This document shows, piece after piece, positions 1 to 64,000 of a stretch of DNA of 64,000 bases. Under the pieces are notes generated by a model, which saw only the letters and a program-made list of their open reading frames with translations, ran no database searches and was not told the origin of the DNA. Position numbers and translations under genes: made by a program. The stretch is from Oscillospiraceae bacterium. Lineage in GTDB: Bacteria; Bacillota; Clostridia; Oscillospirales; Ruminococcaceae. Each line of letters begins with the position of its first letter. The first letter of the stretch is position 1. The stretch lies in NCBI GenBank assembly GCA_017547245.1, contig JAFYQD010000003.1:186001-250000 (forward strand). The letters are read 5' to 3'.

Positions 1-1
1 A

Positions 2-1144
2 AACTTCCGCAAGGAAATGGCCGCTGCCGAAGAAAACTGGGTGCGCCCCACCGGCGAACAGGCAAACAAAAACACCGACCCCATGCTGGTTTACTTTACC
101 AGCGGCACCAGCGGCATGCCCAAGATGGTTCTGCACGATTTTACCTATCCTTTGGGACATATCGTCACCGCAAAATATTGGCATCAGGTAGAGGACGGCG
201 GCCGCCATCTGGTTATGGCCGACTCGGGCTGGGCCAAGTTTGGCTGGGGTAAAATTTTTGGTCAGTGGATCTGCGGTGCGGTCATTGTTGGCTATGACAA
301 CGACAAGTTTGACCCTGTGCACACCCTGCAGCTGATGAACGAACTGCAGCTGACCACCTTCTGTGCACCCCCCACCGTTTATCGTTTTCTCATCAAGGCC
401 GACCTTTCGCTCTGCGATTTTTCTTCCATCCACCACTGCACCATTGCCGGTGAACCTCTGAACCCCGAAGTGTTCTATCGCTTTAAGGAAGCCACCGGAC
501 TGGAAGTGACCGAAGGTTTTGGCCAGAGCGAAACCAACGTTATGCTGGCCAACTATAAGTGGTTCCCCATCAAGCCGGGCAGCATGGGCAAACCCAGCCC
601 CCTGTTTGACATTGACATTGTGGACGAGGACGGCAACAGCTGTGAAGATGGTATTGTAGGCACCATTGTGGTGCGCAATGCCGACCAGCATCCTGCCGGT
701 TTGTTCCGCGAATATTATCAGGCACCCGAGGCCAACGCCAAGGCCTTTGTAAACGGTATGTATTCCACCGGCGACACCGCATGGCGCGACGCCGAAGGCT
801 ATTATTGGTTTGTGGGTCGCAACGATGACGTAATCAAGTGCAGCGGCTACCGCATTGGGCCCTTTGAAGTGGAAAGCGCCCTGTTGACCCATCCTGCCGT
901 TCTGGAATGTGCCGTTACCGCAGTGCCTGACCCCATCCGCGGTCAGGTGGTAAAGGCCACCATCGTGCTGTTTGGCGACAACCAGCCCAGCGAAGAACTG
1001 AAGAAGGAACTGCAGAACCATGTTAAGCGCACCACCGCACCCTATAAGTATCCCCGTGTGGTGGAATTTGTGAAGGAACTGCCCAAAACCAGCAGCGGCA
1101 AGATCCGCCGTGTACAAATCCGTCAGGAAGACGCCAGCAAGTAA
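2..1144 (+). CDS. Acyl-CoA synthetase (AMP-binding enzyme), 5'-truncated by the window
   Basis: Adenylate-forming enzyme that activates a carboxylic acid to acyl-AMP and then acyl-CoA in the cytoplasm. The reading frame is already open at base 2, so the N-terminus lies outside the window and about 380 C-terminal residues are present. Visible motifs are the P-loop [13 protein letters not shown] near the start, the A5-type stretch EGFGQSE, the A7-type stretch STGDTAWRD, and the C-terminal [10 protein letters not shown] whose lysine, 14 residues from the end, is the adenylation lysine. The pattern resembles acetyl/medium-chain acyl-CoA synthetases. The substrate cannot be told. A VOC protein follows 20 bases later, probably in the same transcript. 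Confidence 0.9.
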
Positions 1145-1164
1145 AGCCGCAGGAGGTATGCAAA

Positions 1165-1536
1165 ATGGAACTGAAGATGTTTCACTTTAACTTTAATGTA
1201 GCCGATATGGATAAGGCTGTGGAGTTTTATGAAAAGGCCGTTGGTCTGAAGGTGCTGCGCACCAAAGAAGCCGGCGACGGCAGCTATGTGATCAAATTTT
1301 TGGGCAACGACACCACTCCTTTTCAGCTGGAACTGACCTGGCTGAAGGGCCACCCCCAGAAGTATGATCTGGGTGAACTGGAGTTCCATCTGGCCTTCCA
1401 GACCGAAGATTTTGAGGCTGCCCACGCTCTGCACGAAGAAATGGGCTGCATCTGTTACGAAAACCCCGCCATGGGCATTTATTTCATCAACGACCCCGAT
1501 GGCTATTGGCTGGAGATTGTGCCTGCCAAGAAGTGA
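1165..1536 (+). CDS. VOC superfamily (glyoxalase-like) protein
   Basis: Small 123-residue protein of the glyoxalase I/vicinal oxygen chelate fold. It opens with MFHFNFNVADMDKAVEFYEK, a typical first beta-alpha unit with a metal-ligand His, and ends with DPDGYWLEIV, carrying the usual C-terminal Glu ligand. The length fits a single-domain lactoylglutathione lyase-like protein. A GCAGGAGG ribosome binding site lies just before the ATG. It follows the acyl-CoA synthetase gene closely, so it may act on a related acyl or aldehyde substrate. The actual reaction is unknown. Confidence 0.85.
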   Translation: MELKMFHFNFNVADMDKAVEFYEKAVGLKVLRTKEAGDGSYVIKFLGNDTTPFQLELTWLKGHPQKYDLGELEFHLAFQTEDFEAAHALHEEMGCICYENPAMGIYFINDPDGYWLEIVPAKK

Positions 1537-1597
1537 CCGTTTCAGTGGGTGCAGGCAAACCCTGCACCCATTTTTCTGCATCAAGGAGAGATAGCGT

Positions 1598-2488
1598 ATG
1601 AATTCCCGTTTGCGCGGCAACCTGCTGTTGCTGCTGACCGCCCTGATTTGGGGCACCGCCTTTGTAGCCCAAAGTGTGGGCGCCGATTTTGTGGGCCCCT
1701 TTACCTTTAACTGTGCCCGTTCGGTGCTGGGTGGGCTGGTGCTTCTGCCTGTCATTTTTGTTTTGGATAAGGCAGGCATTACCAAAAAATCGCAGAACAA
1801 AGCAGAGAAGAAGACCCTGCTGATTGGCGGCATCTGCTGCGGCACCGCTCTGGCAGTGGCAAGCACCTTCCAACAGTTGGGGGTAGCACGCACCACCGTA
1901 GGCAAGGCCGGCTTTATCACCGCACTGTATATTCTTATTGTGCCGCTGTTGGGCTGGCTGTTCCTTAAAAAGAAGGTTGGCAAACTGGTGTGGATTGGTG
2001 TTGGTTTGGCACTGGTGGGAATGTACCTGCTTTGTATGACCGAGGGCTTTTCCATCAGTTTTGGCGACCTGTTGGTGCTGATTTGTGCCTTCTGTTTTTC
2101 GATTCACATTCTGGTGATAGACTATTTTTCCCCCAAGGTTGACGGTGTGCGGCTTTCCTGCATTCAGTTTTTTACCGCAGCGGTGGTTTCGGGAGTTCTG
2201 ATGCTGTTGTTTGAACAGCCCAACCTGTCGGCGGTGATGAGTGCGGCGCTGCCCATTGCCTATGCCGGCATTATGTCCAGCGGCGTGGCTTATACCCTGC
2301 AGGTGGTGGCCCAGCGTGACACCGACCCCACGGTGGCTTCGATGCTGATGAGTCTGGAATCGGTGTTTGCTTTGCTGGCCGGCTGGATATTGCTGAGTCA
2401 GGCCCTTTCGGCCAAAGAACTTTGCGGTGCCGTGCTGGTGTTCTGCGCCATCATTCTGGCACAGCTGCCTGAAAAGAAAAAGGCGTAA
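1598..2488 (+). CDS. EamA/DMT-family transporter
   Basis: Predicted ten-helix inner-membrane exporter of the drug/metabolite transporter superfamily, 296 residues, the usual family length. It has two EamA repeats: the first begins LLLLLTALIWGTAFVAQSVG, and the second begins near residue 150 with LLVLICAFCFSIHILVIDYF. The second half carries the common SGVAYTLQVVAQ and ESVFALLAGWILL stretches. AAGGAGA precedes the ATG. The substrate (metabolite, amino acid or drug) cannot be inferred. A strong hairpin terminator follows. Confidence 0.88.
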   Translation: MNSRLRGNLLLLLTALIWGTAFVAQSVGADFVGPFTFNCARSVLGGLVLLPVIFVLDKAGITKKSQNKAEKKTLLIGGICCGTALAVASTFQQLGVARTTVGKAGFITALYILIVPLLGWLFLKKKVGKLVWIGVGLALVGMYLLCMTEGFSISFGDLLVLICAFCFSIHILVIDYFSPKVDGVRLSCIQFFTAAVVSGVLMLLFEQPNLSAVMSAALPIAYAGIMSSGVAYTLQVVAQRDTDPTVASMLMSLESVFALLAGWILLSQALSAKELCGAVLVFCAIILAQLPEKKKA

Positions 2489-2525
2489 AAGAGTACGTTT
2501 TTTTGAAAGCTTTGCAGCAAAAAAA

Positions 2526-2552
2526 CAGGGACAATCGTTAGGATTGTCCCTG
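2526..2552. terminator. Intrinsic terminator between eamA and the leftward regulator genes
   Basis: Perfect 11-bp stem (CAGGGACAATC with its complement) around a 5-base loop, with A-rich sequence on the left and T-rich sequence on the right. It can stop transcription both ways and insulates the phage module from upstream chromosomal genes. Confidence 0.75.
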
Positions 2553-2572
2553 CTTTGTATTTTGTGTGGTTT

Positions 2573-3010
2573 TTACAGCTTTTCGATGCCGTACATGCTG
2601 ATGGTGAAGTTGTAAAGAGCCTGATCTTTCAGGCGGTAGATGCGGCTGCGTTCCAGATGCATTTCTTCACACAAACGGTCGGCGGTATAGTTGTTGTCTT
2701 CCACATAAAATTTGTGCAGCAGTTCCCGTTCCTGGGGCTGCAGCGAATCCAGCCCGCGTTTGGTCAGGTCGACCAGTTTGTGGGTAAATTTGTAGGTCAG
2801 TTCCAGCCGCTGGCGTTCCACAATGTTGTTGACCAAGGCATCCTCCATGCGGCTGCAGCCGCCGCGCACAGGAATGCGGTCGGTGCTGGCGCCGCGCAGG
2901 GCGGTCATTTCTTCCTTCAGGGCCTGGTGACGCAGTTTGATATTTTTAAGGGCGCGGCATCTTCCTGCGTACTGTTTCAGTTCCTGTTCGGCTTCTCGTT
3001 TCCAATCCAT
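2573..3010 (-). CDS. Phage-type sigma-like/ArpU-RinA-like transcriptional regulator
   Basis: 145-residue protein. The N-terminal half is charged and helical. The C-terminal half reads like sigma-70 region 4 or an ArpU/RinA late-gene activator: GLDSLQPQERELLHKFYVEDNNYTADRLCEEMHLERSRIYRLKDQAL, with a helix-turn-helix at about residues 112-136. Such proteins activate late phage promoters. It is the second gene of a leftward pair; AAAGGAGCG lies before its ATG, 21 bases after the preceding gene. The pair starts at a LexA-box promoter, so this is the likely damage-induced switch for the rightward particle genes. Family assignment is from pattern, not from a search. Confidence 0.7.
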   Translation of the reverse strand: MDWKREAEQELKQYAGRCRALKNIKLRHQALKEEMTALRGASTDRIPVRGGCSRMEDALVNNIVERQRLELTYKFTHKLVDLTKRGLDSLQPQERELLHKFYVEDNNYTADRLCEEMHLERSRIYRLKDQALYNFTISMYGIEKL

Positions 3011-3031
3011 GTTTTGCGCTCCTTTCCTTTT

Positions 3032-3289
3032 TCATAAAAGACAGCTGTCCATTCTTTTCTGGCAGCGGTCAATGGCATTGAGATAGATTGTACGTATTTG
3101 TTCACGTTCCTCGTGGCTGAGGGGACTGAGGAACTGGTCGGCCTGCACCGTTTCCAGTTCCAGTTTCAGGTTGGTTTGGGTCTCCTTCCAATATTCCCAT
3201 TCTTCCAGAGGGGCGCGGTATGGGGCGGGAGACCGCGGCGGCATCTGCTGAAGACGGGGAAGAAGGTTGACAGAACATTGGTCGATCAA
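3032..3289 (-). CDS. Small leftward phage-module protein, unknown function
   Basis: About 85 residues if started at the TTG at 3287-3289, which has AAAGGAG 6 bases upstream. An in-frame ATG at 3367 would overlap the promoter and lacks a ribosome binding site, so I prefer the TTG. The protein is helical and charged, ending in a stretch built around HEEREQIRTIYLNAIDRCQKR. It has no recognised domain. It is the first gene after the LexA-box promoter and sits directly before the sigma-like regulator, as expected of an early regulatory protein. Confidence 0.55.
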   Translation of the reverse strand: MIDQCSVNLLPRLQQMPPRSPAPYRAPLEEWEYWKETQTNLKLELETVQADQFLSPLSHEEREQIRTIYLNAIDRCQKRMDSCLL

Positions 3290-3318
3290 AACGATGCTCC
3301 TTTCTTTCACAATTAAAA

Positions 3319-3330
3319 GAACAAATGTTC
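3319..3330. promoter_or_regulatory. LexA (SOS) operator box 1
   Basis: GAACAAATGTTC matches the Gram-positive LexA/DinR core GAAC-RNRY-GTTC exactly. It lies immediately downstream of the -10 of the leftward promoter, the classic position for repression. Confidence 0.75.
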
Positions 3331-3338
3331 TGAAATGG

Positions 3339-3367
3339 ATTATAACAGTGGAAGAATTGTTTTTCAA
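3339..3367 (-). promoter_or_regulatory. Sigma-A promoter of the leftward regulator pair
   Basis: On the minus strand TTGAAA (plus 3362-3367) and a perfect TATAAT (plus 3339-3344) are separated by exactly 17 bases. A LexA-type box begins 8 bases after the -10, where it would cover the transcription start. Confidence 0.8.
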
Positions 3368-3397
3368 GGCGGTTTATGGGACTTTGATGAAAATAAA

Positions 3398-3409
3398 GAA
3401 CAGATGTTC
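3398..3409. promoter_or_regulatory. LexA (SOS) operator box 2
   Basis: GAACAGATGTTC, a second exact match to GAAC-RNRY-GTTC. It is 79 bases from box 1, upstream of the leftward -35 and facing the rightward genes. It could add cooperative repression or control a rightward start. Confidence 0.7.
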
Positions 3410-3683
3410 GATTATTGCGGTCCTGTTTATGGAACAGAATGGGGTATAAATGCCGATGAATATGCGCAATGAAGCGGTGAAAGGACATGGAAAAAGAGAG
3501 GACGATTTTGTGGGAAAACCGTGGTAATATGATATCGTCCCCAAAAGGGACAGAACCGACCGCAAAGCCAAAGCATAATAAGAACAGCCAAAGACCGTTC
3601 GGCAGGGCATGGGCCTGCAGCGAGCGGTCTTTTTTGTATGTTCGTATGATTTGGTGCGTGGGCGGAACGAAAGGAGGGAGGAG
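3410..3683 (+). other. Control region before the terminase genes
   Basis: No convincing gene. A TATAAA at 3445-3450 could be a rightward -10, but no good -35 is present, as expected if an activator is needed. A hairpin with a T-run ends at about 3635. From there to the terminase RBS (AAAGGAGGGAGG, 3670-3681) there are about 35 bases. A short terminated leader transcript or small RNA is possible. Confidence 0.4.
3591..3635 (+). terminator. Hairpin terminator or attenuator in the phage leader
   Basis: AAGACCG pairs with CGGTCTT, and an inner GCAGG/CCTGC helix closes the loop. Six T follow. It lies about 50 bases before the small terminase start, so read-through here would control the late genes. 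Confidence 0.6.
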
Positions 3684-3920
3684 ATGCCGAAAAGCACCAG
3701 GGAAAGCAGCGCAGACAGTTTTGGCCGCCTACTGCGCAAAACAGCGCCCCGCGCGCTAAAGTTTATGGCCGCCACCATGGAGGACGAAAGTGTGGGGGTT
3801 GATTTGCGCATCAAGTGCTGCAAAGAGATTCTTTCGCGCTATGACCGTGAAGAGGTGGAAGCCGACGGCGGAACCATTCGGGTGGAGCTGAAGGGAGAGG
3901 CAGAAGACTATGCCAAATAA
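3684..3920 (+). CDS. Phage terminase small subunit-like protein
   Basis: 78 residues from the ATG after GGAGGGAGGAG. The central part (KTAPRALKFMAATMEDES followed by LRIKCCKEILSRYD) is the short helical repeat seen in small DNA-recognition terminase subunits of Firmicute phages. The C-terminus is acidic. It overlaps the large terminase start by 11 bases, a standard TerS-TerL arrangement. It would bind the DNA packaging start site and regulate the motor. At 78 residues it is short, so a separate DNA-binding domain is not evident. Confidence 0.75.
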   Translation: MPKSTRESSADSFGRLLRKTAPRALKFMAATMEDESVGVDLRIKCCKEILSRYDREEVEADGGTIRVELKGEAEDYAK

Positions 3921-5265
3921 AACGGTGTGCTGCCTGATGGAAGAGCCCAATCCGCGGCAAAAGGATTTTTTGCTGGCGCAAAGCCGTTTTGTGGCCTATG
4001 GCGGTGCCCGTGGGGGCGGAAAAAGCTGGGCAGTACGCCAAAAGGCCAAGCTGGCGGCTCTTTATTATCCGGGCATACGCATTCTGCTGATGCGCCGCAG
4101 CTATCCCGAGCTGAGGGAAAACCACATTCTGCCGCTGATGGCCGAGCTGAAGGACATTGCACGATGGAAAGAGAGCGAAAAGACCTTTTTGTTTGCAGGG
4201 GGCAGTCGTTTGCGCTTTGGCTATTGCGACAACGACGGCGACGTGTTGCGCTATCAGGGACAGGAGTATGACCTTATCTTTTTGGATGAGGCCACCCAGT
4301 TCAGTGAATATCAGTTCAGCGTGCTGACCGCCTGTCTGCGAGGTGCCAATGGCTTTCCCAAACGGATGTATTTGACCTGTAACCCCGGCGGTGTGGGACA
4401 CCAGTGGGTAAAGCGGTTGTTTGTGGACCGGCAGTATCGGGTGGGAGAAAACCCACAGGACTATACATTCATTCCTGCCAGAGTGTACGACAACCGTGTA
4501 CTGATGGAGCGGGACCCGGGCTATGCCGCCATGCTGGAAAACCTGGACCCCGACCTGCGCCGTGCCTGGCTGGAGGGTGACTGGGATCTGGCGGCAGGAC
4601 AATATTTTGCCTCCTTCCGCAGGGAGAGCCATGTGGTGGCGCCCTTTGTGCTGCCCGCCCATTGGCGCAGGTATATCACCATGGACTATGGGCTGGATAT
4701 GTTGGCCTGTTACTGGGTGGCGCTGGACGAAGGGGGCAGGGCCTATGTCTATCGGGAACTGTACCGACCCGACCTGATTATCAGTGAGGCGGCGGGACTG
4801 ATCAGACAGATGACCCCGCCGGAAGAGAAAATCCACGCACGGCTGGCTCCCCCCGACCTGTGGAACCGACGCCAGGACACAGGACGCAGTGTGGCCGAGG
4901 TTTTTGCACGGGAGGGGCTGCCCCTAATCCGTGCCGCCAACGACCGTGTGATGGGATGGTATGACCTGCAGGAATGGCTGAAGGTGCGGGATTATGGTGG
5001 ACAGAAGCTGCCTGGGTTACAGATTTTTGACTGCTGCCCCAACCTGATACGCACCCTGCCGGCGCTGCAAAGGGATATCCACAACCCCAACGATTGTGCC
5101 GCAACACCCCACGAACTGACCCATGCCCCCGATGCACTGCGCTATTTTGCCGCAGGCAGACCCTGCCCCGGCGCCGAGGCTGCCCGACCCCATGAGTATC
5201 ATTTTGAGGCCATGCGGCCCAAAACCGACCTGATGGGCAGAGGGGAACGGCGCCGTGTGATGTAG
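3910..5265 (+). CDS. terL: Phage terminase large subunit
   Basis: DNA-packaging ATPase and nuclease, 451 residues. Walker A GGARGGGKS lies at residues 31-39, Walker B LIFLDEA around 122-128, the coupling motif YLTCNPGG at 154-161, and the RNase H-like nuclease domain starts at YITMDYG with Asp259. The end DAPDALRYFAAG-type segment (here APDALRYFAAGRP) is the usual last nuclease motif. All key residues look intact, so the motor is likely functional. It starts inside terS and is followed 12 bases later by a small membrane protein gene. Confidence 0.95.
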   Translation: MPNKTVCCLMEEPNPRQKDFLLAQSRFVAYGGARGGGKSWAVRQKAKLAALYYPGIRILLMRRSYPELRENHILPLMAELKDIARWKESEKTFLFAGGSRLRFGYCDNDGDVLRYQGQEYDLIFLDEATQFSEYQFSVLTACLRGANGFPKRMYLTCNPGGVGHQWVKRLFVDRQYRVGENPQDYTFIPARVYDNRVLMERDPGYAAMLENLDPDLRRAWLEGDWDLAAGQYFASFRRESHVVAPFVLPAHWRRYITMDYGLDMLACYWVALDEGGRAYVYRELYRPDLIISEAAGLIRQMTPPEEKIHARLAPPDLWNRRQDTGRSVAEVFAREGLPLIRAANDRVMGWYDLQEWLKVRDYGGQKLPGLQIFDCCPNLIRTLPALQRDIHNPNDCAATPHELTHAPDALRYFAAGRPCPGAEAARPHEYHFEAMRPKTDLMGRGERRRVM

Positions 5266-5277
5266 AAAGGAGCAGAA

Positions 5278-5454
5278 ATGGAACATTGGATGACAGCCGC
5301 ACTGCTGGCTGCGGCCCTGACCCTGGGGGCCTACCGCCTGGGGCTGAGGGATGGCCTTTGGCAGGCCGGACGAACACTGCCCGGCATCGGCGGCCGAAAG
5401 AAACCCGACAGACGGCAGGAAAAGACACTGGCCGCACGGGTGGAAGAATTTTGA
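5278..5454 (+). CDS. Small membrane protein of the phage module
   Basis: 58-residue open frame starting at an ATG preceded by AAAGGAGC, beginning MEHWMTAALLAAALTLGAYR. That gives one hydrophobic segment at about residues 5-20 followed by a strongly basic tail. It sits in the tight gap between terminase and portal genes. No family recognised. A role in lysis or membrane association is only a guess. Confidence 0.55.
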   Translation: MEHWMTAALLAAALTLGAYRLGLRDGLWQAGRTLPGIGGRKKPDRRQEKTLAARVEEF

Positions 5455-5471
5455 CCCAAGGAGGAAGACCT

Positions 5472-7031
5472 ATGGAAAAACACAAGGACCGCCGGCAGCA
5501 GAACCAGGCGCTGGCAAACCGCATCTGGCAGATGTACCAGATGGGGCTGCAGCACCACCGACGGCACAACCTTTATGACCGCAGCCGCCGCTGCCACCGC
5601 TTTTATGAAGGCGACCAGTGGTATGCCGAGGGAGGTGGTCTGGAGGAAGAAAATCTGCCGGTTTATAACTTTATTGAGCCGGTGGTCAACTATAAGGTGG
5701 CTACGGTGGCCATGCAGAACATGGAAATCCATTACAGCGACATGGGCGGAAGAATGGGTGCTGCATTCTGCGATGCGCTGGATGACTATGCCGCACGCTG
5801 TTGGGAAAGACAGAAGATGTCGGCACGGCTGTGGGAAGTGGTGCGTGAAGCCTGCATCACCGGCGAAAGCTACCTTTATTTTTATGATGCCGACCTGAAC
5901 CACCAGATGGTGGACAGCACAGCCGTATTTTTGGCGGACGAACAGGAACCTGACCTGCAGAAGCAGCGCTATATCCTGATGATGGAGCGCCTGCCGGTGG
6001 AAACCGTGCGCCGTGAAGCCCTGCGTTACGGTATGAGCAGTGAGGACGCACAGGAAATCCGGCCCGACAGCGACACCCCGTGGTGGAGCACCGAACAAAA
6101 CCAGAAAAGCAGCGGCGAGGGCAAATGCACCAGCCTGCTTTATCTGGAAAAGACGGAGGAGGGTATTCAGTTCTGCCGCGCCACCCGAAACACCGTATAT
6201 CAACCCATGCAGACGGTGCCGGGACTGAAACTTTACCCCATGGTAAGTTTTGTGTGGAAGCGCAGATACCACAGCGCCCGCGGCCGAGGGGAAGTGGCAC
6301 CCCTGATTGCCAACCAGATTGAGGCCAACAAGACCCTGTTCCGCCGTTTGCAGGCCATGAAGGCTTCGGCCTTCCCCAAGCCTGTATATGTGGAGGGAAT
6401 GGTGGAAAACCCCGAAGAAGTTACCGCAGTAGGTTCGCCCATCCGTGTGCGTGAGGGCTCGGTGCAGACGGTGAACGAGGTGTTTACCTATCTTTCGCCC
6501 ACCCACATTTCTTCGGATGCCACATTGCTGCAGCAGGAACTGATCAACCAGAGCCGTGAACTGGCCTCGGCCGGTGATGCCGCATTGGGCAACATCAACC
6601 CCGAAAATGCCTCGGGTGCGGCCATTTCGGCAGTGCGTGAGGCACAGGCGGTGCCTTTGAACGAGCAGATTGCCGTTTGCCGCCAGATGGTGGAAGACAT
6701 TGCGCTGGTTTGGCTGGATATGCTGACCGCCTACTATCCCACCGGGCTGACCGAAACCGAACAGAAGCGCCTGCCCGACCGCAAAATGCTGAAGGCCATG
6801 CGCATGTCGGTTTGGGTGGATGTTTCGCCGGTGGACCCTTACAGCCGGCTGGCCCGTGAACAGGCGGTGCGCTCGGCTTTGCAGGCCGGACACATCACCT
6901 TTGAGGAGTATGTGAAGGCTTTGGATGACCGCAGCAGCGCACCTCGACAGAAGTTTGAGGAAATTTTGAACCGTCGTAAGAAAAATGAAAAAGGTCTGTT
7001 TGAAACCATGCAGGAAGGAGGAAGAGCATGA
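5472..7031 (+). CDS. Phage portal protein (P22-like type)
   Basis: 519 residues from the ATG after GGAGGAAGACCT. An upstream in-frame extension exists but overlaps the small membrane protein gene and is unlikely. The N-terminal region with YDRSRRCHRFYEGDQW and NFIEPVVNYKVATVAMQNMEI resembles portal proteins of short-tailed and related phages, and the middle has ANKTLFRRLQAMKASAFPKP. The portal forms the dodecameric DNA channel at one capsid vertex and docks TerL. It overlaps the next gene by the ATGA quartet. Confidence 0.85.
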   Translation: MEKHKDRRQQNQALANRIWQMYQMGLQHHRRHNLYDRSRRCHRFYEGDQWYAEGGGLEEENLPVYNFIEPVVNYKVATVAMQNMEIHYSDMGGRMGAAFCDALDDYAARCWERQKMSARLWEVVREACITGESYLYFYDADLNHQMVDSTAVFLADEQEPDLQKQRYILMMERLPVETVRREALRYGMSSEDAQEIRPDSDTPWWSTEQNQKSSGEGKCTSLLYLEKTEEGIQFCRATRNTVYQPMQTVPGLKLYPMVSFVWKRRYHSARGRGEVAPLIANQIEANKTLFRRLQAMKASAFPKPVYVEGMVENPEEVTAVGSPIRVREGSVQTVNEVFTYLSPTHISSDATLLQQELINQSRELASAGDAALGNINPENASGAAISAVREAQAVPLNEQIAVCRQMVEDIALVWLDMLTAYYPTGLTETEQKRLPDRKMLKAMRMSVWVDVSPVDPYSRLAREQAVRSALQAGHITFEEYVKALDDRSSAPRQKFEEILNRRKKNEKGLFETMQEGGRA

Positions 7032-7555
7032 GCGAAAAAGAGAATCTTCAGAAAGAAGAACAGATGCCCGAAGAATACCCCCGCATTGCCGCCCTGCGCA
7101 GCTGCCGCCGCAAGATGGAGGAGCTGCTGAAGCAGGCCGAAGAACTGACGGGGGAGCAGTGGATGGTGGTTGCCTCCGCACAGGAAGACCCTGACAGCCG
7201 GATGAGAGCCGCACAGTATCGGCGTCTGGCCTATCTGCAGGTGCTGGAAGACGACCTGCGCCGTATCCGAAAAAAGTTCCCTGCAGAAAAGATTGCCAGC
7301 CTGAGCCAGCTGGGTGAAGAGTACTATGCCCTGCGCCAGAACGGCATTGACCCTGTGGTGGCCTGTGCTGCTGTGCTGAAAAGCCGCAGCAGCGAAACCA
7401 AGCCCCCCGAAATGGGTCTGTTGAGCTGCCGCCGACAGGACGCAAAGGAATATTACACCCCTGCTGAGGTGGACCGACTGACCGAAAAGGAACTGAAGGA
7501 CCCTGCTGTAATGGCTGCCGTACGCTGGTCCATGACCAAGTGGAAGCAGCGCTGA
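7028..7555 (+). CDS. Scaffold-like head assembly protein
   Basis: 175 residues, highly charged and helical, with an N-terminal coiled-coil-like part and a C-terminal segment (KEYYTPAEVDRLTEKELKD) common at the end of scaffolding or head-assembly proteins in Firmicute phages. Its position, overlapping portal by 4 bases and directly before the capsid gene, is the usual scaffold position. Function is inferred from place and composition. Confidence 0.65.
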   Translation: MSEKENLQKEEQMPEEYPRIAALRSCRRKMEELLKQAEELTGEQWMVVASAQEDPDSRMRAAQYRRLAYLQVLEDDLRRIRKKFPAEKIASLSQLGEEYYALRQNGIDPVVACAAVLKSRSSETKPPEMGLLSCRRQDAKEYYTPAEVDRLTEKELKDPAVMAAVRWSMTKWKQR

Positions 7556-7604
7556 AAATGAACCGCCCCCCAAAGGGGCAACCGTGAAAAGGAGAGGATT
7601 ATTT

Positions 7605-8429
7605 ATGGCATACGAAAATTTTAAGCCCACCGTTTGGAGCGCAAAGATCCAGATGGAAATGCCCAAGTTTACCGTGTTCGAAAGCGAATGCAACTATCAG
7701 TTTGAAGGTGAAGTGAAGAAGGGCCGTTCGGTCAAGATTATCGGCATCGGCCGTCCCACCATTGGTGACTATACCGGTCAGTCCATCGGCGCCCCCGAAG
7801 TGATTCCCGACACTTCCATCCTGATGCCCATCGACCAGGCCAAGTACTTTAACTTTATGGTGGACGATGTGGACGCCGCCCAGGCCAACGACGGCCAGAT
7901 GGAAGCCCTGCTGGAAGGCAGCATCCGTGCCCTGGCCGAAGAACGTGACAAGTATATTGCCAAGCTGTGTGCCACAGACGGTGGTGCATGTTCCGCTTCG
8001 CTTTCTATCACCGACAAGGCTTCGGTAAAGCATGCTGTGGATGCCGCCCTGGTCAAGCTGATGAGCGAAGGCGTATCCCTCAGCAACGACAATGTTACCA
8101 TCTTCCTGTCCCCCAAGGCTTTCCTTTATTTTGCCGACTATGTAATGGATACCCGTACCCAGAACGACAAGGCCATGGAAACCGGTGTGCTGGGCCGCTA
8201 TATGGGCTGCAACGTCAAGATGAGCAACAATTTTTACAACGACGGCACCGACGACTATCTGATTGTAAAGACCGACAAGGCCGTGGCCTTTGCCTCCGGT
8301 CTGGACCAGATGGAAGCCTACCGTCCCCAGAACCTGTTCTGCGACGCAGTGCGCGGCCTGAACACCTTTGGTGGCCGTGTGGTACGCCCCAAGGAACTGT
8401 ACATCATCAAGGCCCATTACGAAGCCTGA
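7605..8429 (+). CDS. Major capsid protein
   Basis: 274 residues from the ATG after AAGGAGAGG; a longer start 21 bases upstream lacks spacing. The sequence has the mixed alpha/beta character of coat proteins, with an N-terminal MAYENFKPTVWSAKIQMEM, a middle TLLMPIDQAKYFNF-like stretch (ILMPIDQAKYFNFMVDDVD) and a conserved-looking end GLNTFGGRVVRPKELYIIKAHY. No protease gene accompanies it. The size is small for a coat protein but plausible for a podovirus-type head. Confidence 0.8.
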   Translation: MAYENFKPTVWSAKIQMEMPKFTVFESECNYQFEGEVKKGRSVKIIGIGRPTIGDYTGQSIGAPEVIPDTSILMPIDQAKYFNFMVDDVDAAQANDGQMEALLEGSIRALAEERDKYIAKLCATDGGACSASLSITDKASVKHAVDAALVKLMSEGVSLSNDNVTIFLSPKAFLYFADYVMDTRTQNDKAMETGVLGRYMGCNVKMSNNFYNDGTDDYLIVKTDKAVAFASGLDQMEAYRPQNLFCDAVRGLNTFGGRVVRPKELYIIKAHYEA

Positions 8430-8457
8430 GTTTGAGTAAAAAAAGGAGTGATTGAGT

Positions 8458-8820
8458 ATGGCAGCAGTAAACATTGAACCCAAGAAGATTATGCGCAACA
8501 GTCTGACTATGGTAAACCCCGCCGATTTTGTGGCAGTAAATGCCGCCGACGGTGCCGTTGTACCCATGTTCAGCGATTCCCGTCTGCTGATTGTCTGCCA
8601 CAACAGCGGCAGCGGCAGCGTTACCGCCACTGTGGTCAAGGGCAACGCCCTGCAGGGCGCAGGCAGCGACCTGACCCTGCAGATGACCGCCGGCGGCTAT
8701 GCCTTTGCCGTGGTGGAAAGCGGCCTTTACGGCAACACCAGCGGTGAACTGCGCGGCAAGATCTGCCTGAAGGGCAGCTCGGCCAACCTGCAGGTGGCAG
8801 CCTATCATATGCCCGAATAA
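8458..8820 (+). CDS. Small head/decoration-like protein
   Basis: 120 residues, starting at the ATG after AAAAGGAG (a TTG 6 bases earlier is possible). It is rich in Ser, Gly, Val and Ala and predicted beta, with VCHNSGSGSVTATVVKGNA. It follows the capsid gene by 28 bases, the usual place of a capsid decoration or head-fibre protein. No catalytic motif is seen. The rightward transcript meets a strong terminator just after it. Confidence 0.6.
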   Translation: MAAVNIEPKKIMRNSLTMVNPADFVAVNAADGAVVPMFSDSRLLIVCHNSGSGSVTATVVKGNALQGAGSDLTLQMTAGGYAFAVVESGLYGNTSGELRGKICLKGSSANLQVAAYHMPE

Positions 8821-8831
8821 AACAGGGCAGC

Positions 8832-8870
8832 AAAAAGCGGCAGGACCGAAGCCGGTCCTGCCGCTTTTTT
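8832..8870. terminator. Bidirectional terminator inside the phage module
   Basis: Near-perfect 17-bp stem AAAAAGCGGCAGGACCG with its complement, tetraloop AAGC, T-run on the right and A-run on the left. It would end both the rightward head operon and the leftward M23 gene, and so splits the particle genes into two transcripts. Confidence 0.85.
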
Positions 8871-8875
8871 GAAAG

Positions 8876-9643
8876 TTACATTTTGCCCATGGCCTTCAAC
8901 GGGTCGACGGCGACGCCGTGCTGATAGACCTCAAGGTGGATGTGGGATTGCAGAGATGACTCGCACGGGACAATGCCTGCCCGACCGATGACCTGGCCTG
9001 CGCTGACCCATTCCCCTTCGGAAACAGGCAGCTTTTCGCCCAGACCACAGGTGACGCTGCGCAGTCCGCTGCCGTGGTCAATTTCGACCACCCAGCCCCA
9101 AAGAGCATCTTTGCGGACCGAAGATACCGTGCCGGTTTGGATGGCCACCACATCTTCATTTTTGTCGGCGGCAAAGTCGACGCCGTTGTGGGTGCGCCAG
9201 TCTTTCAGGGTTTCGTTGCGCACCAGCTTACCTTCGGAAAAACGGTTGAAAACAGCGCCCCGCACCGGCAGCACAAATTCCGAGGTCGACTGCACCGGCG
9301 ATGCGGCGGGCTGCACCGACGGCTCGGCAGGCTCCTGCGATTCTTCGGGCAAGGAGGAAGAGTTGGATGAGGGTGACGGCGACGACGAGGGCTTGGGCTG
9401 CTCTTCTACAATTTCCTGCACGGGTGTTTGCGGTGTTTCCCAAACAAATTCCTCCTCCACCACCGTTTGTGGCTGCTGCTGCGAAATAAGCCGATTTTGT
9501 TCTTCCAGTCCGCTCAGGGTGCGGTCGGCGGCAATCCATGCAGTGGCACCTGCACCCACCAGACAGAGCGCCAACGCGGCATAAAAACCTTTTCCGGCAA
9601 AAAAGCTGACGATTTTGTGTTTGCCAAAACCACTTTGTTTCAT
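8876..9643 (-). CDS. M23 (LytM) metallopeptidase, SpoIIQ-like
   Basis: 255 residues: short cytoplasmic N-terminus, one membrane helix at about 20-38, an acidic then Ser/Pro-rich linker to about residue 120, and a LytM domain at about 125-255. The zinc site looks complete: THNGVDFAA supplies His and Asp, and HIHLEV supplies the second His pair. Clostridial SpoIIQ proteins have this layout and keep the zinc site; they link to the forespore-mother cell channel. A phage tail peptidase is the alternative but would not normally carry this anchor. It is oriented against the phage genes that flank it. Confidence 0.75.
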   Translation of the reverse strand: MKQSGFGKHKIVSFFAGKGFYAALALCLVGAGATAWIAADRTLSGLEEQNRLISQQQPQTVVEEEFVWETPQTPVQEIVEEQPKPSSSPSPSSNSSSLPEESQEPAEPSVQPAASPVQSTSEFVLPVRGAVFNRFSEGKLVRNETLKDWRTHNGVDFAADKNEDVVAIQTGTVSSVRKDALWGWVVEIDHGSGLRSVTCGLGEKLPVSEGEWVSAGQVIGRAGIVPCESSLQSHIHLEVYQHGVAVDPLKAMGKM

Positions 9644-9745
9644 AGTGTTCAGTGCCTTTCTGGTCCGCGGAAGTGTGACACAGCGGCGCTGCCGGCGGAG
9701 CCTGCGGCAAACGCCGAAAAAACTGCCAAAGCAGGTCTTTCGGGA

Positions 9746-10135
9746 TTATTCTGCACCCGATTCTTCCGAATTATGCAGGAAACGGTTTTTTTGCAGACAG
9801 CCCAGCAGCTCCCGAAGCCCCAGCACCAACAGCAGCACACCGAACAAATGGGAGGTCCACTGCTGCGGAAAGACCCCGGCGGTCCAGGACCCAACCAGCG
9901 CACCGATGCAGCCTAAAACCGCCATGGGCAAAGCCTGCCTCCAGCAGACCAGACCACGGCGGTGGTGCAGAACCAGCGAAAAGGCCCCGGTGCAGGGGAA
10001 GAAAAGCAGGTTGATGCCCGAGGCGGTCAGTCGCTCCACGCCCTGAAGGGTAAGGCAGATAAGCATGACGCAGCCGCTGCCAAACCCCAGGGAGGCCGTT
10101 ACGGCCGAGGCTGCCCCGATGAGAAAAGAAATCAT
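9746..10135 (-). CDS. TSUP (TauE/SafE) family half-transporter, C-terminal-type half
   Basis: 129 residues from the ATG at 10133-10135, which overlaps the stop of the preceding gene. It starts MISFLIGAASAVTASLGFGSG, an N-terminal glycine-rich helix typical of each TSUP repeat, and has about four membrane helices. Full-length TSUP proteins hold two such repeats in one chain of about 250 residues; here they are two proteins. The likely cargo is an anion such as a sulfur oxyanion or organic sulfonate, not determined. Confidence 0.75.
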   Translation of the reverse strand: MISFLIGAASAVTASLGFGSGCVMLICLTLQGVERLTASGINLLFFPCTGAFSLVLHHRRGLVCWRQALPMAVLGCIGALVGSWTAGVFPQQWTSHLFGVLLLVLGLRELLGCLQKNRFLHNSEESGAE

Positions 10136-10518
10136 CCGCCCACCCCCAACAGCGCAAGAATGCCGCTGAAGCGCAGCCCCGAATAAAGCAGAAAAAGGGC
10201 AAAGACCAGCCGCAGCAGACGCGGACGGATTTTGGGCAGCAGAAGGCTTCCTGCGGCAGCACCCACCAGCCCTCCGGGCAGATAGGGAAGCAGGTTGGCC
10301 AAAGAAACATGGCCCTGCAGCAGATAGAATGCGCCCGAAACCACGGCCAAAGGGACGGTGACCGCCAACATGGTGGCGTGGCATTGGGCGGTGGAAAGAC
10401 CGCGATGGCGCAAGACCGGCAGCAGCAACAATCCGCCGCCGGCCCCCAACAGGCCGCAGAGCAGACCGGCAAAAAAACCGACAAACAGGTCGACAAAACG
10501 ATCAGGAGGTCGATTCAT
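10132..10518 (-). CDS. TSUP (TauE/SafE) family half-transporter, N-terminal-type half
   Basis: 128 residues from the ATG at 10516-10518. The stretch FVGFFAGLLCGLLGAGGGLL is the signature first helix with a glycine-rich turn of TauE/SafE proteins, followed by three or four more helices. It overlaps the partner gene by 4 bases, so the two are translationally coupled and probably form a heterodimer that equals one full transporter. It lies between the SpoIIQ-like gene and the phage connector gene, transcribed leftward. Confidence 0.78.
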   Translation of the reverse strand: MNRPPDRFVDLFVGFFAGLLCGLLGAGGGLLLLPVLRHRGLSTAQCHATMLAVTVPLAVVSGAFYLLQGHVSLANLLPYLPGGLVGAAAGSLLLPKIRPRLLRLVFALFLLYSGLRFSGILALLGVGG

Positions 10519-10617
10519 GGGCAGACCGCCTTTCGTAAAAATAAGAGATTGCCGATGACTATTTTGTGCGCACCCGTGCAGTTTATCCTGATCCAAACAA
10601 GAAAGGAGAGAGAAGAT

Positions 10618-10968
10618 ATGACTGTATATGAACTTTTGACAGCAGCCGCAGCGCTGTTTTTTGAAACCGATCTTTCGGCCTACAGCGAGATTGCCCTGCC
10701 CTTTGTCAACATGATTTTGAACGAGTGTTTTGAGGCGAACAACCGCATCCGCCGCCGCAGCGGAAAGGAAAGCCTGACAACCGTGCCGGTGCTGACCAGC
10801 CTGTACGAGCAGGTTCCATATGAAGAACGGTTGGTAAGACTGGCCCTGCCCTACGGTCTGGCCGCAAAACTGATTTATGACGAGCAGGACAGCGCCCGAA
10901 TGAATTATTTTTTGAGCGAGTATGCCAACCGTGTAAACCAATGCGACAGATGGGTGGTGGCATTTTGA
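10618..10968 (+). CDS. Phage head-tail connector-like protein
   Basis: 116 residues after GAAAGGAGAG. All-helical pattern with MTVYELLTAAAALFFE at the start, an ALPFVNMILNECFEANNRIRR segment and an ending helix with YANRVNQC. This resembles the small helical adaptor proteins that dock under the portal (P22 gp4-like or HK97 gp6-like). Its place directly before the large hub-like protein fits. No search was possible. Confidence 0.6.
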   Translation: MTVYELLTAAAALFFETDLSAYSEIALPFVNMILNECFEANNRIRRRSGKESLTTVPVLTSLYEQVPYEERLVRLALPYGLAAKLIYDEQDSARMNYFLSEYANRVNQCDRWVVAF

Positions 10969-12827
10969 AAACAGTTGCCATGAGGGGCGCAAGTGCGGCA
11001 AAACACATTTCCACCTATTCCAGCTTTGTGGGGGTGGATTTTTCCACCGACCCGATGCTGGTGGATAAAAAGCACAGCCCGTATGCCCTGAACCTGGTGG
11101 CCGACGACGGCGGCATGCCCGAAAAACGCCCCGGGTGGCGTACCCTTTTTCAGATGGAAGGGAGAATCAACGGGTTGTTCCATTGCCGCATTGACGAAAA
11201 AGAACACTGCCTTTGTCATGCCGGAAGCGGCCTGTGGGAGGTGGATTTGGAAAACCCCGAAACCGATCCCGTTTTGCTGCGTGAAGGGCTGAATGATGCC
11301 GCCAGCCGCAGCTTCTTTTTGCAGGACAGGCTGTATCTGCTGACCGGTCGTGAATATCTGGTGTATGACGGAAAGGCGGTGGCAGAGGTGGAGGGCTATG
11401 TGCCCACCCTGCAGATCAACCGTCTGCCCGACGGCAGCGGCGGTCTGGCTTTGGAGGCCGAAAACCTGCTTGACCCCAGAGGGGTTGAGGAGTTTTGCGC
11501 AAACAGCTCCAAAAAGTATCAGCTGAGCCGCACAGGGTTGGACCAAACCCCCGTGGTTTGCTGGGTGCTGGACAGCAACGGGGAATGGGTGGAGAAAACA
11601 GAGGACAGCGATTTTACGGTGGACCGGGAAAAGGGGATTGTCACATTTAATACGGCACCCGCAACCTCCGACCTGGTCAATGTAAGAATTCTTTCCTCCA
11701 AAACCACCCCGGGCAATGCCGATAAGATTAAAAAGGCCAGAAACTGTGCCGTTTTTAACGAAGGCACGGTGTTTGTTTGCGGCAGCGTAAAGGGTCAGGA
11801 CTTCCGCAGCGGATATCTTAGACCCGACTATTTCCCGGCCAACGGATATGACCGTGTGGGCAGCGATGAAAACGACATTGTGGGATACTGCCGTTTGGGG
11901 GAATATCTTGGCATCATCAAAGAGGATTCGGAAGAGAACAGCACCCTGTTTTTGCGCTGGCAGGAAACCGAAAAGGATGACCAGGGCAACGAATATGTGG
12001 TCTTTTTCAAAAAGGCAGGCATTGTTGGTGTGGGGGCGCTTTCGGCGGCTTCCATCGGGCGGCTGGTGGACGAACCACTCTTTTTGACCCGCCGCGGCAT
12101 TTATGGGGTGACCTCAAACGCTTTGACCGAAAACCATTCGGTGCAGAACCGCAGCCTTTACTGCAACAACCGCCTGACCGCCGAACCCAATCTGGAAAAA
12201 GCCTGTACGGTGGAATGGAAGGGGCGTTTTCTGGTTTGCGTCAACAACCACTGCTATCTGTTGGAATCCCAAAGAAAAAGCAGTCCCTATGGCAGCAGCG
12301 GTCAGGTGTATGAGTGCTATTATTGGGAAAACATTCCGGCCGTATGCTTTATGGAACGGCAGGACCACCTGTTTTTTGGCACCCACGACGGCCGAATCTG
12401 CCGCTTTAACACCGACAGGGAAAAACTGGACCGCTTCAGCGATGACGGGGAGGCCATCCCTGTGGTATGGACAACCTGTATGGATGATGACGGGTACCCC
12501 ACACGGCTGAAAACCCTGGAAAAACGGGGATGCGTGGTGACGGTAAAACCCTTTGTGCGCAGCAGCGTTGAAATCTGTTTGAGAACCGACCGTGACCCCA
12601 TTGCCAAAGAGGTGCGCAAGGGTTGGGTGGATATTTTTGATTGGGAACAGATTGACTTTAATCGGTTTACCTTTGATTCCAACGATGGCGCACGTGATAT
12701 TTCGGTGGGCACAAGGGTGCGCAATTACCGCAGGCTGCAGTTTGTGGTGCGCAGCAATGCCGTAAACGAGGGCTTTGGCATCTATCAAATCTCCAAAACC
12801 TTCCGTTTGGGCAAGGTGCCCCGATAA
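10965..12827 (+). CDS. Large phage tail hub-like protein
   Basis: About 620 residues. I choose the TTG at 10965, which overlaps the preceding stop (TTGA) and has GGGTGGTGG upstream; ATG codons at 10941 and 10950 lack an RBS. The N-terminal part (SSFVGVDFSTDPMLVDKKHSP, then YALNLVADDGGMPEKRPGWR) followed by repeated beta strands and short aromatic motifs suggests a beta-propeller-like hub, as in P22 gp10-type short-tail proteins. No tape-measure gene exists nearby, which also points to a short tail. Confidence 0.6.
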   Translation: MKTVAMRGASAAKHISTYSSFVGVDFSTDPMLVDKKHSPYALNLVADDGGMPEKRPGWRTLFQMEGRINGLFHCRIDEKEHCLCHAGSGLWEVDLENPETDPVLLREGLNDAASRSFFLQDRLYLLTGREYLVYDGKAVAEVEGYVPTLQINRLPDGSGGLALEAENLLDPRGVEEFCANSSKKYQLSRTGLDQTPVVCWVLDSNGEWVEKTEDSDFTVDREKGIVTFNTAPATSDLVNVRILSSKTTPGNADKIKKARNCAVFNEGTVFVCGSVKGQDFRSGYLRPDYFPANGYDRVGSDENDIVGYCRLGEYLGIIKEDSEENSTLFLRWQETEKDDQGNEYVVFFKKAGIVGVGALSAASIGRLVDEPLFLTRRGIYGVTSNALTENHSVQNRSLYCNNRLTAEPNLEKACTVEWKGRFLVCVNNHCYLLESQRKSSPYGSSGQVYECYYWENIPAVCFMERQDHLFFGTHDGRICRFNTDREKLDRFSDDGEAIPVVWTTCMDDDGYPTRLKTLEKRGCVVTVKPFVRSSVEICLRTDRDPIAKEVRKGWVDIFDWEQIDFNRFTFDSNDGARDISVGTRVRNYRRLQFVVRSNAVNEGFGIYQISKTFRLGKVPR

Positions 12828-12845
12828 AAGAAAAGGAGGGACAGA

Positions 12846-13484
12846 ATGAGCATTCTGGATCATAAAATCAATCAAATTGATATTGATATGGCAGGTGTGA
12901 CCGCCCTGCCCGATGTTCTGACCGGCTCGGCAGACGAGAACAAAAGGCTGTTTGACCGTCTGGTAAGTCAGGTTGTCAGCCGGCACTTCAACGCCCTGTT
13001 GGAAGAACTGACTTCCCAAATGGGTGCGGAACAGATTGGCGCTGCGCTGCAGGGCATTGAAGGAACCACCGTACAACAGGTTTTAAGCGGTCTGAAAAAA
13101 GATATTGACTCGGCTGCCTTTGCGGCAGGCAGTGTAAGCAGTGTGTTTGGACGTGCTGGCAATGTGGTGGCCCAAAGCGGTGACTATACCCCCCAGCAGG
13201 TGGGTGCGGCACCGGCCATCCACTGCGCACAGGTGACCATTGGCACCCAGTGGAGTGAAGACGGGGACCGTTGGGTACAGCCCTTTGAACATGAACTGGT
13301 AACCACCAACACCCGTGTGGACCTTTGCCCCGACAGCACAGTGATGCTGAAGCTTGGAAAAGCCGGCGCCACCTGTTTGTATGTAGAGAACAACAACGGC
13401 ACAGCGCAGGCGGTGGTTATGGGGAATGCACCTGAAGAAGAACTGCTGGTGCAGGCAGACTTTGTGGAGGTGACTGCGGTATGA
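12846..13484 (+). CDS. Phage tail fibre-like protein
   Basis: 212 residues after AAAAGGAGG. An N-terminal helical part (residues 1-90) leads to SVFGRAGNVVAQSGDYTPQQ, a motif widely seen in tail fibres and tail-associated adhesins, then a beta-rich end. The C-terminus (VQADFVEVTAV) overlaps the next gene by 4 bases. Confidence 0.7.
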   Translation: MSILDHKINQIDIDMAGVTALPDVLTGSADENKRLFDRLVSQVVSRHFNALLEELTSQMGAEQIGAALQGIEGTTVQQVLSGLKKDIDSAAFAAGSVSSVFGRAGNVVAQSGDYTPQQVGAAPAIHCAQVTIGTQWSEDGDRWVQPFEHELVTTNTRVDLCPDSTVMLKLGKAGATCLYVENNNGTAQAVVMGNAPEEELLVQADFVEVTAV

Positions 13485-14317
13485 CCATCAATGGCAGAGG
13501 ATATTGCGGCGGCGCACAAAGCCGCCTGAACCTGACGGTGGTAAGCGGACTGACCCAGCCTGAAAACCCTGCCAACAACACCATCTGGCTGAACAGCGAC
13601 CTGGCGGTAAACGGCGTTTATATCGGCCCCACCTGCGAGGTGATGAACCCTCAGGTTGGGGCTGTGTGGATCAACAACTCCACACGCTATCACCCCGATA
13701 CCGCTTTGGAAATCAGCTCGGTTACCTGCACCATGGTTGTTTCGCAGCAGCCTTTTCTGCTGATTAATATTCTGCAGGTAAGCCAGTGGGACGGCGAAGA
13801 ATGGGTGCACTGTGACGGTGCTGTTTTTTCCAACTATGAATGGACCGATATGGCGCTTTATATCTTCTACCACGGCACCATGAATGTGGATTTCCCCGTG
13901 GGGGTGGGTTATGCGTCGTCGGCGTCGGCTGCGGTGGAAAACAACCATTCCCCCACCCACAACAGCGAATACATGGTGGTGGAAGGGGATGGAGAAGCCA
14001 TCTATTGCACCGTGACCACCAAACAGGGCTGCGGTGTTGATGCGGGCCGTTTTGCAACGCTGGGCATCGGTTACAGCAAACAGGGCGGCACCCTGACCTC
14101 TTCCAGACTGTACTGCGGCTTTACCACCAATTTGGATTCGCCGCTTTCCTTTGCGGAGGCAGACAATGCTCAAAGTGTACAGCTGACATCTTCGGCCGAA
14201 CTGCAGGAAGTGACCGTTCCCATTGAGTGTGCAGGTTTGGTGCGCCCGACCGTCAAGTTCCAAAGCAGCAGCTCGGACCCTTATTCGCTGGCCATTCACT
14301 ATTGGGTACTTACTTAA
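13481..14317 (+). CDS. Phage tail-associated beta-rich protein
   Basis: 278 residues, starting in an ATGA overlap with the fibre gene before it. It contains PENPANNTIWLNSD, a form common in phage baseplate and fibre proteins, and many short beta-type repeats rich in Ser, Thr and Val with few charged residues. No enzyme motif seen. Probably a structural part of the tail tip or fibre. Confidence 0.55.
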   Translation: MTINGRGYCGGAQSRLNLTVVSGLTQPENPANNTIWLNSDLAVNGVYIGPTCEVMNPQVGAVWINNSTRYHPDTALEISSVTCTMVVSQQPFLLINILQVSQWDGEEWVHCDGAVFSNYEWTDMALYIFYHGTMNVDFPVGVGYASSASAAVENNHSPTHNSEYMVVEGDGEAIYCTVTTKQGCGVDAGRFATLGIGYSKQGGTLTSSRLYCGFTTNLDSPLSFAEADNAQSVQLTSSAELQEVTVPIECAGLVRPTVKFQSSSSDPYSLAIHYWVLT

Positions 14318-14329
14318 GGAGGTGGAAGA

Positions 14330-14632
14330 ATGATCAGAGGAACAACACCTACCCATCGGTTTGCTTTGCCTGTGGGTATGGAAAACATCAAAGAGGTGCG
14401 GGTGACCTATGCCCAGAAGGGCAGACCTGTGCTGACCAAAAAGAACAACGACTGCAGCGTGGAGGGAAGAAACCTTTCGGTAAGGCTGAGCCAGACAGAT
14501 ACTTTTCTGTTTGATCCCGGCCACGAGGTGGAAATTCAGCTGAGAATTTTGACCCCCACCGGCGATGCCCTTGCCAGCGAAATCATCAGAACCACCGTGG
14601 AACGATGCCTTGAGAATGAGGTGATGGCATGA
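14330..14632 (+). CDS. Conserved small phage structural protein, unknown role
   Basis: 100 residues after AAGGAGGTGG. The pattern PTHRFALPVGMENIKEVRVT, a middle Lys-rich turn, LSQTDTFLF and a C-terminal LRILTPTGDALASE suggests one compact beta domain. Similar short proteins sit among fibre genes of Firmicute prophages. It overlaps the collagen-like gene by 4 bases. Confidence 0.55.
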   Translation: MIRGTTPTHRFALPVGMENIKEVRVTYAQKGRPVLTKKNNDCSVEGRNLSVRLSQTDTFLFDPGHEVEIQLRILTPTGDALASEIIRTTVERCLENEVMA

Positions 14633-15093
14633 GTATTTCGGAAAATCAGCGGTTTTTTGGAAATACCGAGTTTTCCCGGACGGAACAGAGCTTCTCGACT
14701 GGTTTTAATTCCATAACGCCGGTGCATGGCCTTGACGGCAAAGACGGCCGTGATGGCAGAGACGGTCGTGACGGTGTGGATGGCCGCAATGGTCTTGACG
14801 GCCGTGATGGTGTGGACGGCCGCAACGGCCTTGATGGCCGTGACGGTACGGATGGTTATACCCCGGTAAGGGGAGTGGATTACTGGACCGAAAGCGACCG
14901 CAGCGAGATGATAAAGGAGTTGGCACAGGCGGTGGGACTGCCGGCTGTAACAACTGCAGACAATGGAAAAATTCTGCAGGTTGTAAACGGCATCTGGACA
15001 CTTGTGCCCCTGCAAAGCGGCGGAACCGGGGCCGGTGGTGCCGACAGGCTGGGACAAGGGCTGCTTGGCAGTATGATTTTGGGAGGAGTGTAA
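14629..15093 (+). CDS. Collagen-like phage fibre protein
   Basis: 154 residues. About residues 33-76 are Gly-X-Y triplets of the form GRDG/GLDG/GVDG/GRNG, forming a short triple-helix shaft. It is followed by GYTPVRGVDYWTESDRSEM, a segment common in phage fibres, and a C-terminal DNGKILQVVNGIW motif that recurs in the next gene's product. It should trimerise and act as a spacer holding a receptor-binding end. Confidence 0.75.
   Translation: MSISENQRFFGNTEFSRTEQSFSTGFNSITPVHGLDGKDGRDGRDGRDGVDGRNGLDGRDGVDGRNGLDGRDGTDGYTPVRGVDYWTESDRSEMIKELAQAVGLPAVTTADNGKILQVVNGIWTLVPLQSGGTGAGGADRLGQGLLGSMILGGV
14728..14856 (+). repeat. Collagen-like triplet repeat tract
   Basis: About 43 codons in 9-base units, mainly GGCCGTGAC-like and GGTGTGGAT-like, encoding G-X-D and G-R-N repeats. 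Such tracts vary in copy number by slippage. Confidence 0.8.
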
Positions 15094-15099
15094 TATTTT

Positions 15100-15744
15100 A
15101 TGGCCTATAATAAACAAAACTTTTTGGATGGACAGGTGTTGAAGGCGGAACACCTGAACCACATGGAAGAAGGGTTTGAAAATCTTTCGTGGAATGACCT
15201 GAAGCACAAACCCTTTGGCAGCATTGCATTGAGCGACAGCTGCAGTTTTGCCGCCGCGCCTGCCGTGTATTTTGATTTGGCAGGTCAGATGAAGTTTTAT
15301 AAAATCTCTGACCTGACCCCCGACTATAACGATCTGCTGCACACCGTTTTCACCCTGAATAAGGATGGCACGGCAACAGAAGTTGCCCCCAAGGCAGAAG
15401 AATTTATGCTCAACAATGAGACTGTCTGCTGTTTTGCAACAGAAAACTATGCCTTTGGGGTAGCCTATGCCACAGGCGAAGTTGAAACAGACTATGGTGT
15501 GATAACCCTGCCCGAAACCGGTACCTATATGGGCTGGGCAGCAGACAGCGCCCTACCTGCAACAATGACGGTTGGCTTTCGCTGTGAATATCTGAAGCAG
15601 CTGGATGAAAAGTATTTGCCCGAAAGCAGCGGGGCAGACGGACTTCCCCAAGTAACCGCAGACGACAACGGAAAGCTGCTGCAGGTGGTTGGCGGTAAAT
15701 GGGCTGCCGTAACCATTGCCAACGGAAACGGGGTGGCTTACTGA
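15100..15744 (+). CDS. Phage tail/fibre-associated protein
   Basis: 214 residues. It starts MAYNKQNFLDGQVLKAEHLN, then HMEEGFENLSW, a motif common at the N-terminus of baseplate-attached fibre proteins. The C-terminal DNGKLLQVVGGKWAAV repeats the module found at the end of the collagen-like protein just upstream. Its stop overlaps the next start (TGATG). Probably a fibre component that attaches to the tail. Confidence 0.6.
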   Translation: MAYNKQNFLDGQVLKAEHLNHMEEGFENLSWNDLKHKPFGSIALSDSCSFAAAPAVYFDLAGQMKFYKISDLTPDYNDLLHTVFTLNKDGTATEVAPKAEEFMLNNETVCCFATENYAFGVAYATGEVETDYGVITLPETGTYMGWAADSALPATMTVGFRCEYLKQLDEKYLPESSGADGLPQVTADDNGKLLQVVGGKWAAVTIANGNGVAY

Positions 15745-16652
15745 TGGCAAATGTATTTATTGAAGAAAGCACCATGACGGCAATCGGCGATGCCATCCGT
15801 GCGAAAACCGGTGGTACCGGCGGCATTCTTCCTGCCAATATGCCTGCTGAAATTGCTAACATCACTACTGGTGGTGGCGGTGGGGTCACAAACACTTCGG
15901 GCGGTTTGATTTTTCCTGCCGATATAACGGCATCTTCTGCTAATGTGTTTGATCAAAACACCATAAGTGGTTATATACGTGTGGAAATTCCTGAAGACGG
16001 TATTCCTCTTGGTGGATGGGCTTATTGGTATCTCAAGGGAACAAATAGTGCTGGTAGCTCTGTTGGTACAATCGAGGAAGGCCAATACCTTATGGCTCCG
16101 GGTGAAGAGTTGACGGTTAAATCCACAAGCATGGGCAGGACGGTTTACAGTCTTGCGGAATACACCCATACTATCAGCGGTGCATATCACATGAGCTGCA
16201 ATGTAAACAATCCGATTTTCTACTTTTTGCAGCCCAATGCCTATATTCAGAATAAGATTCTTTACGCTGGTGAAGGCACAAAGGGTTTGTTTGGATCTAT
16301 TGGCTACAACAGTACAAAATGCATCGAACCCTATGCGATAGAAGGCATTGATTTGCGTGGTTCTTTGGTAAAAAGACTGCCTGATTATATTTTTCATCGA
16401 AACAGCAACATTAAAAAACTGTGGCTTTCGGAAGTTTTTGAGTATTTTACCGGCGCAAACTTTGCCGGCACAGATGTAGGCATTGAAGAACTTCACTTTA
16501 CAGCCCAAACACCGTTCGCTGTTGGCAGCAGTTCTGTGTTTAGCAGCTTACCCACCACCTGCAAAATCTACGTTCCTGCCGGCACTCTTTCGGCATATAC
16601 AAGTGCGACATACTATCCGAGTGCATCCACTTACACCTATATTGAAGAATAA
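15744..16652 (+). CDS. Fibre tip protein with BspA-like C-terminal repeat
   Basis: 302 residues from the ATG at 15744. The start (IEESTMTAIGDAIRAKTGG) is the small fibre-attachment segment common in gut phages. A glycine-rich hinge follows at about residue 48. The last 80 residues have the BspA/leucine-rich type ending (TTCKIYVPAGTLSAYTSATY), often used for host-surface binding. From about base 15890 codon use shifts to A/T-ending codons unlike the genes on either side, suggesting a separately acquired tip. Confidence 0.65.
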   Translation: MANVFIEESTMTAIGDAIRAKTGGTGGILPANMPAEIANITTGGGGGVTNTSGGLIFPADITASSANVFDQNTISGYIRVEIPEDGIPLGGWAYWYLKGTNSAGSSVGTIEEGQYLMAPGEELTVKSTSMGRTVYSLAEYTHTISGAYHMSCNVNNPIFYFLQPNAYIQNKILYAGEGTKGLFGSIGYNSTKCIEPYAIEGIDLRGSLVKRLPDYIFHRNSNIKKLWLSEVFEYFTGANFAGTDVGIEELHFTAQTPFAVGSSSVFSSLPTTCKIYVPAGTLSAYTSATYYPSASTYTYIEE

Positions 16653-16710
16653 GGCCGAATCAGCCTGAGACGTTAGGGTCAAAGGCAAAAAACAATTGGA
16701 AAAGCGAAGC

Positions 16711-16740
16711 AAACGGCAGGCTTTGGCCTGCCGTTTGTGT
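16711..16740 (+). terminator. Hairpin after the fibre genes
   Basis: Ten-bp stem AAACGGCAGG/CCTGCCGTTT, 6-base loop. The T-run is short, so it may only weaken transcription into the lysis genes. Confidence 0.45.
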
Positions 16741-16753
16741 TGGAGGCGATGTT

Positions 16754-17056
16754 ATGGAAAACCAATATATAGGTCGGGGCGAGCATGAGGAGTTTGTGCG
16801 CCGTATGGAAGATGAGCACCGCCGTATGAATGTGCGCATCAGAAGTGTGGAGCAAAAGGCCGACACGCTGGTGGAACTGACCGCCAGCGTGGAAAGCATT
16901 GCCGCCAGTGTAAAGACCCTGACCGAAAAGGTTGCAGACCTGGAAAGAAAACCTGCGGAAAACTGGAACACCGTAGTAAAGGCCGGCCTGACCGCTGTTG
17001 GGGCGGCGCTGGGCGGCGGCCTGATCGGTGTGCTGGCCGCAACACTTGTAAAATAA
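16754..17056 (+). CDS. XhlA-like haemolysin/holin-associated protein
   Basis: 100 residues. A long amphipathic coiled coil at about 10-70 (EHEEFVRRMEDEHRRMNVRI) ends in one membrane helix at about 78-98 (TAVGAALGGGLIGVLAATLV). This is the layout of the XhlA membrane proteins found next to holins. It sits 12 bases before the holin gene. It likely helps membrane lysis for particle release. Confidence 0.7.
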   Translation: MENQYIGRGEHEEFVRRMEDEHRRMNVRIRSVEQKADTLVELTASVESIAASVKTLTEKVADLERKPAENWNTVVKAGLTAVGAALGGGLIGVLAATLVK

Positions 17057-17068
17057 GGAGGAACCCAA

Positions 17069-17344
17069 ATGAACTTAACCGTAAGAATGAAGAACCCTGT
17101 ATTCTGGGCACAGGTTGCAGCGGCTGCCGCATTGCAGATTATGGCTTATTTTGGCCTGACCGGTGCCGATTTTACCACCTGGCCCATGGTGTGGCAGACC
17201 GTTTTGCAGGCGGTGCGCAATCCCTATCTGATGGTGTGTGTGGCGGCTGCGGTATGGAATGCGCTGAATGACCCCACCACCGCAGGTCTGGCCGACAGCG
17301 CCAGAGCCATGGCTTACACCGCTCCCTATCGGGAGGAAGTGTGA
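17069..17344 (+). CDS. Phage holin (phi LC3-like family)
   Basis: 91 residues after AAGGAGG, with two hydrophobic segments (about 10-30 and 48-68). The end DPTTAGLADSARAMAYTAPY is the conserved tail of this holin family. It would form pores that let the amidase reach peptidoglycan. Its stop overlaps the amidase start. Confidence 0.85.
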   Translation: MNLTVRMKNPVFWAQVAAAAALQIMAYFGLTGADFTTWPMVWQTVLQAVRNPYLMVCVAAAVWNALNDPTTAGLADSARAMAYTAPYREEV

Positions 17345-17946
17345 TGAAACGGGTTGAAATGTATGCGCCGGCGGGCAGCAACTGTCGTTCGGGATACACC
17401 CTGATCCCTCAGTACATCACCATACACAACACCGCCAACCGCAGCAAAGGGGCAGATGGCATTGCCCACGGAAAGTATCTGCAGGGCGGCGGTAAAGATT
17501 TGTATGTAAGCTATCATTATTGCGTGGATGACCGTCAGGCGGTGGCCATTATTCCCGAAAACGAGGTGGCGTGGCATGCAGGAGATGGCGCACAGGGCGT
17601 GGGCAACCGCCGCTCCTTTGCCATTGAAATTTGCGAAAACGCCGATGGCGACCTGCTGAAGGCCACCGAAAACGCTGCCGAGCTTACCCGTATGCTGATG
17701 GAGAAATACCATATTCCCATTGAGAACGTAAAAATGCACAAAGACTGGAGCGGTAAGCTTTGTCCCAACCGCCTGCTGAAGGGTGAACCCTATGACTGGC
17801 AGACCTTTCTGGCACGGGTGCAGGGCAAACAGGTGCCCAAAAATCAGACCGAACATCACAGCGCAGAACGCTGCAGACAGGAAAGAGAGCAGATCCGCCG
17901 ATGGGTGGAGCAGATGCGTGAACTGTTGAAGGAGGCAGAAGAATGA
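17344..17946 (+). CDS. Endolysin: N-acetylmuramoyl-L-alanine amidase
   Basis: 200-residue peptidoglycan amidase (Amidase_2 fold, about 15-155). The zinc ligands are visible: ITIHNTANRS gives the first His, VKMHKDWSGKLCP gives the second His and Cys. VAWHAGDGAQGVGNRRSFAIEICEN is the usual middle block. The C-terminal 45 residues are charged and may be a short cell-wall or coiled-coil tail. It uses the ATG at 17344, overlapping the holin stop, rather than GTG at 17341. Confidence 0.92.
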   Translation: MKRVEMYAPAGSNCRSGYTLIPQYITIHNTANRSKGADGIAHGKYLQGGGKDLYVSYHYCVDDRQAVAIIPENEVAWHAGDGAQGVGNRRSFAIEICENADGDLLKATENAAELTRMLMEKYHIPIENVKMHKDWSGKLCPNRLLKGEPYDWQTFLARVQGKQVPKNQTEHHSAERCRQEREQIRRWVEQMRELLKEAEE

Positions 17947-18482
17947 GCAAGAAGCAGAAATCAGTTCTGGCAGCAGACAAACAGAAAAACGGCGGACTGA
18001 CCACCGCAGCGGTAAGCCCTGCCGGTTATGCCAAAAAGGAGAATGGCATTGCAGAAAACCCTTATGTAGAACAGAAGACCGGCAGCGCCGGACAGCCTGT
18101 TAAACTGAAGGAAAACAGCATGCTGCTGTCCGAACAGACCGAAAGTGCCGAGGTCGATCCTTTTGATGTACCCGATGAAGAACTGAGCGAGGCCGAAGAA
18201 AGAAAAAGACGTGCCGCATTTAAGGCGGCGCAGGCCGAAAAAGAGGCCTATCGCAACATCGTTCGTGAAGCCTATGAGGACTACCGCCGCAATCAGGTGC
18301 TGTTCCCCGAATACATGATGCAGATGGACAGCGGCCATTACGATGACCTGCTGACCCGCAACGACCTGGTTTTTCAGGAATATGTGAAGGAAATGGCCGA
18401 AGAGATGGACAGAAAAAACAAAAAGCTGGAAAAACAGCTGGAGGCTCTGACCAAGGCTGTTGAACTTCCCAAAGAACTCTAA
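17943..18482 (+). CDS. Unknown coiled-coil protein ending the phage module
   Basis: 179 residues, overlapping the amidase stop by 4 bases. N-terminal half low complexity and polar; the C-terminal half is charged and coiled coil (SEAEERKRRAAFKAAQAEKE and later EEMDRKNKKLEKQLEALTK). No recognised family. A strong terminator follows, so it is the last gene of the late transcript. Confidence 0.55.
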   Translation: MSKKQKSVLAADKQKNGGLTTAAVSPAGYAKKENGIAENPYVEQKTGSAGQPVKLKENSMLLSEQTESAEVDPFDVPDEELSEAEERKRRAAFKAAQAEKEAYRNIVREAYEDYRRNQVLFPEYMMQMDSGHYDDLLTRNDLVFQEYVKEMAEEMDRKNKKLEKQLEALTKAVELPKEL

Positions 18483-18486
18483 ACAG

Positions 18487-18523
18487 AAAACTCCCCGGTG
18501 GAATACAGCCGCCGGGGAGTTTT
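18487..18523 (+). terminator. Terminator closing the phage late transcript
   Basis: AAAACTCCCCGG pairs perfectly with CCGGGGAGTTTT around a 13-base loop. Confidence 0.85.
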
Positions 18524-18592
18524 GTGAAAGAAGTATTTGTGCCCTCAAAGCAGTATGTGTGCATGATCGGTGGGCATAAGTGAACACAAAGA

Positions 18593-18622
18593 AAAAGCCC
18601 TGCCATCTTTGGCAGGGCTTTT
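18593..18622 (-). terminator. Terminator of the leftward amidohydrolase gene
   Basis: AAAAGCCCTGCCA pairs with TGGCAGGGCTTTT. It also provides a second barrier to rightward read-through from the phage module. Confidence 0.8.
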
Positions 18623-18632
18623 AAGTCAGGGG

Positions 18633-19433
18633 TCAGATACCCAACAGGGCACAGGCGTTGCGCCAAAAAATCTTTTCTTTTTCTTCGACAGAAAGAGGAA
18701 GAGAAGCTACCCTGTCATAGGTAGCTTTGCCGCCCCATGGGCAGTCGGTGGCAAACAGAATTTTGTCAGCACCGTGTGCATTTATGATGGCTTCAAACTG
18801 GGCAGGGGGCATTTGGGTGGCTGCCATGCTGGTGTCCAGCCAGCAGTCAAGCCCGCAAAGGTGTTCCAGTGTACCGAAACCATCCGCACTGTCACCCATA
18901 TGGGCAATTACAATTTTTGCTCCGGCAAAATCCTTTACCATAGCAGCGGCGCGTTGGGGACAGCTGCGGTCGCGCCCGGGAAAAGCGGGGTCAACGCCAC
19001 CATGGAAGGTCATGACAAGCCCAGCCTCGGCAATGGCTTCATACAAAGGGTAAACGCTGGGGTCATCCATGTCAAAATCCTGATATTCGGGATGGAATTT
19101 GATGCCTTTGATGCCGGCGTCAATCAACCGCCGCAGCTCGTCGCAAGCATCCTCGGCACGGGGATGCAAAGAACCGAAAGAAATGACCTGCCCATCATTC
19201 TGCCCGTTGGCAGCCAGTACAAAATCGTTGGCACGGCGCTGTTGATGGGGTGTTGTGGGAATGTTGAACAGCAGAAAGTGGTCGGTATGCAGAACCTCGC
19301 TTTGAAAGCGGATGGTATCGGCCAGTGTGCCGTCGGTTTGGTTGATTGGCCCGACCACCGAGGTAAGGGCGGCTATGGCGCCGGGCGCAACTTTGTCGGG
19401 AAAAGCGTGGGCGTGAAAATCGATGAGGTGCAT
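18633..19433 (-). CDS. Amidohydrolase family protein (TIM-barrel metal-dependent)
   Basis: 266 residues. The start is the ATG 8 bases after AAAGGA, giving MHLIDFHAHAFPDKV, with the HxH metal site. KFHPEYQDFD, MTFHGGVDP and IAHMGDSADG supply later ligands, and FATDCPWGG holds the last catalytic Asp. This matches the amidohydrolase_2 (decarboxylase/hydrolase) group. The substrate is unknown. It is separated by a terminator from the next leftward operon. Confidence 0.85.
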   Translation of the reverse strand: MHLIDFHAHAFPDKVAPGAIAALTSVVGPINQTDGTLADTIRFQSEVLHTDHFLLFNIPTTPHQQRRANDFVLAANGQNDGQVISFGSLHPRAEDACDELRRLIDAGIKGIKFHPEYQDFDMDDPSVYPLYEAIAEAGLVMTFHGGVDPAFPGRDRSCPQRAAAMVKDFAGAKIVIAHMGDSADGFGTLEHLCGLDCWLDTSMAATQMPPAQFEAIINAHGADKILFATDCPWGGKATYDRVASLPLSVEEKEKIFWRNACALLGI

Positions 19434-19460
19434 CTGCAGCATCCTTTGTGAAAAGAGAAA

Positions 19461-19485
19461 CCCCTGCTTCGGGCAGGGGTGTTGT
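19461..19485 (-). terminator. Terminator of the leftward J-protein operon
   Basis: CCCCTGC/GCAGGGG stem with TTCG loop. Reading leftward it ends in T-rich sequence just past the membrane-protein stop. Confidence 0.65.
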
Positions 19486-19486
19486 T

Positions 19487-20026
19487 TTATATCTTGCGTA
19501 AAAACTTGGGGCGGAACCACTGGTGATAGACGATGACGATGTTGGTAAGAGCAAAGTCATAAACACCAAAGACCACGTTGCCCATGCCCAGCAGTACCAG
19601 TGCCGAATATTTGCCAAAGTCGCCAAAGCTTTCCAGAATGTCGGGTATGCCCAGAACATAGATGATGACCATATAGGAGAGGATCATGGCAACGTTGAAC
19701 AGCAGGAATTTGATGAAAAGCTGCAGCACCTTGGTGGGCAGGTGTTCAATCAGCCCCTTGATAATGGGGTAATAGCCGAAAAAGAAGATGAACAGCATGG
19801 CGGCTTCGCGGTCGGGAACAATACCCAGCGAAAGCAGAGCCACCGCGGCATACACTACCATGGCGGTACGCCAGCCCATTTCGGCCACAACGGCAATCAG
19901 AACAACGCCGGCCAGGGCAGGCAGGGCGTATGTAGCAAAGGGCACCAGCCCTGTGCAGAACATCAGCAGCAGACAAAGGGCAGCGGCAACGCCGCCAATG
20001 GCTACCTGTGTACTCTTTCGTGCCAT
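19487..20026 (-). CDS. Polytopic membrane protein, unknown function
   Basis: 179 residues with about five to six membrane helices (for example GVAAALCLLLMFCTGLVPF and AAMLFIFFFGYYPIIKGLI). It looks like a substrate-specific ECF-type or related membrane protein but has no firm signature. AAAGGAGTGC precedes its ATG, 30 bases after the J-domain gene, so it is part of the same leftward transcript. Confidence 0.6.
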   Translation of the reverse strand: MARKSTQVAIGGVAAALCLLLMFCTGLVPFATYALPALAGVVLIAVVAEMGWRTAMVVYAAVALLSLGIVPDREAAMLFIFFFGYYPIIKGLIEHLPTKVLQLFIKFLLFNVAMILSYMVIIYVLGIPDILESFGDFGKYSALVLLGMGNVVFGVYDFALTNIVIVYHQWFRPKFLRKI

Positions 20027-20056
20027 AAAACAAGCACTCCTTTGATGAACAAATTA

Positions 20057-20659
20057 TCAGAAGCCGCCGCAGCAGCAGCGGGTAACGCAGTTAGCGCAGT
20101 AAAATGCAGCGCAGATGTCGCAGCAGCTGCCGCACATCATGTTTTGGCCGGAGGCACCCGAATGCTGGGCATAACCGTTCTGGCGCTGCCAAAGCAGCTG
20201 GTTCAAAGCGGCCTTGTATTCCTGGTTGGAGGGATCCATTTCGGCGGCACGGGTAAAATTGCCCACTGCCTGGTCCAGCCAGCCGCGTGTATAGCAGACG
20301 CTGCCCTTCAGGAAGTACCACTCGGCCCCGCGCTGTGCAACGGGAATGCCGTCGATCAGTTCTTCGGCTTCGTTGACACGGCCGGCATTGATAAGCCGGC
20401 GGATATCGGAAAACTGGGAGCTGCGGCAGCTGTCCTGCGAATAGCCTTGCTGTGCGCCCTGAGAGGCGGTGCGGCGCTGACGCATAATTTCGTCATAGGC
20501 CAGATTGATTTCCTGCATCTTTTCGTCCGCAAGGTCGGAAAGAGGGTTGTCCACAAAGTTGTCGGGATGATACTTCCGGGCAAGGGCGCGGTAGGCGTCC
20601 TTTATCTGTTCATCGGTGGCGTTGGGGGAGACCCCCAGAACCTTATAAGGATCGGTCAT
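20057..20659 (-). CDS. J-domain protein with Cys-rich tail
   Basis: 200 residues. The N-terminal 70 residues form a DnaJ domain with DPYKVLGVSPNATDEQIKDA and the invariant HPD (KYHPDNF). A TPR-like helical part (about 105-165) follows. The last 30 residues are cysteine-rich (CGSCCDICAAFYCANCVTRC then CCG). J proteins stimulate Hsp70 ATPase. The Cys tail suggests metal binding or a membrane-surface role. It overlaps the upstream DUF5685-like gene by 4 bases. Confidence 0.85.
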   Translation of the reverse strand: MTDPYKVLGVSPNATDEQIKDAYRALARKYHPDNFVDNPLSDLADEKMQEINLAYDEIMRQRRTASQGAQQGYSQDSCRSSQFSDIRRLINAGRVNEAEELIDGIPVAQRGAEWYFLKGSVCYTRGWLDQAVGNFTRAAEMDPSNQEYKAALNQLLWQRQNGYAQHSGASGQNMMCGSCCDICAAFYCANCVTRCCCGGF

Positions 20660-21543
20660 ATTCCCAACTCCTTTCTTTCACGGCGTGTTTTGCCCTGCAT
20701 AATCTGGTCAACGCTGCCCTTGAGGCCAAGGTACAATACGTTGTTGATAATTCCGTTGAAACGCTTTAGCTGCAGCAGGTCACAGCAAAGCCCCAACTCC
20801 GAAACGGTGAGGTATAGGGTGCCTTTGGCCTGCTGACGGATGGCCTCGGCATCATTGGCGGTGCCTTGGGCGGCTGCCCGCAGCAAAAAGGGATTGTATC
20901 CGCCTTTTTTGCGGTCATCTTCCAGGTCGTCCAATGCATCACAAAGATAGATGTATCGACCCAGCAGATAGCCGGTGCGCTCCAGCACACGCTGCTGCTT
21001 TTCGTCTTTGGTCAGTTCCCCCAGCAGCCATTCCAGCAGTTTGGCGGTGGGTTCGGCTGCCATATCCACATCGGCACAGCCGTTGGCCTCCAAAGCCTGC
21101 TGTGCGGCGGTGTATTCACCTGCTTTTTGGGCCAGCATGGGGCGGCGTGCGGCGGCCTGACGATAGGGCTTGCGGGCAAACAGCCGCAGCAGGTGTACAC
21201 CCGTGCGTTTTGCAAAACCGCTGTCCTTCAGGTCATCCTGCAGCTTGTGCCACAACAGAATCATGGCGCAGTCGGCCGAGTGGGACAGGGCTTCGTTCTG
21301 CAGGCAGCAGGGTGTCTTTTTGATGGGGTTGCACATGCATCCCTGTGCTTCAAAGCAGGGGTCTTCTTCCTGCAAAGCCATGGAAAGCGCAGCCAAAAAG
21401 GTAAAGTCATAGCTGAGGGTCATGCGTGCCAAAAAGCCGAAAGAACGCCCCAGCTGTTTGCAAAGACCGCAGTAAATGGCCTTATAGGCACGGTGTTCGC
21501 CGATCTTCAGTTCAGAGTCAAAAGTGCGGACATAACCGAACAT
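20656..21543 (-). CDS. DUF5685-like protein
   Basis: 295 residues from the ATG giving MFGYVRTFDSELKIGEHRAY, with GAGGTGACCC upstream. The segment KAIYCGLCKQLGRSFGFLAR and paired Cys (CMCNPIKKTPCC) are typical of this uncharacterised clostridial family, which usually sits next to a J-domain gene as here. A later stretch GYLLGRYIYLCDALDDLEDD resembles isoprenoid-synthase-like Asp-rich helices. First gene of the leftward operon. Function unknown. Confidence 0.7.
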   Translation of the reverse strand: MFGYVRTFDSELKIGEHRAYKAIYCGLCKQLGRSFGFLARMTLSYDFTFLAALSMALQEEDPCFEAQGCMCNPIKKTPCCLQNEALSHSADCAMILLWHKLQDDLKDSGFAKRTGVHLLRLFARKPYRQAAARRPMLAQKAGEYTAAQQALEANGCADVDMAAEPTAKLLEWLLGELTKDEKQQRVLERTGYLLGRYIYLCDALDDLEDDRKKGGYNPFLLRAAAQGTANDAEAIRQQAKGTLYLTVSELGLCCDLLQLKRFNGIINNVLYLGLKGSVDQIMQGKTRRERKELGI

Positions 21544-21734
21544 CGGGTCACCTCTTCCTTGCTTCGACAAAATCATTCTATAATATAGCACACTTTTTGG
21601 GCAAAATAAAGGGTTTCCACCCACTTGGGGCAGTAATGTTAAGCAAAATGCCCTATATTTCAGATTTATTGTACACCAAAGGTTTCAAAAAATAATTAAG
21701 AAACTGTAAATATGGATGGAAGGACAATCTCTCC

Positions 21735-21763
21735 TTGACGAAGGGGCGTAAAAAGAATATGAT
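21735..21763 (+). promoter_or_regulatory. Promoter of iorAB
   Basis: TTGACG and TATGAT with 17-base spacing, about 110 bases before the iorA start. The rest of the 331-base gap (21544-21874) holds a leader with two hairpins and a TA-rich stretch near 21575-21583 that could be the leftward promoter. Confidence 0.65.
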
Positions 21764-21778
21764 AAAAAGTAAAGTTTT

Positions 21779-21800
21779 GCCGCAGTGCGGCACCTTTTTT
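21779..21800 (+). terminator. Attenuator-like hairpin in the iorA leader
   Basis: GCCGC/GCGGC stem followed by six T, only 16 bases past the iorAB -10, then a second small hairpin (AACCC/GGGTT). Its position inside the leader suggests transcriptional control. No known riboswitch pattern was recognised. Confidence 0.4.
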
Positions 21801-21874
21801 AACCCTGAGGGGTTCATTCGTTTAAATGGATGAATAAACAAAAAAGGTTATTTCCGAATGACGGAGGGATACAC

Positions 21875-23608
21875 ATGAAAAAACTGATGCTGGGCAATGC
21901 TGCGGTTGCCCGCGGCCTGTATGAACATGGCTGCCGGGTGGCTTCCAGTTACCCCGGTACTCCCAGTACCGAAATTACCGAAGAACTGAGCAATTACAGC
22001 GAGGTTTATACCGAATGGGCACCCAACGAAAAGGTAGCCATGGAAGTGGCCCTTGGTGCATCGATCGGTGGTGCACGCTCTTTCTGTGCCATGAAGCATG
22101 TTGGCCTGAATGTAGCAGCCGACCCCCTGTTTACCGCTTCTTATACCGGTGTGGGCGGCGGCATGATCATTGCCGTGGCCGATGACCCCGGCATGCATTC
22201 TTCTCAGAACGAGCAGGACTCCCGCCACTATGCCATCGCAGCCAAGCTGCCCATGCTGGAACCTGCCGATTCGGCCGAATGCCGTGATTTTGTGGGTGAG
22301 GCCTACCGCATTTCGGAAGAATACGATACTCCCGTTATTCTGCGTATGCAGACCCGTATTGCCCATTCCCAAAGCATTGTGGAACTGGGTGAACGTACCG
22401 AAAAGGAACTGAAGGAATACGTTAAGGATCCCAAGAAGTATGTTATGATGCCGGCCAACGCCATCGGCCGCCATGTTGTGGTGGAAGAACGCACCGCCAA
22501 GCTGCGTGAACTGGCTGAAACCGGTTCCATCAACCGTGTGGAAATGGCCGACACCGCCATCGGTGTAATTGCCGCAGGCACCTGCTACCAGTATGTTAAG
22601 GAAGCTTTGCCCAATGCCTCGGTTTTGAAGCTGGGCATGGTTAACCCCCTGCCTGTAAAGTTGATTCAGGACTTTGCCGCCAAGGTGGAAAAACTGTACG
22701 TTGTGGAAGAACTGGATGGTATTATCGAAGCCCATTGCGCCTCCATTGGTGTAAATGTTGTTGGCAAGGAACTGTTTGGTCTGCTGGGTGAATTCAGCCA
22801 GCGCACCGTTGCCGAAAAGCTGGGCACCGCCCTGCCTGCAGGCGACAGCTTCCCCGAAGCCATTCCCGGCCGTCCTCCCGTACTTTGCCCCGGCTGTCCC
22901 CATCGCGGCATGTTCTACAGCCTGCACAAAATCGGTGTTACCGTAAGCGGTGACATCGGCTGCTATACCTTGGGCGCGCTGCCCCCTCTGGGTACTATGG
23001 ATACCACCATCTGCATGGGCGCTTCCATCAGCGGTCTGCACGGCTTCAACACCGCCCGCGGTGCCGAATCTGCAAAGAAATCGGTAGCCGTTATCGGTGA
23101 CAGCACCTTTATGCATTCGGGCATTACCGGTTTGATTGACATGGTTTACAACCGCGGCACCTCCACCGTTATTGTGCTGGATAACTCCATCACCGGCATG
23201 ACCGGCCACCAGCAGAACCCCACCACCGGTTACGACATCCATGGTGTGGCTGCACCTGCTGTTTCTATTGAAAAGCTGTGCGAAGCTATTGGCGTAAACC
23301 GTGTGCGTGTGGTAGACCCCAACAACCTGAAGGAATTTGAAAAGACCGTGCGTGAAGAGCTGGCTGCCGAAGAAGTTTCGGTCATCATCAGCCGCCGCCC
23401 CTGCGCCCTGCTGAAGAGTGTAAAGCCTGCTCCCGCTCTTACGATCGATCACGATAAGTGCATCACCTGCAAGATGTGCTTCCGCATTGGCTGCCCCGCC
23501 ATCGCCATGGTGGATGGCAAGGTGGAAATTGACCCCACCCTGTGCGTAGGCTGCGGCCTGTGCCAGCAGCTGTGTCCCAAGTCTGCCATTGTAGGAGGTG
23601 CCAAGTGA
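21875..23608 (+). CDS. iorA: Indolepyruvate ferredoxin oxidoreductase, alpha subunit
   Basis: 577 residues, start chosen at the ATG after ACGGAGGGA. It oxidatively decarboxylates aryl pyruvates from aromatic amino acid breakdown to aryl-acyl-CoA and reduces ferredoxin. SSYPGTPSTEITEELSN marks the N-terminal pyrimidine domain. The TPP site with GDIGCYTLGALPPL and GDSTFMHSGITGL lies at about 365-430. Two 4Fe-4S ferredoxin motifs, CITCKMCFRIGCP and CVGCGLCQQLCP, lie at about 530-570. Stop and iorB start overlap (TGATG). Confidence 0.95.
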   Translation: MKKLMLGNAAVARGLYEHGCRVASSYPGTPSTEITEELSNYSEVYTEWAPNEKVAMEVALGASIGGARSFCAMKHVGLNVAADPLFTASYTGVGGGMIIAVADDPGMHSSQNEQDSRHYAIAAKLPMLEPADSAECRDFVGEAYRISEEYDTPVILRMQTRIAHSQSIVELGERTEKELKEYVKDPKKYVMMPANAIGRHVVVEERTAKLRELAETGSINRVEMADTAIGVIAAGTCYQYVKEALPNASVLKLGMVNPLPVKLIQDFAAKVEKLYVVEELDGIIEAHCASIGVNVVGKELFGLLGEFSQRTVAEKLGTALPAGDSFPEAIPGRPPVLCPGCPHRGMFYSLHKIGVTVSGDIGCYTLGALPPLGTMDTTICMGASISGLHGFNTARGAESAKKSVAVIGDSTFMHSGITGLIDMVYNRGTSTVIVLDNSITGMTGHQQNPTTGYDIHGVAAPAVSIEKLCEAIGVNRVRVVDPNNLKEFEKTVREELAAEEVSVIISRRPCALLKSVKPAPALTIDHDKCITCKMCFRIGCPAIAMVDGKVEIDPTLCVGCGLCQQLCPKSAIVGGAK

Positions 23609-24183
23609 TGAGCAAAACTACCAACATTATGATTGTAGGCGTAGGTGGTCAGGGCAGCCTGTTGGCCAGCAAACTGCTGGGCAATGTTATCATGAACGCC
23701 GGCTATGACGTAAAAGTTTCTGAAGTGCATGGCATGAGCCAGCGCGGCGGTTCGGTTGTTACCTATGTCCGCTATGGCGAAAAGGTTGCTTCTCCCATCA
23801 TCGCTTTGGGCGAGGCCGACCTGATTGTAAGCTTTGAACAGTGCGAAGCCGCACGCTGGCTGCCCTATCTGAAAAAGGGCGGCAAGCTGATTACCGGAGA
23901 CCAGAAAATCAGCCCCATGCCCGTAATCACCGGTGCTGCCACCTATCCCGAAAACATTCCCGAACGCATTACCGCCACCGGCTGCGACCTGACCGTGGTG
24001 GATGCCCTGAGCCTGGCCGAACAGGCCGGCAGCGCAAAGGCTGTTAACATTGTGCTGATGGGTGTGCTTTCCAAGCAGATGGAATTCAGCGTGGAAGACT
24101 GGAAGACCGCCATTGCCCAGTCGGTAAAGCCTGCCTTTGTAGAAATGAACGAAAAGGCCTTTGAACTGGGCCGCAGTATCTGA
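23608..24183 (+). CDS. iorB: Indolepyruvate ferredoxin oxidoreductase, beta subunit
   Basis: 191 residues, the gamma/beta-type oxidoreductase domain. NIMIVGVGGQGSLLASKLLG is the conserved opening and EVHGMSQRGGSVVTYVRYG the mid-protein signature. It starts in a one-base overlap with iorA after GTAGGAGGTG, and the two form the working enzyme. A terminator follows. Confidence 0.95.
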   Translation: MSKTTNIMIVGVGGQGSLLASKLLGNVIMNAGYDVKVSEVHGMSQRGGSVVTYVRYGEKVASPIIALGEADLIVSFEQCEAARWLPYLKKGGKLITGDQKISPMPVITGAATYPENIPERITATGCDLTVVDALSLAEQAGSAKAVNIVLMGVLSKQMEFSVEDWKTAIAQSVKPAFVEMNEKAFELGRSI

Positions 24184-24196
24184 TATAATGGTTTTG

Positions 24197-24222
24197 CCCC
24201 TCCGTCAAAGGCGGAGGGGTAT
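24197..24222 (+). terminator. Terminator after iorAB
   Basis: CCCCTCCG/CGGAGGGG stem with a 6-7 base loop, followed by TATTTTC. Confidence 0.7.
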
Positions 24223-24251
24223 TTTCATCATCAGCAAAAAGGAAGATTTTT

Positions 24252-24887
24252 ATGTCGCTTTCGGGAAAAATTAACATAACCTGCAGCAAATGCCGGAAGG
24301 ATTATGAAGCCACGGTGTATCAGACAGTGGACACCGCCCTGCACGAAAATGTTGCAAAAGACATCATCACATGGGAACTGTTCCGCCAAACCTGCCCCCA
24401 CTGCGGCAATACCGTTACCTTGAACTATCCGCTGCTTTACCACGACCTGCAGCGCAAGGCCGTGGTGTGGGTGGCCCCTGTGGAACCCGGACGGGAGGCA
24501 AAACTGGCCGAAATGCGCAAAAACATGGCGCTGCCCGACCACACCACCCGTTTGGTGGCCGGGCTGGACCAGCTGAGGGAAAAGGTGAGCGCTTTGGAAA
24601 CAGGGCGTGACGACCGTGTGCTGGAGCTGCTGAAGTGGTCGCTGGTGCAGAACCTGCAGAAGCAGATGCCCGACTTCAAACTGCGCGAGGTGTTGTATCT
24701 TTATCTGGATGGGGAAGAAGGCTTCCACTTCTACAGCACCGATGGACGCTATCTGCATTCCCCTTTGGTGCAGGAGCAATATGACTTTGTTAAAACCAAG
24801 TTTGCCAAACAGCTGAAAATCCTTGAGGGGAAGCCCTACCCCGAGGTTAACTATCTGTGGGCAAGCACCCTTTGGGCCAACGCATAA
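24252..24887 (+). CDS. CpXC-domain protein
   Basis: 211 residues. Two CxxC zinc-ribbon-like pairs, CSKCRKDYEA near residue 11 and CPHCGNT near 47, are the CpXC hallmark. The C-terminal 80 residues are helical with FVKTKFAKQLKILE. Function in this family is unknown; a protein-recruiting or regulatory role is possible. A bidirectional terminator separates it from the leftward block. Confidence 0.75.
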   Translation: MSLSGKINITCSKCRKDYEATVYQTVDTALHENVAKDIITWELFRQTCPHCGNTVTLNYPLLYHDLQRKAVVWVAPVEPGREAKLAEMRKNMALPDHTTRLVAGLDQLREKVSALETGRDDRVLELLKWSLVQNLQKQMPDFKLREVLYLYLDGEEGFHFYSTDGRYLHSPLVQEQYDFVKTKFAKQLKILEGKPYPEVNYLWASTLWANA

Positions 24888-24890
24888 TAA

Positions 24891-24920
24891 AAACCCCCGA
24901 CCATCGGTCGGGGGTTTTGT
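24891..24920. terminator. Bidirectional terminator
   Basis: AAACCCCCGACC/GGTCGGGGGTTT with a 3-base loop, T- and A-runs on both sides. It serves the CpXC gene and the leftward block. Confidence 0.85.
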
Positions 24921-25327
24921 TATTGTATCAGATTGTTGGCAAAATCGCTGAGGGGCTTGACCGATTGATAATCTGCCTTATAGGGCTGTCCGTTGAGGTA
25001 AACTACCGCATTGCCAAAGTTGACCACTTCCAGACCAATGCCGTCCTGCATGATGAGAGTGAATTTTATGGTTTGCCCACCTGCACCAAGCAGTACATAG
25101 CCTTTGCGGGAAACCTGCAGGTTCCGCAGCAGTTCGGCGGCCTGTACAGTTTGTTCTTCAGTCAGTATTACCGACCCTTCGGGGGGTAAAGCGTGAACCA
25201 GCAGGGTGTCAATTTGGTCGGCTTCAAGGTCAGCGAGGGGCATTTGGGGACGGAAATGGAGAAAAGCAAAAACCGCGGCAATAAAGACCAAAACCGAAAT
25301 AAGTATCGCTTTTTTGCGTTTGCTCAT
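24920..25327 (-). CDS. Membrane-anchored protein, unknown function
   Basis: 135 residues. A basic start MSKRKK and one membrane helix at about 6-24 are followed by an extracytoplasmic domain of about 110 residues with beta pattern and no cysteine. No family recognised. AAAGGAGCC precedes its ATG, 15 bases after the Ogt-AlkA gene. Confidence 0.6.
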   Translation of the reverse strand: MSKRKKAILISVLVFIAAVFAFLHFRPQMPLADLEADQIDTLLVHALPPEGSVILTEEQTVQAAELLRNLQVSRKGYVLLGAGGQTIKFTLIMQDGIGLEVVNFGNAVVYLNGQPYKADYQSVKPLSDFANNLIQ

Positions 25328-25342
25328 AGATAGGCTCCTTTC

Positions 25343-26449
25343 TCATTCCTGCCAGCCTGTCCATGGGGGCGGCCATACAGGGCTGTTGCCTGCCGCCCAC
25401 AAATAAAGGCTGGCCACTGTGCCATAGGGCGAATAAAGTCTGCGGAATTCCTCAAATTTTTCTTTGGTCAGTTCCTCTTCGGCAAGGGCGTGGATGCGGC
25501 ACAATCCCTGACGGATGCCAAAATCGCCAAAGCTCAGTACATTGCGGCGGCCAAGACTGAACATCAGCAGCATCTCGGCGGTCCAGCGGCCAATGCCCTT
25601 CAGGCTGCACAGAGCTTGGATGGCGGTGTCGTCATCCATTTGGGGCAGGGCTGTCAAATCCAGTTTCTTGTTCAGCACAGCTTCTGCCGCCGCTTTGATG
25701 TATTCAGCCTTGCGCCCGCTGATGCCTGCGGCACACAGCTGTTCGATGCTCAAAGCGTTCAGGTTTTCAGGGGTGATTTCGCCCCAGCTTTCTGCGGCAC
25801 GCTGCCATACGGTTTTCAGCGCCTTGCCCGAAATCTGCTGCCCCACAATGTTGCGTACCAGTGCGGTAAACAGGTCGGGGATCATTTCATAGTCGGGGGA
25901 GGGAATAGAACGGATGACCTTTGCCAGTGCAGGGTCGGCTTTGCTGAGGTGGTCCTGTTCCTTTTTGCCGAAATGGGTCCAACTGCTGTTGGCGGCTTCC
26001 AGCGCCAGCAGCTTTTCTTTTGCGTCAAGGCCGCCTGCATAGCCCACCAGATTTCCGCTGCTGCCCACCACACGGTGGCAGGGGATAACAATAGGCAGGG
26101 GATTGCGGTTGTTGGCCATGCCCACGGCACGGCCGGCTTTGGGGCTGCCCACCAGCTTGGCCTGTTCGCCATAGCTGCGGGTGCGGCCATAGGGGATGGT
26201 GCACAAGGCCTGCCAGCAGGCTTGCTGAAAGGGAGTGCCTTCGGGCGCAAGGGGCAGGTCAAACTCTTTGCGGCTGCCGTCAAAATATTGCTGCAGCTGG
26301 GCGGCGGCACGGCAAAGCAAAGGGGTGTCGGTCGGGGTGTCTCCGCTGCTTGGAACATCCCCAAAGGCGATTTTGACCAATGCGGTATCCTCGCCGTTGG
26401 CATACACCAACAGCGGCCCGATGGGGGATTCGATACGGCAGCAGTTCAT
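25343..26449 (-). CDS. Fused O6-alkylguanine methyltransferase and AlkA-type DNA glycosylase
   Basis: 368-residue two-domain repair protein. Residues 1-155 are an Ogt/AGT domain: GTPFQQACWQALCTIPYGRT and the active-site IPCHRV with Cys124, which takes alkyl groups off O6-alkylguanine. Residues 165-360 are a HhH-GPD glycosylase like AlkA: helix-hairpin-helix SLKGIGRWTAEMLL at about 282-295 and catalytic Asp309 in FGDFG, removing 3-alkyladenines. These are usually separate proteins. The ORF runs through without a break between domains. It belongs to a leftward group with the YdcF-like gene. Confidence 0.9.
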   Translation of the reverse strand: MNCCRIESPIGPLLVYANGEDTALVKIAFGDVPSSGDTPTDTPLLCRAAAQLQQYFDGSRKEFDLPLAPEGTPFQQACWQALCTIPYGRTRSYGEQAKLVGSPKAGRAVGMANNRNPLPIVIPCHRVVGSSGNLVGYAGGLDAKEKLLALEAANSSWTHFGKKEQDHLSKADPALAKVIRSIPSPDYEMIPDLFTALVRNIVGQQISGKALKTVWQRAAESWGEITPENLNALSIEQLCAAGISGRKAEYIKAAAEAVLNKKLDLTALPQMDDDTAIQALCSLKGIGRWTAEMLLMFSLGRRNVLSFGDFGIRQGLCRIHALAEEELTKEKFEEFRRLYSPYGTVASLYLWAAGNSPVWPPPWTGWQE

Positions 26450-26470
26450 GGCAGGCTCCTTTCAAACAGG

Positions 26471-27229
26471 TCAGCAGAAAACATAAAAATGGGCAATGCC
26501 GCAGACTTCGCGCAGCCAGTAGACGGGGGCAATTCCCCAACTGGGGAAGCAGATGGCCGAATAAGCATCGTCAAGCCCATAACGGCCGGCCCAAAGGCGG
26601 CAGCGGGTCTGGTGGAAGGCATCGGTGGCAATGACCACCGGTCCCTTCAGTTGCTTTTCTTTGATGATCTGGGCGGCAAACATAAAGTTTTGCTGTGTGT
26701 TGACAGATTGGTCTTCCTGATAAATATCATGGGGGCTGACCCCGTTTTGGGTCAGATAGAGGGTCATAACCTCCGCCTCGCTGTAGGGCGCCCCCTCAGA
26801 TTTGCCACCGCACACCACAAAAACGCTGTTGGGGTGGGCTTTCCACAGCTGCAGTCCGCGGTCAAGGCGGTTTTGCAGCATCAAGCTGGGGCGGTCGCCA
26901 ATGACCTGTGCCCCGGGCACCACAATAACCGAAGCCCCTGCGCTGGCAGGCAGCGCTTTGGCCAAGGTAAAAAGATACATCAAAACGGAACAGACCAAAA
27001 AGAAGCCCCATCCAATGCGGCATATCCAAAGAAAGCTTTTTTGCAGCCACAGCGGACCGCGCCCTTTGGCGGTGATATACCTCCCCCACAAAAGCAGGGT
27101 AAGGCCTGCCAGCATCAGCGTGCCCACATTGAAAATGCCGTAAAGCAGGGTGGGGTTAAGCAGGGTAAAGGTGCTCAGCAGTGCTGCCAGCAGACGGCGG
27201 TTGTCGGCTTTTTTCAGCGAAAAGGTCAT
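26471..27229 (-). CDS. YdcF/SanA-like (DUF218) membrane protein
   Basis: 252 residues. Two to three membrane helices lie in the first 90 residues, followed by a DUF218 domain with VIVVPGAQVIGDRPSLMLQN, VVCGGKSEGAPYSEAEVM and EDQSVNTQQNFMFA. Related proteins (SanA, ElyC) affect envelope integrity. The biochemical activity is not known. It lies 21 bases upstream of the repair gene and 15 after the amidase gene. Confidence 0.82.
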   Translation of the reverse strand: MTFSLKKADNRRLLAALLSTFTLLNPTLLYGIFNVGTLMLAGLTLLLWGRYITAKGRGPLWLQKSFLWICRIGWGFFLVCSVLMYLFTLAKALPASAGASVIVVPGAQVIGDRPSLMLQNRLDRGLQLWKAHPNSVFVVCGGKSEGAPYSEAEVMTLYLTQNGVSPHDIYQEDQSVNTQQNFMFAAQIIKEKQLKGPVVIATDAFHQTRCRLWAGRYGLDDAYSAICFPSWGIAPVYWLREVCGIAHFYVFC

Positions 27230-27244
27230 GGCATACTCCTTGCC

Positions 27245-29938
27245 TTAATTTATAGGTTTGGCATAGGGCCGTTCAAAGGTCTGCAGAATGGCGTCGGCCA
27301 GACCGCAGGCTGTACGGTAAATGGTGTAGCTGTCACAGCACTGCTGCTGTTCCAACGGATTGGAAACAAAACCGGTCTCGAACAGAATGGAGGGAGCCGA
27401 GGTCATACGGGTGACATAGTAGGCGGCATAGGCGGCATCGACCATGTCACGTCCGGTGCGGCGTCCAACCTCCTGCACGGCGGCCTGCGCCAGCTGTGCC
27501 GATTGGGGATAGAAGTAATAAGCTGTGGTGAAAAAGACCTCGTTGGCATCACGGTGGACCGCCAGACTGTTGTGATGCACCGAGATGTACAGGTCGGGGC
27601 GCATCCGCTGTGCCATCAGATAGCGTTCCTGTATGGTGATGCGGCTGTTGTCCTGTTGGGTCATAACAACCGTGGCGCCCAGCTGCTGCAGACGGTAGCG
27701 CAGCATGTGGGCAAGGGCAAGGTTGACATCGGCCTCGGTGGGGCCGCCTGCGCCTGCGGCACCGGGGGCGCCGATATCATCGCCGCCATGGCCCGGGTCA
27801 ACCATAACGGTGATGCCCTCCAGCGGCTTTGCATAATTGTGGGAAAGGGGCGGCATGGCCTGACAGTACAAAACAGCCTGTCCGTCCTCGTTGATATAGG
27901 CATCCCAGCCTGCCAGGGCAGCACCGGGCTGCAGCTGCAGGACAAAGGAGGCACTGCCGTCCTCGTTGTTGCGCACCGATATGTCGGAAAACAATCCGCT
28001 GGGCAGGTCTGTGCTGCCTTTGGTCAGGTCGGTGGGTTCAATGTGTATGATGGTAAGGCCGTTGTCGGCACCCTCCACCACCGTGTCGGCAAAGGTGACG
28101 GTCAGCAGACCGTTTTCATAGGTGGGGAATGGAGCATTCAGTCCGCTGCCCAGCACCAGTTCTTCGCCTTTTTGGGTTTTTCTCAGTTCAAAAAAGTCGT
28201 AATACTGCTGGGATTCCTGTTTCCCGGTCAGTATGGTGACATCGGCCAGCGGCACATAAAGTTCTGTATCTTTCAGCAGGGCACGGCCGTTTTGGTATTC
28301 ACCCTGTAGGGTCAGGCGTGTGCCGGGGTTCAGGTTGGCGGCAATGTTGCCGTCACCGTTGGGGCTGCGGTAAAGGGCGGTCATATATTGCCCGACCTCT
28401 GCAACAATATTGGCTTCACGGCCTGCGGCAAACAGCTGCCCGGCCGACTGATATTCGGTGGTAATGCCGTTCAGGGTAAGGGTGTATGTAATTCCGCCCA
28501 AGGCGGCCACTTCATCTTCATCAACCGAGAGTATGGTAAAGCTTGCGCCAAAGGTGGCGGGAATGCCCCACATGGCCGTGGCGGCACGCTGGGTCATCAC
28601 AATGTTCTGCCCGCCGATGTGGGCCACCACCCTGCTGCCCGAGGGGGCAACACAGGTGAACTTAACCTCCTGGCCCGAGCGGAAAACACGGTTGGAGGTG
28701 GGGAAGCGGCTGCCTTCGGTAATATAGCTGATGGCATTGGGGGTGGCGTTGTTTGGATTATAAACCTGAATGGTGACCGAAACGGTTTTTTCCTGCTGGG
28801 CAAAGGTAAAGGTGTTTTTGCCTGTCTTCAGCTCTGCCTGAATTCCCCAAACCCCATTGGTGGAGGTTCTTTCCAGCTCCTTGCCGTTCATGGTCAGGGG
28901 CAGTTCGGGGTCAGAGGTGCCCGAAAGGAAATAGGTGGTGTAGCTGTTGTCCAGCCAGATGATTTCTTCGGCAGGGGCATAAACCTTCAGTTCCTGTTCA
29001 AAAGAAAGGTCTATGACAGGTGGCTGACCGCCTTCGGCAAAATGGCCGATAATCGTTTCGGCCGCCTGAGGATGCTTCTGCAGGGCCGAAACATTGCCCA
29101 GCACAACGCCGCTGACCTGTTTGTTCATCGAGGCCATCAGCAGGCCAAAGGCAAGGTTTTCCTGCTTTTCACTGCTTTGAATATCTTCCATGGGCTGCCA
29201 CAGCACCAGCTTGGCTGAGGAATTTTCCACAGCAGCGCCCCATTCCTTCAGCGCAGCCTCATAAAGCGGTTCGCTGCCCTTTGTGTTTTCGGCAATTATG
29301 GGGTGTACCAGGTCCAAAACCTTTTCCTGCGCAAGGGCGGAAATGACCTGACGGTCAACCGCTTTTTCTTCAAAAACCAGCCCCAGTCTGCATTGGGACG
29401 AAACCTGCCCCATTGCGTCGGCGGCCTGTCTTAAAAAATCTTCGGAACAGGCAGGGGAGCCAAGGCTGTTCAGCACCACACCGGAAAGGGGATAGGCTGC
29501 CAGCTCGGCGCAAACCCCGGCCGACTGCATATCGGTCAGGGCATATACTTCCAGACCACGCAGCGAGGCCTGCCTGCACAGATAGGCCAAAGGATCAAAG
29601 AAAAACAGACCCTTTTCTTCTCCCCATCCTGCCGAAAGCAGCCGGGAACGGTAAAAGGCCGATTGTTGGTTGGCGGCTTCAAAATAGACAGCCGAATATT
29701 CACCCTGTTGGGCATAGTCCAGCAGAGCGTTCAGCTCGGCCTTCAGGTCTTCACGCTCCAGCCCTGCGGCAGAGGGAAAGTCTTTGCCCACCCCCGTGGA
29801 AATGACCAGCGCACGTCCTTTGGGGTCGGCAAAAAAGACCTCGGTTTGGGCGGTGGCCTTCAGGTCGCTGTGCAGCAGCTGGGTTCCTGCAAAAAGCGCA
29901 GCAAGGGCCACAATCAGCAAAAAGACCAGCGGCAGCAA
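27245..29938 (-). CDS. Large secreted/anchored N-acetylmuramoyl-L-alanine amidase, start codon apparently lost
   Basis: About 897 residues from the only possible start codon, a TTG at 29936-29938. A strong GGAGG (plus 29967-29971) is 28 bases further up. Exactly 7 bases after it, in frame, stands AGG (plus 29957-29959) where ATG would give MRKVVYILLPLVFLL, a good membrane anchor. The C-terminal domain, about 705-890, is Amidase_3 with PGHGG, TEADVN, SVHHNS and ILFETGFVSN, all zinc and catalytic residues present. The N-terminal 290 residues look like a TIM-barrel glycosidase-like domain, followed by beta-rich modules. Confidence 0.8.
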   Translation of the reverse strand: MLPLVFLLIVALAALFAGTQLLHSDLKATAQTEVFFADPKGRALVISTGVGKDFPSAAGLEREDLKAELNALLDYAQQGEYSAVYFEAANQQSAFYRSRLLSAGWGEEKGLFFFDPLAYLCRQASLRGLEVYALTDMQSAGVCAELAAYPLSGVVLNSLGSPACSEDFLRQAADAMGQVSSQCRLGLVFEEKAVDRQVISALAQEKVLDLVHPIIAENTKGSEPLYEAALKEWGAAVENSSAKLVLWQPMEDIQSSEKQENLAFGLLMASMNKQVSGVVLGNVSALQKHPQAAETIIGHFAEGGQPPVIDLSFEQELKVYAPAEEIIWLDNSYTTYFLSGTSDPELPLTMNGKELERTSTNGVWGIQAELKTGKNTFTFAQQEKTVSVTIQVYNPNNATPNAISYITEGSRFPTSNRVFRSGQEVKFTCVAPSGSRVVAHIGGQNIVMTQRAATAMWGIPATFGASFTILSVDEDEVAALGGITYTLTLNGITTEYQSAGQLFAAGREANIVAEVGQYMTALYRSPNGDGNIAANLNPGTRLTLQGEYQNGRALLKDTELYVPLADVTILTGKQESQQYYDFFELRKTQKGEELVLGSGLNAPFPTYENGLLTVTFADTVVEGADNGLTIIHIEPTDLTKGSTDLPSGLFSDISVRNNEDGSASFVLQLQPGAALAGWDAYINEDGQAVLYCQAMPPLSHNYAKPLEGITVMVDPGHGGDDIGAPGAAGAGGPTEADVNLALAHMLRYRLQQLGATVVMTQQDNSRITIQERYLMAQRMRPDLYISVHHNSLAVHRDANEVFFTTAYYFYPQSAQLAQAAVQEVGRRTGRDMVDAAYAAYYVTRMTSAPSILFETGFVSNPLEQQQCCDSYTIYRTACGLADAILQTFERPYAKPIN

Positions 29939-29992
29939 TATGTAGACAACTTTACGCCTAGAGGTTCCTCCGTTGAGGAAAACACAGGTCGG

Positions 29993-30211
29993 TTACAGCT
30001 TGAATTCTTCGTCGCTGTAGCTGGGCAGCACCACCTGACGGGTGGGTACACGGCGCAGCGGATCATAGCTGAAACGGCGGCAGCTGCCCGAAGGCTCCAC
30101 CTTACCCTTAAAGCGGCAGTTCAGGGTGGTTTGGGCTTCTTCCGGCAGGCTGTGCTCGCAATAGCAGCAGGCGGGGTCGATGTGTTTTCCAAACAATTCG
30201 TTTTTCGGCAT
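29993..30211 (-). CDS. Small Cys-rich conserved protein
   Basis: 72 residues. Four to five Cys, arranged as DPACCYCEHS, LNCRFKG and GSCRRF, probably bind zinc. It ends with YDPLRRVPTRQVVLPSY. Similar small proteins are common in clostridia and have no known role. AAGGAACAACGGCC precedes its ATG. It lies just upstream of the amidase gene. Confidence 0.65.
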   Translation of the reverse strand: MPKNELFGKHIDPACCYCEHSLPEEAQTTLNCRFKGKVEPSGSCRRFSYDPLRRVPTRQVVLPSYSDEEFKL

Positions 30212-30326
30212 GGCCGTTGTTCCTTCCTCTGTCTTTTCTTGTTGGTCGGTTTCCTTTTTCGTCTATAACAGTAGTGTAATGGTTTTGGTTGATTGATGCA
30301 AGAATAAGGAGACGTTTGTCAAAACT

Positions 30327-31436
30327 TTACTGTTTTTTGGCCTCCTTTGGGGTGGCGTTTCCAAGGCTGAGCAGAAACAGACTGCACATTCCCAACAACC
30401 CAAGGGTTGACAGGATGGAATCGCTGCGGACAAGGGGACGGGCAGCCTGGGCCATGGCGTTCAAAGCTGGCTGCATCTGATACAGCAGCGGTGCGGCCAT
30501 CAGGGTGCAAAGGGCGGCGTGAATCAGCCTTCCCCGCAACAGCCGTCCCATGGGAATACCCTTCCCGTGCAGACAGGCCGACAGTTGGCACAGCACCGAA
30601 AAAGAACCAAAGCTGACCAGAAAGGGGACCAGCAGACAAAGTGTGCCCCACTCCAGTTCTTTGCAGGAAAAAATGCCGCAGGTTACCTCCAACAGGCCGC
30701 ACAGGGCGGCGGCAATGGCCCTGGCCGAAAGAAAGCTGCCCGTAAAGCCTGCAATTGCCGACGCAAGGGCCGGAATGACACTTGCCTGCAAAAGGGCAAG
30801 CACCACCGAAAACACCAAAACAAAACCACAGATGGAAAGCATTCCTTCCACTGCGGCGGCGGTGGCCTCCACCAGGGCTGGCGCAAAGGGCAGCGGCTGA
30901 AAAGATGTGTTGTGCAAGGCGGGGGCTTTGGTGCGGCGCGCCTGCCAGCCGCCCACCAACAGGGCCGTAAACAGATGGCACCCGTACAGCACAGCCCCTG
31001 CTTTGGCGCTGCCCAATAGCCCCGCCCCCACCGTCACCACCGCAAAGGAGGGGGCAGGACAGACCGAAAAACCGAGGAAACGGGCAGCTTCTTCGGGGGT
31101 GGCCTCTTTTCGCTGAAGCATACCGTCCAGCATCCGTGCCCCCACGGGGTATCCGCCCAGAAAGCTCATCAGCAACACGGGGCCGAAGGCGGCGGGCAGC
31201 CTTAGCCAGCGGCGGCACAAGGGCCTCATCAAACGGCCCAGAAAGACCGAAGCCCCACTGCGGCTGATAAAGATGGAAAGCACCATAAAAGGGAACAGAG
31301 AGGGAATCAGGGTCTGACCGCAGAGGGCAAGACCCTGCCGCACCCCGTCGGCCACCTGTGCCGAGCAGACAAGCATGGCCGCCCCTGTCAGCACAGCCGC
31401 CGATGCAATGAATCGGTGTTGGTGTTGTTGTGTCAT
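30327..31436 (-). CDS. ylbJ: YlbJ-like sporulation membrane protein
   Basis: 369 residues from the ATG 7 bases after GGGAGG. About eight or more membrane helices. LIPSLFPFMVLSIFISRSGA, FLGGYPVGARMLDGML and SVCPAPSFAVV are the conserved blocks of the nucleoside-recognition gate family to which the sporulation protein YlbJ belongs. It is divergent from yqfC-yqfD, another mother-cell sporulation pair, which supports the call. Confidence 0.8.
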   Translation of the reverse strand: MTQQHQHRFIASAAVLTGAAMLVCSAQVADGVRQGLALCGQTLIPSLFPFMVLSIFISRSGASVFLGRLMRPLCRRWLRLPAAFGPVLLMSFLGGYPVGARMLDGMLQRKEATPEEAARFLGFSVCPAPSFAVVTVGAGLLGSAKAGAVLYGCHLFTALLVGGWQARRTKAPALHNTSFQPLPFAPALVEATAAAVEGMLSICGFVLVFSVVLALLQASVIPALASAIAGFTGSFLSARAIAAALCGLLEVTCGIFSCKELEWGTLCLLVPFLVSFGSFSVLCQLSACLHGKGIPMGRLLRGRLIHAALCTLMAAPLLYQMQPALNAMAQAARPLVRSDSILSTLGLLGMCSLFLLSLGNATPKEAKKQ

Positions 31437-31549
31437 GATCATTCCTCCCGTTGGGGTTTGGCAATTCATATGCCGTTGCGTGACCATAATAGGACAGGTA
31501 TTGTGCGGCATATGATGGGGCAGAGCAGTTTGCCAAAGGAGGAATGAAC
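31437..31549. promoter_or_regulatory. Divergent control region of the ylbJ-like and yqfCD genes
   Basis: CATATGAT (31509-31516, rightward) and CATATGAAT (plus 31464-31472, leftward) resemble sigma-E -10 elements, and CATAATA lies between. The expected -35 spacing is not exact in either direction, so mother-cell control is plausible only. Confidence 0.35.
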
Positions 31550-31858
31550 ATGGCGGCCACCCGAAAAAAAGACTTCAAACGTCCGAGGATAAACCGTGGT
31601 ATGCCCGAAGGTCTGCGGAACTTTTTGGATGAACAGAAAACTTCTTTTATGCCCGACATTCACCTTGAGGTGCTGGATGACGGACAGGCGGTGCTGGAGG
31701 GATGCAGGGGCATTCTGGCCTACAGCGGCGAGTTTATCCGTCTGGGGTGCGGCCACAAAATTGTCACATTTATCGGCACAAATCTGGAGCTGCGCTGCCT
31801 TTCTTCTTCCACGGCGGTGGTAACCGGCTCTATTCTTGAAATACGTTACGAGGGCTGA
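31550..31858 (+). CDS. yqfC: Sporulation protein YqfC (YabP/YqfC family)
   Basis: 102 residues, from the ATG 7 bases after AAAGGAGG. The segment HLEVLDDGQAVLEGCRGILA and the end (LSSSTAVVTGSILEIRYEG) match the small beta YabP/YqfC family of the spore cortex/coat stage. It is followed by yqfD 23 bases later, as in other Firmicutes. Confidence 0.85.
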   Translation: MAATRKKDFKRPRINRGMPEGLRNFLDEQKTSFMPDIHLEVLDDGQAVLEGCRGILAYSGEFIRLGCGHKIVTFIGTNLELRCLSSSTAVVTGSILEIRYEG

Positions 31859-31881
31859 AGGGCACAGAAAGGGGAAAAAGA

Positions 31882-33063
31882 ATGACCGGATTGCTGCGTT
31901 TTTTCAGGGGATGGGTAAAATTCAGGGTGACCGGGGGCTTTCCCGAACGGTTTATCAACCTGTGTGCCATGCGCGGCTTTGCCCTGTGGGGGGCGCGCCG
32001 CAGCGGCGAAACCTGCACCTTTTACACCTGCGCAAGGTCTTATGCTGGGATGCGTGCCTGTGCCCGCGGCGCAGGGGTGCGGATGAAGGTGATGGAACGG
32101 GGCGGACTGCCTTTTTTGCTGCACCGCCACCGCAAACGCTGGGGACTGGTGGTGGGCGGGGTACTGTGTGCGGCGCTGTTGGCGGTTTCCTCCTGCTTTT
32201 TGTGGAAAATTGAAGTGGTGGGCAACAGCCGTGTGGATAAAGAAATCATTCTGGAAACCCTGGCGCAGCTGGGGGTGAAGCCGGGGGCGTACACCGACGG
32301 CATTGATGTGCGCAGCGTGGAACGGCGCATGATGATGGAACTGGAGGATTTGGGATGGGTGGCGGTAAACCTGCAGGGCAGCACCGCCGTGGTGCAGGTG
32401 CAGGAACGGGTTCTGCCCCCAAAAATACTGGATAAGCAGCAGCCCTGCAACGTGGTGGCCGCACAGGGCGGACGGATTGTAGAGATGAGGGTTTATGTGG
32501 GCCAAAGCATGGTGGCCAAGGGGGACGCTGTGGCCTGTGGAGATATTCTGGTAAGCGGTGTGGTGGAGGATGCCGACCATGACATTCATCTGGTGGCGGC
32601 ACGGGCCGACATTACGGCACAAACCGACCATACCCTGCAGGTGGAGCTGCCGCTGGAACAGACCGTATATGACCTGCAAAGGTTGGTGCGCCGCTACAGC
32701 CTGAAAATAGGCAGTCTGGAAATTCCCCTGTGGGTGGGCAAACCGCCCCGGGGACAGTTTCGGCTGGAACGGATGTACACGCCCCTTCGGCTGTTCGGCA
32801 AAGAATTCCCCCTGTGGGTGGGCAAACGGCAATACCTGCTGCTGCAGGAACGAAACGTGACCCTGACCCTTCAGCAGGCGGCGGAAAAGGCGGAAATCCG
32901 CCTGAGAGCGCTGGAGCAGGAACGCTTTGCAGAGGCAAAAATACTGGACTGCAGCAAAGAGGAAAAGGTGCATAAGGGCATCTATCGTCTGGCTGCCGCA
33001 TATACGGTGGAAGAAAACATTGCGGTGCAGGCCGAAATATTCGGAAAGACCGATGAAGAGTGA
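31882..33063 (+). CDS. yqfD: Sporulation protein YqfD
   Basis: 393 residues after AAAGGGGAAAAAGA. A basic N-terminal cytoplasmic domain of about 85 residues is followed by a membrane helix (LVVGGVLCAALLAVSSCFLW, about 90-109) and a long extracytoplasmic domain with IEVVGNSRVDKEIILETLAQ, typical of YqfD. It acts at the forespore envelope in spore formation, exact role unknown. Cotranscribed with yqfC. Confidence 0.88.
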   Translation: MTGLLRFFRGWVKFRVTGGFPERFINLCAMRGFALWGARRSGETCTFYTCARSYAGMRACARGAGVRMKVMERGGLPFLLHRHRKRWGLVVGGVLCAALLAVSSCFLWKIEVVGNSRVDKEIILETLAQLGVKPGAYTDGIDVRSVERRMMMELEDLGWVAVNLQGSTAVVQVQERVLPPKILDKQQPCNVVAAQGGRIVEMRVYVGQSMVAKGDAVACGDILVSGVVEDADHDIHLVAARADITAQTDHTLQVELPLEQTVYDLQRLVRRYSLKIGSLEIPLWVGKPPRGQFRLERMYTPLRLFGKEFPLWVGKRQYLLLQERNVTLTLQQAAEKAEIRLRALEQERFAEAKILDCSKEEKVHKGIYRLAAAYTVEENIAVQAEIFGKTDEE

Positions 33064-33088
33064 CAAGAGGAAGCTTCTGTGATATAAT
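33060..33088 (+). promoter_or_regulatory. Promoter of the APC permease gene
   Basis: GTGACA (33060-33065, overlapping the yqfD stop) and TATAAT (33083-33088) are 17 bases apart, 75 bases before the start codon. A small hairpin AACCCGG/CCGGG lies in the leader. Confidence 0.65.
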
Positions 33089-33162
33089 CTTTCTGATATC
33101 TTTTTGCATTTGACTCTGAAACCCGGTGTTTTGCCGGGGAATTTGAGTTAGGAGGAGCATCT

Positions 33163-34566
33163 ATGCCTGAAGAAGTAAAACTGGAACGAAAACTTTCTCC
33201 CATCAATGTATGGGCTTTGGCCTTTGGCTGTATTATCGGCTGGGGCGCCTTTGTCATGCCCGGCAACACCTTTTTGGGTAAGGCCGGCCCCATGGGCACC
33301 TTTATCGCCATGCTTGTTGCTTCGCTGGTTATGATCGTTATCGCTTTCAACTACAGCTTTATGATCAACCACCATCCCGTTGCGGGCGGCGAGTTTACCT
33401 ATGCCAACGAAGCCTTTGGAAAGAAAAATGCCTTTATCTGCTCCTGGTTCCTCGGCCTTTCCTATCTGGCCATTGTTCCCCTGAACGGCACTGCGCTGGC
33501 CCTGATTGGCCGCAACCTGCTGGACGGCATCTTCCAGGTGGGCTTTAAGTACACCGTGGCTGGCTACGACATCTATTTTGGTGAAATTTGTCTGGCTGTT
33601 GTTGCACTGGTGCTGTTTGCAGTACTCAGCATCCGCGGGGTCAAGTTTGCCGGCGTTTTCCAGACCGGTTTGGCCATTGCGCTGGCCGGCGGCGTTCTCA
33701 TCATCACGCTTGCCGCTGTGTTCAGTCCCGAGGCCAGCTGGAGCAACCTGTCTCCTGCCTACTACCCCGGCACCAGCCAGCTTTCCGGCATTCTGGCCGT
33801 TGTGGCCGTGGCTCCCTGGGCCTTTGTTGGCTTTGACACCGTGCCCCAGGCTGCCGAAGAATTTAAGTTCTCGCCCACCAAGACCAAGGTTATCATGGTC
33901 ATTTCCATTCTGTTTGGCGGCATGGTTTATGTGCTGCTGAACACCGTTACTGCCGCCGTTGTGCCCGATGGCTATGCCAACTGGGTGGAATACATCAACG
34001 ATCTGGGCAACCTCAGCGGTCTTGTTTCGCTGCCCACCTTCCATGCATCCTACCAGCTGCTGGGCACCGTAGGCCTTCTGTTTGTGGGCATTGCCGTACT
34101 GGCCGCCATTCTTTCGGGCATCATTGGTTTTTACATGGCTGCCAGCCGTCTGCTGTACTCCATGTCCAAAGAAAATGTTCTGCCTGCATGGTTCGGCAAG
34201 CTGCACCCCAAGTACAACACCCCTGCCAACGCCATCCTGTTTATTCTGGTCATTTCTTTGATTGCACCTTTCTTTGGCCGCAATGCTCTGGGCTGGATTG
34301 TTGACATGTCCTCTGCCGGTGCCGCCATCGGCTATGGCTACACCTCGGCTGCCGCCCTCAAGTATGCCATCCGTGAAAAGAAAACTTCCACCATCGTCAC
34401 CGGCATTCTGGGCGTGGTGATGTCCATTCTTTTCCTGGTTCTGCTGCTGGTTCCCATTCCCATGTTCAACTGCTCGCTGGGCAAGGAATCCTACATCTGC
34501 CTGGTCATCTGGATTGTTTTGGGTTTGGTATTCTATCTGGCATCGCAGAAAAAGAAAGCCAACTGA
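33163..34566 (+). CDS. APC-family amino acid permease
   Basis: 467 residues with about 12 membrane helices. Helix 1 carries WALAFGCIIGWGAFVMPGNT, the glycine-rich amino-acid backbone-binding turn of the amino acid-polyamine-organocation family, followed by GGEFTYANEAFGKKNAF. A middle segment APWAFVGFDTVPQAAEE is the conserved helix 6 unwound region. The substrate is an amino acid or amine, which one is unknown. Flanked by its own promoter and terminator. Confidence 0.88.
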   Translation: MPEEVKLERKLSPINVWALAFGCIIGWGAFVMPGNTFLGKAGPMGTFIAMLVASLVMIVIAFNYSFMINHHPVAGGEFTYANEAFGKKNAFICSWFLGLSYLAIVPLNGTALALIGRNLLDGIFQVGFKYTVAGYDIYFGEICLAVVALVLFAVLSIRGVKFAGVFQTGLAIALAGGVLIITLAAVFSPEASWSNLSPAYYPGTSQLSGILAVVAVAPWAFVGFDTVPQAAEEFKFSPTKTKVIMVISILFGGMVYVLLNTVTAAVVPDGYANWVEYINDLGNLSGLVSLPTFHASYQLLGTVGLLFVGIAVLAAILSGIIGFYMAASRLLYSMSKENVLPAWFGKLHPKYNTPANAILFILVISLIAPFFGRNALGWIVDMSSAGAAIGYGYTSAAALKYAIREKKTSTIVTGILGVVMSILFLVLLLVPIPMFNCSLGKESYICLVIWIVLGLVFYLASQKKKAN

Positions 34567-34577
34567 ACATAACACAA

Positions 34578-34614
34578 AAGCATCCGACGGTTTTTGCTGT
34601 CGGATGCTTTTTTT
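34578..34614 (+). terminator. Terminator after the APC permease
   Basis: AAAGCATCCGAC/GTCGGATGCTTT stem, 9-base loop, T-run. Confidence 0.85.
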
Positions 34615-34733
34615 ATCCCCCTCTTTTTCTATTTTATGATGCACACAGGGCGGCTTTGTGGTATACTTAAATAGACTGTAAAGTGCCGGAGTATGTCCTG
34701 CGTTACAGTGATCAATCCAAAACAAAGGATACT

Positions 34734-35723
34734 ATGCCAATGATGGAACAAATCGTAAATTTTGACCGCATGGAACACGCGTTGGTTCTGTTTGGGAACT
34801 ATGATGAAAACATACGTCTGGTGGAACAGCACTTTGATGTGGGCATTGTCTGCCGCGGCACCGAAATAAAGGTGACCGGCCCGGTGGAAAAGGTGCCGCT
34901 GGCGGTGCGTACCGTAGAGGGTCTGCTGCAGTATATCGAAAAAGGTGAGGCCCTTACCGACCAGAACGTGCGTTATATGATGAGTCTGGTGGATGACGGA
35001 CAGGAAGAAAACATCACCAGTCTGGCACAGGATGTGGTTTGCATCACCAGCGGCGGAAAGCCTGTAAAGGCCAAAACGCTGGGACAGAAAAACTACATCG
35101 ACAGCATCCGCAAAAATATCGTTACCTTTGGCATAGGCCCTGCCGGCACCGGCAAAACCTATCTTGCCGTAGCCATGGCGGTGCGTGCCTTCCGTGCCCA
35201 CGAGGTCAACCGCATCATTCTGACCCGCCCCGCGGTGGAAGCAGGCGAAAAACTGGGCTTTTTGCCCGGCGACCTTCAGAATAAGGTTGACCCCTATCTG
35301 CGTCCGCTTTATGATGCTTTGTTTGACATGCTGGGTGCCGAAAACTTCCAGCGTTATCAGGAACGGGGCAGCATTGAAGTTGCGCCTTTGGCCTATATGC
35401 GCGGCCGCACCCTGGATGACAGCTTCATCATTCTGGACGAAGCCCAGAACACCACCCCCGAACAGATGAAGATGTTCCTGACCCGTCTGGGTTTTGGTTC
35501 CAAGGCGGTCATTACCGGCGACGTTACCCAGATCGACCTGCCCGACACCCGTCGTTCCGGTTTGGTCGAAGCTTCCCGTGTGCTGAAAAACGTGGAAGAC
35601 GTGGCCATCCTGCGCTTCAGCGAAAAGGATGTTGTGCGCCACCGTCTGGTACAGGAAATCATCAAGGCTTACGAAAAATATTCCGAGGAGGCAAAAAAGA
35701 AGAACAGCTATGGAAAAGGTTAA
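34734..35723 (+). CDS. phoH: PhoH-family ATPase (YbeZ type)
   Basis: 329 residues from the ATG after AAAGGA; a longer frame upstream lacks an RBS. Walker A GPAGTGKT at 135-142 and Walker B FIILDEAQN at about 231-239 surround the RPAVEAGEKLGFLPGD block. It is thought to work in rRNA/RNA metabolism with YbeY, whose gene overlaps it by 14 bases. A possible -10 TATACT lies at 34662-34667. Confidence 0.92.
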   Translation: MPMMEQIVNFDRMEHALVLFGNYDENIRLVEQHFDVGIVCRGTEIKVTGPVEKVPLAVRTVEGLLQYIEKGEALTDQNVRYMMSLVDDGQEENITSLAQDVVCITSGGKPVKAKTLGQKNYIDSIRKNIVTFGIGPAGTGKTYLAVAMAVRAFRAHEVNRIILTRPAVEAGEKLGFLPGDLQNKVDPYLRPLYDALFDMLGAENFQRYQERGSIEVAPLAYMRGRTLDDSFIILDEAQNTTPEQMKMFLTRLGFGSKAVITGDVTQIDLPDTRRSGLVEASRVLKNVEDVAILRFSEKDVVRHRLVQEIIKAYEKYSEEAKKKNSYGKG

Positions 35724-36207
35724 AGTTATCATCTCGGACAGACAACACAAGTTCAAAGTGCCTACCGGCATTCGTATGCTTATCCGCCGCTGCTGTGCAG
35801 CCTCGTTGGCAGAAGAACGCTTTGAGGGCAGTGCCGAAGTCAGCGTCAGCTTTCTGGACAATGCCCAGATCCGCCAGCTGAATGCGGAATTCCGCCATAT
35901 CGATTCGGCCACCGATGTGCTTTCCTTCCCCTTGGGCCAAGATGGTGTCTATGACGTAAACCCCGAAACCGGTGCCAAGCTGCTGGGGGATATCGTCATC
36001 TCGCTGGAACGTGCCGACGAACAGGCACAGTCTTTTGGCCACAGCCTGCGCCGCGAAATCGGCTTCCTCACCGTTCACTCTATGTTCCACCTGTTGGGCT
36101 ATGACCACGAAGAAGGTCTGGAATCGGTGTGTATGCGCGAAAAGGAAGAAACCGTGCTGACCCGTTTGGGTCTGGTGCGTGATGCCAGCTATGTGATGGA
36201 GGAATAA
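35710..36207 (+). CDS. ybeY: Endoribonuclease YbeY
   Basis: 165 residues starting inside phoH. The zinc motif HSMFHLLGYDH (His123, His127, His133) is complete, after EIGFLTV. It processes the 3' end of 16S rRNA and takes part in ribosome quality control. It heads the ybeY-dgkA-era string typical of Firmicutes. Confidence 0.95.
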   Translation: MEKVKVIISDRQHKFKVPTGIRMLIRRCCAASLAEERFEGSAEVSVSFLDNAQIRQLNAEFRHIDSATDVLSFPLGQDGVYDVNPETGAKLLGDIVISLERADEQAQSFGHSLRREIGFLTVHSMFHLLGYDHEEGLESVCMREKEETVLTRLGLVRDASYVMEE

Positions 36208-36229
36208 TCCCCCAATCGGAGGTGGCTGT

Positions 36230-36325
36230 ATGAAAGGGTTATTGAACAGCTTTCGGTGGGCGGTGTTCTGTCTGCCTTATTCAGAAAAGACAATCAAAAA
36301 TCATAAAGATAAAGAACAGGAATAA
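36230..36325 (+). pseudogene. dgkA: Truncated dgkA remnant (undecaprenol/diacylglycerol kinase)
   Basis: 31-codon frame with a strong RBS (CGGAGGTGG). MKGLLNSFRWAVFCLPYSEK resembles the opening of DgkA, MKGxxxSFRYAxxGL, and dgkA normally sits exactly here, between ybeY and era. The frame then runs off into AT-rich Lys-rich codons and stops 6 bases before era. The remaining roughly 90 residues of DgkA are absent. Confidence 0.55.
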
Positions 36326-36331
36326 ATTGCT

Positions 36332-37237
36332 ATGGAATATCAGACCAAATCGGGCTTTGTTGCCATTGTTGGCCGTGCCAATGTGGGTAAATCCAGCCTG
36401 CTGAACGCCATGATTGGCGAAAAGATTGCTATTGTTTCGGACAAGCCCCAGACCACCCGTACCCGCATCACCGGCGTAATCACCCGTGATGAGGTACAGC
36501 TGGCCTTTATCGACACCCCCGGCATGCACCGTCCCCGTAACAGCCTGTCGGAATATATGGTAAAGCAGGTAACCGATTCGGTGGGCGATGTGGATGCCGC
36601 CGTATTGGTGGTGGAAGCCGGTGTGCCTTTGGGCGACATCGAAAGCCAGCTGATCAAAAACTTTGCCCAGCGCAAGCTGCCTGCCGTGGCGGTCATCAAC
36701 AAGATGGACACCGTGCAGGACAAGGCGGTCATTCTCAGCCAGATTGCCGCCCTTTCCCAGATGTACAGCTTTGACCACATCTACCCCCTGTCCGCCAAGA
36801 CCAAGGAAGGTGTGGAAGAGTTTATCAAGCTGCTGGAAGACTATGCCCAGCCCGGCCCTCATTATTTTGAAAACGAAAGATTCACCGACCAGCCCGAAAA
36901 GGTGCTGGCTGCCGAAATGGTGCGTGAAAAGCTGCTGCGCAACCTGCGTGACGAGGTTCCCCACGGCACCGCCGTTGTGGTGGAAACCATGAAGGAACAC
37001 ACCGCACGCAACGGCGAAGAAGTGCTGGATGTGGATGCCATCATCTATTGTGAACGAGAAAACCACAAGGGTATGATCATCGGCAAGGGCGGCGCTACCC
37101 TCAAGCGCATTGCCACCCAGGCCCGCGGCGAGATGGAACGCTTCTTCCAGATTCAGGTCAACCTGAAGTGCTGGGTCAAGGTAAAGGAAGACTGGCGCAA
37201 CCGCGAACAGATCATGCGCAGCTTTGGCTACAATTAA
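36332..37237 (+). CDS. era: GTPase Era
   Basis: 301 residues, full length. G1 GRANVGKS at 14-21, G3 DTPG at 61-64, G4 NKMD at 123-126, and a C-terminal KH domain with GMIIGKGGATLKRIATQAR. It binds the 3' end of 16S rRNA in small-subunit maturation, the step next to YbeY function. Confidence 0.97.
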   Translation: MEYQTKSGFVAIVGRANVGKSSLLNAMIGEKIAIVSDKPQTTRTRITGVITRDEVQLAFIDTPGMHRPRNSLSEYMVKQVTDSVGDVDAAVLVVEAGVPLGDIESQLIKNFAQRKLPAVAVINKMDTVQDKAVILSQIAALSQMYSFDHIYPLSAKTKEGVEEFIKLLEDYAQPGPHYFENERFTDQPEKVLAAEMVREKLLRNLRDEVPHGTAVVVETMKEHTARNGEEVLDVDAIIYCERENHKGMIIGKGGATLKRIATQARGEMERFFQIQVNLKCWVKVKEDWRNREQIMRSFGYN

Positions 37238-37272
37238 GCCCAGAGCAAAGATACAAGAAAGGGGAGAGGACC

Positions 37273-37530
37273 ATGAAACTGGAAAAGGCCAAAAAGCTGC
37301 TGATCATTTTATTGGTTGCCATGCTTTGTGTTGCGGTGGTGATCATGGCAGCTGACGCAATGGCGCTGCCGGGATTCATTCTGTGCATCGGTCTGCTGGC
37401 AGCCATCGTTGTGGTCCATCTTCTTTACATTCGCTGTCCCCATTGCAGCGAACACCTTGGCCGTGACTGGGGTGAATTTTGCCCCCACTGCGGTAAAAAG
37501 CTGCAGGAAGAAAACACCGACAACCTGTAA
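37273..37530 (+). CDS. Small membrane protein with zinc ribbon
   Basis: 85 residues from the ATG after GGGGAGAGG. Two membrane helices (about 9-28 and 33-50) are followed by CPHCSEHLGRDW...FCPHCGKKL, a zinc ribbon with two CPHC pairs. Function unknown. It is set between era and yqzL. Confidence 0.7.
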   Translation: MKLEKAKKLLIILLVAMLCVAVVIMAADAMALPGFILCIGLLAAIVVVHLLYIRCPHCSEHLGRDWGEFCPHCGKKLQEENTDNL

Positions 37531-37656
37531 GATTGTTTGTCAAGACCAAAATAGTACCAATACTGCAAACCATTCCCTATCATATTTCCCGCCAATGCCG
37601 CACAGGATAAAAACGGTGGAAGATTTCCGCCAGTTTTTCTTGTGAGGTGACAGTGT

Positions 37657-37851
37657 ATGTACGGTCCGGAAGAACGGGATTTTTGGAAGCATTTTTGCGA
37701 GACCGGTGCGGTGGATGACTACATCGCCTACCGGCAGAAGATGTCCCTGGTGGACAAAGGCCAGGGCGACGCTGATTTTTTTGACGACGGGGTAGAGTAC
37801 GATGCGGATCACAACGGATGGAATCGTGGTGCGGCAGAAGAACTTTGGTGA
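37657..37851 (+). CDS. yqzL: YqzL-like small protein
   Basis: 64 residues. RDFWKHFCETGAVDDYIAYRQ matches the FWxxFxxTGxxxxYLxY core of YqzL, a small protein that in Firmicutes is found between era and recO as here. The tail is acidic and overlaps recO by 50 bases. Function unknown. Confidence 0.7.
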   Translation: MYGPEERDFWKHFCETGAVDDYIAYRQKMSLVDKGQGDADFFDDGVEYDADHNGWNRGAAEELW

Positions 37852-38554
37852 AAAGGACCGCCTGATCACCCTGCTCAGCCGTGACCACGGTATGATAACA
37901 GCCTTTGCCAACGGGGCACGCAGTCCACGCAGTCCGCTGGCCTCCTCCACCGAACTGCTGACCTACTCCAACTTTGTGCTGTTTGAGTATAAGGGGCGCA
38001 CCACGGTGGATGCCGCCTCGGCCAATCAGGTCTTTTTTGGGGTGCGTCAGGATGTGGAGCTGCTGGCCCTTGGCACCTATCTGGCCCAGCTTTGCACCGA
38101 GGTTCTGCCCGAAGGGGAACAGGACCCCCAATGCCTGCGCCTGCTGCTGAACAGCCTTTATATGCTTAACGAAAAAAAGCGCACTGCCGATTTTATCAAG
38201 CCGGTGTTTGAACTGCGTCTGTTGGGGCTCAGCGGTTTTATGCCCGACCTGGTGGCCTGCACCGAATGCGGCTGTTATGAACACGAAAAGATGTTTTTCC
38301 TTCCTGCCGAAGGGGAACTGCGCTGCGGCGACTGCATGACCGGGCACGAAATTGGGGCAATGCCTCTGGCTCCCGGTGTGTTGGCCGCCATGCGCTACAT
38401 ACTTTACAGCGATTTTGAAAAGTTGTTTTCTTTCACCCTGCCGCCCGAGGGTCTGCGGCAGCTGGGCGTTGTTTCGGAATGCTTTCTGCTGGCCCAGCTG
38501 GAACGGGAATTCCCGGCACTGAACTTCTATCACTCGGTAAAAGCACCCGTGTAG
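37802..38554 (+). CDS. recO: DNA repair protein RecO
   Basis: 250 residues. N-terminal OB fold (TDGIVVRQKNFGEKDRLITL), a helical body, and a zinc-type finger with CTECGCYEHEKMFFL and CGDCMTGH. It helps load RecA with RecR and RecF at gaps. RecR is encoded at 52774. Confidence 0.92.
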   Translation: MRITTDGIVVRQKNFGEKDRLITLLSRDHGMITAFANGARSPRSPLASSTELLTYSNFVLFEYKGRTTVDAASANQVFFGVRQDVELLALGTYLAQLCTEVLPEGEQDPQCLRLLLNSLYMLNEKKRTADFIKPVFELRLLGLSGFMPDLVACTECGCYEHEKMFFLPAEGELRCGDCMTGHEIGAMPLAPGVLAAMRYILYSDFEKLFSFTLPPEGLRQLGVVSECFLLAQLEREFPALNFYHSVKAPV

Positions 38555-38588
38555 ACAACATTTCCTGTTTTGCTTAAGGAGATACCCT

Positions 38589-40985
38589 ATGACCAAACGT
38601 GACCATACCTCCAGTTTGGAACTGAATAAAATATTGGAGCAGCTGGCCGCCCTTTGCGGATGTGAAGCCAGCCGCGAGGCTGCCATTGCCCTGCACCCTG
38701 TGCATGACTACAAGGAAGCCTGCGACCTGATGCAGCGCACAGCCGAAGCCGATGGCTTTGCCACCCGTTACGGCAGCCCCTCGGTAAACGGCCTGAGCGA
38801 CTGCGGCAGCATGATGGCCCGTGCCGCCCGTGGGGCAAGGCTTTCTCCCGGAGAGCTGCTGCGCATTGCACGCTGCCTCAAGGTCATCCGAAATATGGGT
38901 GACTGGCGCCGCCAAAGCGCCGACCCTCTGCCTGCCCTTGACCCTTTGTTCGAGGTTCTTTCGCCCAACAAGGGGCTGGAAGACGACATCAACGCCGCCA
39001 TTCTTTCGGAAGATGAAATTGCCGACCGTGCCAGCCCTGCTTTGGCCGATATCCGCCGCAAAATCGTAAAGGAAAGCCTGGGCATCCGTGAACAGCTGGA
39101 TAAAATGATCCGCTCGCCCCAATATGCAAAGTTTTTGCAGGAGCAGCTGGTTACCCAGCGTGACGGCCGCTTTGTTGTGCCGGTCAAGGCCGAATATAAA
39201 AACGAAATAAAGGGTCTGGTGCACGATACTTCGGGCACAGGCGCCACCTATTTCATCGAACCCATGTCGGTGGTGGAGGCCAACAACGCCATCCGTGAAT
39301 TGCAGATCAAGGAACGGCAGGAAATAGATCGTATCCTTTCCGAACTTTCGGAACAGGCAGGATATTTTGCCGAGCCCATGGCCGATGGCTATGCCGCCGC
39401 TGCCGAACTGGATCTTTATTTTGCAAAATCCCGTTTGGGCGGCAAAATGCGTGCCACCCTGCCGGCTCTTTCAAACGATGGCACCATCATTCTGAAAAAA
39501 GCCCGGCACCCCCTTATCCCGGCCGACAAGATTGTGCCTGTGGATGTAACGCTGGGTGTGGATTTTGATACTTTGGTCATCACCGGCCCCAACACGGGCG
39601 GCAAAACCGTTGCCCTGAAAACGCTGGGCCTGATGACCCTGATGGCACAGTGCGGCTTGCTGCTGCCCGTGGCCGAAGGAAGCCGTGTTTCGGTTTTCCG
39701 CCATGTGCTGGCCGACATCGGTGACGAACAATCCATCGAACAAAGCCTTTCCACCTTCTCGGGCCATATGGCAAATCTGGTTTCCATTCTGGAACTGGCA
39801 GATGACCAAAGCCTGGTGCTGCTGGACGAGCTTGGCTCGGGCACCGACCCCATCGAAGGCGCTGCGCTGGCCGTTTCGGTCATCGAAGAACTGCGCCGCC
39901 GTGGTGTGCGGCTGGCCGCCACCACCCACTATTCCGAGCTGAAGATGTACGCCCTGCAGACCGAAGGTGTGGAAAACGGCAGCTGTGAATTCAATGTGGA
40001 GACCCTCAGCCCCACCTATCGTCTGCTGGTGGGTGTGCCCGGCCGTTCCAATGCTTTTGCCATTAGCAGCCGCCTTGGCCTGCCCGATGACATCATCGAC
40101 CGCGCCCGTGACCTGGTTTCCAGCGACAATACCCGTTTTGAAGATGTGGTAAGCACCCTGGAAGATACCCGACAGGGTCTGGAAAAAGAGTATGCCGAAG
40201 CCGACCGCCTGCGCCGCGAGGCCGAAACCATGCTGGCTCAGGCCAAACTTGCCCGTCAGGAAGCCAAACAGCAGGCCGAAAAGGAACTGGAACAGGCCCG
40301 GAGACAGGCCCAAACTCTGGTGGAACGCACCAAGAGCCAGACCGACATACTGGTGAACGAGCTGGAAGAACTGAAAAAGCAGAAGGACAAAGCCGACTTT
40401 TCCCAGAAAACCGCCGCTGCCAGCGCTGCCTATAACGCACGCATCAACAAGCTGCGTGACGAGGCCGACCCTGTGGCCAAGCGTGCCGACGAAAACTACA
40501 CCCTGCCCCGTGAGCTGAAGGTGGGCGATACGGTCATCATTGCCGAACTGGGTGCCCGCGGCACCATCATTTCCATTCCCGACAGCGACGGGAATTATAT
40601 GGTGCAGGCCGGCATCATCAAAACCAAGGTGGCTCCCTCCGGCCTGCGGTTGGTAGAGGATAAAAAGAAGCAGCAGAAAAAGCCCGCCATTCCCCAGACC
40701 CGCAAGGGCGGTGCCCGTGTGGATAAAAGTATCCGTTCGGCGGCCGCCGAGCTTGACCTGCGCGGCATGACCTCGGACGAGGCCGTGATGGAACTGGATA
40801 AGTTCATCAACGATGCGGTGCTGGCCGGACTTAAAACCCTGGTTGTCATCCACGGCAAGGGCACCGGTGTGCTCCGCAGTGCCGTTACCGACCGCCTGCG
40901 CCGCCTGAAAAAGGTGGTGCGCAGCCACCGCCCCGGCGTCTATGGCGAAGGGGAGGACGGCGTTACCGTTGTGGAACTTTATTGA
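38589..40985 (+). CDS. mutS2: Endonuclease MutS2
   Basis: 798 residues. The MutS-type ATPase has Walker A GPNTGGKT at about 333-340 and LLDELGSGTDPIEGAAL after it. A coiled-coil region lies at about 520-620 and a C-terminal Smr nuclease domain from about residue 718 (ELDLRGMTSDEAVMELDKFI, HGKGTGVLRSAV). It suppresses homologous recombination or rescues stalled ribosomes, depending on species. Full length. Confidence 0.96.
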   Translation: MTKRDHTSSLELNKILEQLAALCGCEASREAAIALHPVHDYKEACDLMQRTAEADGFATRYGSPSVNGLSDCGSMMARAARGARLSPGELLRIARCLKVIRNMGDWRRQSADPLPALDPLFEVLSPNKGLEDDINAAILSEDEIADRASPALADIRRKIVKESLGIREQLDKMIRSPQYAKFLQEQLVTQRDGRFVVPVKAEYKNEIKGLVHDTSGTGATYFIEPMSVVEANNAIRELQIKERQEIDRILSELSEQAGYFAEPMADGYAAAAELDLYFAKSRLGGKMRATLPALSNDGTIILKKARHPLIPADKIVPVDVTLGVDFDTLVITGPNTGGKTVALKTLGLMTLMAQCGLLLPVAEGSRVSVFRHVLADIGDEQSIEQSLSTFSGHMANLVSILELADDQSLVLLDELGSGTDPIEGAALAVSVIEELRRRGVRLAATTHYSELKMYALQTEGVENGSCEFNVETLSPTYRLLVGVPGRSNAFAISSRLGLPDDIIDRARDLVSSDNTRFEDVVSTLEDTRQGLEKEYAEADRLRREAETMLAQAKLARQEAKQQAEKELEQARRQAQTLVERTKSQTDILVNELEELKKQKDKADFSQKTAAASAAYNARINKLRDEADPVAKRADENYTLPRELKVGDTVIIAELGARGTIISIPDSDGNYMVQAGIIKTKVAPSGLRLVEDKKKQQKKPAIPQTRKGGARVDKSIRSAAAELDLRGMTSDEAVMELDKFINDAVLAGLKTLVVIHGKGTGVLRSAVTDRLRRLKKVVRSHRPGVYGEGEDGVTVVELY

Positions 40986-41016
40986 CCGCAACCCCTATCA
41001 GAAAGGACTGATTCCC

Positions 41017-41862
41017 ATGAATAATGCCCACAAGCTGGAATGTGTCATCTGCGACCTGGATGGCAGCCTGCTCAATTCTCAAAAAAAGGTGAGCCCTCAG
41101 GATCTGGAAACCATCAAGACCCTGAAAAGCAAGGGTATCCTGTTTTTTATCTCGACCGGCAGATCCTTCCCCTTTGCACAGGAAACGGTGGGCAGTGTAG
41201 GCTTTGACCTGCCTGCAAGCTGCTGCAACGGCGGACATATCTACGACTTTGCCCAGAAGAAGGGCCTTGCCTGCGACCCCTTGGAAAAAGAGGTGGCCAT
41301 CAAGGCTTTGGATTGGCTGCTGACCACCGAACATCCCTTTATTATTTATGCCACCACCGGGGTGTACTTCCGCAACCGCACCATGAAGCGGTACACCATG
41401 TGGGAAAAGTGGAACCAAAACGCCGCCGAGGAATACCGTTTTGCCATGCCCACCGTGGAGGATGGTCAGCTTGACCGCGACAACACCACCTTCATTAAAA
41501 TTCTGCTGACCGAGGCCAATGACGAAGTATACCGTCAGCTGATGGAAGCTATGGGTGAGGATGCCAAAAAGCTGAATCCCATATTCTCTGAATCCACCCT
41601 GCTGGATGTTAATGCCGCCGGGGTAAACAAGGGAAAGGGTGTACAGCGTTTGTCCGAACTGTTTGGGTTTGACACCCGCAACACCATGGCCATCGGCGAC
41701 AACTTTAACGACGTCACCCTGATGCAGAGTGTGGGCATGCCCGTGGCACCCGAAAATGCCGAGGAGCAGATCAAATCCATGGCAAAATTCATCACCTGCA
41801 GCAACGATGATTCTCCCCTTACATATGCCATCAGCCATCTTTATCCCGAACTGTTGGACTAA
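41017..41862 (+). CDS. HAD-superfamily (Cof-type) phosphatase
   Basis: 281 residues from the ATG 9 bases after GAAAGGA. DLDGSLL (residues 13-19) has the nucleophile Asp. GDNFNDVTLMQSVGMPVAPE is the last motif, and the cap is of the IIB/Cof kind. It dephosphorylates a small sugar phosphate or flavin-type substrate, unspecified. It follows mutS2 by 31 bases. Confidence 0.85.
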   Translation: MNNAHKLECVICDLDGSLLNSQKKVSPQDLETIKTLKSKGILFFISTGRSFPFAQETVGSVGFDLPASCCNGGHIYDFAQKKGLACDPLEKEVAIKALDWLLTTEHPFIIYATTGVYFRNRTMKRYTMWEKWNQNAAEEYRFAMPTVEDGQLDRDNTTFIKILLTEANDEVYRQLMEAMGEDAKKLNPIFSESTLLDVNAAGVNKGKGVQRLSELFGFDTRNTMAIGDNFNDVTLMQSVGMPVAPENAEEQIKSMAKFITCSNDDSPLTYAISHLYPELLD

Positions 41863-42228
41863 GGGATAGGGAAGAGCGTTTCTGCACAAACAAAGAGGCG
41901 GACTATATCGCCCCAAACACGTTTTTCCACGGCTTATGCACTTTGTGTGCCAACAGAGGACAATAGCAAAAAAAGGCCTGTTTGTGCATTTTGGCGCAAA
42001 CAATCGGCGGCATTTGCCAAACCTCACATAACTGCTCAAAACGGCTCGTTTTTTACCTTTTTTAATTGACTTTACATTTGATGTATGATACTCTAAAATT
42101 CGGGTAGGTTAGCAAAAATATGCTATGTTTTCAAATGTAAATAGTGCGTAAAAAAGTAACCCTAAATTCGTAATCAAGCAGACCTGCCGAGGTCTGTGCA
42201 AAATAATAATTAAGCAGGAGGCAGACCA
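41863..42228 (+). promoter_or_regulatory. Control region of ptsI
   Basis: 366 bases without a gene. Promoter TTTACA (42071-42076) and TAAAAT (42094-42099) with 17-base spacing. The leader of about 125 bases contains CAGACCT-GCCG-AGGTCTG (42179-42196), a small hairpin, and the ptsI RBS GCAGGAGG. An imperfect inverted repeat TTTGTGC/GCGCAAA lies near 41980. No terminator for the HAD gene was found. Confidence 0.55.
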
Positions 42229-43950
42229 ATGACTTTTACCGGTAATCCCGTTTCTCCCGGCATCGCAACCGGACCTGTGTTTCTTTACACTCCTTTCAAG
42301 CCCCAGTTGGAAGAAACCCTGATTCCCTCCGATGCAGTTGAAGAAAACATTAAAAAGTACGAAGATCTGCGTGAAAAGGCTCGCCTGGAACTGGAAGCTA
42401 TCCATGATAAGCTGGAACAGGACGATCCCGAAAAGGCAAAGATCTTTGCTGCCCACAAGGATATTCTGTTTGACGACGCCATGGATGAAGAAATCCGCGA
42501 CGCCATCAATTATGATTATTTTTCTCCCGAATGGGCTATCCAGACCACCTACGAAAAGTTCATCCGTATCCTGAGCAAGGCCAAGGATGAAATTATCCGT
42601 GAACGTGTTGCCGACCTGCGTGACGTCCGCAGCCGTCTGATCCGTATCTGGTTTGAAGTGCCCGAAAAGAACCTGTCTGCTCTGGAAAAGCCCGTTGTTG
42701 TTGTGGCACACGACCTGTTCCCCTCCGACACCGCTACTCTGGACCGTTCCAAGGTTCTGGCCATCGTTACCGAAATCGGTGGCCCCACCTCCCACTCTGC
42801 CATCATCGCCCGCAGCTACGAAATTCCTGCCGTTCTGGGTCTCAGCGATGCAATGACCCTGTTTGCCGACGACCAGGTGGTTATCGTGGATGCCTGCGAA
42901 GGCAAGGTATTTACCGAAGCTGACGACGCTCTGCTGGCCGAATATGCCCAGAAGCGTGAAGAATATCTGGTAAAGGCTGCCGACCTGAAGAAGTTCCGCG
43001 ACGTTGAACCCATCACCAAGGATGGCGTTCGCATTAAGGTTGAACAGAACATCGGCTCGGCCGACGCCATGGAACTGGAAGGCGCCACCTGCACCGACGG
43101 TGTTGGCCTGTTCCGCACCGAATTCATCTACATGGGCCGCGAACAGCTTCCCACCGAAGATGAACAGGTTGAAATCTACAAGAAGGTCCTCAACGCCTTT
43201 GGCGAACGTCCCATGATTCTGCGCACCATGGATATCGGCGGCGACAAGGTTCTGGACTGCATGGAACTGCCCAAGGAAGAAAACCCCTTCCTGGGTCTGC
43301 GCGCCCTGCGTCTCAGCTTTGCCCATCCCGAAATCTTCAAGACCCAGCTGCGTGCCGCTTTCCGCGCCAGTGTGGTTGGCAACCTGTGGATCATGTTCCC
43401 CATGGTTGGCAGCATGGATGACTTCCGCCGTGCCAAGGCTGTTGTGGAAGAGGTCAAGAAGGAACTGGACGAAGCCGGCCTGCCCTACAGCAAGGATGTC
43501 AAGATCGGCGTTATGATCGAAGTTCCCACCCTGGCCGTTATCGCTGACCTGATTGCCAAGGAAGCCGATTTCTGCTCGGTTGGCACCAACGACCTGACCC
43601 AGTACTCCACCGCCGTTGACCGCATGAACCCCAGCGTTTCGGGCTACTATCAGACCTTCCATCCCGCTATGTTCCGTCTGATCGGTCACGTCATCCGTTC
43701 CTTTGATGCCGAAGGCAAGTCTTCCGGCGTTTGCGGCGAAATGGGCGGCAACCCCCTGACCGCTGCTGTTCTGATGGGTCTGGGCATGCGTACCCTGAGC
43801 ATGGGCATCGCTTCTGTTCCTTCCATCAAGAAGCTGATCACCAACGTAACCATTCCCGAACTGGAAAAGCTGGCAGCCACCGTGGTTAACCTGAACACCG
43901 CTGCCGAAGTGGAAGAGTACCTGAAGAAGGAACTGGCCCACGTTCTCTAA
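42229..43950 (+). CDS. ptsI: PTS enzyme I (phosphoenolpyruvate-protein phosphotransferase)
   Basis: 573 residues. GGPTSHSAIIARSYEIPAVL holds the phospho-accepting His189. The C-terminal PEP-binding domain has GVGLFRTEFIYMGR and a Cys motif in SGVCGEMGGNP. It takes phosphate from PEP and passes it to HPr, encoded 77 bases downstream. No sugar-specific enzyme II is in the window. Confidence 0.96.
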   Translation: MTFTGNPVSPGIATGPVFLYTPFKPQLEETLIPSDAVEENIKKYEDLREKARLELEAIHDKLEQDDPEKAKIFAAHKDILFDDAMDEEIRDAINYDYFSPEWAIQTTYEKFIRILSKAKDEIIRERVADLRDVRSRLIRIWFEVPEKNLSALEKPVVVVAHDLFPSDTATLDRSKVLAIVTEIGGPTSHSAIIARSYEIPAVLGLSDAMTLFADDQVVIVDACEGKVFTEADDALLAEYAQKREEYLVKAADLKKFRDVEPITKDGVRIKVEQNIGSADAMELEGATCTDGVGLFRTEFIYMGREQLPTEDEQVEIYKKVLNAFGERPMILRTMDIGGDKVLDCMELPKEENPFLGLRALRLSFAHPEIFKTQLRAAFRASVVGNLWIMFPMVGSMDDFRRAKAVVEEVKKELDEAGLPYSKDVKIGVMIEVPTLAVIADLIAKEADFCSVGTNDLTQYSTAVDRMNPSVSGYYQTFHPAMFRLIGHVIRSFDAEGKSSGVCGEMGGNPLTAAVLMGLGMRTLSMGIASVPSIKKLITNVTIPELEKLAATVVNLNTAAEVEEYLKKELAHVL

Positions 43951-44027
43951 AAAGTTGAAAGTTTTGGCCAAGGCCAAACGAAGATAAATTGTTTTTAATT
44001 AATTTTTAATTTTGGAGGTAATCGCCA

Positions 44028-44300
44028 ATGTACGCTCGTAGCACTATCGTAGCCAATAGAACCGGCCTGCATGCCCGTCCCGCTTCCGACTTTATCGCTT
44101 GCGCCAGCAAGTTCAAGTCCAAGATCACCATCAAGCGTGTAGGTGAAGACGACGAAGCCAACGCAAAGTCCATCGTTATGCTGCTGTCCCTGGGCCTGGG
44201 CCAGGGTACCGAAGTTCTGCTGACTGCCAAGGGCGAAGACGAAGTTGAAGCCGTTGACACCCTGATCGAACTGATCGACAGCAAGTTCGGCGAAGACTAA
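44028..44300 (+). CDS. ptsH: HPr phosphocarrier protein
   Basis: 90 residues after TTGGAGGTAA. NRTGLHARPAS has the catalytic His15, and NAKSIVMLLSLG has Ser48, equivalent to the regulatory Ser46 used by HPr kinase in Firmicutes. Cotranscribed with ptsI but in reverse order to Bacillus. Strong, highly expressed codon choice. Confidence 0.95.
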   Translation: MYARSTIVANRTGLHARPASDFIACASKFKSKITIKRVGEDDEANAKSIVMLLSLGLGQGTEVLLTAKGEDEVEAVDTLIELIDSKFGED

Positions 44301-44459
44301 TCAAGTCCCTCAAAAGGATCTGCCGCGTTCCAAAATGCGGCAGGTCCTAAAGCCGTTTTTACACAATGGCAATTATGTTTTTCGACAGGCTGCGCAAGCT
44401 GTCTGCCGGATGCGTTAATATAATCGCAAGATGCATATCAAAAAAGGAGAGAGGATATC

Positions 44460-45521
44460 ATGAGCATCACGGTAGTTAACAAACCGGTAACCCCCCTGGC
44501 CAACACTGCCAACTATACCGTTCCTGAAGCCAATGCTGATCTGGTTGTCAAGGACAAAAAGATCCTGAAGAACAAGAAGCTTCTGCAGGAAATGATGGAA
44601 CAGATGATGGTCGTTCGTAAGTTTGAAGAAAGAGTATTCCAGCTGTTTGCACAGGGTCTGGTACACGGCACCACCCATCTGGGCATCGGCGAAGAAGCCA
44701 CCGGCGTTGGTGTTGGTCTGGCTCTGACCGAAGACGACTACATGCTGGCTACCCACCGTGGCCATGGCCAGGCTATTGGCAAGGGCTGCGACGTCAACCT
44801 GATGATGGCTGAAATTCTGGCCAAGCAGGCCGGTATGAACAACGGCCGCGGCGGTTCTATGCATATCGCTGACTTTAACAAGGGCATCCTGGGTGCCAAC
44901 GGCATTCTGGGCGCCAACGCTCCTCTGGCTTGCGGCGCTGCTTTCACCTGCAAGCAGAAGAAGCTGGACCGCGTTTGCGTTGCTTTCTTTGGCGACGGCG
45001 CATCCAACGAAGGTGCTGTTCACGAGGCCATGAACCTGGCTGCTGCCTGGGATCTGCCCGTAATTTTTGCACTGGTAAACAACAACTATGGTATGTCTAC
45101 CCCCCTGTACAAGGTAGTTAAGGAAATGGACCTGACCAAGCGTGCCCTGGGTTACGGCATGAAGTCCATCGAAGTTGACGGCAACGACGTTATCGCCTGC
45201 TACGAAGCCACTGTTGAAGCCCGTAAGCATGCTGTAGAAAACGGCCCCGTTCTGATGGTAATGCATACCTATCGTACTTCCGGTCACTCCAAGAGCGACG
45301 GCAACCTCTACCGTTCCAAGGAAGAAATTGCCGAGTGGAAGGAACGCTGCCCCATCCAGCGTATGAAGGCTTTCGCACTGAAGAACAAGATCTTCACCGA
45401 AGCTGAAATCGACGCTATGGAAGCTAAGACCACTGACATTCTCGACAAGGCTGTTGAATTCGGTAAGGCTGCTCCCGAACCCGATGTTGCCAACGTTCTC
45501 GACAATGTCTTTGCTGACTAA
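44460..45521 (+). CDS. acoA: TPP-dependent dehydrogenase E1 alpha (acetoin/pyruvate type)
   Basis: 353 residues. GDGASNEGAVHEAMNLAAAW (from about residue 178) to VNN is the TPP/Mg motif. The THRGHGQAIGKGCD and GRGGSMHIAD stretches are E1 alpha hallmarks. With E1 beta it decarboxylates a 2-oxo substrate or acetoin and passes the acyl group to E2 lipoate. The type (acetoin, pyruvate or branched) cannot be fixed. It has AAAGGAGAG and a -10 TATAAT at 44419-44424. First gene of a four-gene complex. Confidence 0.9.
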   Translation: MSITVVNKPVTPLANTANYTVPEANADLVVKDKKILKNKKLLQEMMEQMMVVRKFEERVFQLFAQGLVHGTTHLGIGEEATGVGVGLALTEDDYMLATHRGHGQAIGKGCDVNLMMAEILAKQAGMNNGRGGSMHIADFNKGILGANGILGANAPLACGAAFTCKQKKLDRVCVAFFGDGASNEGAVHEAMNLAAAWDLPVIFALVNNNYGMSTPLYKVVKEMDLTKRALGYGMKSIEVDGNDVIACYEATVEARKHAVENGPVLMVMHTYRTSGHSKSDGNLYRSKEEIAEWKERCPIQRMKAFALKNKIFTEAEIDAMEAKTTDILDKAVEFGKAAPEPDVANVLDNVFAD

Positions 45522-45546
45522 TTAAGGAGTAAAGGAGGAAATTATC

Positions 45547-46527
45547 ATGGCAAGAGAAATTACTTATGCCGAAGCTATTAAAGAAGCAATGAGTGAAGAA
45601 ATGCGTCGTGACGAAAACGTATTCTTCATTGGCGAAGATATCGGCCTGTACTGCGGCGCCTTTGGCGTTTCCAAGGGCATGGTACAGGAATTCGGTGAGG
45701 AACGCGTTATCGACGCTCCTATCTCCGAAACCGCTCAGATGGGTGTTGCCATCGGTGCTGCTATCACCGGTATGCGTCCCATCATCGAGCTGATGTTCTC
45801 TGACTTTATGGCCGTTTGCTACGACCAGATCATCAACCAGGCTGCCAAGATGCACTATATGTTCGGCGGCAAGGTTAACGTTCCCCTGGTTCTGCGTCTG
45901 CCCGCCGGCGGCGGCACCGGTGCTGCTGCTCAGCACTCCCAGTCTCTGGAAAACATGTACTGCCATGTTCCCGGCCTGAAGGTTGTTGCTCCCAGCACTC
46001 CTTATGACGCAAAGGGCCTGTTGAAGACCGCTATCCGCGACAACAACCCTGTTGTTTTCGTAGAATCCAAGCTGCTGTACCGCAAGGCTAAGGGCGAAGT
46101 ACCCGAAGAAGAATATACCATTCCTCTGGGCGTAGCCGATGTTAAGCGCGAAGGCACCGATCTGGTTATCATCACCTACAGCCGCTGCGTACAGATGGCT
46201 CTGCAGGTTGCTGAAAAGCTGGAAAAGGAAGGCAAGAGCATCGAAGTTCTGGACCTGCGTTCTCTGGTTCCCCTGGATACCGAAGCTATCATCAAGTCTG
46301 TTAAGAAGTGCAAGAAGGTAGTTGTAATGCACGAAGCTGTTGAATTCGGCGGCTTTGGCGGCGAAATCGTTTCCACCATCACCGGCAGCGACGCTTTCTT
46401 CTACCTGGACGCTCCCATCAAGCGTGTTGGCTCCATGGCTTGCCCCATGCCCTTCAACCCCAAGCTGGAAAACGAAGCTCTGCCCAACGTTGCTCGTCTC
46501 GAAGCAACCGTTCGCGAAATTCTGTAA
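45547..46527 (+). CDS. acoB: TPP-dependent dehydrogenase E1 beta
   Basis: 326 residues, the usual length, following after AAAGGAGGAA. Key blocks: FIGEDIGLYCGAFGVSKGM, RVIDAPISETAQMGVAIGAA and GGGTGAAAQHSQSLE. It forms the heterotetramer with E1 alpha. The C-terminal transketolase-type domain has SIEVLDLRSLVPLDTEAI. Confidence 0.93.
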   Translation: MAREITYAEAIKEAMSEEMRRDENVFFIGEDIGLYCGAFGVSKGMVQEFGEERVIDAPISETAQMGVAIGAAITGMRPIIELMFSDFMAVCYDQIINQAAKMHYMFGGKVNVPLVLRLPAGGGTGAAAQHSQSLENMYCHVPGLKVVAPSTPYDAKGLLKTAIRDNNPVVFVESKLLYRKAKGEVPEEEYTIPLGVADVKREGTDLVIITYSRCVQMALQVAEKLEKEGKSIEVLDLRSLVPLDTEAIIKSVKKCKKVVVMHEAVEFGGFGGEIVSTITGSDAFFYLDAPIKRVGSMACPMPFNPKLENEALPNVARLEATVREIL

Positions 46528-46561
46528 GTCCTGTTAATTTCATAAATGGAGGGTTAATTTA

Positions 46562-47914
46562 ATGGCAACTGCAATTTTTATGCCCAAGAACGGCATGGCC
46601 ATGGAAGAAGGCGTTCTTGTTCGCTGGCTGGTTAAGGAAGGCGACGTAGTTGAACAGGATCAGCCTATCATGGAAATCGAAACCGACAAGATCACCATGG
46701 AAGATATTGCTCCTGCAGCCGGTACCATTCTGGCTCTGTACGCCAAGGATGGCGACACTATCCCCGTACTGGAAACCATGGGTTGGATCGGCGAACCCGG
46801 CGAAAAGGTAGAAGCTCCCAACGCTGCTCCTGCCGGCCCCACCACTCCTGAAGCTGCCGCCGAAAGTGTTGGCGCTCCTTCTGAAGTACTTATGTCCTTC
46901 CCTCCCGAAGAGGAAGCTCCCAAGGCTGCTCCCAACGCTGACGGCGTTATCCTGGCTACTCCTTACGCCAAGAAGCTGGCTGCTGACAAGGGCATCGACC
47001 TGGCCAATGTAACTCCCACCGGCAAGCACGGTGAAATCGTAGGCGCCGACGTTGAAAATGCTCCCACCGGTCCCAAGGCTACTCCCGTTGCCAAGAACAT
47101 CGCTGCCGCCAACGGCATCGACCTGGGCACTGTTGAAGGTTCCGGCTTTAACGGCAAGATCACCAAGGCCGACGTTATGGGTACCATGCATCAGGCAGCT
47201 CCCGCTCCTGTTGTTGTTGACGAAGAAGGCGTTGAAGCCCGCGTCAAGATGTCCGGCATGCGCAAGACCATTGCTCAGCGCATGACCCAGAGCTACTTCG
47301 AAAATCCTGTTGTTACTCAGAACGTATCCGCCGACGTTACCGCTCTGCTGGCTCTGCGTGCTAAGATCAACGAAGGTAAGGAAAAGGCTGACCGCATCTC
47401 CATCAACGATTTCGTTATGAAGGCTTGCGCCATTGCCGTTTCCGAACATCCCCTGGTTCGCACCATCATCGACGGCGACGAACTGGTAACCATGAAGGCT
47501 ACCAACGTTGGTATGGCTGTTGGTTCTGAAGGCGGCCTGATCGTTCCCGTTATCAAGAACGCCGACATGCTGTCCCTGTCCAAGCTGTCTGCTCAGGCCA
47601 AGGATCTGGCTACCCGCGCCCGCAACGGCGGCCTGAAGATGGACGAATACACCGGCAGCACCTTCACCGTATCCAATATGGGTATGTACGAAGTTGACTC
47701 CTTCTCTCCCATCATCAACCAGCCCAACTGCGCCATCATGGGCGTATGCCGCGTACGCGACGAGCTGGCTCTGGTGGACGGCGAAGTGGTTGTTAAGAAG
47801 ATGATGGGCCTGTCCCTGACCTTCGACCACCGCATCCTGGACGGCGTAACTGCCGCTCAGTTCGAACTGCGCATCAAGCAGCTGCTGGAAAACCCCATGG
47901 ATATCCTGCTGTAA
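46562..47914 (+). CDS. acoC: Dihydrolipoamide acyltransferase (E2) with two E3-binding domains
   Basis: 450 residues. Lipoyl domain 1-80 with the lipoylated Lys43 in EIETDKITME. A Pro/Ala-rich linker is followed by two separate peripheral-subunit-binding repeats: LATPYAKKLAADKGIDLANV (about 130-165) and KATPVAKNIAAANGIDLGTV (about 171-207). The catalytic domain at about 222-450 ends with TFDHRILDGV holding the active His and Asp. Most E2s have one E3-binding domain, so the duplication is notable. Confidence 0.92.
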   Translation: MATAIFMPKNGMAMEEGVLVRWLVKEGDVVEQDQPIMEIETDKITMEDIAPAAGTILALYAKDGDTIPVLETMGWIGEPGEKVEAPNAAPAGPTTPEAAAESVGAPSEVLMSFPPEEEAPKAAPNADGVILATPYAKKLAADKGIDLANVTPTGKHGEIVGADVENAPTGPKATPVAKNIAAANGIDLGTVEGSGFNGKITKADVMGTMHQAAPAPVVVDEEGVEARVKMSGMRKTIAQRMTQSYFENPVVTQNVSADVTALLALRAKINEGKEKADRISINDFVMKACAIAVSEHPLVRTIIDGDELVTMKATNVGMAVGSEGGLIVPVIKNADMLSLSKLSAQAKDLATRARNGGLKMDEYTGSTFTVSNMGMYEVDSFSPIINQPNCAIMGVCRVRDELALVDGEVVVKKMMGLSLTFDHRILDGVTAAQFELRIKQLLENPMDILL

Positions 47915-47944
47915 GCTGATAGCGAAAAGTTTTTGAACCACACC

Positions 47945-47973
47945 AAATCCCCCGCCCGGCGGGCGGGGGATTT
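47945..47973 (+). terminator. Hairpin between E2 and E3 genes
   Basis: AATCCCCCGCC/GGCGGGGGATT-type GC-rich stem with loop CGGC-like and a weak T tract. It may lower E3 expression relative to E1-E2. Confidence 0.5.
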
Positions 47974-48007
47974 CCTGTTGAAACATATCGATAAGGAGAG
48001 AAAAAAC

Positions 48008-49393
48008 ATGGCTATGTATGATATCGCAGTAATCGGCGGCGGCCCTGCCGGTTACGTTGCAGCCATCAAGGGCGCCCAGCTGGGCGGCAAGGTCATCCTG
48101 TTTGAAAAGGATGTTGTGGGCGGCACCTGCCTGAACCGTGGCTGCATCCCCACCAAGACCTATGTTATGACTGCCGAATACATCGAACACATCAAGGGCG
48201 GCGCTGCCCGCGGCATCATCAACAACCCCGAAACTTCCGTTAACATGGAACAGGTTGTTAAGTACAAGGCCGGCGTTGTTAAGCAGCTGACCGACGGCGT
48301 AGCCGCTCTGCTGCGCTCCAACGGCGTTGATGTTGTAAAGGGCGTTGCCAAGATGGTTGGCGAAACCAAGATTGAATGCAACGGCACCGTTTACGAAGCC
48401 AAGAACACCCTGCTGTGCGGTGGTTCCAAGGCTGGCATCATTCCTTTCCCCGGCGTTGAAAACAAGAACGTTGTTACCTCCGACGGCATCCTGGAACTGA
48501 CCGAACTGCCCAAGAAGCTGGTTATCATCGGCGGCGGCGTTATCGGCTGTGAAGTAGCTACCGCTTTTGCCAACTTTGGCAGCGAAGTTACCATCGTTGA
48601 AATGATGCCTCGTCTGGTTGCCATGATGGACGAAGAAATCTCTAAGGGCATCGAAAAGAGCCTGAAGAAGATGGGCGTTAAGATCCTGTGCAACTACAAG
48701 GTTGAAGAGATCAAGGACGAAGCCGGCAAGACCTTTGTTGTTGCCAACGGCGAAAAGCTGGAAGCTTCCAAGATCCTGCTCTCCATCGGCCGTGTAGCTG
48801 ACCTGGAATGCCTGGGCACCCTGGCCGACCGCATCAAGCAGGAACGCGGCAAGGTTGTTGTTGACGAATACATGCGCACCAGCATTCCCAACATCTACGC
48901 CCCCGGCGACATCAACGGCCGCATCATGCTGGCTCACCCCGCTTTCAAGATGGGCGAAGCCGCTGCAGCCTGCTGCATGGGCAAGAATGTTAAGGCTGAT
49001 CTGTCCAAGGTTCCCAGCTGTATCTACACTCTGCCCGGTGCTGCTTCCTGCGGTCTGACCGAAGCTCAGGCTAAGGAACAGTACGGCGCCGATGTTATGG
49101 TCGGTCGCTTCCCCTTCAATGGCAACGGTCGTGCTCTGGCCTCCGGCGCCGGTGAAGGTTTTGTAAAGGTTATTGCCGAAAAGAAGTACGGCGAAATCCT
49201 GGGTGTTCACATGTTCGGCGGCGACGCCACCGAAATGATCAGCGAAGCTTCCTCTCTGATGGCTATGGAAATTACCGTCAACGAAGTTGCTGACATCATC
49301 CATTCTCACCCCACCTTCTCGGAAGCTTTCATGGAAGCCTGCGCCGATGCTCTGGGCGAATGCATCCATCTGCCTGCCAAGAAAAAGAAGTAA
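48008..49393 (+). CDS. lpdA: Dihydrolipoyl dehydrogenase (E3)
   Basis: 461 residues from the ATG after AAGGAGAG. FAD site VIGGGPAGYVAA at about 8-19, redox disulfide GGTCLNRGCIP (Cys41, Cys46), and the C-terminal HSHPTFSEAFME. It reoxidises lipoamide of E2 with NAD. It has no N-terminal lipoyl domain, the simple form. Preceded by a hairpin and followed by a GC-rich palindrome. Confidence 0.94.
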   Translation: MAMYDIAVIGGGPAGYVAAIKGAQLGGKVILFEKDVVGGTCLNRGCIPTKTYVMTAEYIEHIKGGAARGIINNPETSVNMEQVVKYKAGVVKQLTDGVAALLRSNGVDVVKGVAKMVGETKIECNGTVYEAKNTLLCGGSKAGIIPFPGVENKNVVTSDGILELTELPKKLVIIGGGVIGCEVATAFANFGSEVTIVEMMPRLVAMMDEEISKGIEKSLKKMGVKILCNYKVEEIKDEAGKTFVVANGEKLEASKILLSIGRVADLECLGTLADRIKQERGKVVVDEYMRTSIPNIYAPGDINGRIMLAHPAFKMGEAAAACCMGKNVKADLSKVPSCIYTLPGAASCGLTEAQAKEQYGADVMVGRFPFNGNGRALASGAGEGFVKVIAEKKYGEILGVHMFGGDATEMISEASSLMAMEITVNEVADIIHSHPTFSEAFMEACADALGECIHLPAKKKK

Positions 49394-49410
49394 GAAATTT
49401 TCTTCTGTTC

Positions 49411-49433
49411 TGCCCCACCGCTGCGGTGGGGCA
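49411..49433 (+). terminator. GC-rich hairpin after the E3 gene
   Basis: TGCCCCACCG/CGGTGGGGCA with loop CTG but no T-run; a weak or Rho-assisted stop, or a processing signal. Confidence 0.4.
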
Positions 49434-49481
49434 GGGCAGTAGCCTTTGGGATACGATCACAATCAGATTGGAGTGAACCAC

Positions 49482-50447
49482 ATGCCGATCGGTGCAGAAC
49501 AACGCTATTACCTGAAGCTGAAAGCCGTATACTATTATTACGAAAAGGACTACACCCAGACCGAGATCGCTCAGATGCTCAATGTTTCCCGCATTACCCT
49601 TGGCAAACTGCTGAAGGAAGCCCGGGAAGAGGGTATGGTCAAGATCGATATTGTGGACCAGCGCAATGTAAAGCAGCTGCTGGAGCTTGAATCCCGTCTG
49701 CGTGACCGTTTCCAGCTGACCGACGTTAAGGTGGTTGACTGTGTGGAAAATGACCGCAAAGAGATCACCCGTAAAATTGCCATGGCGGCAGCACGTTATG
49801 TCGAACACATTCTGCGCCCCAACACCAAGGTTGGCATCGCATGGGGCCACACCCTTGAAATGATGGTGGACTTCCTCAACGAAAACCGCAATGTTTCGGG
49901 TCTGGAAGTGGTTACCCTGTTGGGTGGCGCCAGCACTGCTGATTCCATGATCCAGCCCAACATTCTGGCTCATCGCCTTATCCAGAAATACGGCGGACAG
50001 GGTTACATCATTAACGCACCCTATCTTTGCCAAAGCGAAGAGCTCTGCAAGGCCATCAAGCAGGAGCCCCACATTGCCGATGCTTTGGAACGCAGCAAGA
50101 ACACCGATATGACCCTGATCGGCATCGGTGAATGCCCCGACCTGGAGGCAGGCTACGATTCCAACTATCGCTACAGCTCAGAAACCATCCACGAACTGCT
50201 GGAAAACCACGCAGTGGGTGATATATGCGCAAACTTCTTCGACATCAACGGCAACCCCTGCAAATCTTCGGTTTACAACAAGGTTATTTCCATCAATCTG
50301 GCCGACCTTCATCAGCATAAAAAGGTCATTGCAGCCAGCGGCGGCCCCAACAAGCACGAATCGGTGCTGGGTGCCCTGCGCGGCGGCTATATCGATGTGC
50401 TTATCACCGATAAGTTTACGGCCGAAGCTGTACTGGCACACCGTTGA
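49482..50447 (+). CDS. SorC-family sugar-binding transcriptional regulator
   Basis: 321 residues from the ATG at 49482 with TTGGAG nearby. HTH at about 24-46 (YTQTEIAQMLNVSRITLGKL). The effector domain has GLEVVTLLGGAS and CANFFDINGNPCKSSVYNKV, typical of SorC/DeoR regulators that sense a phosphorylated sugar. It follows the dehydrogenase genes and may regulate them or a nearby sugar operon. Ends before a good terminator. Confidence 0.85.
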   Translation: MPIGAEQRYYLKLKAVYYYYEKDYTQTEIAQMLNVSRITLGKLLKEAREEGMVKIDIVDQRNVKQLLELESRLRDRFQLTDVKVVDCVENDRKEITRKIAMAAARYVEHILRPNTKVGIAWGHTLEMMVDFLNENRNVSGLEVVTLLGGASTADSMIQPNILAHRLIQKYGGQGYIINAPYLCQSEELCKAIKQEPHIADALERSKNTDMTLIGIGECPDLEAGYDSNYRYSSETIHELLENHAVGDICANFFDINGNPCKSSVYNKVISINLADLHQHKKVIAASGGPNKHESVLGALRGGYIDVLITDKFTAEAVLAHR

Positions 50448-50466
50448 GCCTTACATACGAAAATAC

Positions 50467-50500
50467 CGCGCTGTTTCTTTGAAGAAACAGCGCGTTTCTT
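50467..50500 (+). terminator. Terminator after the SorC gene
   Basis: CGCGCTGTTTC/GAAACAGCGCG stem with loop TTTGAA and TTTCTTTT. Confidence 0.85.
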
Positions 50501-50535
50501 TTGCGGTGTTCCGGCAATGTTTTTTGCCGGAATGG

Positions 50536-50564
50536 TTGAGTTTTTTTGTAAAATAGGGTATACT
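50536..50564 (+). promoter_or_regulatory. Promoter of the SRP RNA gene
   Basis: TTGAGT and TATACT with 17-base spacing, 7 bases before the RNA start. Confidence 0.7.
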
Positions 50565-50570
50565 GAATTG

Positions 50571-50720
50571 GTGACAGGGCCGAGGCTCTGTTATGCGGAT
50601 GCGCGGGCCCTGTGCGACAAGACGTCGTGAACCATGTCAGGCGGGGAACCGAGCAGCATTAAGCGGCCTATTGTGCGCCGCAGCAAGCCTGTTCGTCCGC
50701 ATAACAGAACACCGGCCCTC
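50571..50720 (+). ncRNA. ffs: Signal recognition particle RNA (4.5S-like, short form)
   Basis: A 150-base RNA between sorC and dnaX, the usual bacterial place. The ends pair: CTGTTATGCGGA near 50587 with TCCGCATAACAG near 50696, and GGGCCG with CGGCCC outside. The tip holds the conserved domain IV features GTGAACCATGTCAGG, GGGGAACCGAGCAGCA and TTAAGC. It lacks the extra Alu part of the 270-base Bacillus form. It pairs with Ffh to target membrane proteins. Confidence 0.85.
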
Positions 50721-50755
50721 ATTTTCCAAATTGGCGCAGAAAGGATGGAGGCTAT

Positions 50756-52357
50756 ATGCATCAGGCTCTTTACAGAATATGGCGACCCGGCATTTTTGAT
50801 GATGTGGTGGGGCAGGAGCATATTACCACCACCCTCAAGAATGAGATTGCTGCCGGCCGTCCCGCACATGCCTATCTGTTTATCGGCAGCCGCGGCACCG
50901 GCAAAACCACCTGCGCCCGCATTGTGGCCAAGGCGGTCAACTGCCTTGATGCCCAAAACGGCAATCCCTGCGGACAGTGCGAAATGTGCCGCGGCATCGA
51001 CAACGGCTCGTTGGTGGATGTGGTGGAAATTGACGCAGCGTCCAACAACGGTGTAGATAATATCCGTGACCTGCGCGAAGAGGCCAACTTTTTGCCCAAC
51101 GCAGCCAAATACCGTGTATACATCATCGACGAAGTGCATATGCTGTCGGTTTCGGCCTTTAACGCACTGCTTAAGATTCTGGAAGAACCCCCTTCCCATG
51201 TGCTGTTTGTGCTGGCCACCACCGAAGTGCACAAGGTCCCGGCAACCATTCTTTCCCGCTGCCAGCGCTTTGACTTCCGCCGCATCGACAGCGGTGTTAT
51301 CGCCGGTCGTCTGCAGCAGGTGGCCGAAGGGGAAGGCTTCCGTCTGGATGAAGATGCAGCCATGCTCATCGCCCGTATGGCCGATGGCGGCATGCGTGAT
51401 GCTCTTTCCATCATGGATCTGTGCTCTTCCTACAATCGTGACATTACTGTGGATACGGTCAGCCAGGCTACCGGTCTGGTGGCTCAGGACTATCTGTTCA
51501 AGCTGGCCGAAGCTGCCCATGCCCGCAACACCGGCGAATTTTTGGAACTGGTGGGACAGGCGGGCCAAAGCTATGTGGAATACGACCGCCTGTGCGAACA
51601 GCTGATCGGTCATTACCGTAACTTGATGGTGGCCAAATCCTCTAAAAAACCCGAAGATCTGATTGTCTGCCTGCCTGAAGTGCTGGAGCAGTATAAGGAA
51701 CAGGCACGGCGTTTTCCGGTGGCCGAAATTCTGCAGACTCTTACCATTCTGCAGGAAACCTTGGGCGCCATGACCCGAACCACCTACCGCCGCACCGAGC
51801 TGGAAATGGCCGCTGTGCGCATTTGTGAACTGCGTGGCCAGACCGCTGCGGCAGAAATTGCCGATACCTCAATGCTGGAAGGCCGTCTGGCTGCTTTGGA
51901 ACAGCGTTTGGTTTCGGGTGCAGCTGTGGCGGCAAAGCCTGTGCAGCAAGAGGTCAAAGCCCCTGCAGCACCACCCAAGGCCGAGCCTGCCCCAAAGCCG
52001 GCAGCCGCAGCCGATGCTGCGGTAACTCCCTTTGCCGAGTGGCCTCAGGTGCTTACCGTACTCAGCAAAACCAACATTCCCCTCAGCGGTTTTCTGGTCA
52101 GCAGCCGTGCCTATTTTCAGGGTAACCGTGTGCTGATTGACTGCCGCAACAGCATGTTCCTTGACCTGGTGCGCAACAACCAAAAGGCCAAGGATGACCT
52201 GAAAAAGGCCATAGCTCAGGTAACGGGTCAAAACTACGGCATCGGCCCCTACAATGGCGGCGCCGCAGCCGAAGAAAATACACAGGAACCTACCAACCCC
52301 GTGGACGCTTTGCTCAGCAATGCCAAAGCGGCGGGCATCCCCATAGAGGTTAAATGA
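50756..52357 (+). CDS. dnaX: DNA polymerase III subunit gamma/tau
   Basis: 533 residues after AAGGATGGAGG. Walker A GSRGTGKTT at about 44-52, a zinc module CLDAQNGNPCGQCEMCRG at about 63-80, Walker B YIIDEVHML, sensor SRCQRFDFRR, then an Ala/Pro-rich linker and C-terminal domain. It is the clamp loader motor. The position after SRP RNA and before ybaB-recR is the standard bacterial order. Confidence 0.96.
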   Translation: MHQALYRIWRPGIFDDVVGQEHITTTLKNEIAAGRPAHAYLFIGSRGTGKTTCARIVAKAVNCLDAQNGNPCGQCEMCRGIDNGSLVDVVEIDAASNNGVDNIRDLREEANFLPNAAKYRVYIIDEVHMLSVSAFNALLKILEEPPSHVLFVLATTEVHKVPATILSRCQRFDFRRIDSGVIAGRLQQVAEGEGFRLDEDAAMLIARMADGGMRDALSIMDLCSSYNRDITVDTVSQATGLVAQDYLFKLAEAAHARNTGEFLELVGQAGQSYVEYDRLCEQLIGHYRNLMVAKSSKKPEDLIVCLPEVLEQYKEQARRFPVAEILQTLTILQETLGAMTRTTYRRTELEMAAVRICELRGQTAAAEIADTSMLEGRLAALEQRLVSGAAVAAKPVQQEVKAPAAPPKAEPAPKPAAAADAAVTPFAEWPQVLTVLSKTNIPLSGFLVSSRAYFQGNRVLIDCRNSMFLDLVRNNQKAKDDLKKAIAQVTGQNYGIGPYNGGAAAEENTQEPTNPVDALLSNAKAAGIPIEVK

Positions 52358-52372
52358 CAGGAGGAAAAAACT

Positions 52373-52720
52373 ATGAAAGCAAGACTTCCCGCAGGTTACG
52401 GCGGTGGCGGCATGGGCAACATGCAGCAGATGCTCCGTCAGGCTCAGAAAATGCAGGAGGCTATGGCTGAAAAGCAGGCCGAACTGGAAGAAAAGGAATA
52501 CACCACCACTGCCGGCGGCGGTGTGGTTGAAGTGACCATCAATGGCAAAAAGGAAATTACTTCCCTGAACCTGAAGCCCGAAATCGTTGATCCCGACGAT
52601 GTAGAAATGCTGCAGGATCTGGTGATGGCTGCCGTAAACGAAGCCATCCGTACTGTGGAAGATACCAGCTCTGCCGAAATGAGCAAAATCACCGGCAGCA
52701 TGAATATGCCCGGACTGTAA
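52373..52720 (+). CDS. ybaB: YbaB/EbfC nucleoid-associated protein
   Basis: 115 residues after AGGAGGAAAAA. Has GGMGNMQQMLRQAQKMQEAM, the amphipathic first helix, and EITSLNLKPEIVDPDDVEML, the hallmark middle. It forms a tweezer-like DNA-binding dimer. Between dnaX and recR, as usual. Confidence 0.95.
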   Translation: MKARLPAGYGGGGMGNMQQMLRQAQKMQEAMAEKQAELEEKEYTTTAGGGVVEVTINGKKEITSLNLKPEIVDPDDVEMLQDLVMAAVNEAIRTVEDTSSAEMSKITGSMNMPGL

Positions 52721-52773
52721 TTTATACAAAATAAATTACGAATAGTATAATTTGACACAGAGGAGAACGACCC

Positions 52774-53373
52774 ATGGCCTACAGCGTACTCCCTTTGACC
52801 AGATTGATCGAACAGTTTGAAAAGCTTCCCGGCGTGGGGCGCAAAGGTGCCCAGCGTCTGGCTTTTCATGTTTTGGGTCTGCCCAAAGAAAAGGCAGTGG
52901 ATTTTGCCAACGCCATTCTGGAAGCACACGAAAAAATTAAAAAGTGTACTGTCTGCCAGAACCTGACCGATGCCGAGCTTTGCCCCGTATGCATGGATGG
53001 CGGACGGGATAAGGGTGTCATCTGCGTGGTGGAAGACCCCCGTGATGTCATCGCCTTTGAGCGTACCCGTGAGTACAAGGGCGTGTACCATGTGCTCCAT
53101 GGTCTCATTTCCCCCATGGAGGGCATCGGCCCCGAACAGCTGACTATCAAGGAACTGATTGCCCGTCTGGGCGACGGGGAAGTGCGTGAGGTTATCATGG
53201 CTACCAATCCTACCGTAGAAGGGGAAGCCACCGCCATGTATCTGGCCCGTCTGATCAAGCCCATGGACATCAAGGTGACCCGTTTGGCCTACGGCATTCC
53301 CGTGGGCGGAAATCTGGAGTATGCCGACGAAGTTACCCTTTACCGCGCATTGGAAGGACGCAGCGAACTGTAA
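52774..53373 (+). CDS. recR: Recombination protein RecR
   Basis: 199 residues. Hh[16 protein letters not shown] at about 18-32, zinc Cys58/61/70/73 ([16 protein letters not shown]), Toprim from about residue 80 ([16 protein letters not shown]) and [15 protein letters not shown] at the end. Works with RecO at gaps. Confidence 0.97.
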
Positions 53374-53394
53374 GTTCCGTTGGGAGGAATGGTC

Positions 53395-53805
53395 TTGAAG
53401 AATAAGCTGACCGAACTGGTCAAGGCTGCAAAATTTGCCCTGGTTGGGGTGGCCAACACCCTTATCGATTACGGCGTGTTTGCATTGTTGGCTCAGGTGC
53501 TGGGGGTCAATGTCTACCTTTCCCAGGTCGTTGGATACTCCTGCGGCATCCTCAACAGCTATATTTTCAACCGCAGCTGGACCTTCCGCTCACAAAGCCG
53601 TTTCTTCAGTCCCACTTTGGTGCGCTTCTTGGTGCTCAATCTGAGCATGTTGGCACTTTCTACCGGTCTGCTTGCGCTGTTTTTGCAGTTTGGGTTGAGC
53701 AAGCTGGTGGCCAAAGCCTGCACCGTGGTCGTTACCATGGCAGTTGGATTTGTGGTCAACCGCCTGTGGGTTTTTCGTGCAGACAATGCGACAAAGGATG
53801 CTTGA
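53395..53805 (+). CDS. GtrA-family membrane protein
   Basis: 136 residues, started at a TTG 7 bases after GGGAGG; an ATG at 53389 is too close to the RBS. Four membrane helices, with FALVGVANTLIDYGVFALLA, YSCGILNSYIFNRSWTF and FVVNRLWVF, all typical of GtrA-like proteins in polysaccharide or lipid-linked sugar export. Its last bases carry the smpB promoter. Confidence 0.88.
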   Translation: MKNKLTELVKAAKFALVGVANTLIDYGVFALLAQVLGVNVYLSQVVGYSCGILNSYIFNRSWTFRSQSRFFSPTLVRFLVLNLSMLALSTGLLALFLQFGLSKLVAKACTVVVTMAVGFVVNRLWVFRADNATKDA

Positions 53806-53831
53806 CACGGGCATCAGGTGTACTATATAAT
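53802..53831 (+). promoter_or_regulatory. Promoter of smpB
   Basis: TTGACA (53802-53807), 18 bases, TATAAT (53826-53831): nearly consensus. It overlaps the gtrA stop. Confidence 0.75.
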
Positions 53832-53868
53832 CAATATCCCATCAGGACAGAAAGGCAGGTGAGCAGCT

Positions 53869-54333
53869 TTGGCAGGGGATACCATCAAGAATATTGCAAA
53901 CAACAAAAAAGCATTCCATGAATACTTTGTGGAAGAAAGCTTCGAATGCGGCATTGAACTGGCCGGTACCGAAGTGAAAAGTCTCCGTCAGGGCGGCGCC
54001 AGCCTGAAAGAGGCCTGGTGTGAGATTGCGGATGGCGAAGTGTTTGTCAAACAGATGCACATCGCACCCTACGACAAAGGTAATATTTTCAACAAAGATC
54101 CGCTGCGGCCCCGCAAGCTGCTGCTGCACAAAAGCGAGATCCGCAAGCTGATCGGTCAGACCAAACAGCAAGGTTTCACCCTCATTCCATTATCTCTTTA
54201 TTTCAAGGGGTCAAGGGTAAAGCTGCAGATGGGTCTGTGCCGGGGCAAAAAGCTCCACGACAAACGCCAGGATATTGCCAAGCGTGATGCTCAGCGCGAT
54301 ATCCAGCGTGCAATGAAAGAACGCAACCGGTAA
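53869..54333 (+). CDS. smpB: SsrA-binding protein SmpB
   Basis: 154 residues from a TTG start with AGGCAGGTGAG upstream. The conserved block [20 protein letters not shown] and [14 protein letters not shown], and the basic tail [20 protein letters not shown], are present. It delivers tmRNA, encoded 36 bases downstream, to stalled ribosomes. Confidence 0.95.
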
Positions 54334-54369
54334 AACCCGGACGCAACCGGCGGTTTTCCGCCGATACAT

Positions 54370-54715
54370 GGGGGCGTAAAGGTTTCGACGGGGGCCAAGA
54401 AGCATGGTAAGCGAGTAGAGGCGCTCGACCTCTATAAAACGGGTAAACTTAAAAATAAACGCCGAAAATAATTTCGCGTACGCAGCCTAAATAGGCTGCC
54501 GTTCCTGCCGGGAGTACCACGGCCCGGACAGGGGCGTCGATTAGTGGTGAACGTTACAGGCCCGCTCCCCGAAGTCTGTGATGCTTAAGGGGATACTGAA
54601 CATTACAGTTTGTTTGCCAACGGTAGTGTAAGGGAATGTAAATGACAAACTGCACTCGGAGAAAGCTGTGTGGATCGACTTTCGGACGGGGGTTCGATTC
54701 CCCCCGCCTCCACCA
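54370..54715 (+). ncRNA. ssrA: tmRNA (SsrA)
   Basis: 346 bases. It opens GGGGGCGTAAAGGTTTCGAC, and ends with an acceptor and TTCGATT T-loop followed by the encoded CCA at 54713-54715. The tag frame at 54461-54490 encodes AENNFAYAA then a stop (the resume alanine included). Pseudoknot-like paired stretches lie between. Together with SmpB it rescues ribosomes. A typical Firmicute tag ending in YAA. Confidence 0.95.
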
Positions 54716-55398
54716 CTCATTCTCACAAAAAGTGAGAAATTAGCAGAACCCCACTTAGCCAGTATATACTGGTTAGGTGGGGTTTTCGTTTGTGATAAAC
54801 AGGATAAATAGAAGGGGGATGACACAGCTCTATTGGAAAGGGTTGACCATAATAGCTTCTTCTAACATTGACAATTTCAGCTTATTTCTTCATAATAATA
54901 CAGGAAATAATTGAGTGTTTAACAGATTACGTATAACGAGGTTCTGCTTTGGATAATAGACTACGACCCGAATCTAAAAAACATATAGTTCGCTGTGCAC
55001 ATACGGTTCTGGTGCGCGATGGTGTAGAAGCTTTCAGTATGCACAACTGATCGTAGAGACCATAAATGCAACGGTAAAGAGTAAGAATCCAAGGGTCTTT
55101 GAAAAGTACTTCTCTACAGATCCCCTCACCCAAAGTGAAGCAGTAGCCATAGGCAGAGCGTTAGCAAAAATACCTGAACTGTGTAGCCTGGGAAAGACAA
55201 TTACAACCTTTTGTTTGTTCGATGGAAGAACCTGCGAAAGCGAAGAATCCAATACACCACTAAGCAGCAAGATAAGCAGTCGACCAAAGAAAAGCAGCAG
55301 AGGAGGTAGAATGCAATAGAAAACGTAACACAGCAGAAGAGAAAATACCTAAGCATAAACAGCAGAGCATGTCTGTTTTCAGGAAAGGAGGGGAGACT
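54716..55398. other. Gene-poor, AT-rich region with decayed reading frames
   Basis: No intact gene is recognised. A frame from TTG at about 54949 encodes DNRLRPESKKHIVRCAHTVL... then stops after about 28 codons, resembling a TetR-type N-terminus. A second frame near 55040-55316 encodes about 90 codons (includes YAQLIVETINATVKSKNPRV and IPELCSLGKTITTFCLF) without any start codon. Both look like debris of a mobile or accessory gene next to ssrA, a common integration site. Confidence 0.4.
54747..54790 (+). terminator. Terminator of ssrA
   Basis: Long stem AACCCCACTTAGCCAGTA with TACTGGTTAGGTGGGGTT (G-U pairs allowed), then TTTTCGTTT. Confidence 0.8.
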
Positions 55399-55881
55399 GT
55401 GAAAAGAGTATTCCCATTGCTGATTGCGCTGGTTTTGTTGGTGGGCTGCACCGCCCCAACGGCAGAGCAAAATACCTACCGTCAGATTACTATGGAAGAA
55501 GCCGTGACCATGATGGAGGAAGAAAGCGGCTATATTATCCTTGATGTTCGCACGGTGGAGGAGTTCCGGGAAAAGCATATTCCGGGCGCAGTCAATATCC
55601 CCAACGAAAACATTGGCACAGACGAAATAAAAGAGCTGCCCGACAAGGACCAGCTGATTTTGGTGTACTGCCGCAGCGGAAACCGCAGCAAACAGGCTTC
55701 AGAAAAACTGGCAGCATTGGGCTACAGCAATGTTGTGGAGTTTGGCGGCATCAACGACTGGAAGGGCGAAACCGAAACGGGAAGTGCTGCAGTCTTTGCA
55801 GGGGAGACCTTTCGGCAGGGCTTTTTCTGCGGGCTTGCCGATGACCCAACACAAATAGAAAATCCATCGATAGAAAACTGA
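55399..55881 (+). CDS. Rhodanese-like lipoprotein
   Basis: 160 residues from a GTG with AAAGGAGGGGAG upstream. The signal peptide ends in the lipobox LLVGC with Cys17, so the protein is likely lipid-anchored outside the membrane. The rhodanese domain (about 40-140) has the active-site loop VYCRSGNRSKQ with a catalytic Cys. It may transfer sulfur or handle sulfide. The AT-rich gap lies before it. Confidence 0.88.
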   Translation: MKRVFPLLIALVLLVGCTAPTAEQNTYRQITMEEAVTMMEEESGYIILDVRTVEEFREKHIPGAVNIPNENIGTDEIKELPDKDQLILVYCRSGNRSKQASEKLAALGYSNVVEFGGINDWKGETETGSAAVFAGETFRQGFFCGLADDPTQIENPSIEN

Positions 55882-55899
55882 ATGTAAAAATGACCAAAT

Positions 55900-55945
55900 G
55901 CCCCCCGTTCACCCTCAAAATGGTGTTGGAACGGGGCTTTTTTTC
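55900..55945 (+). terminator. Terminator after the rhodanese gene
   Basis: GCCCCCCGTTC/GAACGGGGC stem and T-run. The next 180 bases hold the SBP promoter region. Confidence 0.75.
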
Positions 55946-56023
55946 TGTCAGGAACAGATGGTAAAGAGGATTTGTATAAAGTGTATAATTTGCAATTCTA
56001 ATTTTTTCGACGGTTCAGAATAA

Positions 56024-56037
56024 CGGATATTTATCCG
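56024..56037. promoter_or_regulatory. Palindromic operator candidate upstream of the SBP gene
   Basis: CGGATATTTATCCG, perfect 14-base palindrome (6+2+6), 90 bases before the start codon. TATAAT lies at 55983-55988 and TATAAA near 56071. It could bind the YesN-like regulator encoded downstream or another regulator. Confidence 0.45.
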
Positions 56038-56126
56038 AAAGAGCGGATTGTTTTCATGTGTTATAAACTATAAAATTTAACTAACAAACAGTGTTTCTGT
56101 TTAAAACTGTTAGGAGGAATTTACTA

Positions 56127-57206
56127 ATGAAAAAGATTCTGGCCATGATTCTGGCTCTGATGATGGTTCTGTCTCTGACCGCTTGCGGCGGCTCCAAGGC
56201 TCCTGCCGAAGAACCCGCTCCCGCTCCCGAAGCTGCTGCTCCCGAAGCCGAAGCTCCTGCTGAAGAAGCTCCTGCTGCCAAGAGCGACAAGCTGGTTGTT
56301 TATTCTCCCTGGTCCGACGTGGAACTGGAAATCGCTATCCCCGCTTTCGAAGAACAGTACGGCATTGACGTTGAAGTTATCAGCGGCGGCGCCGGCGAAC
56401 TGGTAGCCCGTGTTGAAGCTGAAAAGGCTGATCCTCAGGGCGACGTTATCCTGGGCGGTTCCGTAGGCGTATTTATGCCCGCTCTGGATCTGTGGGAAGA
56501 ATATGTATCTCCCGAAGATGCCAACATTGTTGACGCATACAAGAACACCACCGGCAAGATCAGCACCTACTGCATCGTTCCCACTCTGATTCTGGCCAAC
56601 ACCAACCTGATCGGCGATATCGAAATCAACGGTTGGGGCGACCTGCTGAACCCCGAACTGAAGGGCAAGATCGCTTTCGCTGACCCTGCTGCTTCCTCTC
56701 TGTCCAACGTTCTGATGTTCAACCTGCTGACCGTTATGGGCGACGGCAAGGATCTGGACACCGGTTGGGATTTCGTTAACAAGCTGGCTGACCAGCTGGA
56801 CGGCAAGGTTCTGTCCGGTTCCTCCAAGGTTCCCAAGGGCGTTGCTGACGGCGAATACACCGTTGGTCTGACCCACGAACTCTACTACGCCACCTACCTG
56901 GCCGATAACGCTCCTGTAAAGGCTATCTACCCCGAAGAAGGTTCTGCCGCTATCGCAGGTCCCGCTGTTATCATCAAGAACGCTCCCAACATGGAAAATG
57001 CTAAGCTGTTCATCGACTACATCCTGGGTCAGGACTTCCAGGAACGCTACAGAGATGGCCACGATGCCCGTTCCGTCCGTGTTGACGTTTCTGCCCCCGG
57101 CACCATGCCTTCCCTGGATTCCTTCAAGATCATCCCCGAAGTAGTTGCCGATGCCGATACTCAGAACGCTGTTCTGGAAGGCTTCAAGGATGCTGTTTAC
57201 GGTTAA
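56127..57206 (+). CDS. ABC transporter substrate-binding lipoprotein (AfuA/FbpA-type)
   Basis: 359 residues after TAGGAGGAA. Lipobox LSLTAC with Cys20, then a long Ala/Pro/Glu linker to about residue 55. The mature part begins VVYSPWSDVELEIAIPAF and contains the FbpA/AfuA/2-aminoethylphosphonate-like motif (GGAGELVARVEAEKADPQGD). The ligand is unknown. Candidates are ferric iron, phosphonate or a sugar phosphate. A terminator-type hairpin after it will raise SBP over the ATPase and permease. Confidence 0.88.
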   Translation: MKKILAMILALMMVLSLTACGGSKAPAEEPAPAPEAAAPEAEAPAEEAPAAKSDKLVVYSPWSDVELEIAIPAFEEQYGIDVEVISGGAGELVARVEAEKADPQGDVILGGSVGVFMPALDLWEEYVSPEDANIVDAYKNTTGKISTYCIVPTLILANTNLIGDIEINGWGDLLNPELKGKIAFADPAASSLSNVLMFNLLTVMGDGKDLDTGWDFVNKLADQLDGKVLSGSSKVPKGVADGEYTVGLTHELYYATYLADNAPVKAIYPEEGSAAIAGPAVIIKNAPNMENAKLFIDYILGQDFQERYRDGHDARSVRVDVSAPGTMPSLDSFKIIPEVVADADTQNAVLEGFKDAVYG

Positions 57207-57240
57207 TTCTTGATTCAAAACCCCAAAATAGAGATGCGAA

Positions 57241-57274
57241 AGGCCTCCGCCCAGTGTGGGGCGGGGGCCTTTTC
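57241..57274 (+). terminator. Hairpin between SBP and ATPase genes
   Basis: AGGCCTCCGCCC/GGGCGGGGGCCT stem then TTTT. A partial stop that favours the SBP. Confidence 0.65.
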
Positions 57275-57290
57275 ATAACAGGAGGCAAGT

Positions 57291-58418
57291 ATGAGTATCC
57301 AGATTGTTGCTGAACATATTGTAAAAAAGTTTGAAGGCGGAAAGGTCACCATCATTCCCGATCTTTCTGTTACCATCAAAAACGGTGAATTCTTCACCCT
57401 GCTGGGCCCCTCCGGCTGCGGTAAAACCACTTTCCTTAGAATGATTGCCGGCTTCAACTCGTTGGAAGGCGGTAAGATTTATTTTGATGACCAGGTCATC
57501 AATGACATTCCCGCACAGGACAGAAACATTGGTATGGTTTTCCAGAACTACGCCATTTTCCCCCACCTGACCGTGCGCGAAAATGTAGCCTTTGGTCTTA
57601 AACTGCGCAAAATAAAGGGCGAAGAACTGGACCAGAAGGTTGATGAAATTCTGAAGATGGTCAAAATTGACCAGTATGCCGACCGCCTTCCCGAAAGACT
57701 TTCGGGCGGCCAGCAGCAGCGCGTGGCGCTGGCCCGCGCCATCGTTATTCGTCCCAGCGTACTGCTGATGGACGAACCTCTGTCCAACCTGGACGCCAAG
57801 CTGCGTATCGAAATGCGCAGCACCATTCGTGAACTGCAGAAAGAAATCGGTATCACTACCGTTTATGTAACACATGACCAGGAAGAAGCCCTGGCTATCT
57901 CTGACCGTATTGCCGTTATGAACAAGGGCGAAATCCAGCAGTTGGGCCGTCCTCTGGACATCTATCTGCATCCCGCCAACACCTTTGTTGCCACCTTCAT
58001 CGGCTTCTCCAACCTGTTTGCAGGCAAGCTGAAGATCGAAAACGGCAAGACCTATGCTGTGCTTAGCGAAGACTGCGTAGTCGAAACTCCCGAACTGCGC
58101 GAAGATGTACAGGATGGCATGGATATTATCGTTTCTATGCGTCCCGACGAATTTGTTTATGCCGACAAGGGTCTGCGTGTCAAGCTGCGTTCCAGCACCT
58201 TCCTGGGCCAGACCATGAGCTATAAGCTTGACTTCCTGAATGCAAACGCACTGGACATCAATGACGAAAACGAGCTGACCGAAGCAATCCGCTACGTTAA
58301 AAAATCTTATCAGCCCGGTGACGAATTCTGCGTAATGCCCATTGCTGAAAAGATCAATGTCTTCACCGGCAACGGTGAGGAAAGCCTGATAAAGGACGTG
58401 AAAAAATATGGTGAATAA
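57291..58418 (+). CDS. ABC transporter ATP-binding protein (FbpC/PotA-like)
   Basis: 375 residues after CAGGAGGCAA. Walker A GPSGCGKTT at about 39-47, signature LSGGQQQR at about 137-144, Walker B LLMDEPLSNLDA at about 157-168, H-loop YVTHDQEEA. A C-terminal TOBE region (about 250-370) fits importers of the CUT2/FbpC/PotA type. It overlaps the permease start by 11 bases. Confidence 0.93.
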   Translation: MSIQIVAEHIVKKFEGGKVTIIPDLSVTIKNGEFFTLLGPSGCGKTTFLRMIAGFNSLEGGKIYFDDQVINDIPAQDRNIGMVFQNYAIFPHLTVRENVAFGLKLRKIKGEELDQKVDEILKMVKIDQYADRLPERLSGGQQQRVALARAIVIRPSVLLMDEPLSNLDAKLRIEMRSTIRELQKEIGITTVYVTHDQEEALAISDRIAVMNKGEIQQLGRPLDIYLHPANTFVATFIGFSNLFAGKLKIENGKTYAVLSEDCVVETPELREDVQDGMDIIVSMRPDEFVYADKGLRVKLRSSTFLGQTMSYKLDFLNANALDINDENELTEAIRYVKKSYQPGDEFCVMPIAEKINVFTGNGEESLIKDVKKYGE

Positions 58419-60066
58419 GCTGAAAAAAAAGCTGGACTTTTGGGTGGTAAGCTCGATTGTTGTTGCTGTTGTTCTCGGCATTTTTCTGGCTTATCCCCTG
58501 TTCTCACTTCTGATCCGCGCCTTCCGCGACAGTGGTACCGGTGCAGTTACCATGGCGAACTTTGTTAAGTTCTTCAGCAAGAAGTATTACTTCAAGGGCC
58601 TCATCAAGAGTTTGAACATCAGCGTTATTGTTACCATTTTTTCTACGCTGATCGGCGGTCCTTTGGCCTATGTAATGTCTTCCTACAAGTTCAAAGGGAA
58701 GCGGGCACTCGACATTATGATTATTGTGTCGCTGCTTTCTCCTCCCTTTATCGGTGCCTATTCCTGGGTTATGCTGCTGGGACGCAGCGGCCTGCTCAGC
58801 AAGCTGATTGCAGCCCTTGGCATTACCCCTCCCACCATTTACGGTGTGGGCGGTATCATCTTTGTACTTGTCCTTAAGCTATATCCCTTTATTTACATCT
58901 ATGTTAAGGGTGCGCTGCAGAAGATTGACGCTTCGCTGATTGAAGCCTCCGAAAGTCTTGGCTGCGGACAGATACGCAAGATATTTACCGTGGTTCTGCC
59001 CCTTATCCTGCCCACTCTGCTGGCCGGCATGCTGATTGTATTCATGACTGCCATTGCCGACTTCGGTACCCCCATGGTTTTGGGCGAAGGCATCAACCTG
59101 TTGGCTACCATGGTTTACACCGAATACATCAACGAAATTGGCGGCAACGCAAACTTCTCGGCAGCCATTGCCGTTATCATGGTTGTTGTAACCCTGATTC
59201 TGTTCATCTTCCAGAATGTTGTGGTAAACAGATTGTCCTTTACCATGAGCGCACTCAAGCCCATGCAGCCCAAGGAATTCAAGAAGCGTTCTGTAAGCGT
59301 AGCCTGCCATGCGGTTGCCTGGTTGGTGGCCATCGTTTCCATGATTCCCAACATTGTTGTTCTGATTACCTCTTTCCTGAAAACCGAAGGTAAGATGTTC
59401 CGTCAGGGCTTCTCGCTGGAAAGCTACAAGAAGGTATTCTCCACTTTGGGCAGACCTGTAGTGAACACCTATCTCTTTGGTATCATTGCTCTTCTGATTA
59501 TTGTTGGGTTGTCCATTATCATTTCCTATCTTTCTACCCGCAAAAAGAGCAAGATTACCGCTTTCATTGATACCATCACCATGTTCCCCTACATTCTGCC
59601 CGGCGCAGTACTTGGTCTTACCCTGCTGATGGCCTTCAACAAGCCTCCCTTCAGCCTCAGCGGTACAGCGGCCATCATCATTCTGGCCTTTGTTATCCGC
59701 CGTATGCCATATACCCTGCGTTCCAGTGCGGCCATTCTGCATCAGATCAGTCCCAGCATAGAAGAGGCCTCGATCAGCCTTGGCTGCAACCCGGTAAAAA
59801 CCTTCTTTAAGATTACCGTTCGCATGATGATGCCCGGTGTTCTGTCGGGTGCCGTTCTTAGTTGGGTAACCATTATCAACGAATTGGCAGCCTCCTTTAT
59901 GCTGTATTCGGCCAAGACCACTACCATGTCCATCACCGTTTACCAGCAGATCATCCGTATGGAATTTGGTACAGCCGGTGCTGTTGCCACCATCCTGACG
60001 CTGACCACCGTAATTTCGCTGATGATCTTCTTCAAGGTTACCGGCAACACCGAAGTAAACATTTAA
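58408..60066 (+). CDS. ABC transporter permease, two fused domains (FbpB-like)
   Basis: 552 residues with about 12 membrane helices in two homologous halves. Each half has an EAA loop: EASESLGCGQIRKIF near 185 and EASISLGCNPVKTFF near 452. This two-in-one permease is the FbpB/AfuB design. With the SBP and ATPase it forms one importer. Confidence 0.92.
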   Translation: MVNKLKKKLDFWVVSSIVVAVVLGIFLAYPLFSLLIRAFRDSGTGAVTMANFVKFFSKKYYFKGLIKSLNISVIVTIFSTLIGGPLAYVMSSYKFKGKRALDIMIIVSLLSPPFIGAYSWVMLLGRSGLLSKLIAALGITPPTIYGVGGIIFVLVLKLYPFIYIYVKGALQKIDASLIEASESLGCGQIRKIFTVVLPLILPTLLAGMLIVFMTAIADFGTPMVLGEGINLLATMVYTEYINEIGGNANFSAAIAVIMVVVTLILFIFQNVVVNRLSFTMSALKPMQPKEFKKRSVSVACHAVAWLVAIVSMIPNIVVLITSFLKTEGKMFRQGFSLESYKKVFSTLGRPVVNTYLFGIIALLIIVGLSIIISYLSTRKKSKITAFIDTITMFPYILPGAVLGLTLLMAFNKPPFSLSGTAAIIILAFVIRRMPYTLRSSAAILHQISPSIEEASISLGCNPVKTFFKITVRMMMPGVLSGAVLSWVTIINELAASFMLYSAKTTTMSITVYQQIIRMEFGTAGAVATILTLTTVISLMIFFKVTGNTEVNI

Positions 60067-60081
60067 TCCGTTTTCCCCAGA

Positions 60082-60116
60082 TGTACCGGGTCGGCACTCG
60101 ATCCGGTACATTTTTT
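60082..60116 (+). terminator. Terminator of the ABC operon
   Basis: TGTACCGG/CCGGTACA stem with T-run. Confidence 0.8.
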
Positions 60117-60131
60117 ATATCTGCATACAAT

Positions 60132-60160
60132 TTGCCGCGGCATAGGTTGCCTAATATGAT
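60132..60160 (+). promoter_or_regulatory. Promoter of the two-component system
   Basis: TTGCCG and TATGAT with 17-base spacing; TATAAT overlaps at 60159-60164. 39 bases before the kinase start. Confidence 0.65.
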
Positions 60161-60198
60161 ATAATAGTCTTAAACAAAGAAGAAAGGAGCGTTGACAG

Positions 60199-61926
60199 AT
60201 GAAAAAGGTGCGGATTCAGCCCTTCAAAGAATCGATAAGAAAAACCTTTACCTTCTATGCGCTCATTCCTTCGCTTGTTTTTACCGTTGTAGCCTTTCTG
60301 GTGGTCGTCTTTATTTTTCTGGGTTCGGTGCACAACCGCACACGCACTGTGGCCGACCAGACTTCGTACCGTTTGGAACAGATTCTTAGCGGCTATATGA
60401 CCGAACTGGAGGTCCGCAGCGCCGACAAAGAGGTCGTTCGTGCAGTGCGCGGCGGTTCCCTTGCTTCCGACCAATACTCCGACCTTTACCGTTATATCAA
60501 CAGCCAGGAGATGCGCTGCAACTTTTTTGTTGTGGACGATGAATGCAATATTCTGGCCAGCAGTATCAACAAGACCCCTGTTTATATCGAACAATCCCCC
60601 ATCTTTAATATGGGTATCGTTCGAAAAATCAACAATAATCCCGATAAGGTATGCATCTCGGTGGAAGATAACATTGGCCGCACCGGAAAGGTGCTGACCC
60701 TTGGTTCGGCAGTTTGCGACAAAGAAAACCTTGTGGGCATGCTCATTCTGGAATTTGAAGAAGCTGCCTTTTCCGAACACTTTTTTGACGTCTTTTCCAC
60801 CAACATTGTTCTGGCTGACGGTCAGGACTATGTTTGCTGGAGCTCCGACAAATCCTTTGCCAACAGCTATGGCAAGCTGGATGTCTCTTTCCGCCAGAAA
60901 AACGACACGGTTTCGTTTATGGATGCCAGCTTCTATACCCAATACCGTTCCTTGCTTGCCGACGAGCTGCATCTTTACAGCATGTCGGAAGTAGGGGTCT
61001 ACCACGGCATTTTTGTAACGGTTGGCATGGCCTTGGTGGCTGTATTCATTGTGCTGCTGTTCTCCATTATGCTGGCTTCCCGTGAGGTTGCGGGCAAAAA
61101 GACCGAAGTAATAGACCAGATGGTGGATACCATGCAGTATGCCCGTTTGGGCGATTTTTCTCATCCTTTGAATGTAAACACCGGCGATGAATTTGAAATC
61201 ATGGCCGAAACATACAACAAAATGCTGGGGGATATCCAGCAGCTGATTTATGACAAAGAAGAAATTGCCCGTCAGAATGTTATTTCGGAAATCAAGCAGC
61301 TGGAATCTCAGTTTGATCCGCATTTCCTGTTCAACACACTGGAACTGATCAAATATATGTCCAAGATTGCCCCCGACGATGCCGGAAAGGTCATTGTGGG
61401 ATTTTCGGGCCTGCTGCGCGAAAGCATCAACAACACCGTTTCGGAAGTGACCCTGAAGCAGGATTGGGAATACACCAAGAATTACCTGATGATACAGAAA
61501 TACCGTTTTGGGGATAAGCTCAGCTACGACACCGATATTTCTGAAGATGCCCTGCGCTGCATCGTTCCCAAACGCATTCTGCAGCCCATTGTCGAAAATG
61601 CCATGAACTATGGACGCAACAGCGAGGGCTGCTGCCGCTTGCACATCAAGGCGGAAGTAAAACGCGGCAGACTGCTGATTGAAATCTCGGACGAAGGTGT
61701 CGGCATGGAGCCCGACCGCCTGAAAGAGATCAAAAAGCTGCTTAGCCAGCGCAAAAACACCTCGGTGCACAACGGGCTTTATAATGTACACCGCAGAATC
61801 GACTTGATTTATGGATCTCCCTATGGGCTCTCCATAAAAAGTCAGAAGGAGGTCGGCACTCAAATTACCATGAAGCTGCCGGCAAGGATGGAGGAAAAAC
61901 ATCATGTTGAAGGTACTGATCGTTGA
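60199..61926 (+). CDS. YesM/LytS-type sensor histidine kinase
   Basis: 575 residues. Membrane helix at about 22-42, an extracellular sensor domain (about 45-265), second helix at about 272-293, then HAMP-like and a HisKA_7 kinase core. The phospho-acceptor His375 lies in SQFDPHFLFNTLELI. ATP site: PIVENAMNYG and ISDEGVGM. YesM-type kinases usually sense sugars or metabolites with help from an ABC SBP. It overlaps yesN-like by 23 bases. Confidence 0.93.
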   Translation: MKKVRIQPFKESIRKTFTFYALIPSLVFTVVAFLVVVFIFLGSVHNRTRTVADQTSYRLEQILSGYMTELEVRSADKEVVRAVRGGSLASDQYSDLYRYINSQEMRCNFFVVDDECNILASSINKTPVYIEQSPIFNMGIVRKINNNPDKVCISVEDNIGRTGKVLTLGSAVCDKENLVGMLILEFEEAAFSEHFFDVFSTNIVLADGQDYVCWSSDKSFANSYGKLDVSFRQKNDTVSFMDASFYTQYRSLLADELHLYSMSEVGVYHGIFVTVGMALVAVFIVLLFSIMLASREVAGKKTEVIDQMVDTMQYARLGDFSHPLNVNTGDEFEIMAETYNKMLGDIQQLIYDKEEIARQNVISEIKQLESQFDPHFLFNTLELIKYMSKIAPDDAGKVIVGFSGLLRESINNTVSEVTLKQDWEYTKNYLMIQKYRFGDKLSYDTDISEDALRCIVPKRILQPIVENAMNYGRNSEGCCRLHIKAEVKRGRLLIEISDEGVGMEPDRLKEIKKLLSQRKNTSVHNGLYNVHRRIDLIYGSPYGLSIKSQKEVGTQITMKLPARMEEKHHVEGTDR

Positions 61927-62683
61927 AGATGAAGACTTTATCCGCAAGGGATTGGTTTATACCTACGATTGGCTTTCGCAGAATTGCGTGGTGGCAGGGG
62001 AGGCCAGCGATGGGGAAAGCGGCCTGGAAATGATCCAACAGCTTTCGCCCGATATTGTCATCACCGATATCCGCATGGGCGAAATGGACGGCCTTGAAAT
62101 GATTCGCCGCGGCCGGCAGACCCACACCTTTTACAGCATTCTGTTGACGGGATATTCCGAATTTGAGTATGCCAAACAGGCTTTGTCTCTCCGTGTTACC
62201 GAATATCTGCTGAAACCGGTGGATGAAGAAAAGCTGACCGCCGCCATCCAAAAAATCAGAGAAGAACGGGAGCACCAGCCTGTAACCGAAGGTGAAGCCC
62301 TGCCGCAGCCGCTGCTGGATTACGAAAGCCTGCAGAAAAATGAAAAAATCAATTATTATGTGGGCTGTACGCTGAAAATCATCGAAGAGCAGTATGCCCA
62401 GCGCATCAATATCCGCAGCGTGGCCGATAAAGTTGGTGTCAGCGAAAGCTATCTCAGCCGCAAGTTTAAGGAAGAAACCGGCAACACCTTTGTGGAGTTC
62501 CTCAACAAGTTCCGCATCCAGAAGGCAACCACCCTTTTGCGTCACGGCGGTATGCGCATCCGCGAAATTTCCGAGTTGGTGGGGTTTGAGGAATACAAAC
62601 GTTTCAGCGAGGTGTTCAAAAAGTATACCGGCATGAGCTGTACCGAGTTTGTTTCTTCCATCGGCGCTAACGGAAAACAATAA
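61904..62683 (+). CDS. YesN/AraC-type response regulator
   Basis: 259 residues. Receiver domain with Asp55 (DIVITDIRMGEMDG), Lys in LLKPVDEEK, linker, and an AraC HTH pair from about 155 (YLSRKFKEETGNTFVEFLNK and ISELVGFEEYKRFSEVFKKY). It should activate the neighbouring ABC transporter. Starts inside the kinase gene. Confidence 0.94.
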   Translation: MLKVLIVEDEDFIRKGLVYTYDWLSQNCVVAGEASDGESGLEMIQQLSPDIVITDIRMGEMDGLEMIRRGRQTHTFYSILLTGYSEFEYAKQALSLRVTEYLLKPVDEEKLTAAIQKIREEREHQPVTEGEALPQPLLDYESLQKNEKINYYVGCTLKIIEEQYAQRINIRSVADKVGVSESYLSRKFKEETGNTFVEFLNKFRIQKATTLLRHGGMRIREISELVGFEEYKRFSEVFKKYTGMSCTEFVSSIGANGKQ

Positions 62684-62721
62684 GACCATCCCAATTATGT
62701 TTTCAGGAGGACGGAAACCAA

Positions 62722-63498
62722 GTGAAAGATATCAAAATTGCCTTTTTTGACGTTGACGGCACCCTGATGGACATGAAAAAAAGGGTTATCTCTGAAAAAA
62801 TGCGGGAGACCCTGCGGAAACTGAAGGAAAACAATGTTCTTATTTGCATTGCCTCCGGACGCGGTCCCTGCAGCCTGCCTGTAATTTCCGATGTCGAATT
62901 TGATGTGTTCATCACCTACAACGGAGCCTATTGCTACAATGCCGATCAGGTTATTTTCCGTGACCCGATTCCCAAAGAGGATGTCAAAAAGATTATCCTC
63001 AATTCGGCGAAGATAAACAGACCGGTTTCCATCGGCTCGGCCGACAGGGTGGTGGCAAACGGCAAAGACCAAAACATGAGCGAATACTATGCTTTTGGCA
63101 AAATAGTGGTTGAGGTCGGTCGGGATTTTGACGAGGTTGCCGAGCGTGATATTTATCAGATTGTGACCGGCTGTTGTGCCGAAGAATACGACGCTGTGCT
63201 GAAAGATGTTGCTCAGGCAAAAATTGTGGCATGGTGGGACCGTGCGGTGGATATCATTCCCGTCAATTGCAGCAAGGGCTTGGGCATAAAAAAGGTGCTG
63301 GATCATTACCACCTGGCCAAAGAGAATGCAATCGCCTTTGGGGACGGTACCAACGACATTGAAATGCTGCAAACCGTTGGTATGGGCGTTGCCATGGGCA
63401 ATGCGCTGGAACCGGTGAAGGCAATTGCAGACGATGTTTGCGGCAGCGCAGCCGATGATGGAATCTATTATTTTTGCAAGGAAAAAGGCTTGATTTGA
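62722..63498 (+). CDS. HAD-superfamily Cof-type phosphatase
   Basis: 258 residues from a GTG with AGGAGG. DVDGT at about 10-14 carries the nucleophile Asp, and GDGTNDIEMLQTVGMGVAMG the final motif. IIB cap. Dephosphorylates small phosphorylated metabolites, perhaps one linked to the adjoining ABC/two-component genes. Confidence 0.87.
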   Translation: MKDIKIAFFDVDGTLMDMKKRVISEKMRETLRKLKENNVLICIASGRGPCSLPVISDVEFDVFITYNGAYCYNADQVIFRDPIPKEDVKKIILNSAKINRPVSIGSADRVVANGKDQNMSEYYAFGKIVVEVGRDFDEVAERDIYQIVTGCCAEEYDAVLKDVAQAKIVAWWDRAVDIIPVNCSKGLGIKKVLDHYHLAKENAIAFGDGTNDIEMLQTVGMGVAMGNALEPVKAIADDVCGSAADDGIYYFCKEKGLI

Positions 63499-63531
63499 TT
63501 CAATAGATCGATATTATTAAACAAAAAGTAA

Positions 63532-63565
63532 AATCCCCTCCTGATATTACAATCGGGAGGGGATT
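63532..63565. terminator. Bidirectional terminator
   Basis: AATCCCCTCCTGAT/ATCGGGAGGGGATT (one mismatch) between the convergent HAD and FGGY genes. Confidence 0.75.
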
Positions 63566-63580
63566 GGTTGTTGTTATGGA

Positions 63581-64000
63581 TTACTTTCCGTCAATCAGGT
63601 CCTGCATCTGGGGCCACAGGCCATCCAGGCATTCAATGGCCTTGCGGTACAGCCGGTACTTCTTTTCATATACGGCAACCTTTTCGGGGTTGGGATATAC
63701 AGGGTTGGAGAAGCTGCTCATGTTTGCGGCGGCTTCAGCCAGGCTGGCGTATTCGCCGGTGGCAGCTGCTACCGAAATGGCACAGCCCAAAGCGCCGGTT
63801 TCGTTGGCGTCAACGGTAACGATGGGCATGTTCATAATGTCGGCAAACATCTGGGTCCACACCGACGAACGTGCGGCGCCGCCGGCCAGACGGATGCACT
63901 TGGGGGCGGTTTCGCGGGTGGCCATCAGTCGGTCAAAATGCACACGGTGGCAGAAGGCAATGCCTTCATAAACGCTGCGCAGCATATGCTTGCGTGTGTG
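63581..64000 (-). CDS. FGGY-family carbohydrate kinase, partial (C-terminal end)
   Basis: The leftward frame is open to the window edge, so only the last 139 residues show. RLAGGAARSSVWTQMFADIM is the C-terminal FGGY ATP-site block, and ETGALGCAISVAAATGEYAS follows. Xylulokinase/gluconokinase-like. It phosphorylates a sugar or polyol, unspecified. It is convergent with the HAD phosphatase. Confidence 0.88.
   Translation of the reverse strand, partial: HTRKHMLRSVYEGIAFCHRVHFDRLMATRETAPKCIRLAGGAARSSVWTQMFADIMNMPIVTVDANETGALGCAISVAAATGEYASLAEAAANMSSFSNPVYPNPEKVAVYEKKYRLYRKAIECLDGLWPQMQDLIDGK

What the first reader, a model, noticed from the sequence alone, without database searches (positions are those of the whole stretch)
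2573..18482. SOS-linked, integrase-less particle module that may be a domesticated gene-transfer-agent-like system
Seen: in one 16-kb block there are terminase small and large subunits (all motor and nuclease motifs intact), P22-like portal, scaffold, capsid, connector and hub-like proteins, fibres, XhlA-like protein, holin, amidase, and a sigma/ArpU-like regulator behind a LexA-box promoter. Not seen: integrase, excisionase, replication, repressor or tape-measure genes. Its base composition, by eye, matches the host, apart from the fibre tip. Established: gene-transfer agents carry just such a late-gene set plus host control. Inferred: the block may make damage-induced particles that package host DNA, or it is a reduced prophage.
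Basis: partly seen in the sequence, partly recalled or inferred. Interest (0 to 1): 0.85.

Follow-up and report, generated by a model that had tools for sequence, protein, structure and literature searches.

The report
SOS-controlled podovirus-like gene-transfer-agent candidate
A gut bacterium related to Faecalibacterium keeps, at a fixed place in its chromosome and next to DNA-damage control sites, the head, DNA-packing, short-tail and lysis genes of a former phage with a sporulation operon lodged between them, which suggests that it makes gene-carrying particles for its own use.

Summary
Window 2573-18482 carries a podoviral head, packaging, fibre and lysis set without integrase or replication genes. 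Four lineages share the module; three show the lodged operon directly, the fourth is consistent. Window against L056: dN/dS 0.04-0.26 in 16 module genes, dS 0.40-0.94 (two fibre genes higher), lodged host genes 0.54-0.76; no premature stops where about 70 are expected under neutrality. TerS lacks the HTH domain. The LexA box matches those before uvrB and a Y-family polymerase gene. So this is a domesticated, SOS-linked packaging module rather than a decaying prophage; DNA packaging itself is inferred. The kind is known: FpGTA of Faecalibacterium (Nat Commun 2026), podovirus-like, same family. The window's TerL rejects common ancestry with the FpGTA-like one (AU p = 2e-53), so domestication looks independent, and wiring and layout differ. 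Other genera of the family also keep such modules at fixed loci, one with the terminase pair alone among host genes. New variant of a known kind.

The parts
2573..3010 (-). ArpU/RinA-like late regulator (145 aa), 85% identical in G163
   Evidence: phrog_36 E 5e-15, TIGR01637 arpU E 1e-7 below its cut-off; dN/dS 0.13 against G163
3032..3286 (-). small ORF between regulator and promoter (84 aa), function unknown; no match in G163
3319..3330 (.). LexA box 1 GAACAAATGTTC beside a leftward TTGAAA-17-TATAAT promoter (3334-3367); one mismatch to GAACN4GTTC at the aligned place in G163
3398..3409 (.). LexA box 2 GAACAGATGTTC; GAACAAATGTTC at the aligned place in G163
3488..3552 (+). conserved non-coding block with inverted repeat GGACGAT/ATCGTCC and extended -10 TGGTAATAT; candidate late promoter (inferred, read by eye)
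   Evidence: alignment with G163
3684..3920 (+). TerS (78 aa): core and C-terminal segment only, no Terminase_2/HTH match
3910..5265 (+). TerL; Walker and nuclease motifs present by eye
   Evidence: PF04466, phrog_979, 5oea E 0.006
5278..5454 (+). small ORF (58 aa)
   Evidence: codon-based gene call
5472..7031 (+). P22-like portal
   Evidence: PF16510 E 7.5e-13
7028..7555 (+). scaffold-like protein, by position and conservation
7605..8429 (+). major capsid protein
   Evidence: phrog_267 E 7.5e-38; 8e16 E 5e-35
8458..8820 (+). head or tail accessory protein
   Evidence: phrog_16194 E 0.0015
8832..8870 (.). hairpin with A and T tracts on both sides; looks like a two-way terminator; paired changes in L056 and L034
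   Evidence: read by eye; the pattern scan did not list it
8876..9643 (-). lodged host gene: SpoIIQ-like M23 peptidase
   Evidence: NF053738 best but below its cut-off; 3uz0/3tuf best
9746..10135 (-). lodged host gene TauEb
   Evidence: PF01925
10132..10518 (-). lodged host gene TauEa
   Evidence: PF01925
10619..10968 (+). adaptor-like protein, by position
   Evidence: lies just before the hub in L034, L056, G163 and several relatives
10950..12827 (+). large short-tail/hub-like structural protein
   Evidence: phrog_3287 E 4e-19; relatives at 28-88%
12846..16652 (+). fibre genes (12846, 13481, 14330, 14629 collagen-like, 15100, 15744 tip); one 504-aa ORF in their place in G163
16754..17056 (+). 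XhlA-like protein
   Evidence: phrog_937
17087..17344 (+). holin
   Evidence: PF04531
17344..17946 (+). N-acetylmuramoyl-L-alanine amidase
   Evidence: PF01510
17943..18482 (+). last module gene, unknown (phrog_1524 E 0.009)

Best explanation
A domesticated podovirus late module that works as a gene-transfer-agent-like system. Shown by comparison: it shares its left flank with a second species, holds a host operon at the same point in three lineages, is under purifying selection, and has LexA boxes of the host's own SOS type. Inferred: DNA damage removes LexA; the leftward promoter makes the ArpU-like activator; this turns on the late operons on either side of the lodged TauE-SpoIIQ operon; short-tailed particles assemble; TerL with a TerS that has no pac-reading domain fills them with host DNA at random; holin and amidase lyse a minority of cells. 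Fibre diversity suggests that particles meet variable cell surfaces.
For: Left flank shared with G163, which has one extra gene next to the regulator. TauEa-TauEb-SpoIIQ at the same point in the window, L034 and L056; G163's contig begins inside TauEa and runs into the right half. Window against L056: dN/dS 0.04-0.26 for 16 module genes (TerL on 57 codons; tip and left-end genes not compared), dS 0.40-0.94 apart from two fibre genes (1.14, 1.76), lodged host genes 0.54-0.76. Of 13 genes compared with both L056 and L034, 13 are closer to L056 in protein identity, the 3 lodged genes included. Neutral simulation: about 72 stops expected in 15 genes at 0.3 substitutions per site; the L056 copies are full or nearly full length. 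No PF00589 or PF00239 match near. TerS without Terminase_2, while 4 of 4 long TerS controls have it. LexA box shared with uvrB and a Y-family polymerase gene.
Against: No particle or packaged DNA seen. Same-genus G073 (99% complete) lacks the module. Against G163, module dS is higher than that of flanking host genes (13 genes 0.54-1.71, median 1.00; 6 host genes 0.48-1.01, median 0.68), so some exchange is possible; gene 8458 (dN/dS 0.90-1.00), the last gene (0.60-0.66) and fibre gene 12846 (0.38 against G163) evolve fast. The right flank differs in G163 and L056. The uvrB box was not found in exact form in G163. A 1711-aa protein of a related temperate phage has no match in 8 genomes, G163 included, in a search without positive control. 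L056's right end carries an Ntox44 toxin-domain protein. One long-TerS control, G389, is itself from a module without recombinase seen beside it, so TerS type does not track domestication everywhere.
Confidence: 0.68

Rival explanations
1. A domesticated killing or toxin-delivery particle (PBSX-like in role): capsids or tails are kept to harm competitors and packaging of DNA is incidental.
For: A close lineage (L056) ends the module with a protein that has an Ntox44 toxin domain and partial repeats of it downstream; fibres diversify fast; the 1711-aa phage protein was not found.
Against: TerL is under strong selection (dN/dS 0.08-0.17), as are portal and capsid; the L056 toxin-domain protein matches nothing in the window or the other loci held.
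Confidence: 0.17
2. A degrading prophage remnant.
For: No early genes or integrase; right flank variable; two genes with dN/dS of 0.6-1.0.
Against: dN/dS 0.04-0.26 and full or nearly full-length copies in L056 at dS about 0.6; GC3 like the host except at the fibre end.
Confidence: 0.05
3. A phage satellite or helper module whose packaging serves another mobile element.
For: Packaging and head genes without replication genes.
Against: No integrase, a host operon lodged inside, left flank shared by two species.
Confidence: 0.05
4. An ortholog of FpGTA by vertical descent.
For: Same bacterial family; same start TerS-TerL-portal-scaffold-capsid; TerS without a recognisable DNA-binding domain in both.
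Against: One TerL clade rejected, AU p 1.9e-53, the group being named after a first tree was seen; capsid families differ, phrog_267 against phrog_1357, and scaffold against a protein with a Prp protease domain.
Confidence: 0.03

Closest known systems
FpGTA of Faecalibacterium (PMC12946183; abstract, passages and sections 9, 10, 26, 38 read)
   Same: Podovirus-like, no replication genes, TerS without an obvious DNA-binding domain, same early gene order, same bacterial family
   Different: Separate TerL clade and capsid family; FpGTA is two operons about 125 kb apart in one strain, here two half-modules flank a spoIIQ operon; LexA boxes here and none within 1.6 kb upstream of TerL in the 3 FpGTA-like loci examined. 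That genus g81 is Faecalibacterium is my inference from MAM homologues and operon layout.
RcGTA (PMC6854486, passages read)
   Same: TerS lacks the N-terminal HTH; domesticated late genes
   Different: Long-tailed and alphaproteobacterial with other regulators (recalled)
Caulobacter GTA (PMC9632790, passages read)
   Same: Domesticated module linked to survival of DNA damage and stationary phase
   Different: Repressed by RogA, a LexA-like repressor of GTA activators without the key cleavage residues, not by a LexA box at the module
PBSX of Bacillus subtilis (named in PMC12946183; DNA-damage induction and long tail recalled)
   Same: Gram-positive GTA-like element
   Different: Does not inject packaged DNA and acts as a tailocin; long-tailed
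Temperate podoviruses of IMG/VR such as IMGVR_UViG_3300003155_000025 (G433, 34 kb)
   Same: TerL 55%, hub 46%, similar late gene order
   Different: Integrase, early genes and a TerS with Terminase_2

Membership tests
Gene transfer agent | phage-derived head, packaging, tail and lysis genes intact | tested here: met
Gene transfer agent | no integrase, excision or replication genes | tested here: met
   none read in the block; PF00589 absent from the contig, PF00239 from the assembly
Gene transfer agent | vertical inheritance and purifying selection | tested here: met
   dS against G163 is above that of host flanks
Gene transfer agent | TerS without a sequence-reading domain | tested here: met
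   by sequence only
Gene transfer agent | host-controlled expression | tested here: inconclusive
   LexA boxes like those before uvrB and a Y-family polymerase gene; expression not tested
Gene transfer agent | particles package random host DNA and deliver it | not testable with these tools
   no experiment
FpGTA lineage | common descent of TerL | tested here: not met
   AU p 1.9e-53, FpGTA-like loci identified by inference
Temperate prophage | integrase or recombinase and early genes next to the late module | tested here: not met
SpoIIQ (lodged gene) | NCBIfam SpoIIQ equivalog score | tested here: inconclusive
   best hit but 65 bits against a cut-off of 250; SpoIIQ is the best solved structure

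The most novel reading that the evidence does not exclude
Podoviral late modules have been domesticated many times over in this one gut family, each lineage with its own wiring (LexA/ArpU, XRE, or scattered gene blocks). Gene-transfer particles would then be a recurrent trait of Ruminococcaceae, and the window is the SOS-wired case with a sporulation operon lodged in it.
Probability: 0.45. Interest if true: 0.82.

Novelty: new variant of a known kind. Interest (0 to 1): 0.62.

Why it matters
GTA-like packaging of host DNA was measured in human gut Ruminococcaceae and Oscillospiraceae in 2026, but a gene set was named only in Faecalibacterium, and its homologues were not found in the Gemmiger and Subdoligranulum genomes examined (PMC12946183). 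This locus gives a second, apparently independent gene set in the family, predicts induction by DNA damage, and offers a criterion (fixed locus, TerS without HTH, no integrase) for finding others. It would make SOS-triggering drugs a possible trigger of gene exchange among gut commensals.

Tried and rejected
Antisense silencing of spoIIQ by read-through of the late operon: dropped, because a conserved terminator-like hairpin separates them. Excision/empty-site test in G073: the eamA neighbour and the right-flank order are not kept there, so no clean empty site could be read. SpoIIQ neighbourhoods in 16 relatives: 0 of 16 hold module genes at tblastn E 1e-3, so the place is particular to this clade. 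M23 matches lie near phage genes in two other loci (L068 27%, L230 30%), not between accessory gene and hub, and were read as phage peptidases. Profile searches of hub and portal against solved structures found nothing at E 0.1. The structure of hub or TerS could not be predicted: the machine was busy. The D/P labels on the 76-row TerL tree rest on limited reading of flanks and are not used for a count of origins. Rows dropped: IorB (alignment slip), AmidoH (75 codons), a paralog match of eamA in L083. TerL was left out of the 13-gene comparison: its 57 codons in L056 are 81% identical, its 356 in L034 87%, over different stretches. Gene calls of the window from a 40-kb slice and of G127b, G202, G256 fell in wrong frames and were not used; two searches were used.
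Full report
What is there. The window lies at G000:C7:186001-250000, in a 56%-complete assembly. Between 2573 and 18482 there is a leftward ArpU/RinA-like regulator, a promoter region with two LexA-type palindromes, then TerS, TerL, P22-like portal, scaffold-like protein, major capsid protein and an accessory gene. Next comes a minus-strand host operon TauEa-TauEb-SpoIIQ-like M23, then an adaptor-like gene, a 628-aa structural protein, six fibre genes, XhlA-like protein, holin, amidase and a last unknown gene. The 2 PF00589 matches of this assembly lie on contigs C1 and C8, and no PF00239 match was found. GC3 of the module resembles the host except for the fibre tip (z -6.2) and two neighbouring fibre genes (z -2.5).

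Distribution. TerL relatives at E <= 0.001, many of them distant, occur in 116 of 396 genomes of the family. Of the 29 loci fetched from genomes other than the window's own, only G163's shows a portal above 45% identity to the window's. The portal is found in 2 of 3 genomes of the genus, the window's own included. The third, G073 (99% complete), lacks it but keeps a TauE-TauE-SpoIIQ operon elsewhere. G163, apparently the water-deer cecum MAG RGIG8644, has the same left flank (acyl-CoA synthetase-like, glyoxalase-like and EamA genes, named by eye or weak family hits) with one extra gene next to the regulator. Its second contig starts inside TauEa and runs into the right half. Two IMG/VR contigs of one metagenome, L034 and L056, carry the TauE-SpoIIQ operon at the same point. 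L034 is 90-93% identical to G163 in DNA over its two long matches and 74-80% to the window. So there are four lineages, with the lodged operon seen directly in three. Of 16 SpoIIQ neighbourhoods fetched from relatives, none holds module genes. Of the 80 portal relatives listed from genome contigs, G163 (L167) is the only one above 48% identity. In the 14 others where both accessory gene and hub were matched in one locus, they lie 0.6-1.1 kb apart with no such operon between.

Selection. Window against L056, Nei-Gojobori dN/dS: portal 0.11, scaffold 0.14, capsid 0.04, hub 0.11, amidase 0.11, holin 0.08, XhlA 0.06, the five compared fibre genes 0.13-0.20, last gene 0.26. Synonymous distance is 0.40-0.94 (two fibre genes 1.14 and 1.76), against 0.54-0.76 for the three lodged host genes. 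Of 13 genes compared with both L056 and L034, 13 put L056 closer in identity, lodged genes included (TerL left out, 57 codons). Against G163, 10 of 13 module genes have ratios 0.11-0.26; fibre gene 12846 is 0.38, the last gene 0.60 and the accessory gene 8458 0.90. Module dS has median 1.00 against 0.68 for six flanking host genes. The other fibres are replaced by one ORF there. A neutral simulation at 0.3 substitutions per site gives on average 72 premature stops in 15 genes and 0.9 genes intact, while the L056 copies of these genes align at full or nearly full length. The junctions are conserved, including a terminator-like hairpin with paired changes between the accessory gene and SpoIIQ.

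Control. GAACAAATGTTC or its complement occurs at three places in G000: at the module, about 80 bp before uvrB (NF003673, 1048 bits) and just before a Y-family polymerase gene (best NF002848, below its cut-off). The last place is kept in G163. In G163 the exact sequence stands at module and polymerase only; its uvrB was not examined. The general pattern GAACN4GTTC is not enriched in either genome (16 against 32, 11 against 30 for the reversed control). Box 1 adjoins a leftward TTGAAA-17-TATAAT promoter; shuffles give 0.9 such sites on average. Box 2 is kept in G163, box 1 has one mismatch there, and a 65-bp non-coding block before TerS is conserved. Boxes also occur within 1.6 kb upstream of TerL in 2 of 21 other loci checked (G061, G175), and in none of the 3 FpGTA-like ones.

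Terminase small subunit. TerS is 78 aa and has no Pfam match; relatives align on a core plus C-terminal segment. None of 5 short TerS matches Terminase_2 (one, of G119, matches DUF5681). Four of four long TerS do, three from modules with integrase, recombinase-like or early genes (G433, G319b, G104) and one from G389, whose module has none beside it. An absent HTH is the feature that Sherlock et al. 2019 proposed for GTA small terminases (PMC6854486, passages).

Relation to what is known. Borodovich et al. 2026 (PMC12946183; abstract, passages and sections 9, 10, 26 and 38 read) describe FpGTA: two operons in Faecalibacterium, about 40-nm heads, about 9-kb DNA, TerS without an obvious DNA-binding domain, probably podovirus-like. 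They report GTA-like packaging also in Gemmiger, but no FpGTA homologues there. Genus g81 here is probably Faecalibacterium: MAM homologues occur in 3 of its 4 tested members and in 0 of 10 other genomes, and it has a 9.6-9.8 kb operon of the published layout. Holding the window clade and g81 TerL as one clade costs 464 log-likelihood units (AU p 1.9e-53; the group was chosen after the tree), and the capsids belong to different PHROGs. So the window module works like FpGTA, as far as sequence tells, but is not descended from the same terminase. Searches for 'gene transfer agent' with Oscillospiraceae, Ruminococcaceae, Firmicutes/gut and LexA, and for spoIIQ with prophage and terminase, showed no title or abstract on this locus in the rows listed (20 of 49 papers, 12 of 30); only open-licence PMC papers are held.

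Wider pattern, less firmly established. In g101, G101 and G241 keep TerS-TerL alone between the same host genes (TerL dN/dS 0.06, dS 0.58, like the neighbours; TerS 0.33 on dS 0.14), with other late genes in separate blocks in G372 and G292. In g88, G175 and G088 keep a module beside the same transporter-like genes and an XRE-like regulator. In g62, G389 and G357 share flanking gene families, and a module beside a gene read by eye as a serine recombinase also exists there (G319b). For these genera PF00239 was searched in G101, G372, G175, G088, G389 and G357, and no listed match lies within 30 kb of the module. PF00589 was searched only in G175 among them, with none on the module's contig. Temperate relatives with integrase, early genes and a Terminase_2 TerS exist (G433). 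This suggests several domestications, but the labels were read by eye and were not counted.

What is inferred. Particle formation, random packaging, delivery and the activator role of the ArpU-like protein are inferred. The missing 1711-aa phage protein (a search without positive control) and the Ntox44 domain in L056 leave room for a killing particle.

Noticed in passing
L258 11266-12833 and L263 8387-9954 (G101, G241): TerS-TerL pair stands alone between the same housekeeping genes in two species of genus g101, under purifying selection; other late genes lie in separate blocks in G372 and G292. Looks like a dispersed GTA-like system.
   Followed up: partly
L114-L115 and L041 (G175, G088): Module beside the same transporter-like genes and an XRE-like regulator in two species of genus g88; dN/dS of module genes 0.1-0.3 where dS was not saturated.
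   Followed up: partly
L056 13467-15053 and 15466-15717: Last gene of the L056 module encodes an Ntox44 toxin-domain protein, followed by partial repeats of itself, like a polymorphic-toxin cassette.
   Followed up: partly
L118-L119 (G061): A module of another genus lies about 2 kb from the same DnaJ/IorAB-like gene cluster that flanks the window module on its right, and has two GAACN4GTTC boxes upstream of TerL.
   Followed up: no
window 18482-18633; L101 5699-7115; L056 13409 onward: The right edge of the module adjoins different genes in three lineages (amidohydrolase-like, HtrA-like, both by eye, and a toxin-domain gene) although the left flank is shared by window and G163.
   Followed up: no
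window 54370-54715: tmRNA gene with tag AENNFAYAA.
   Followed up: no
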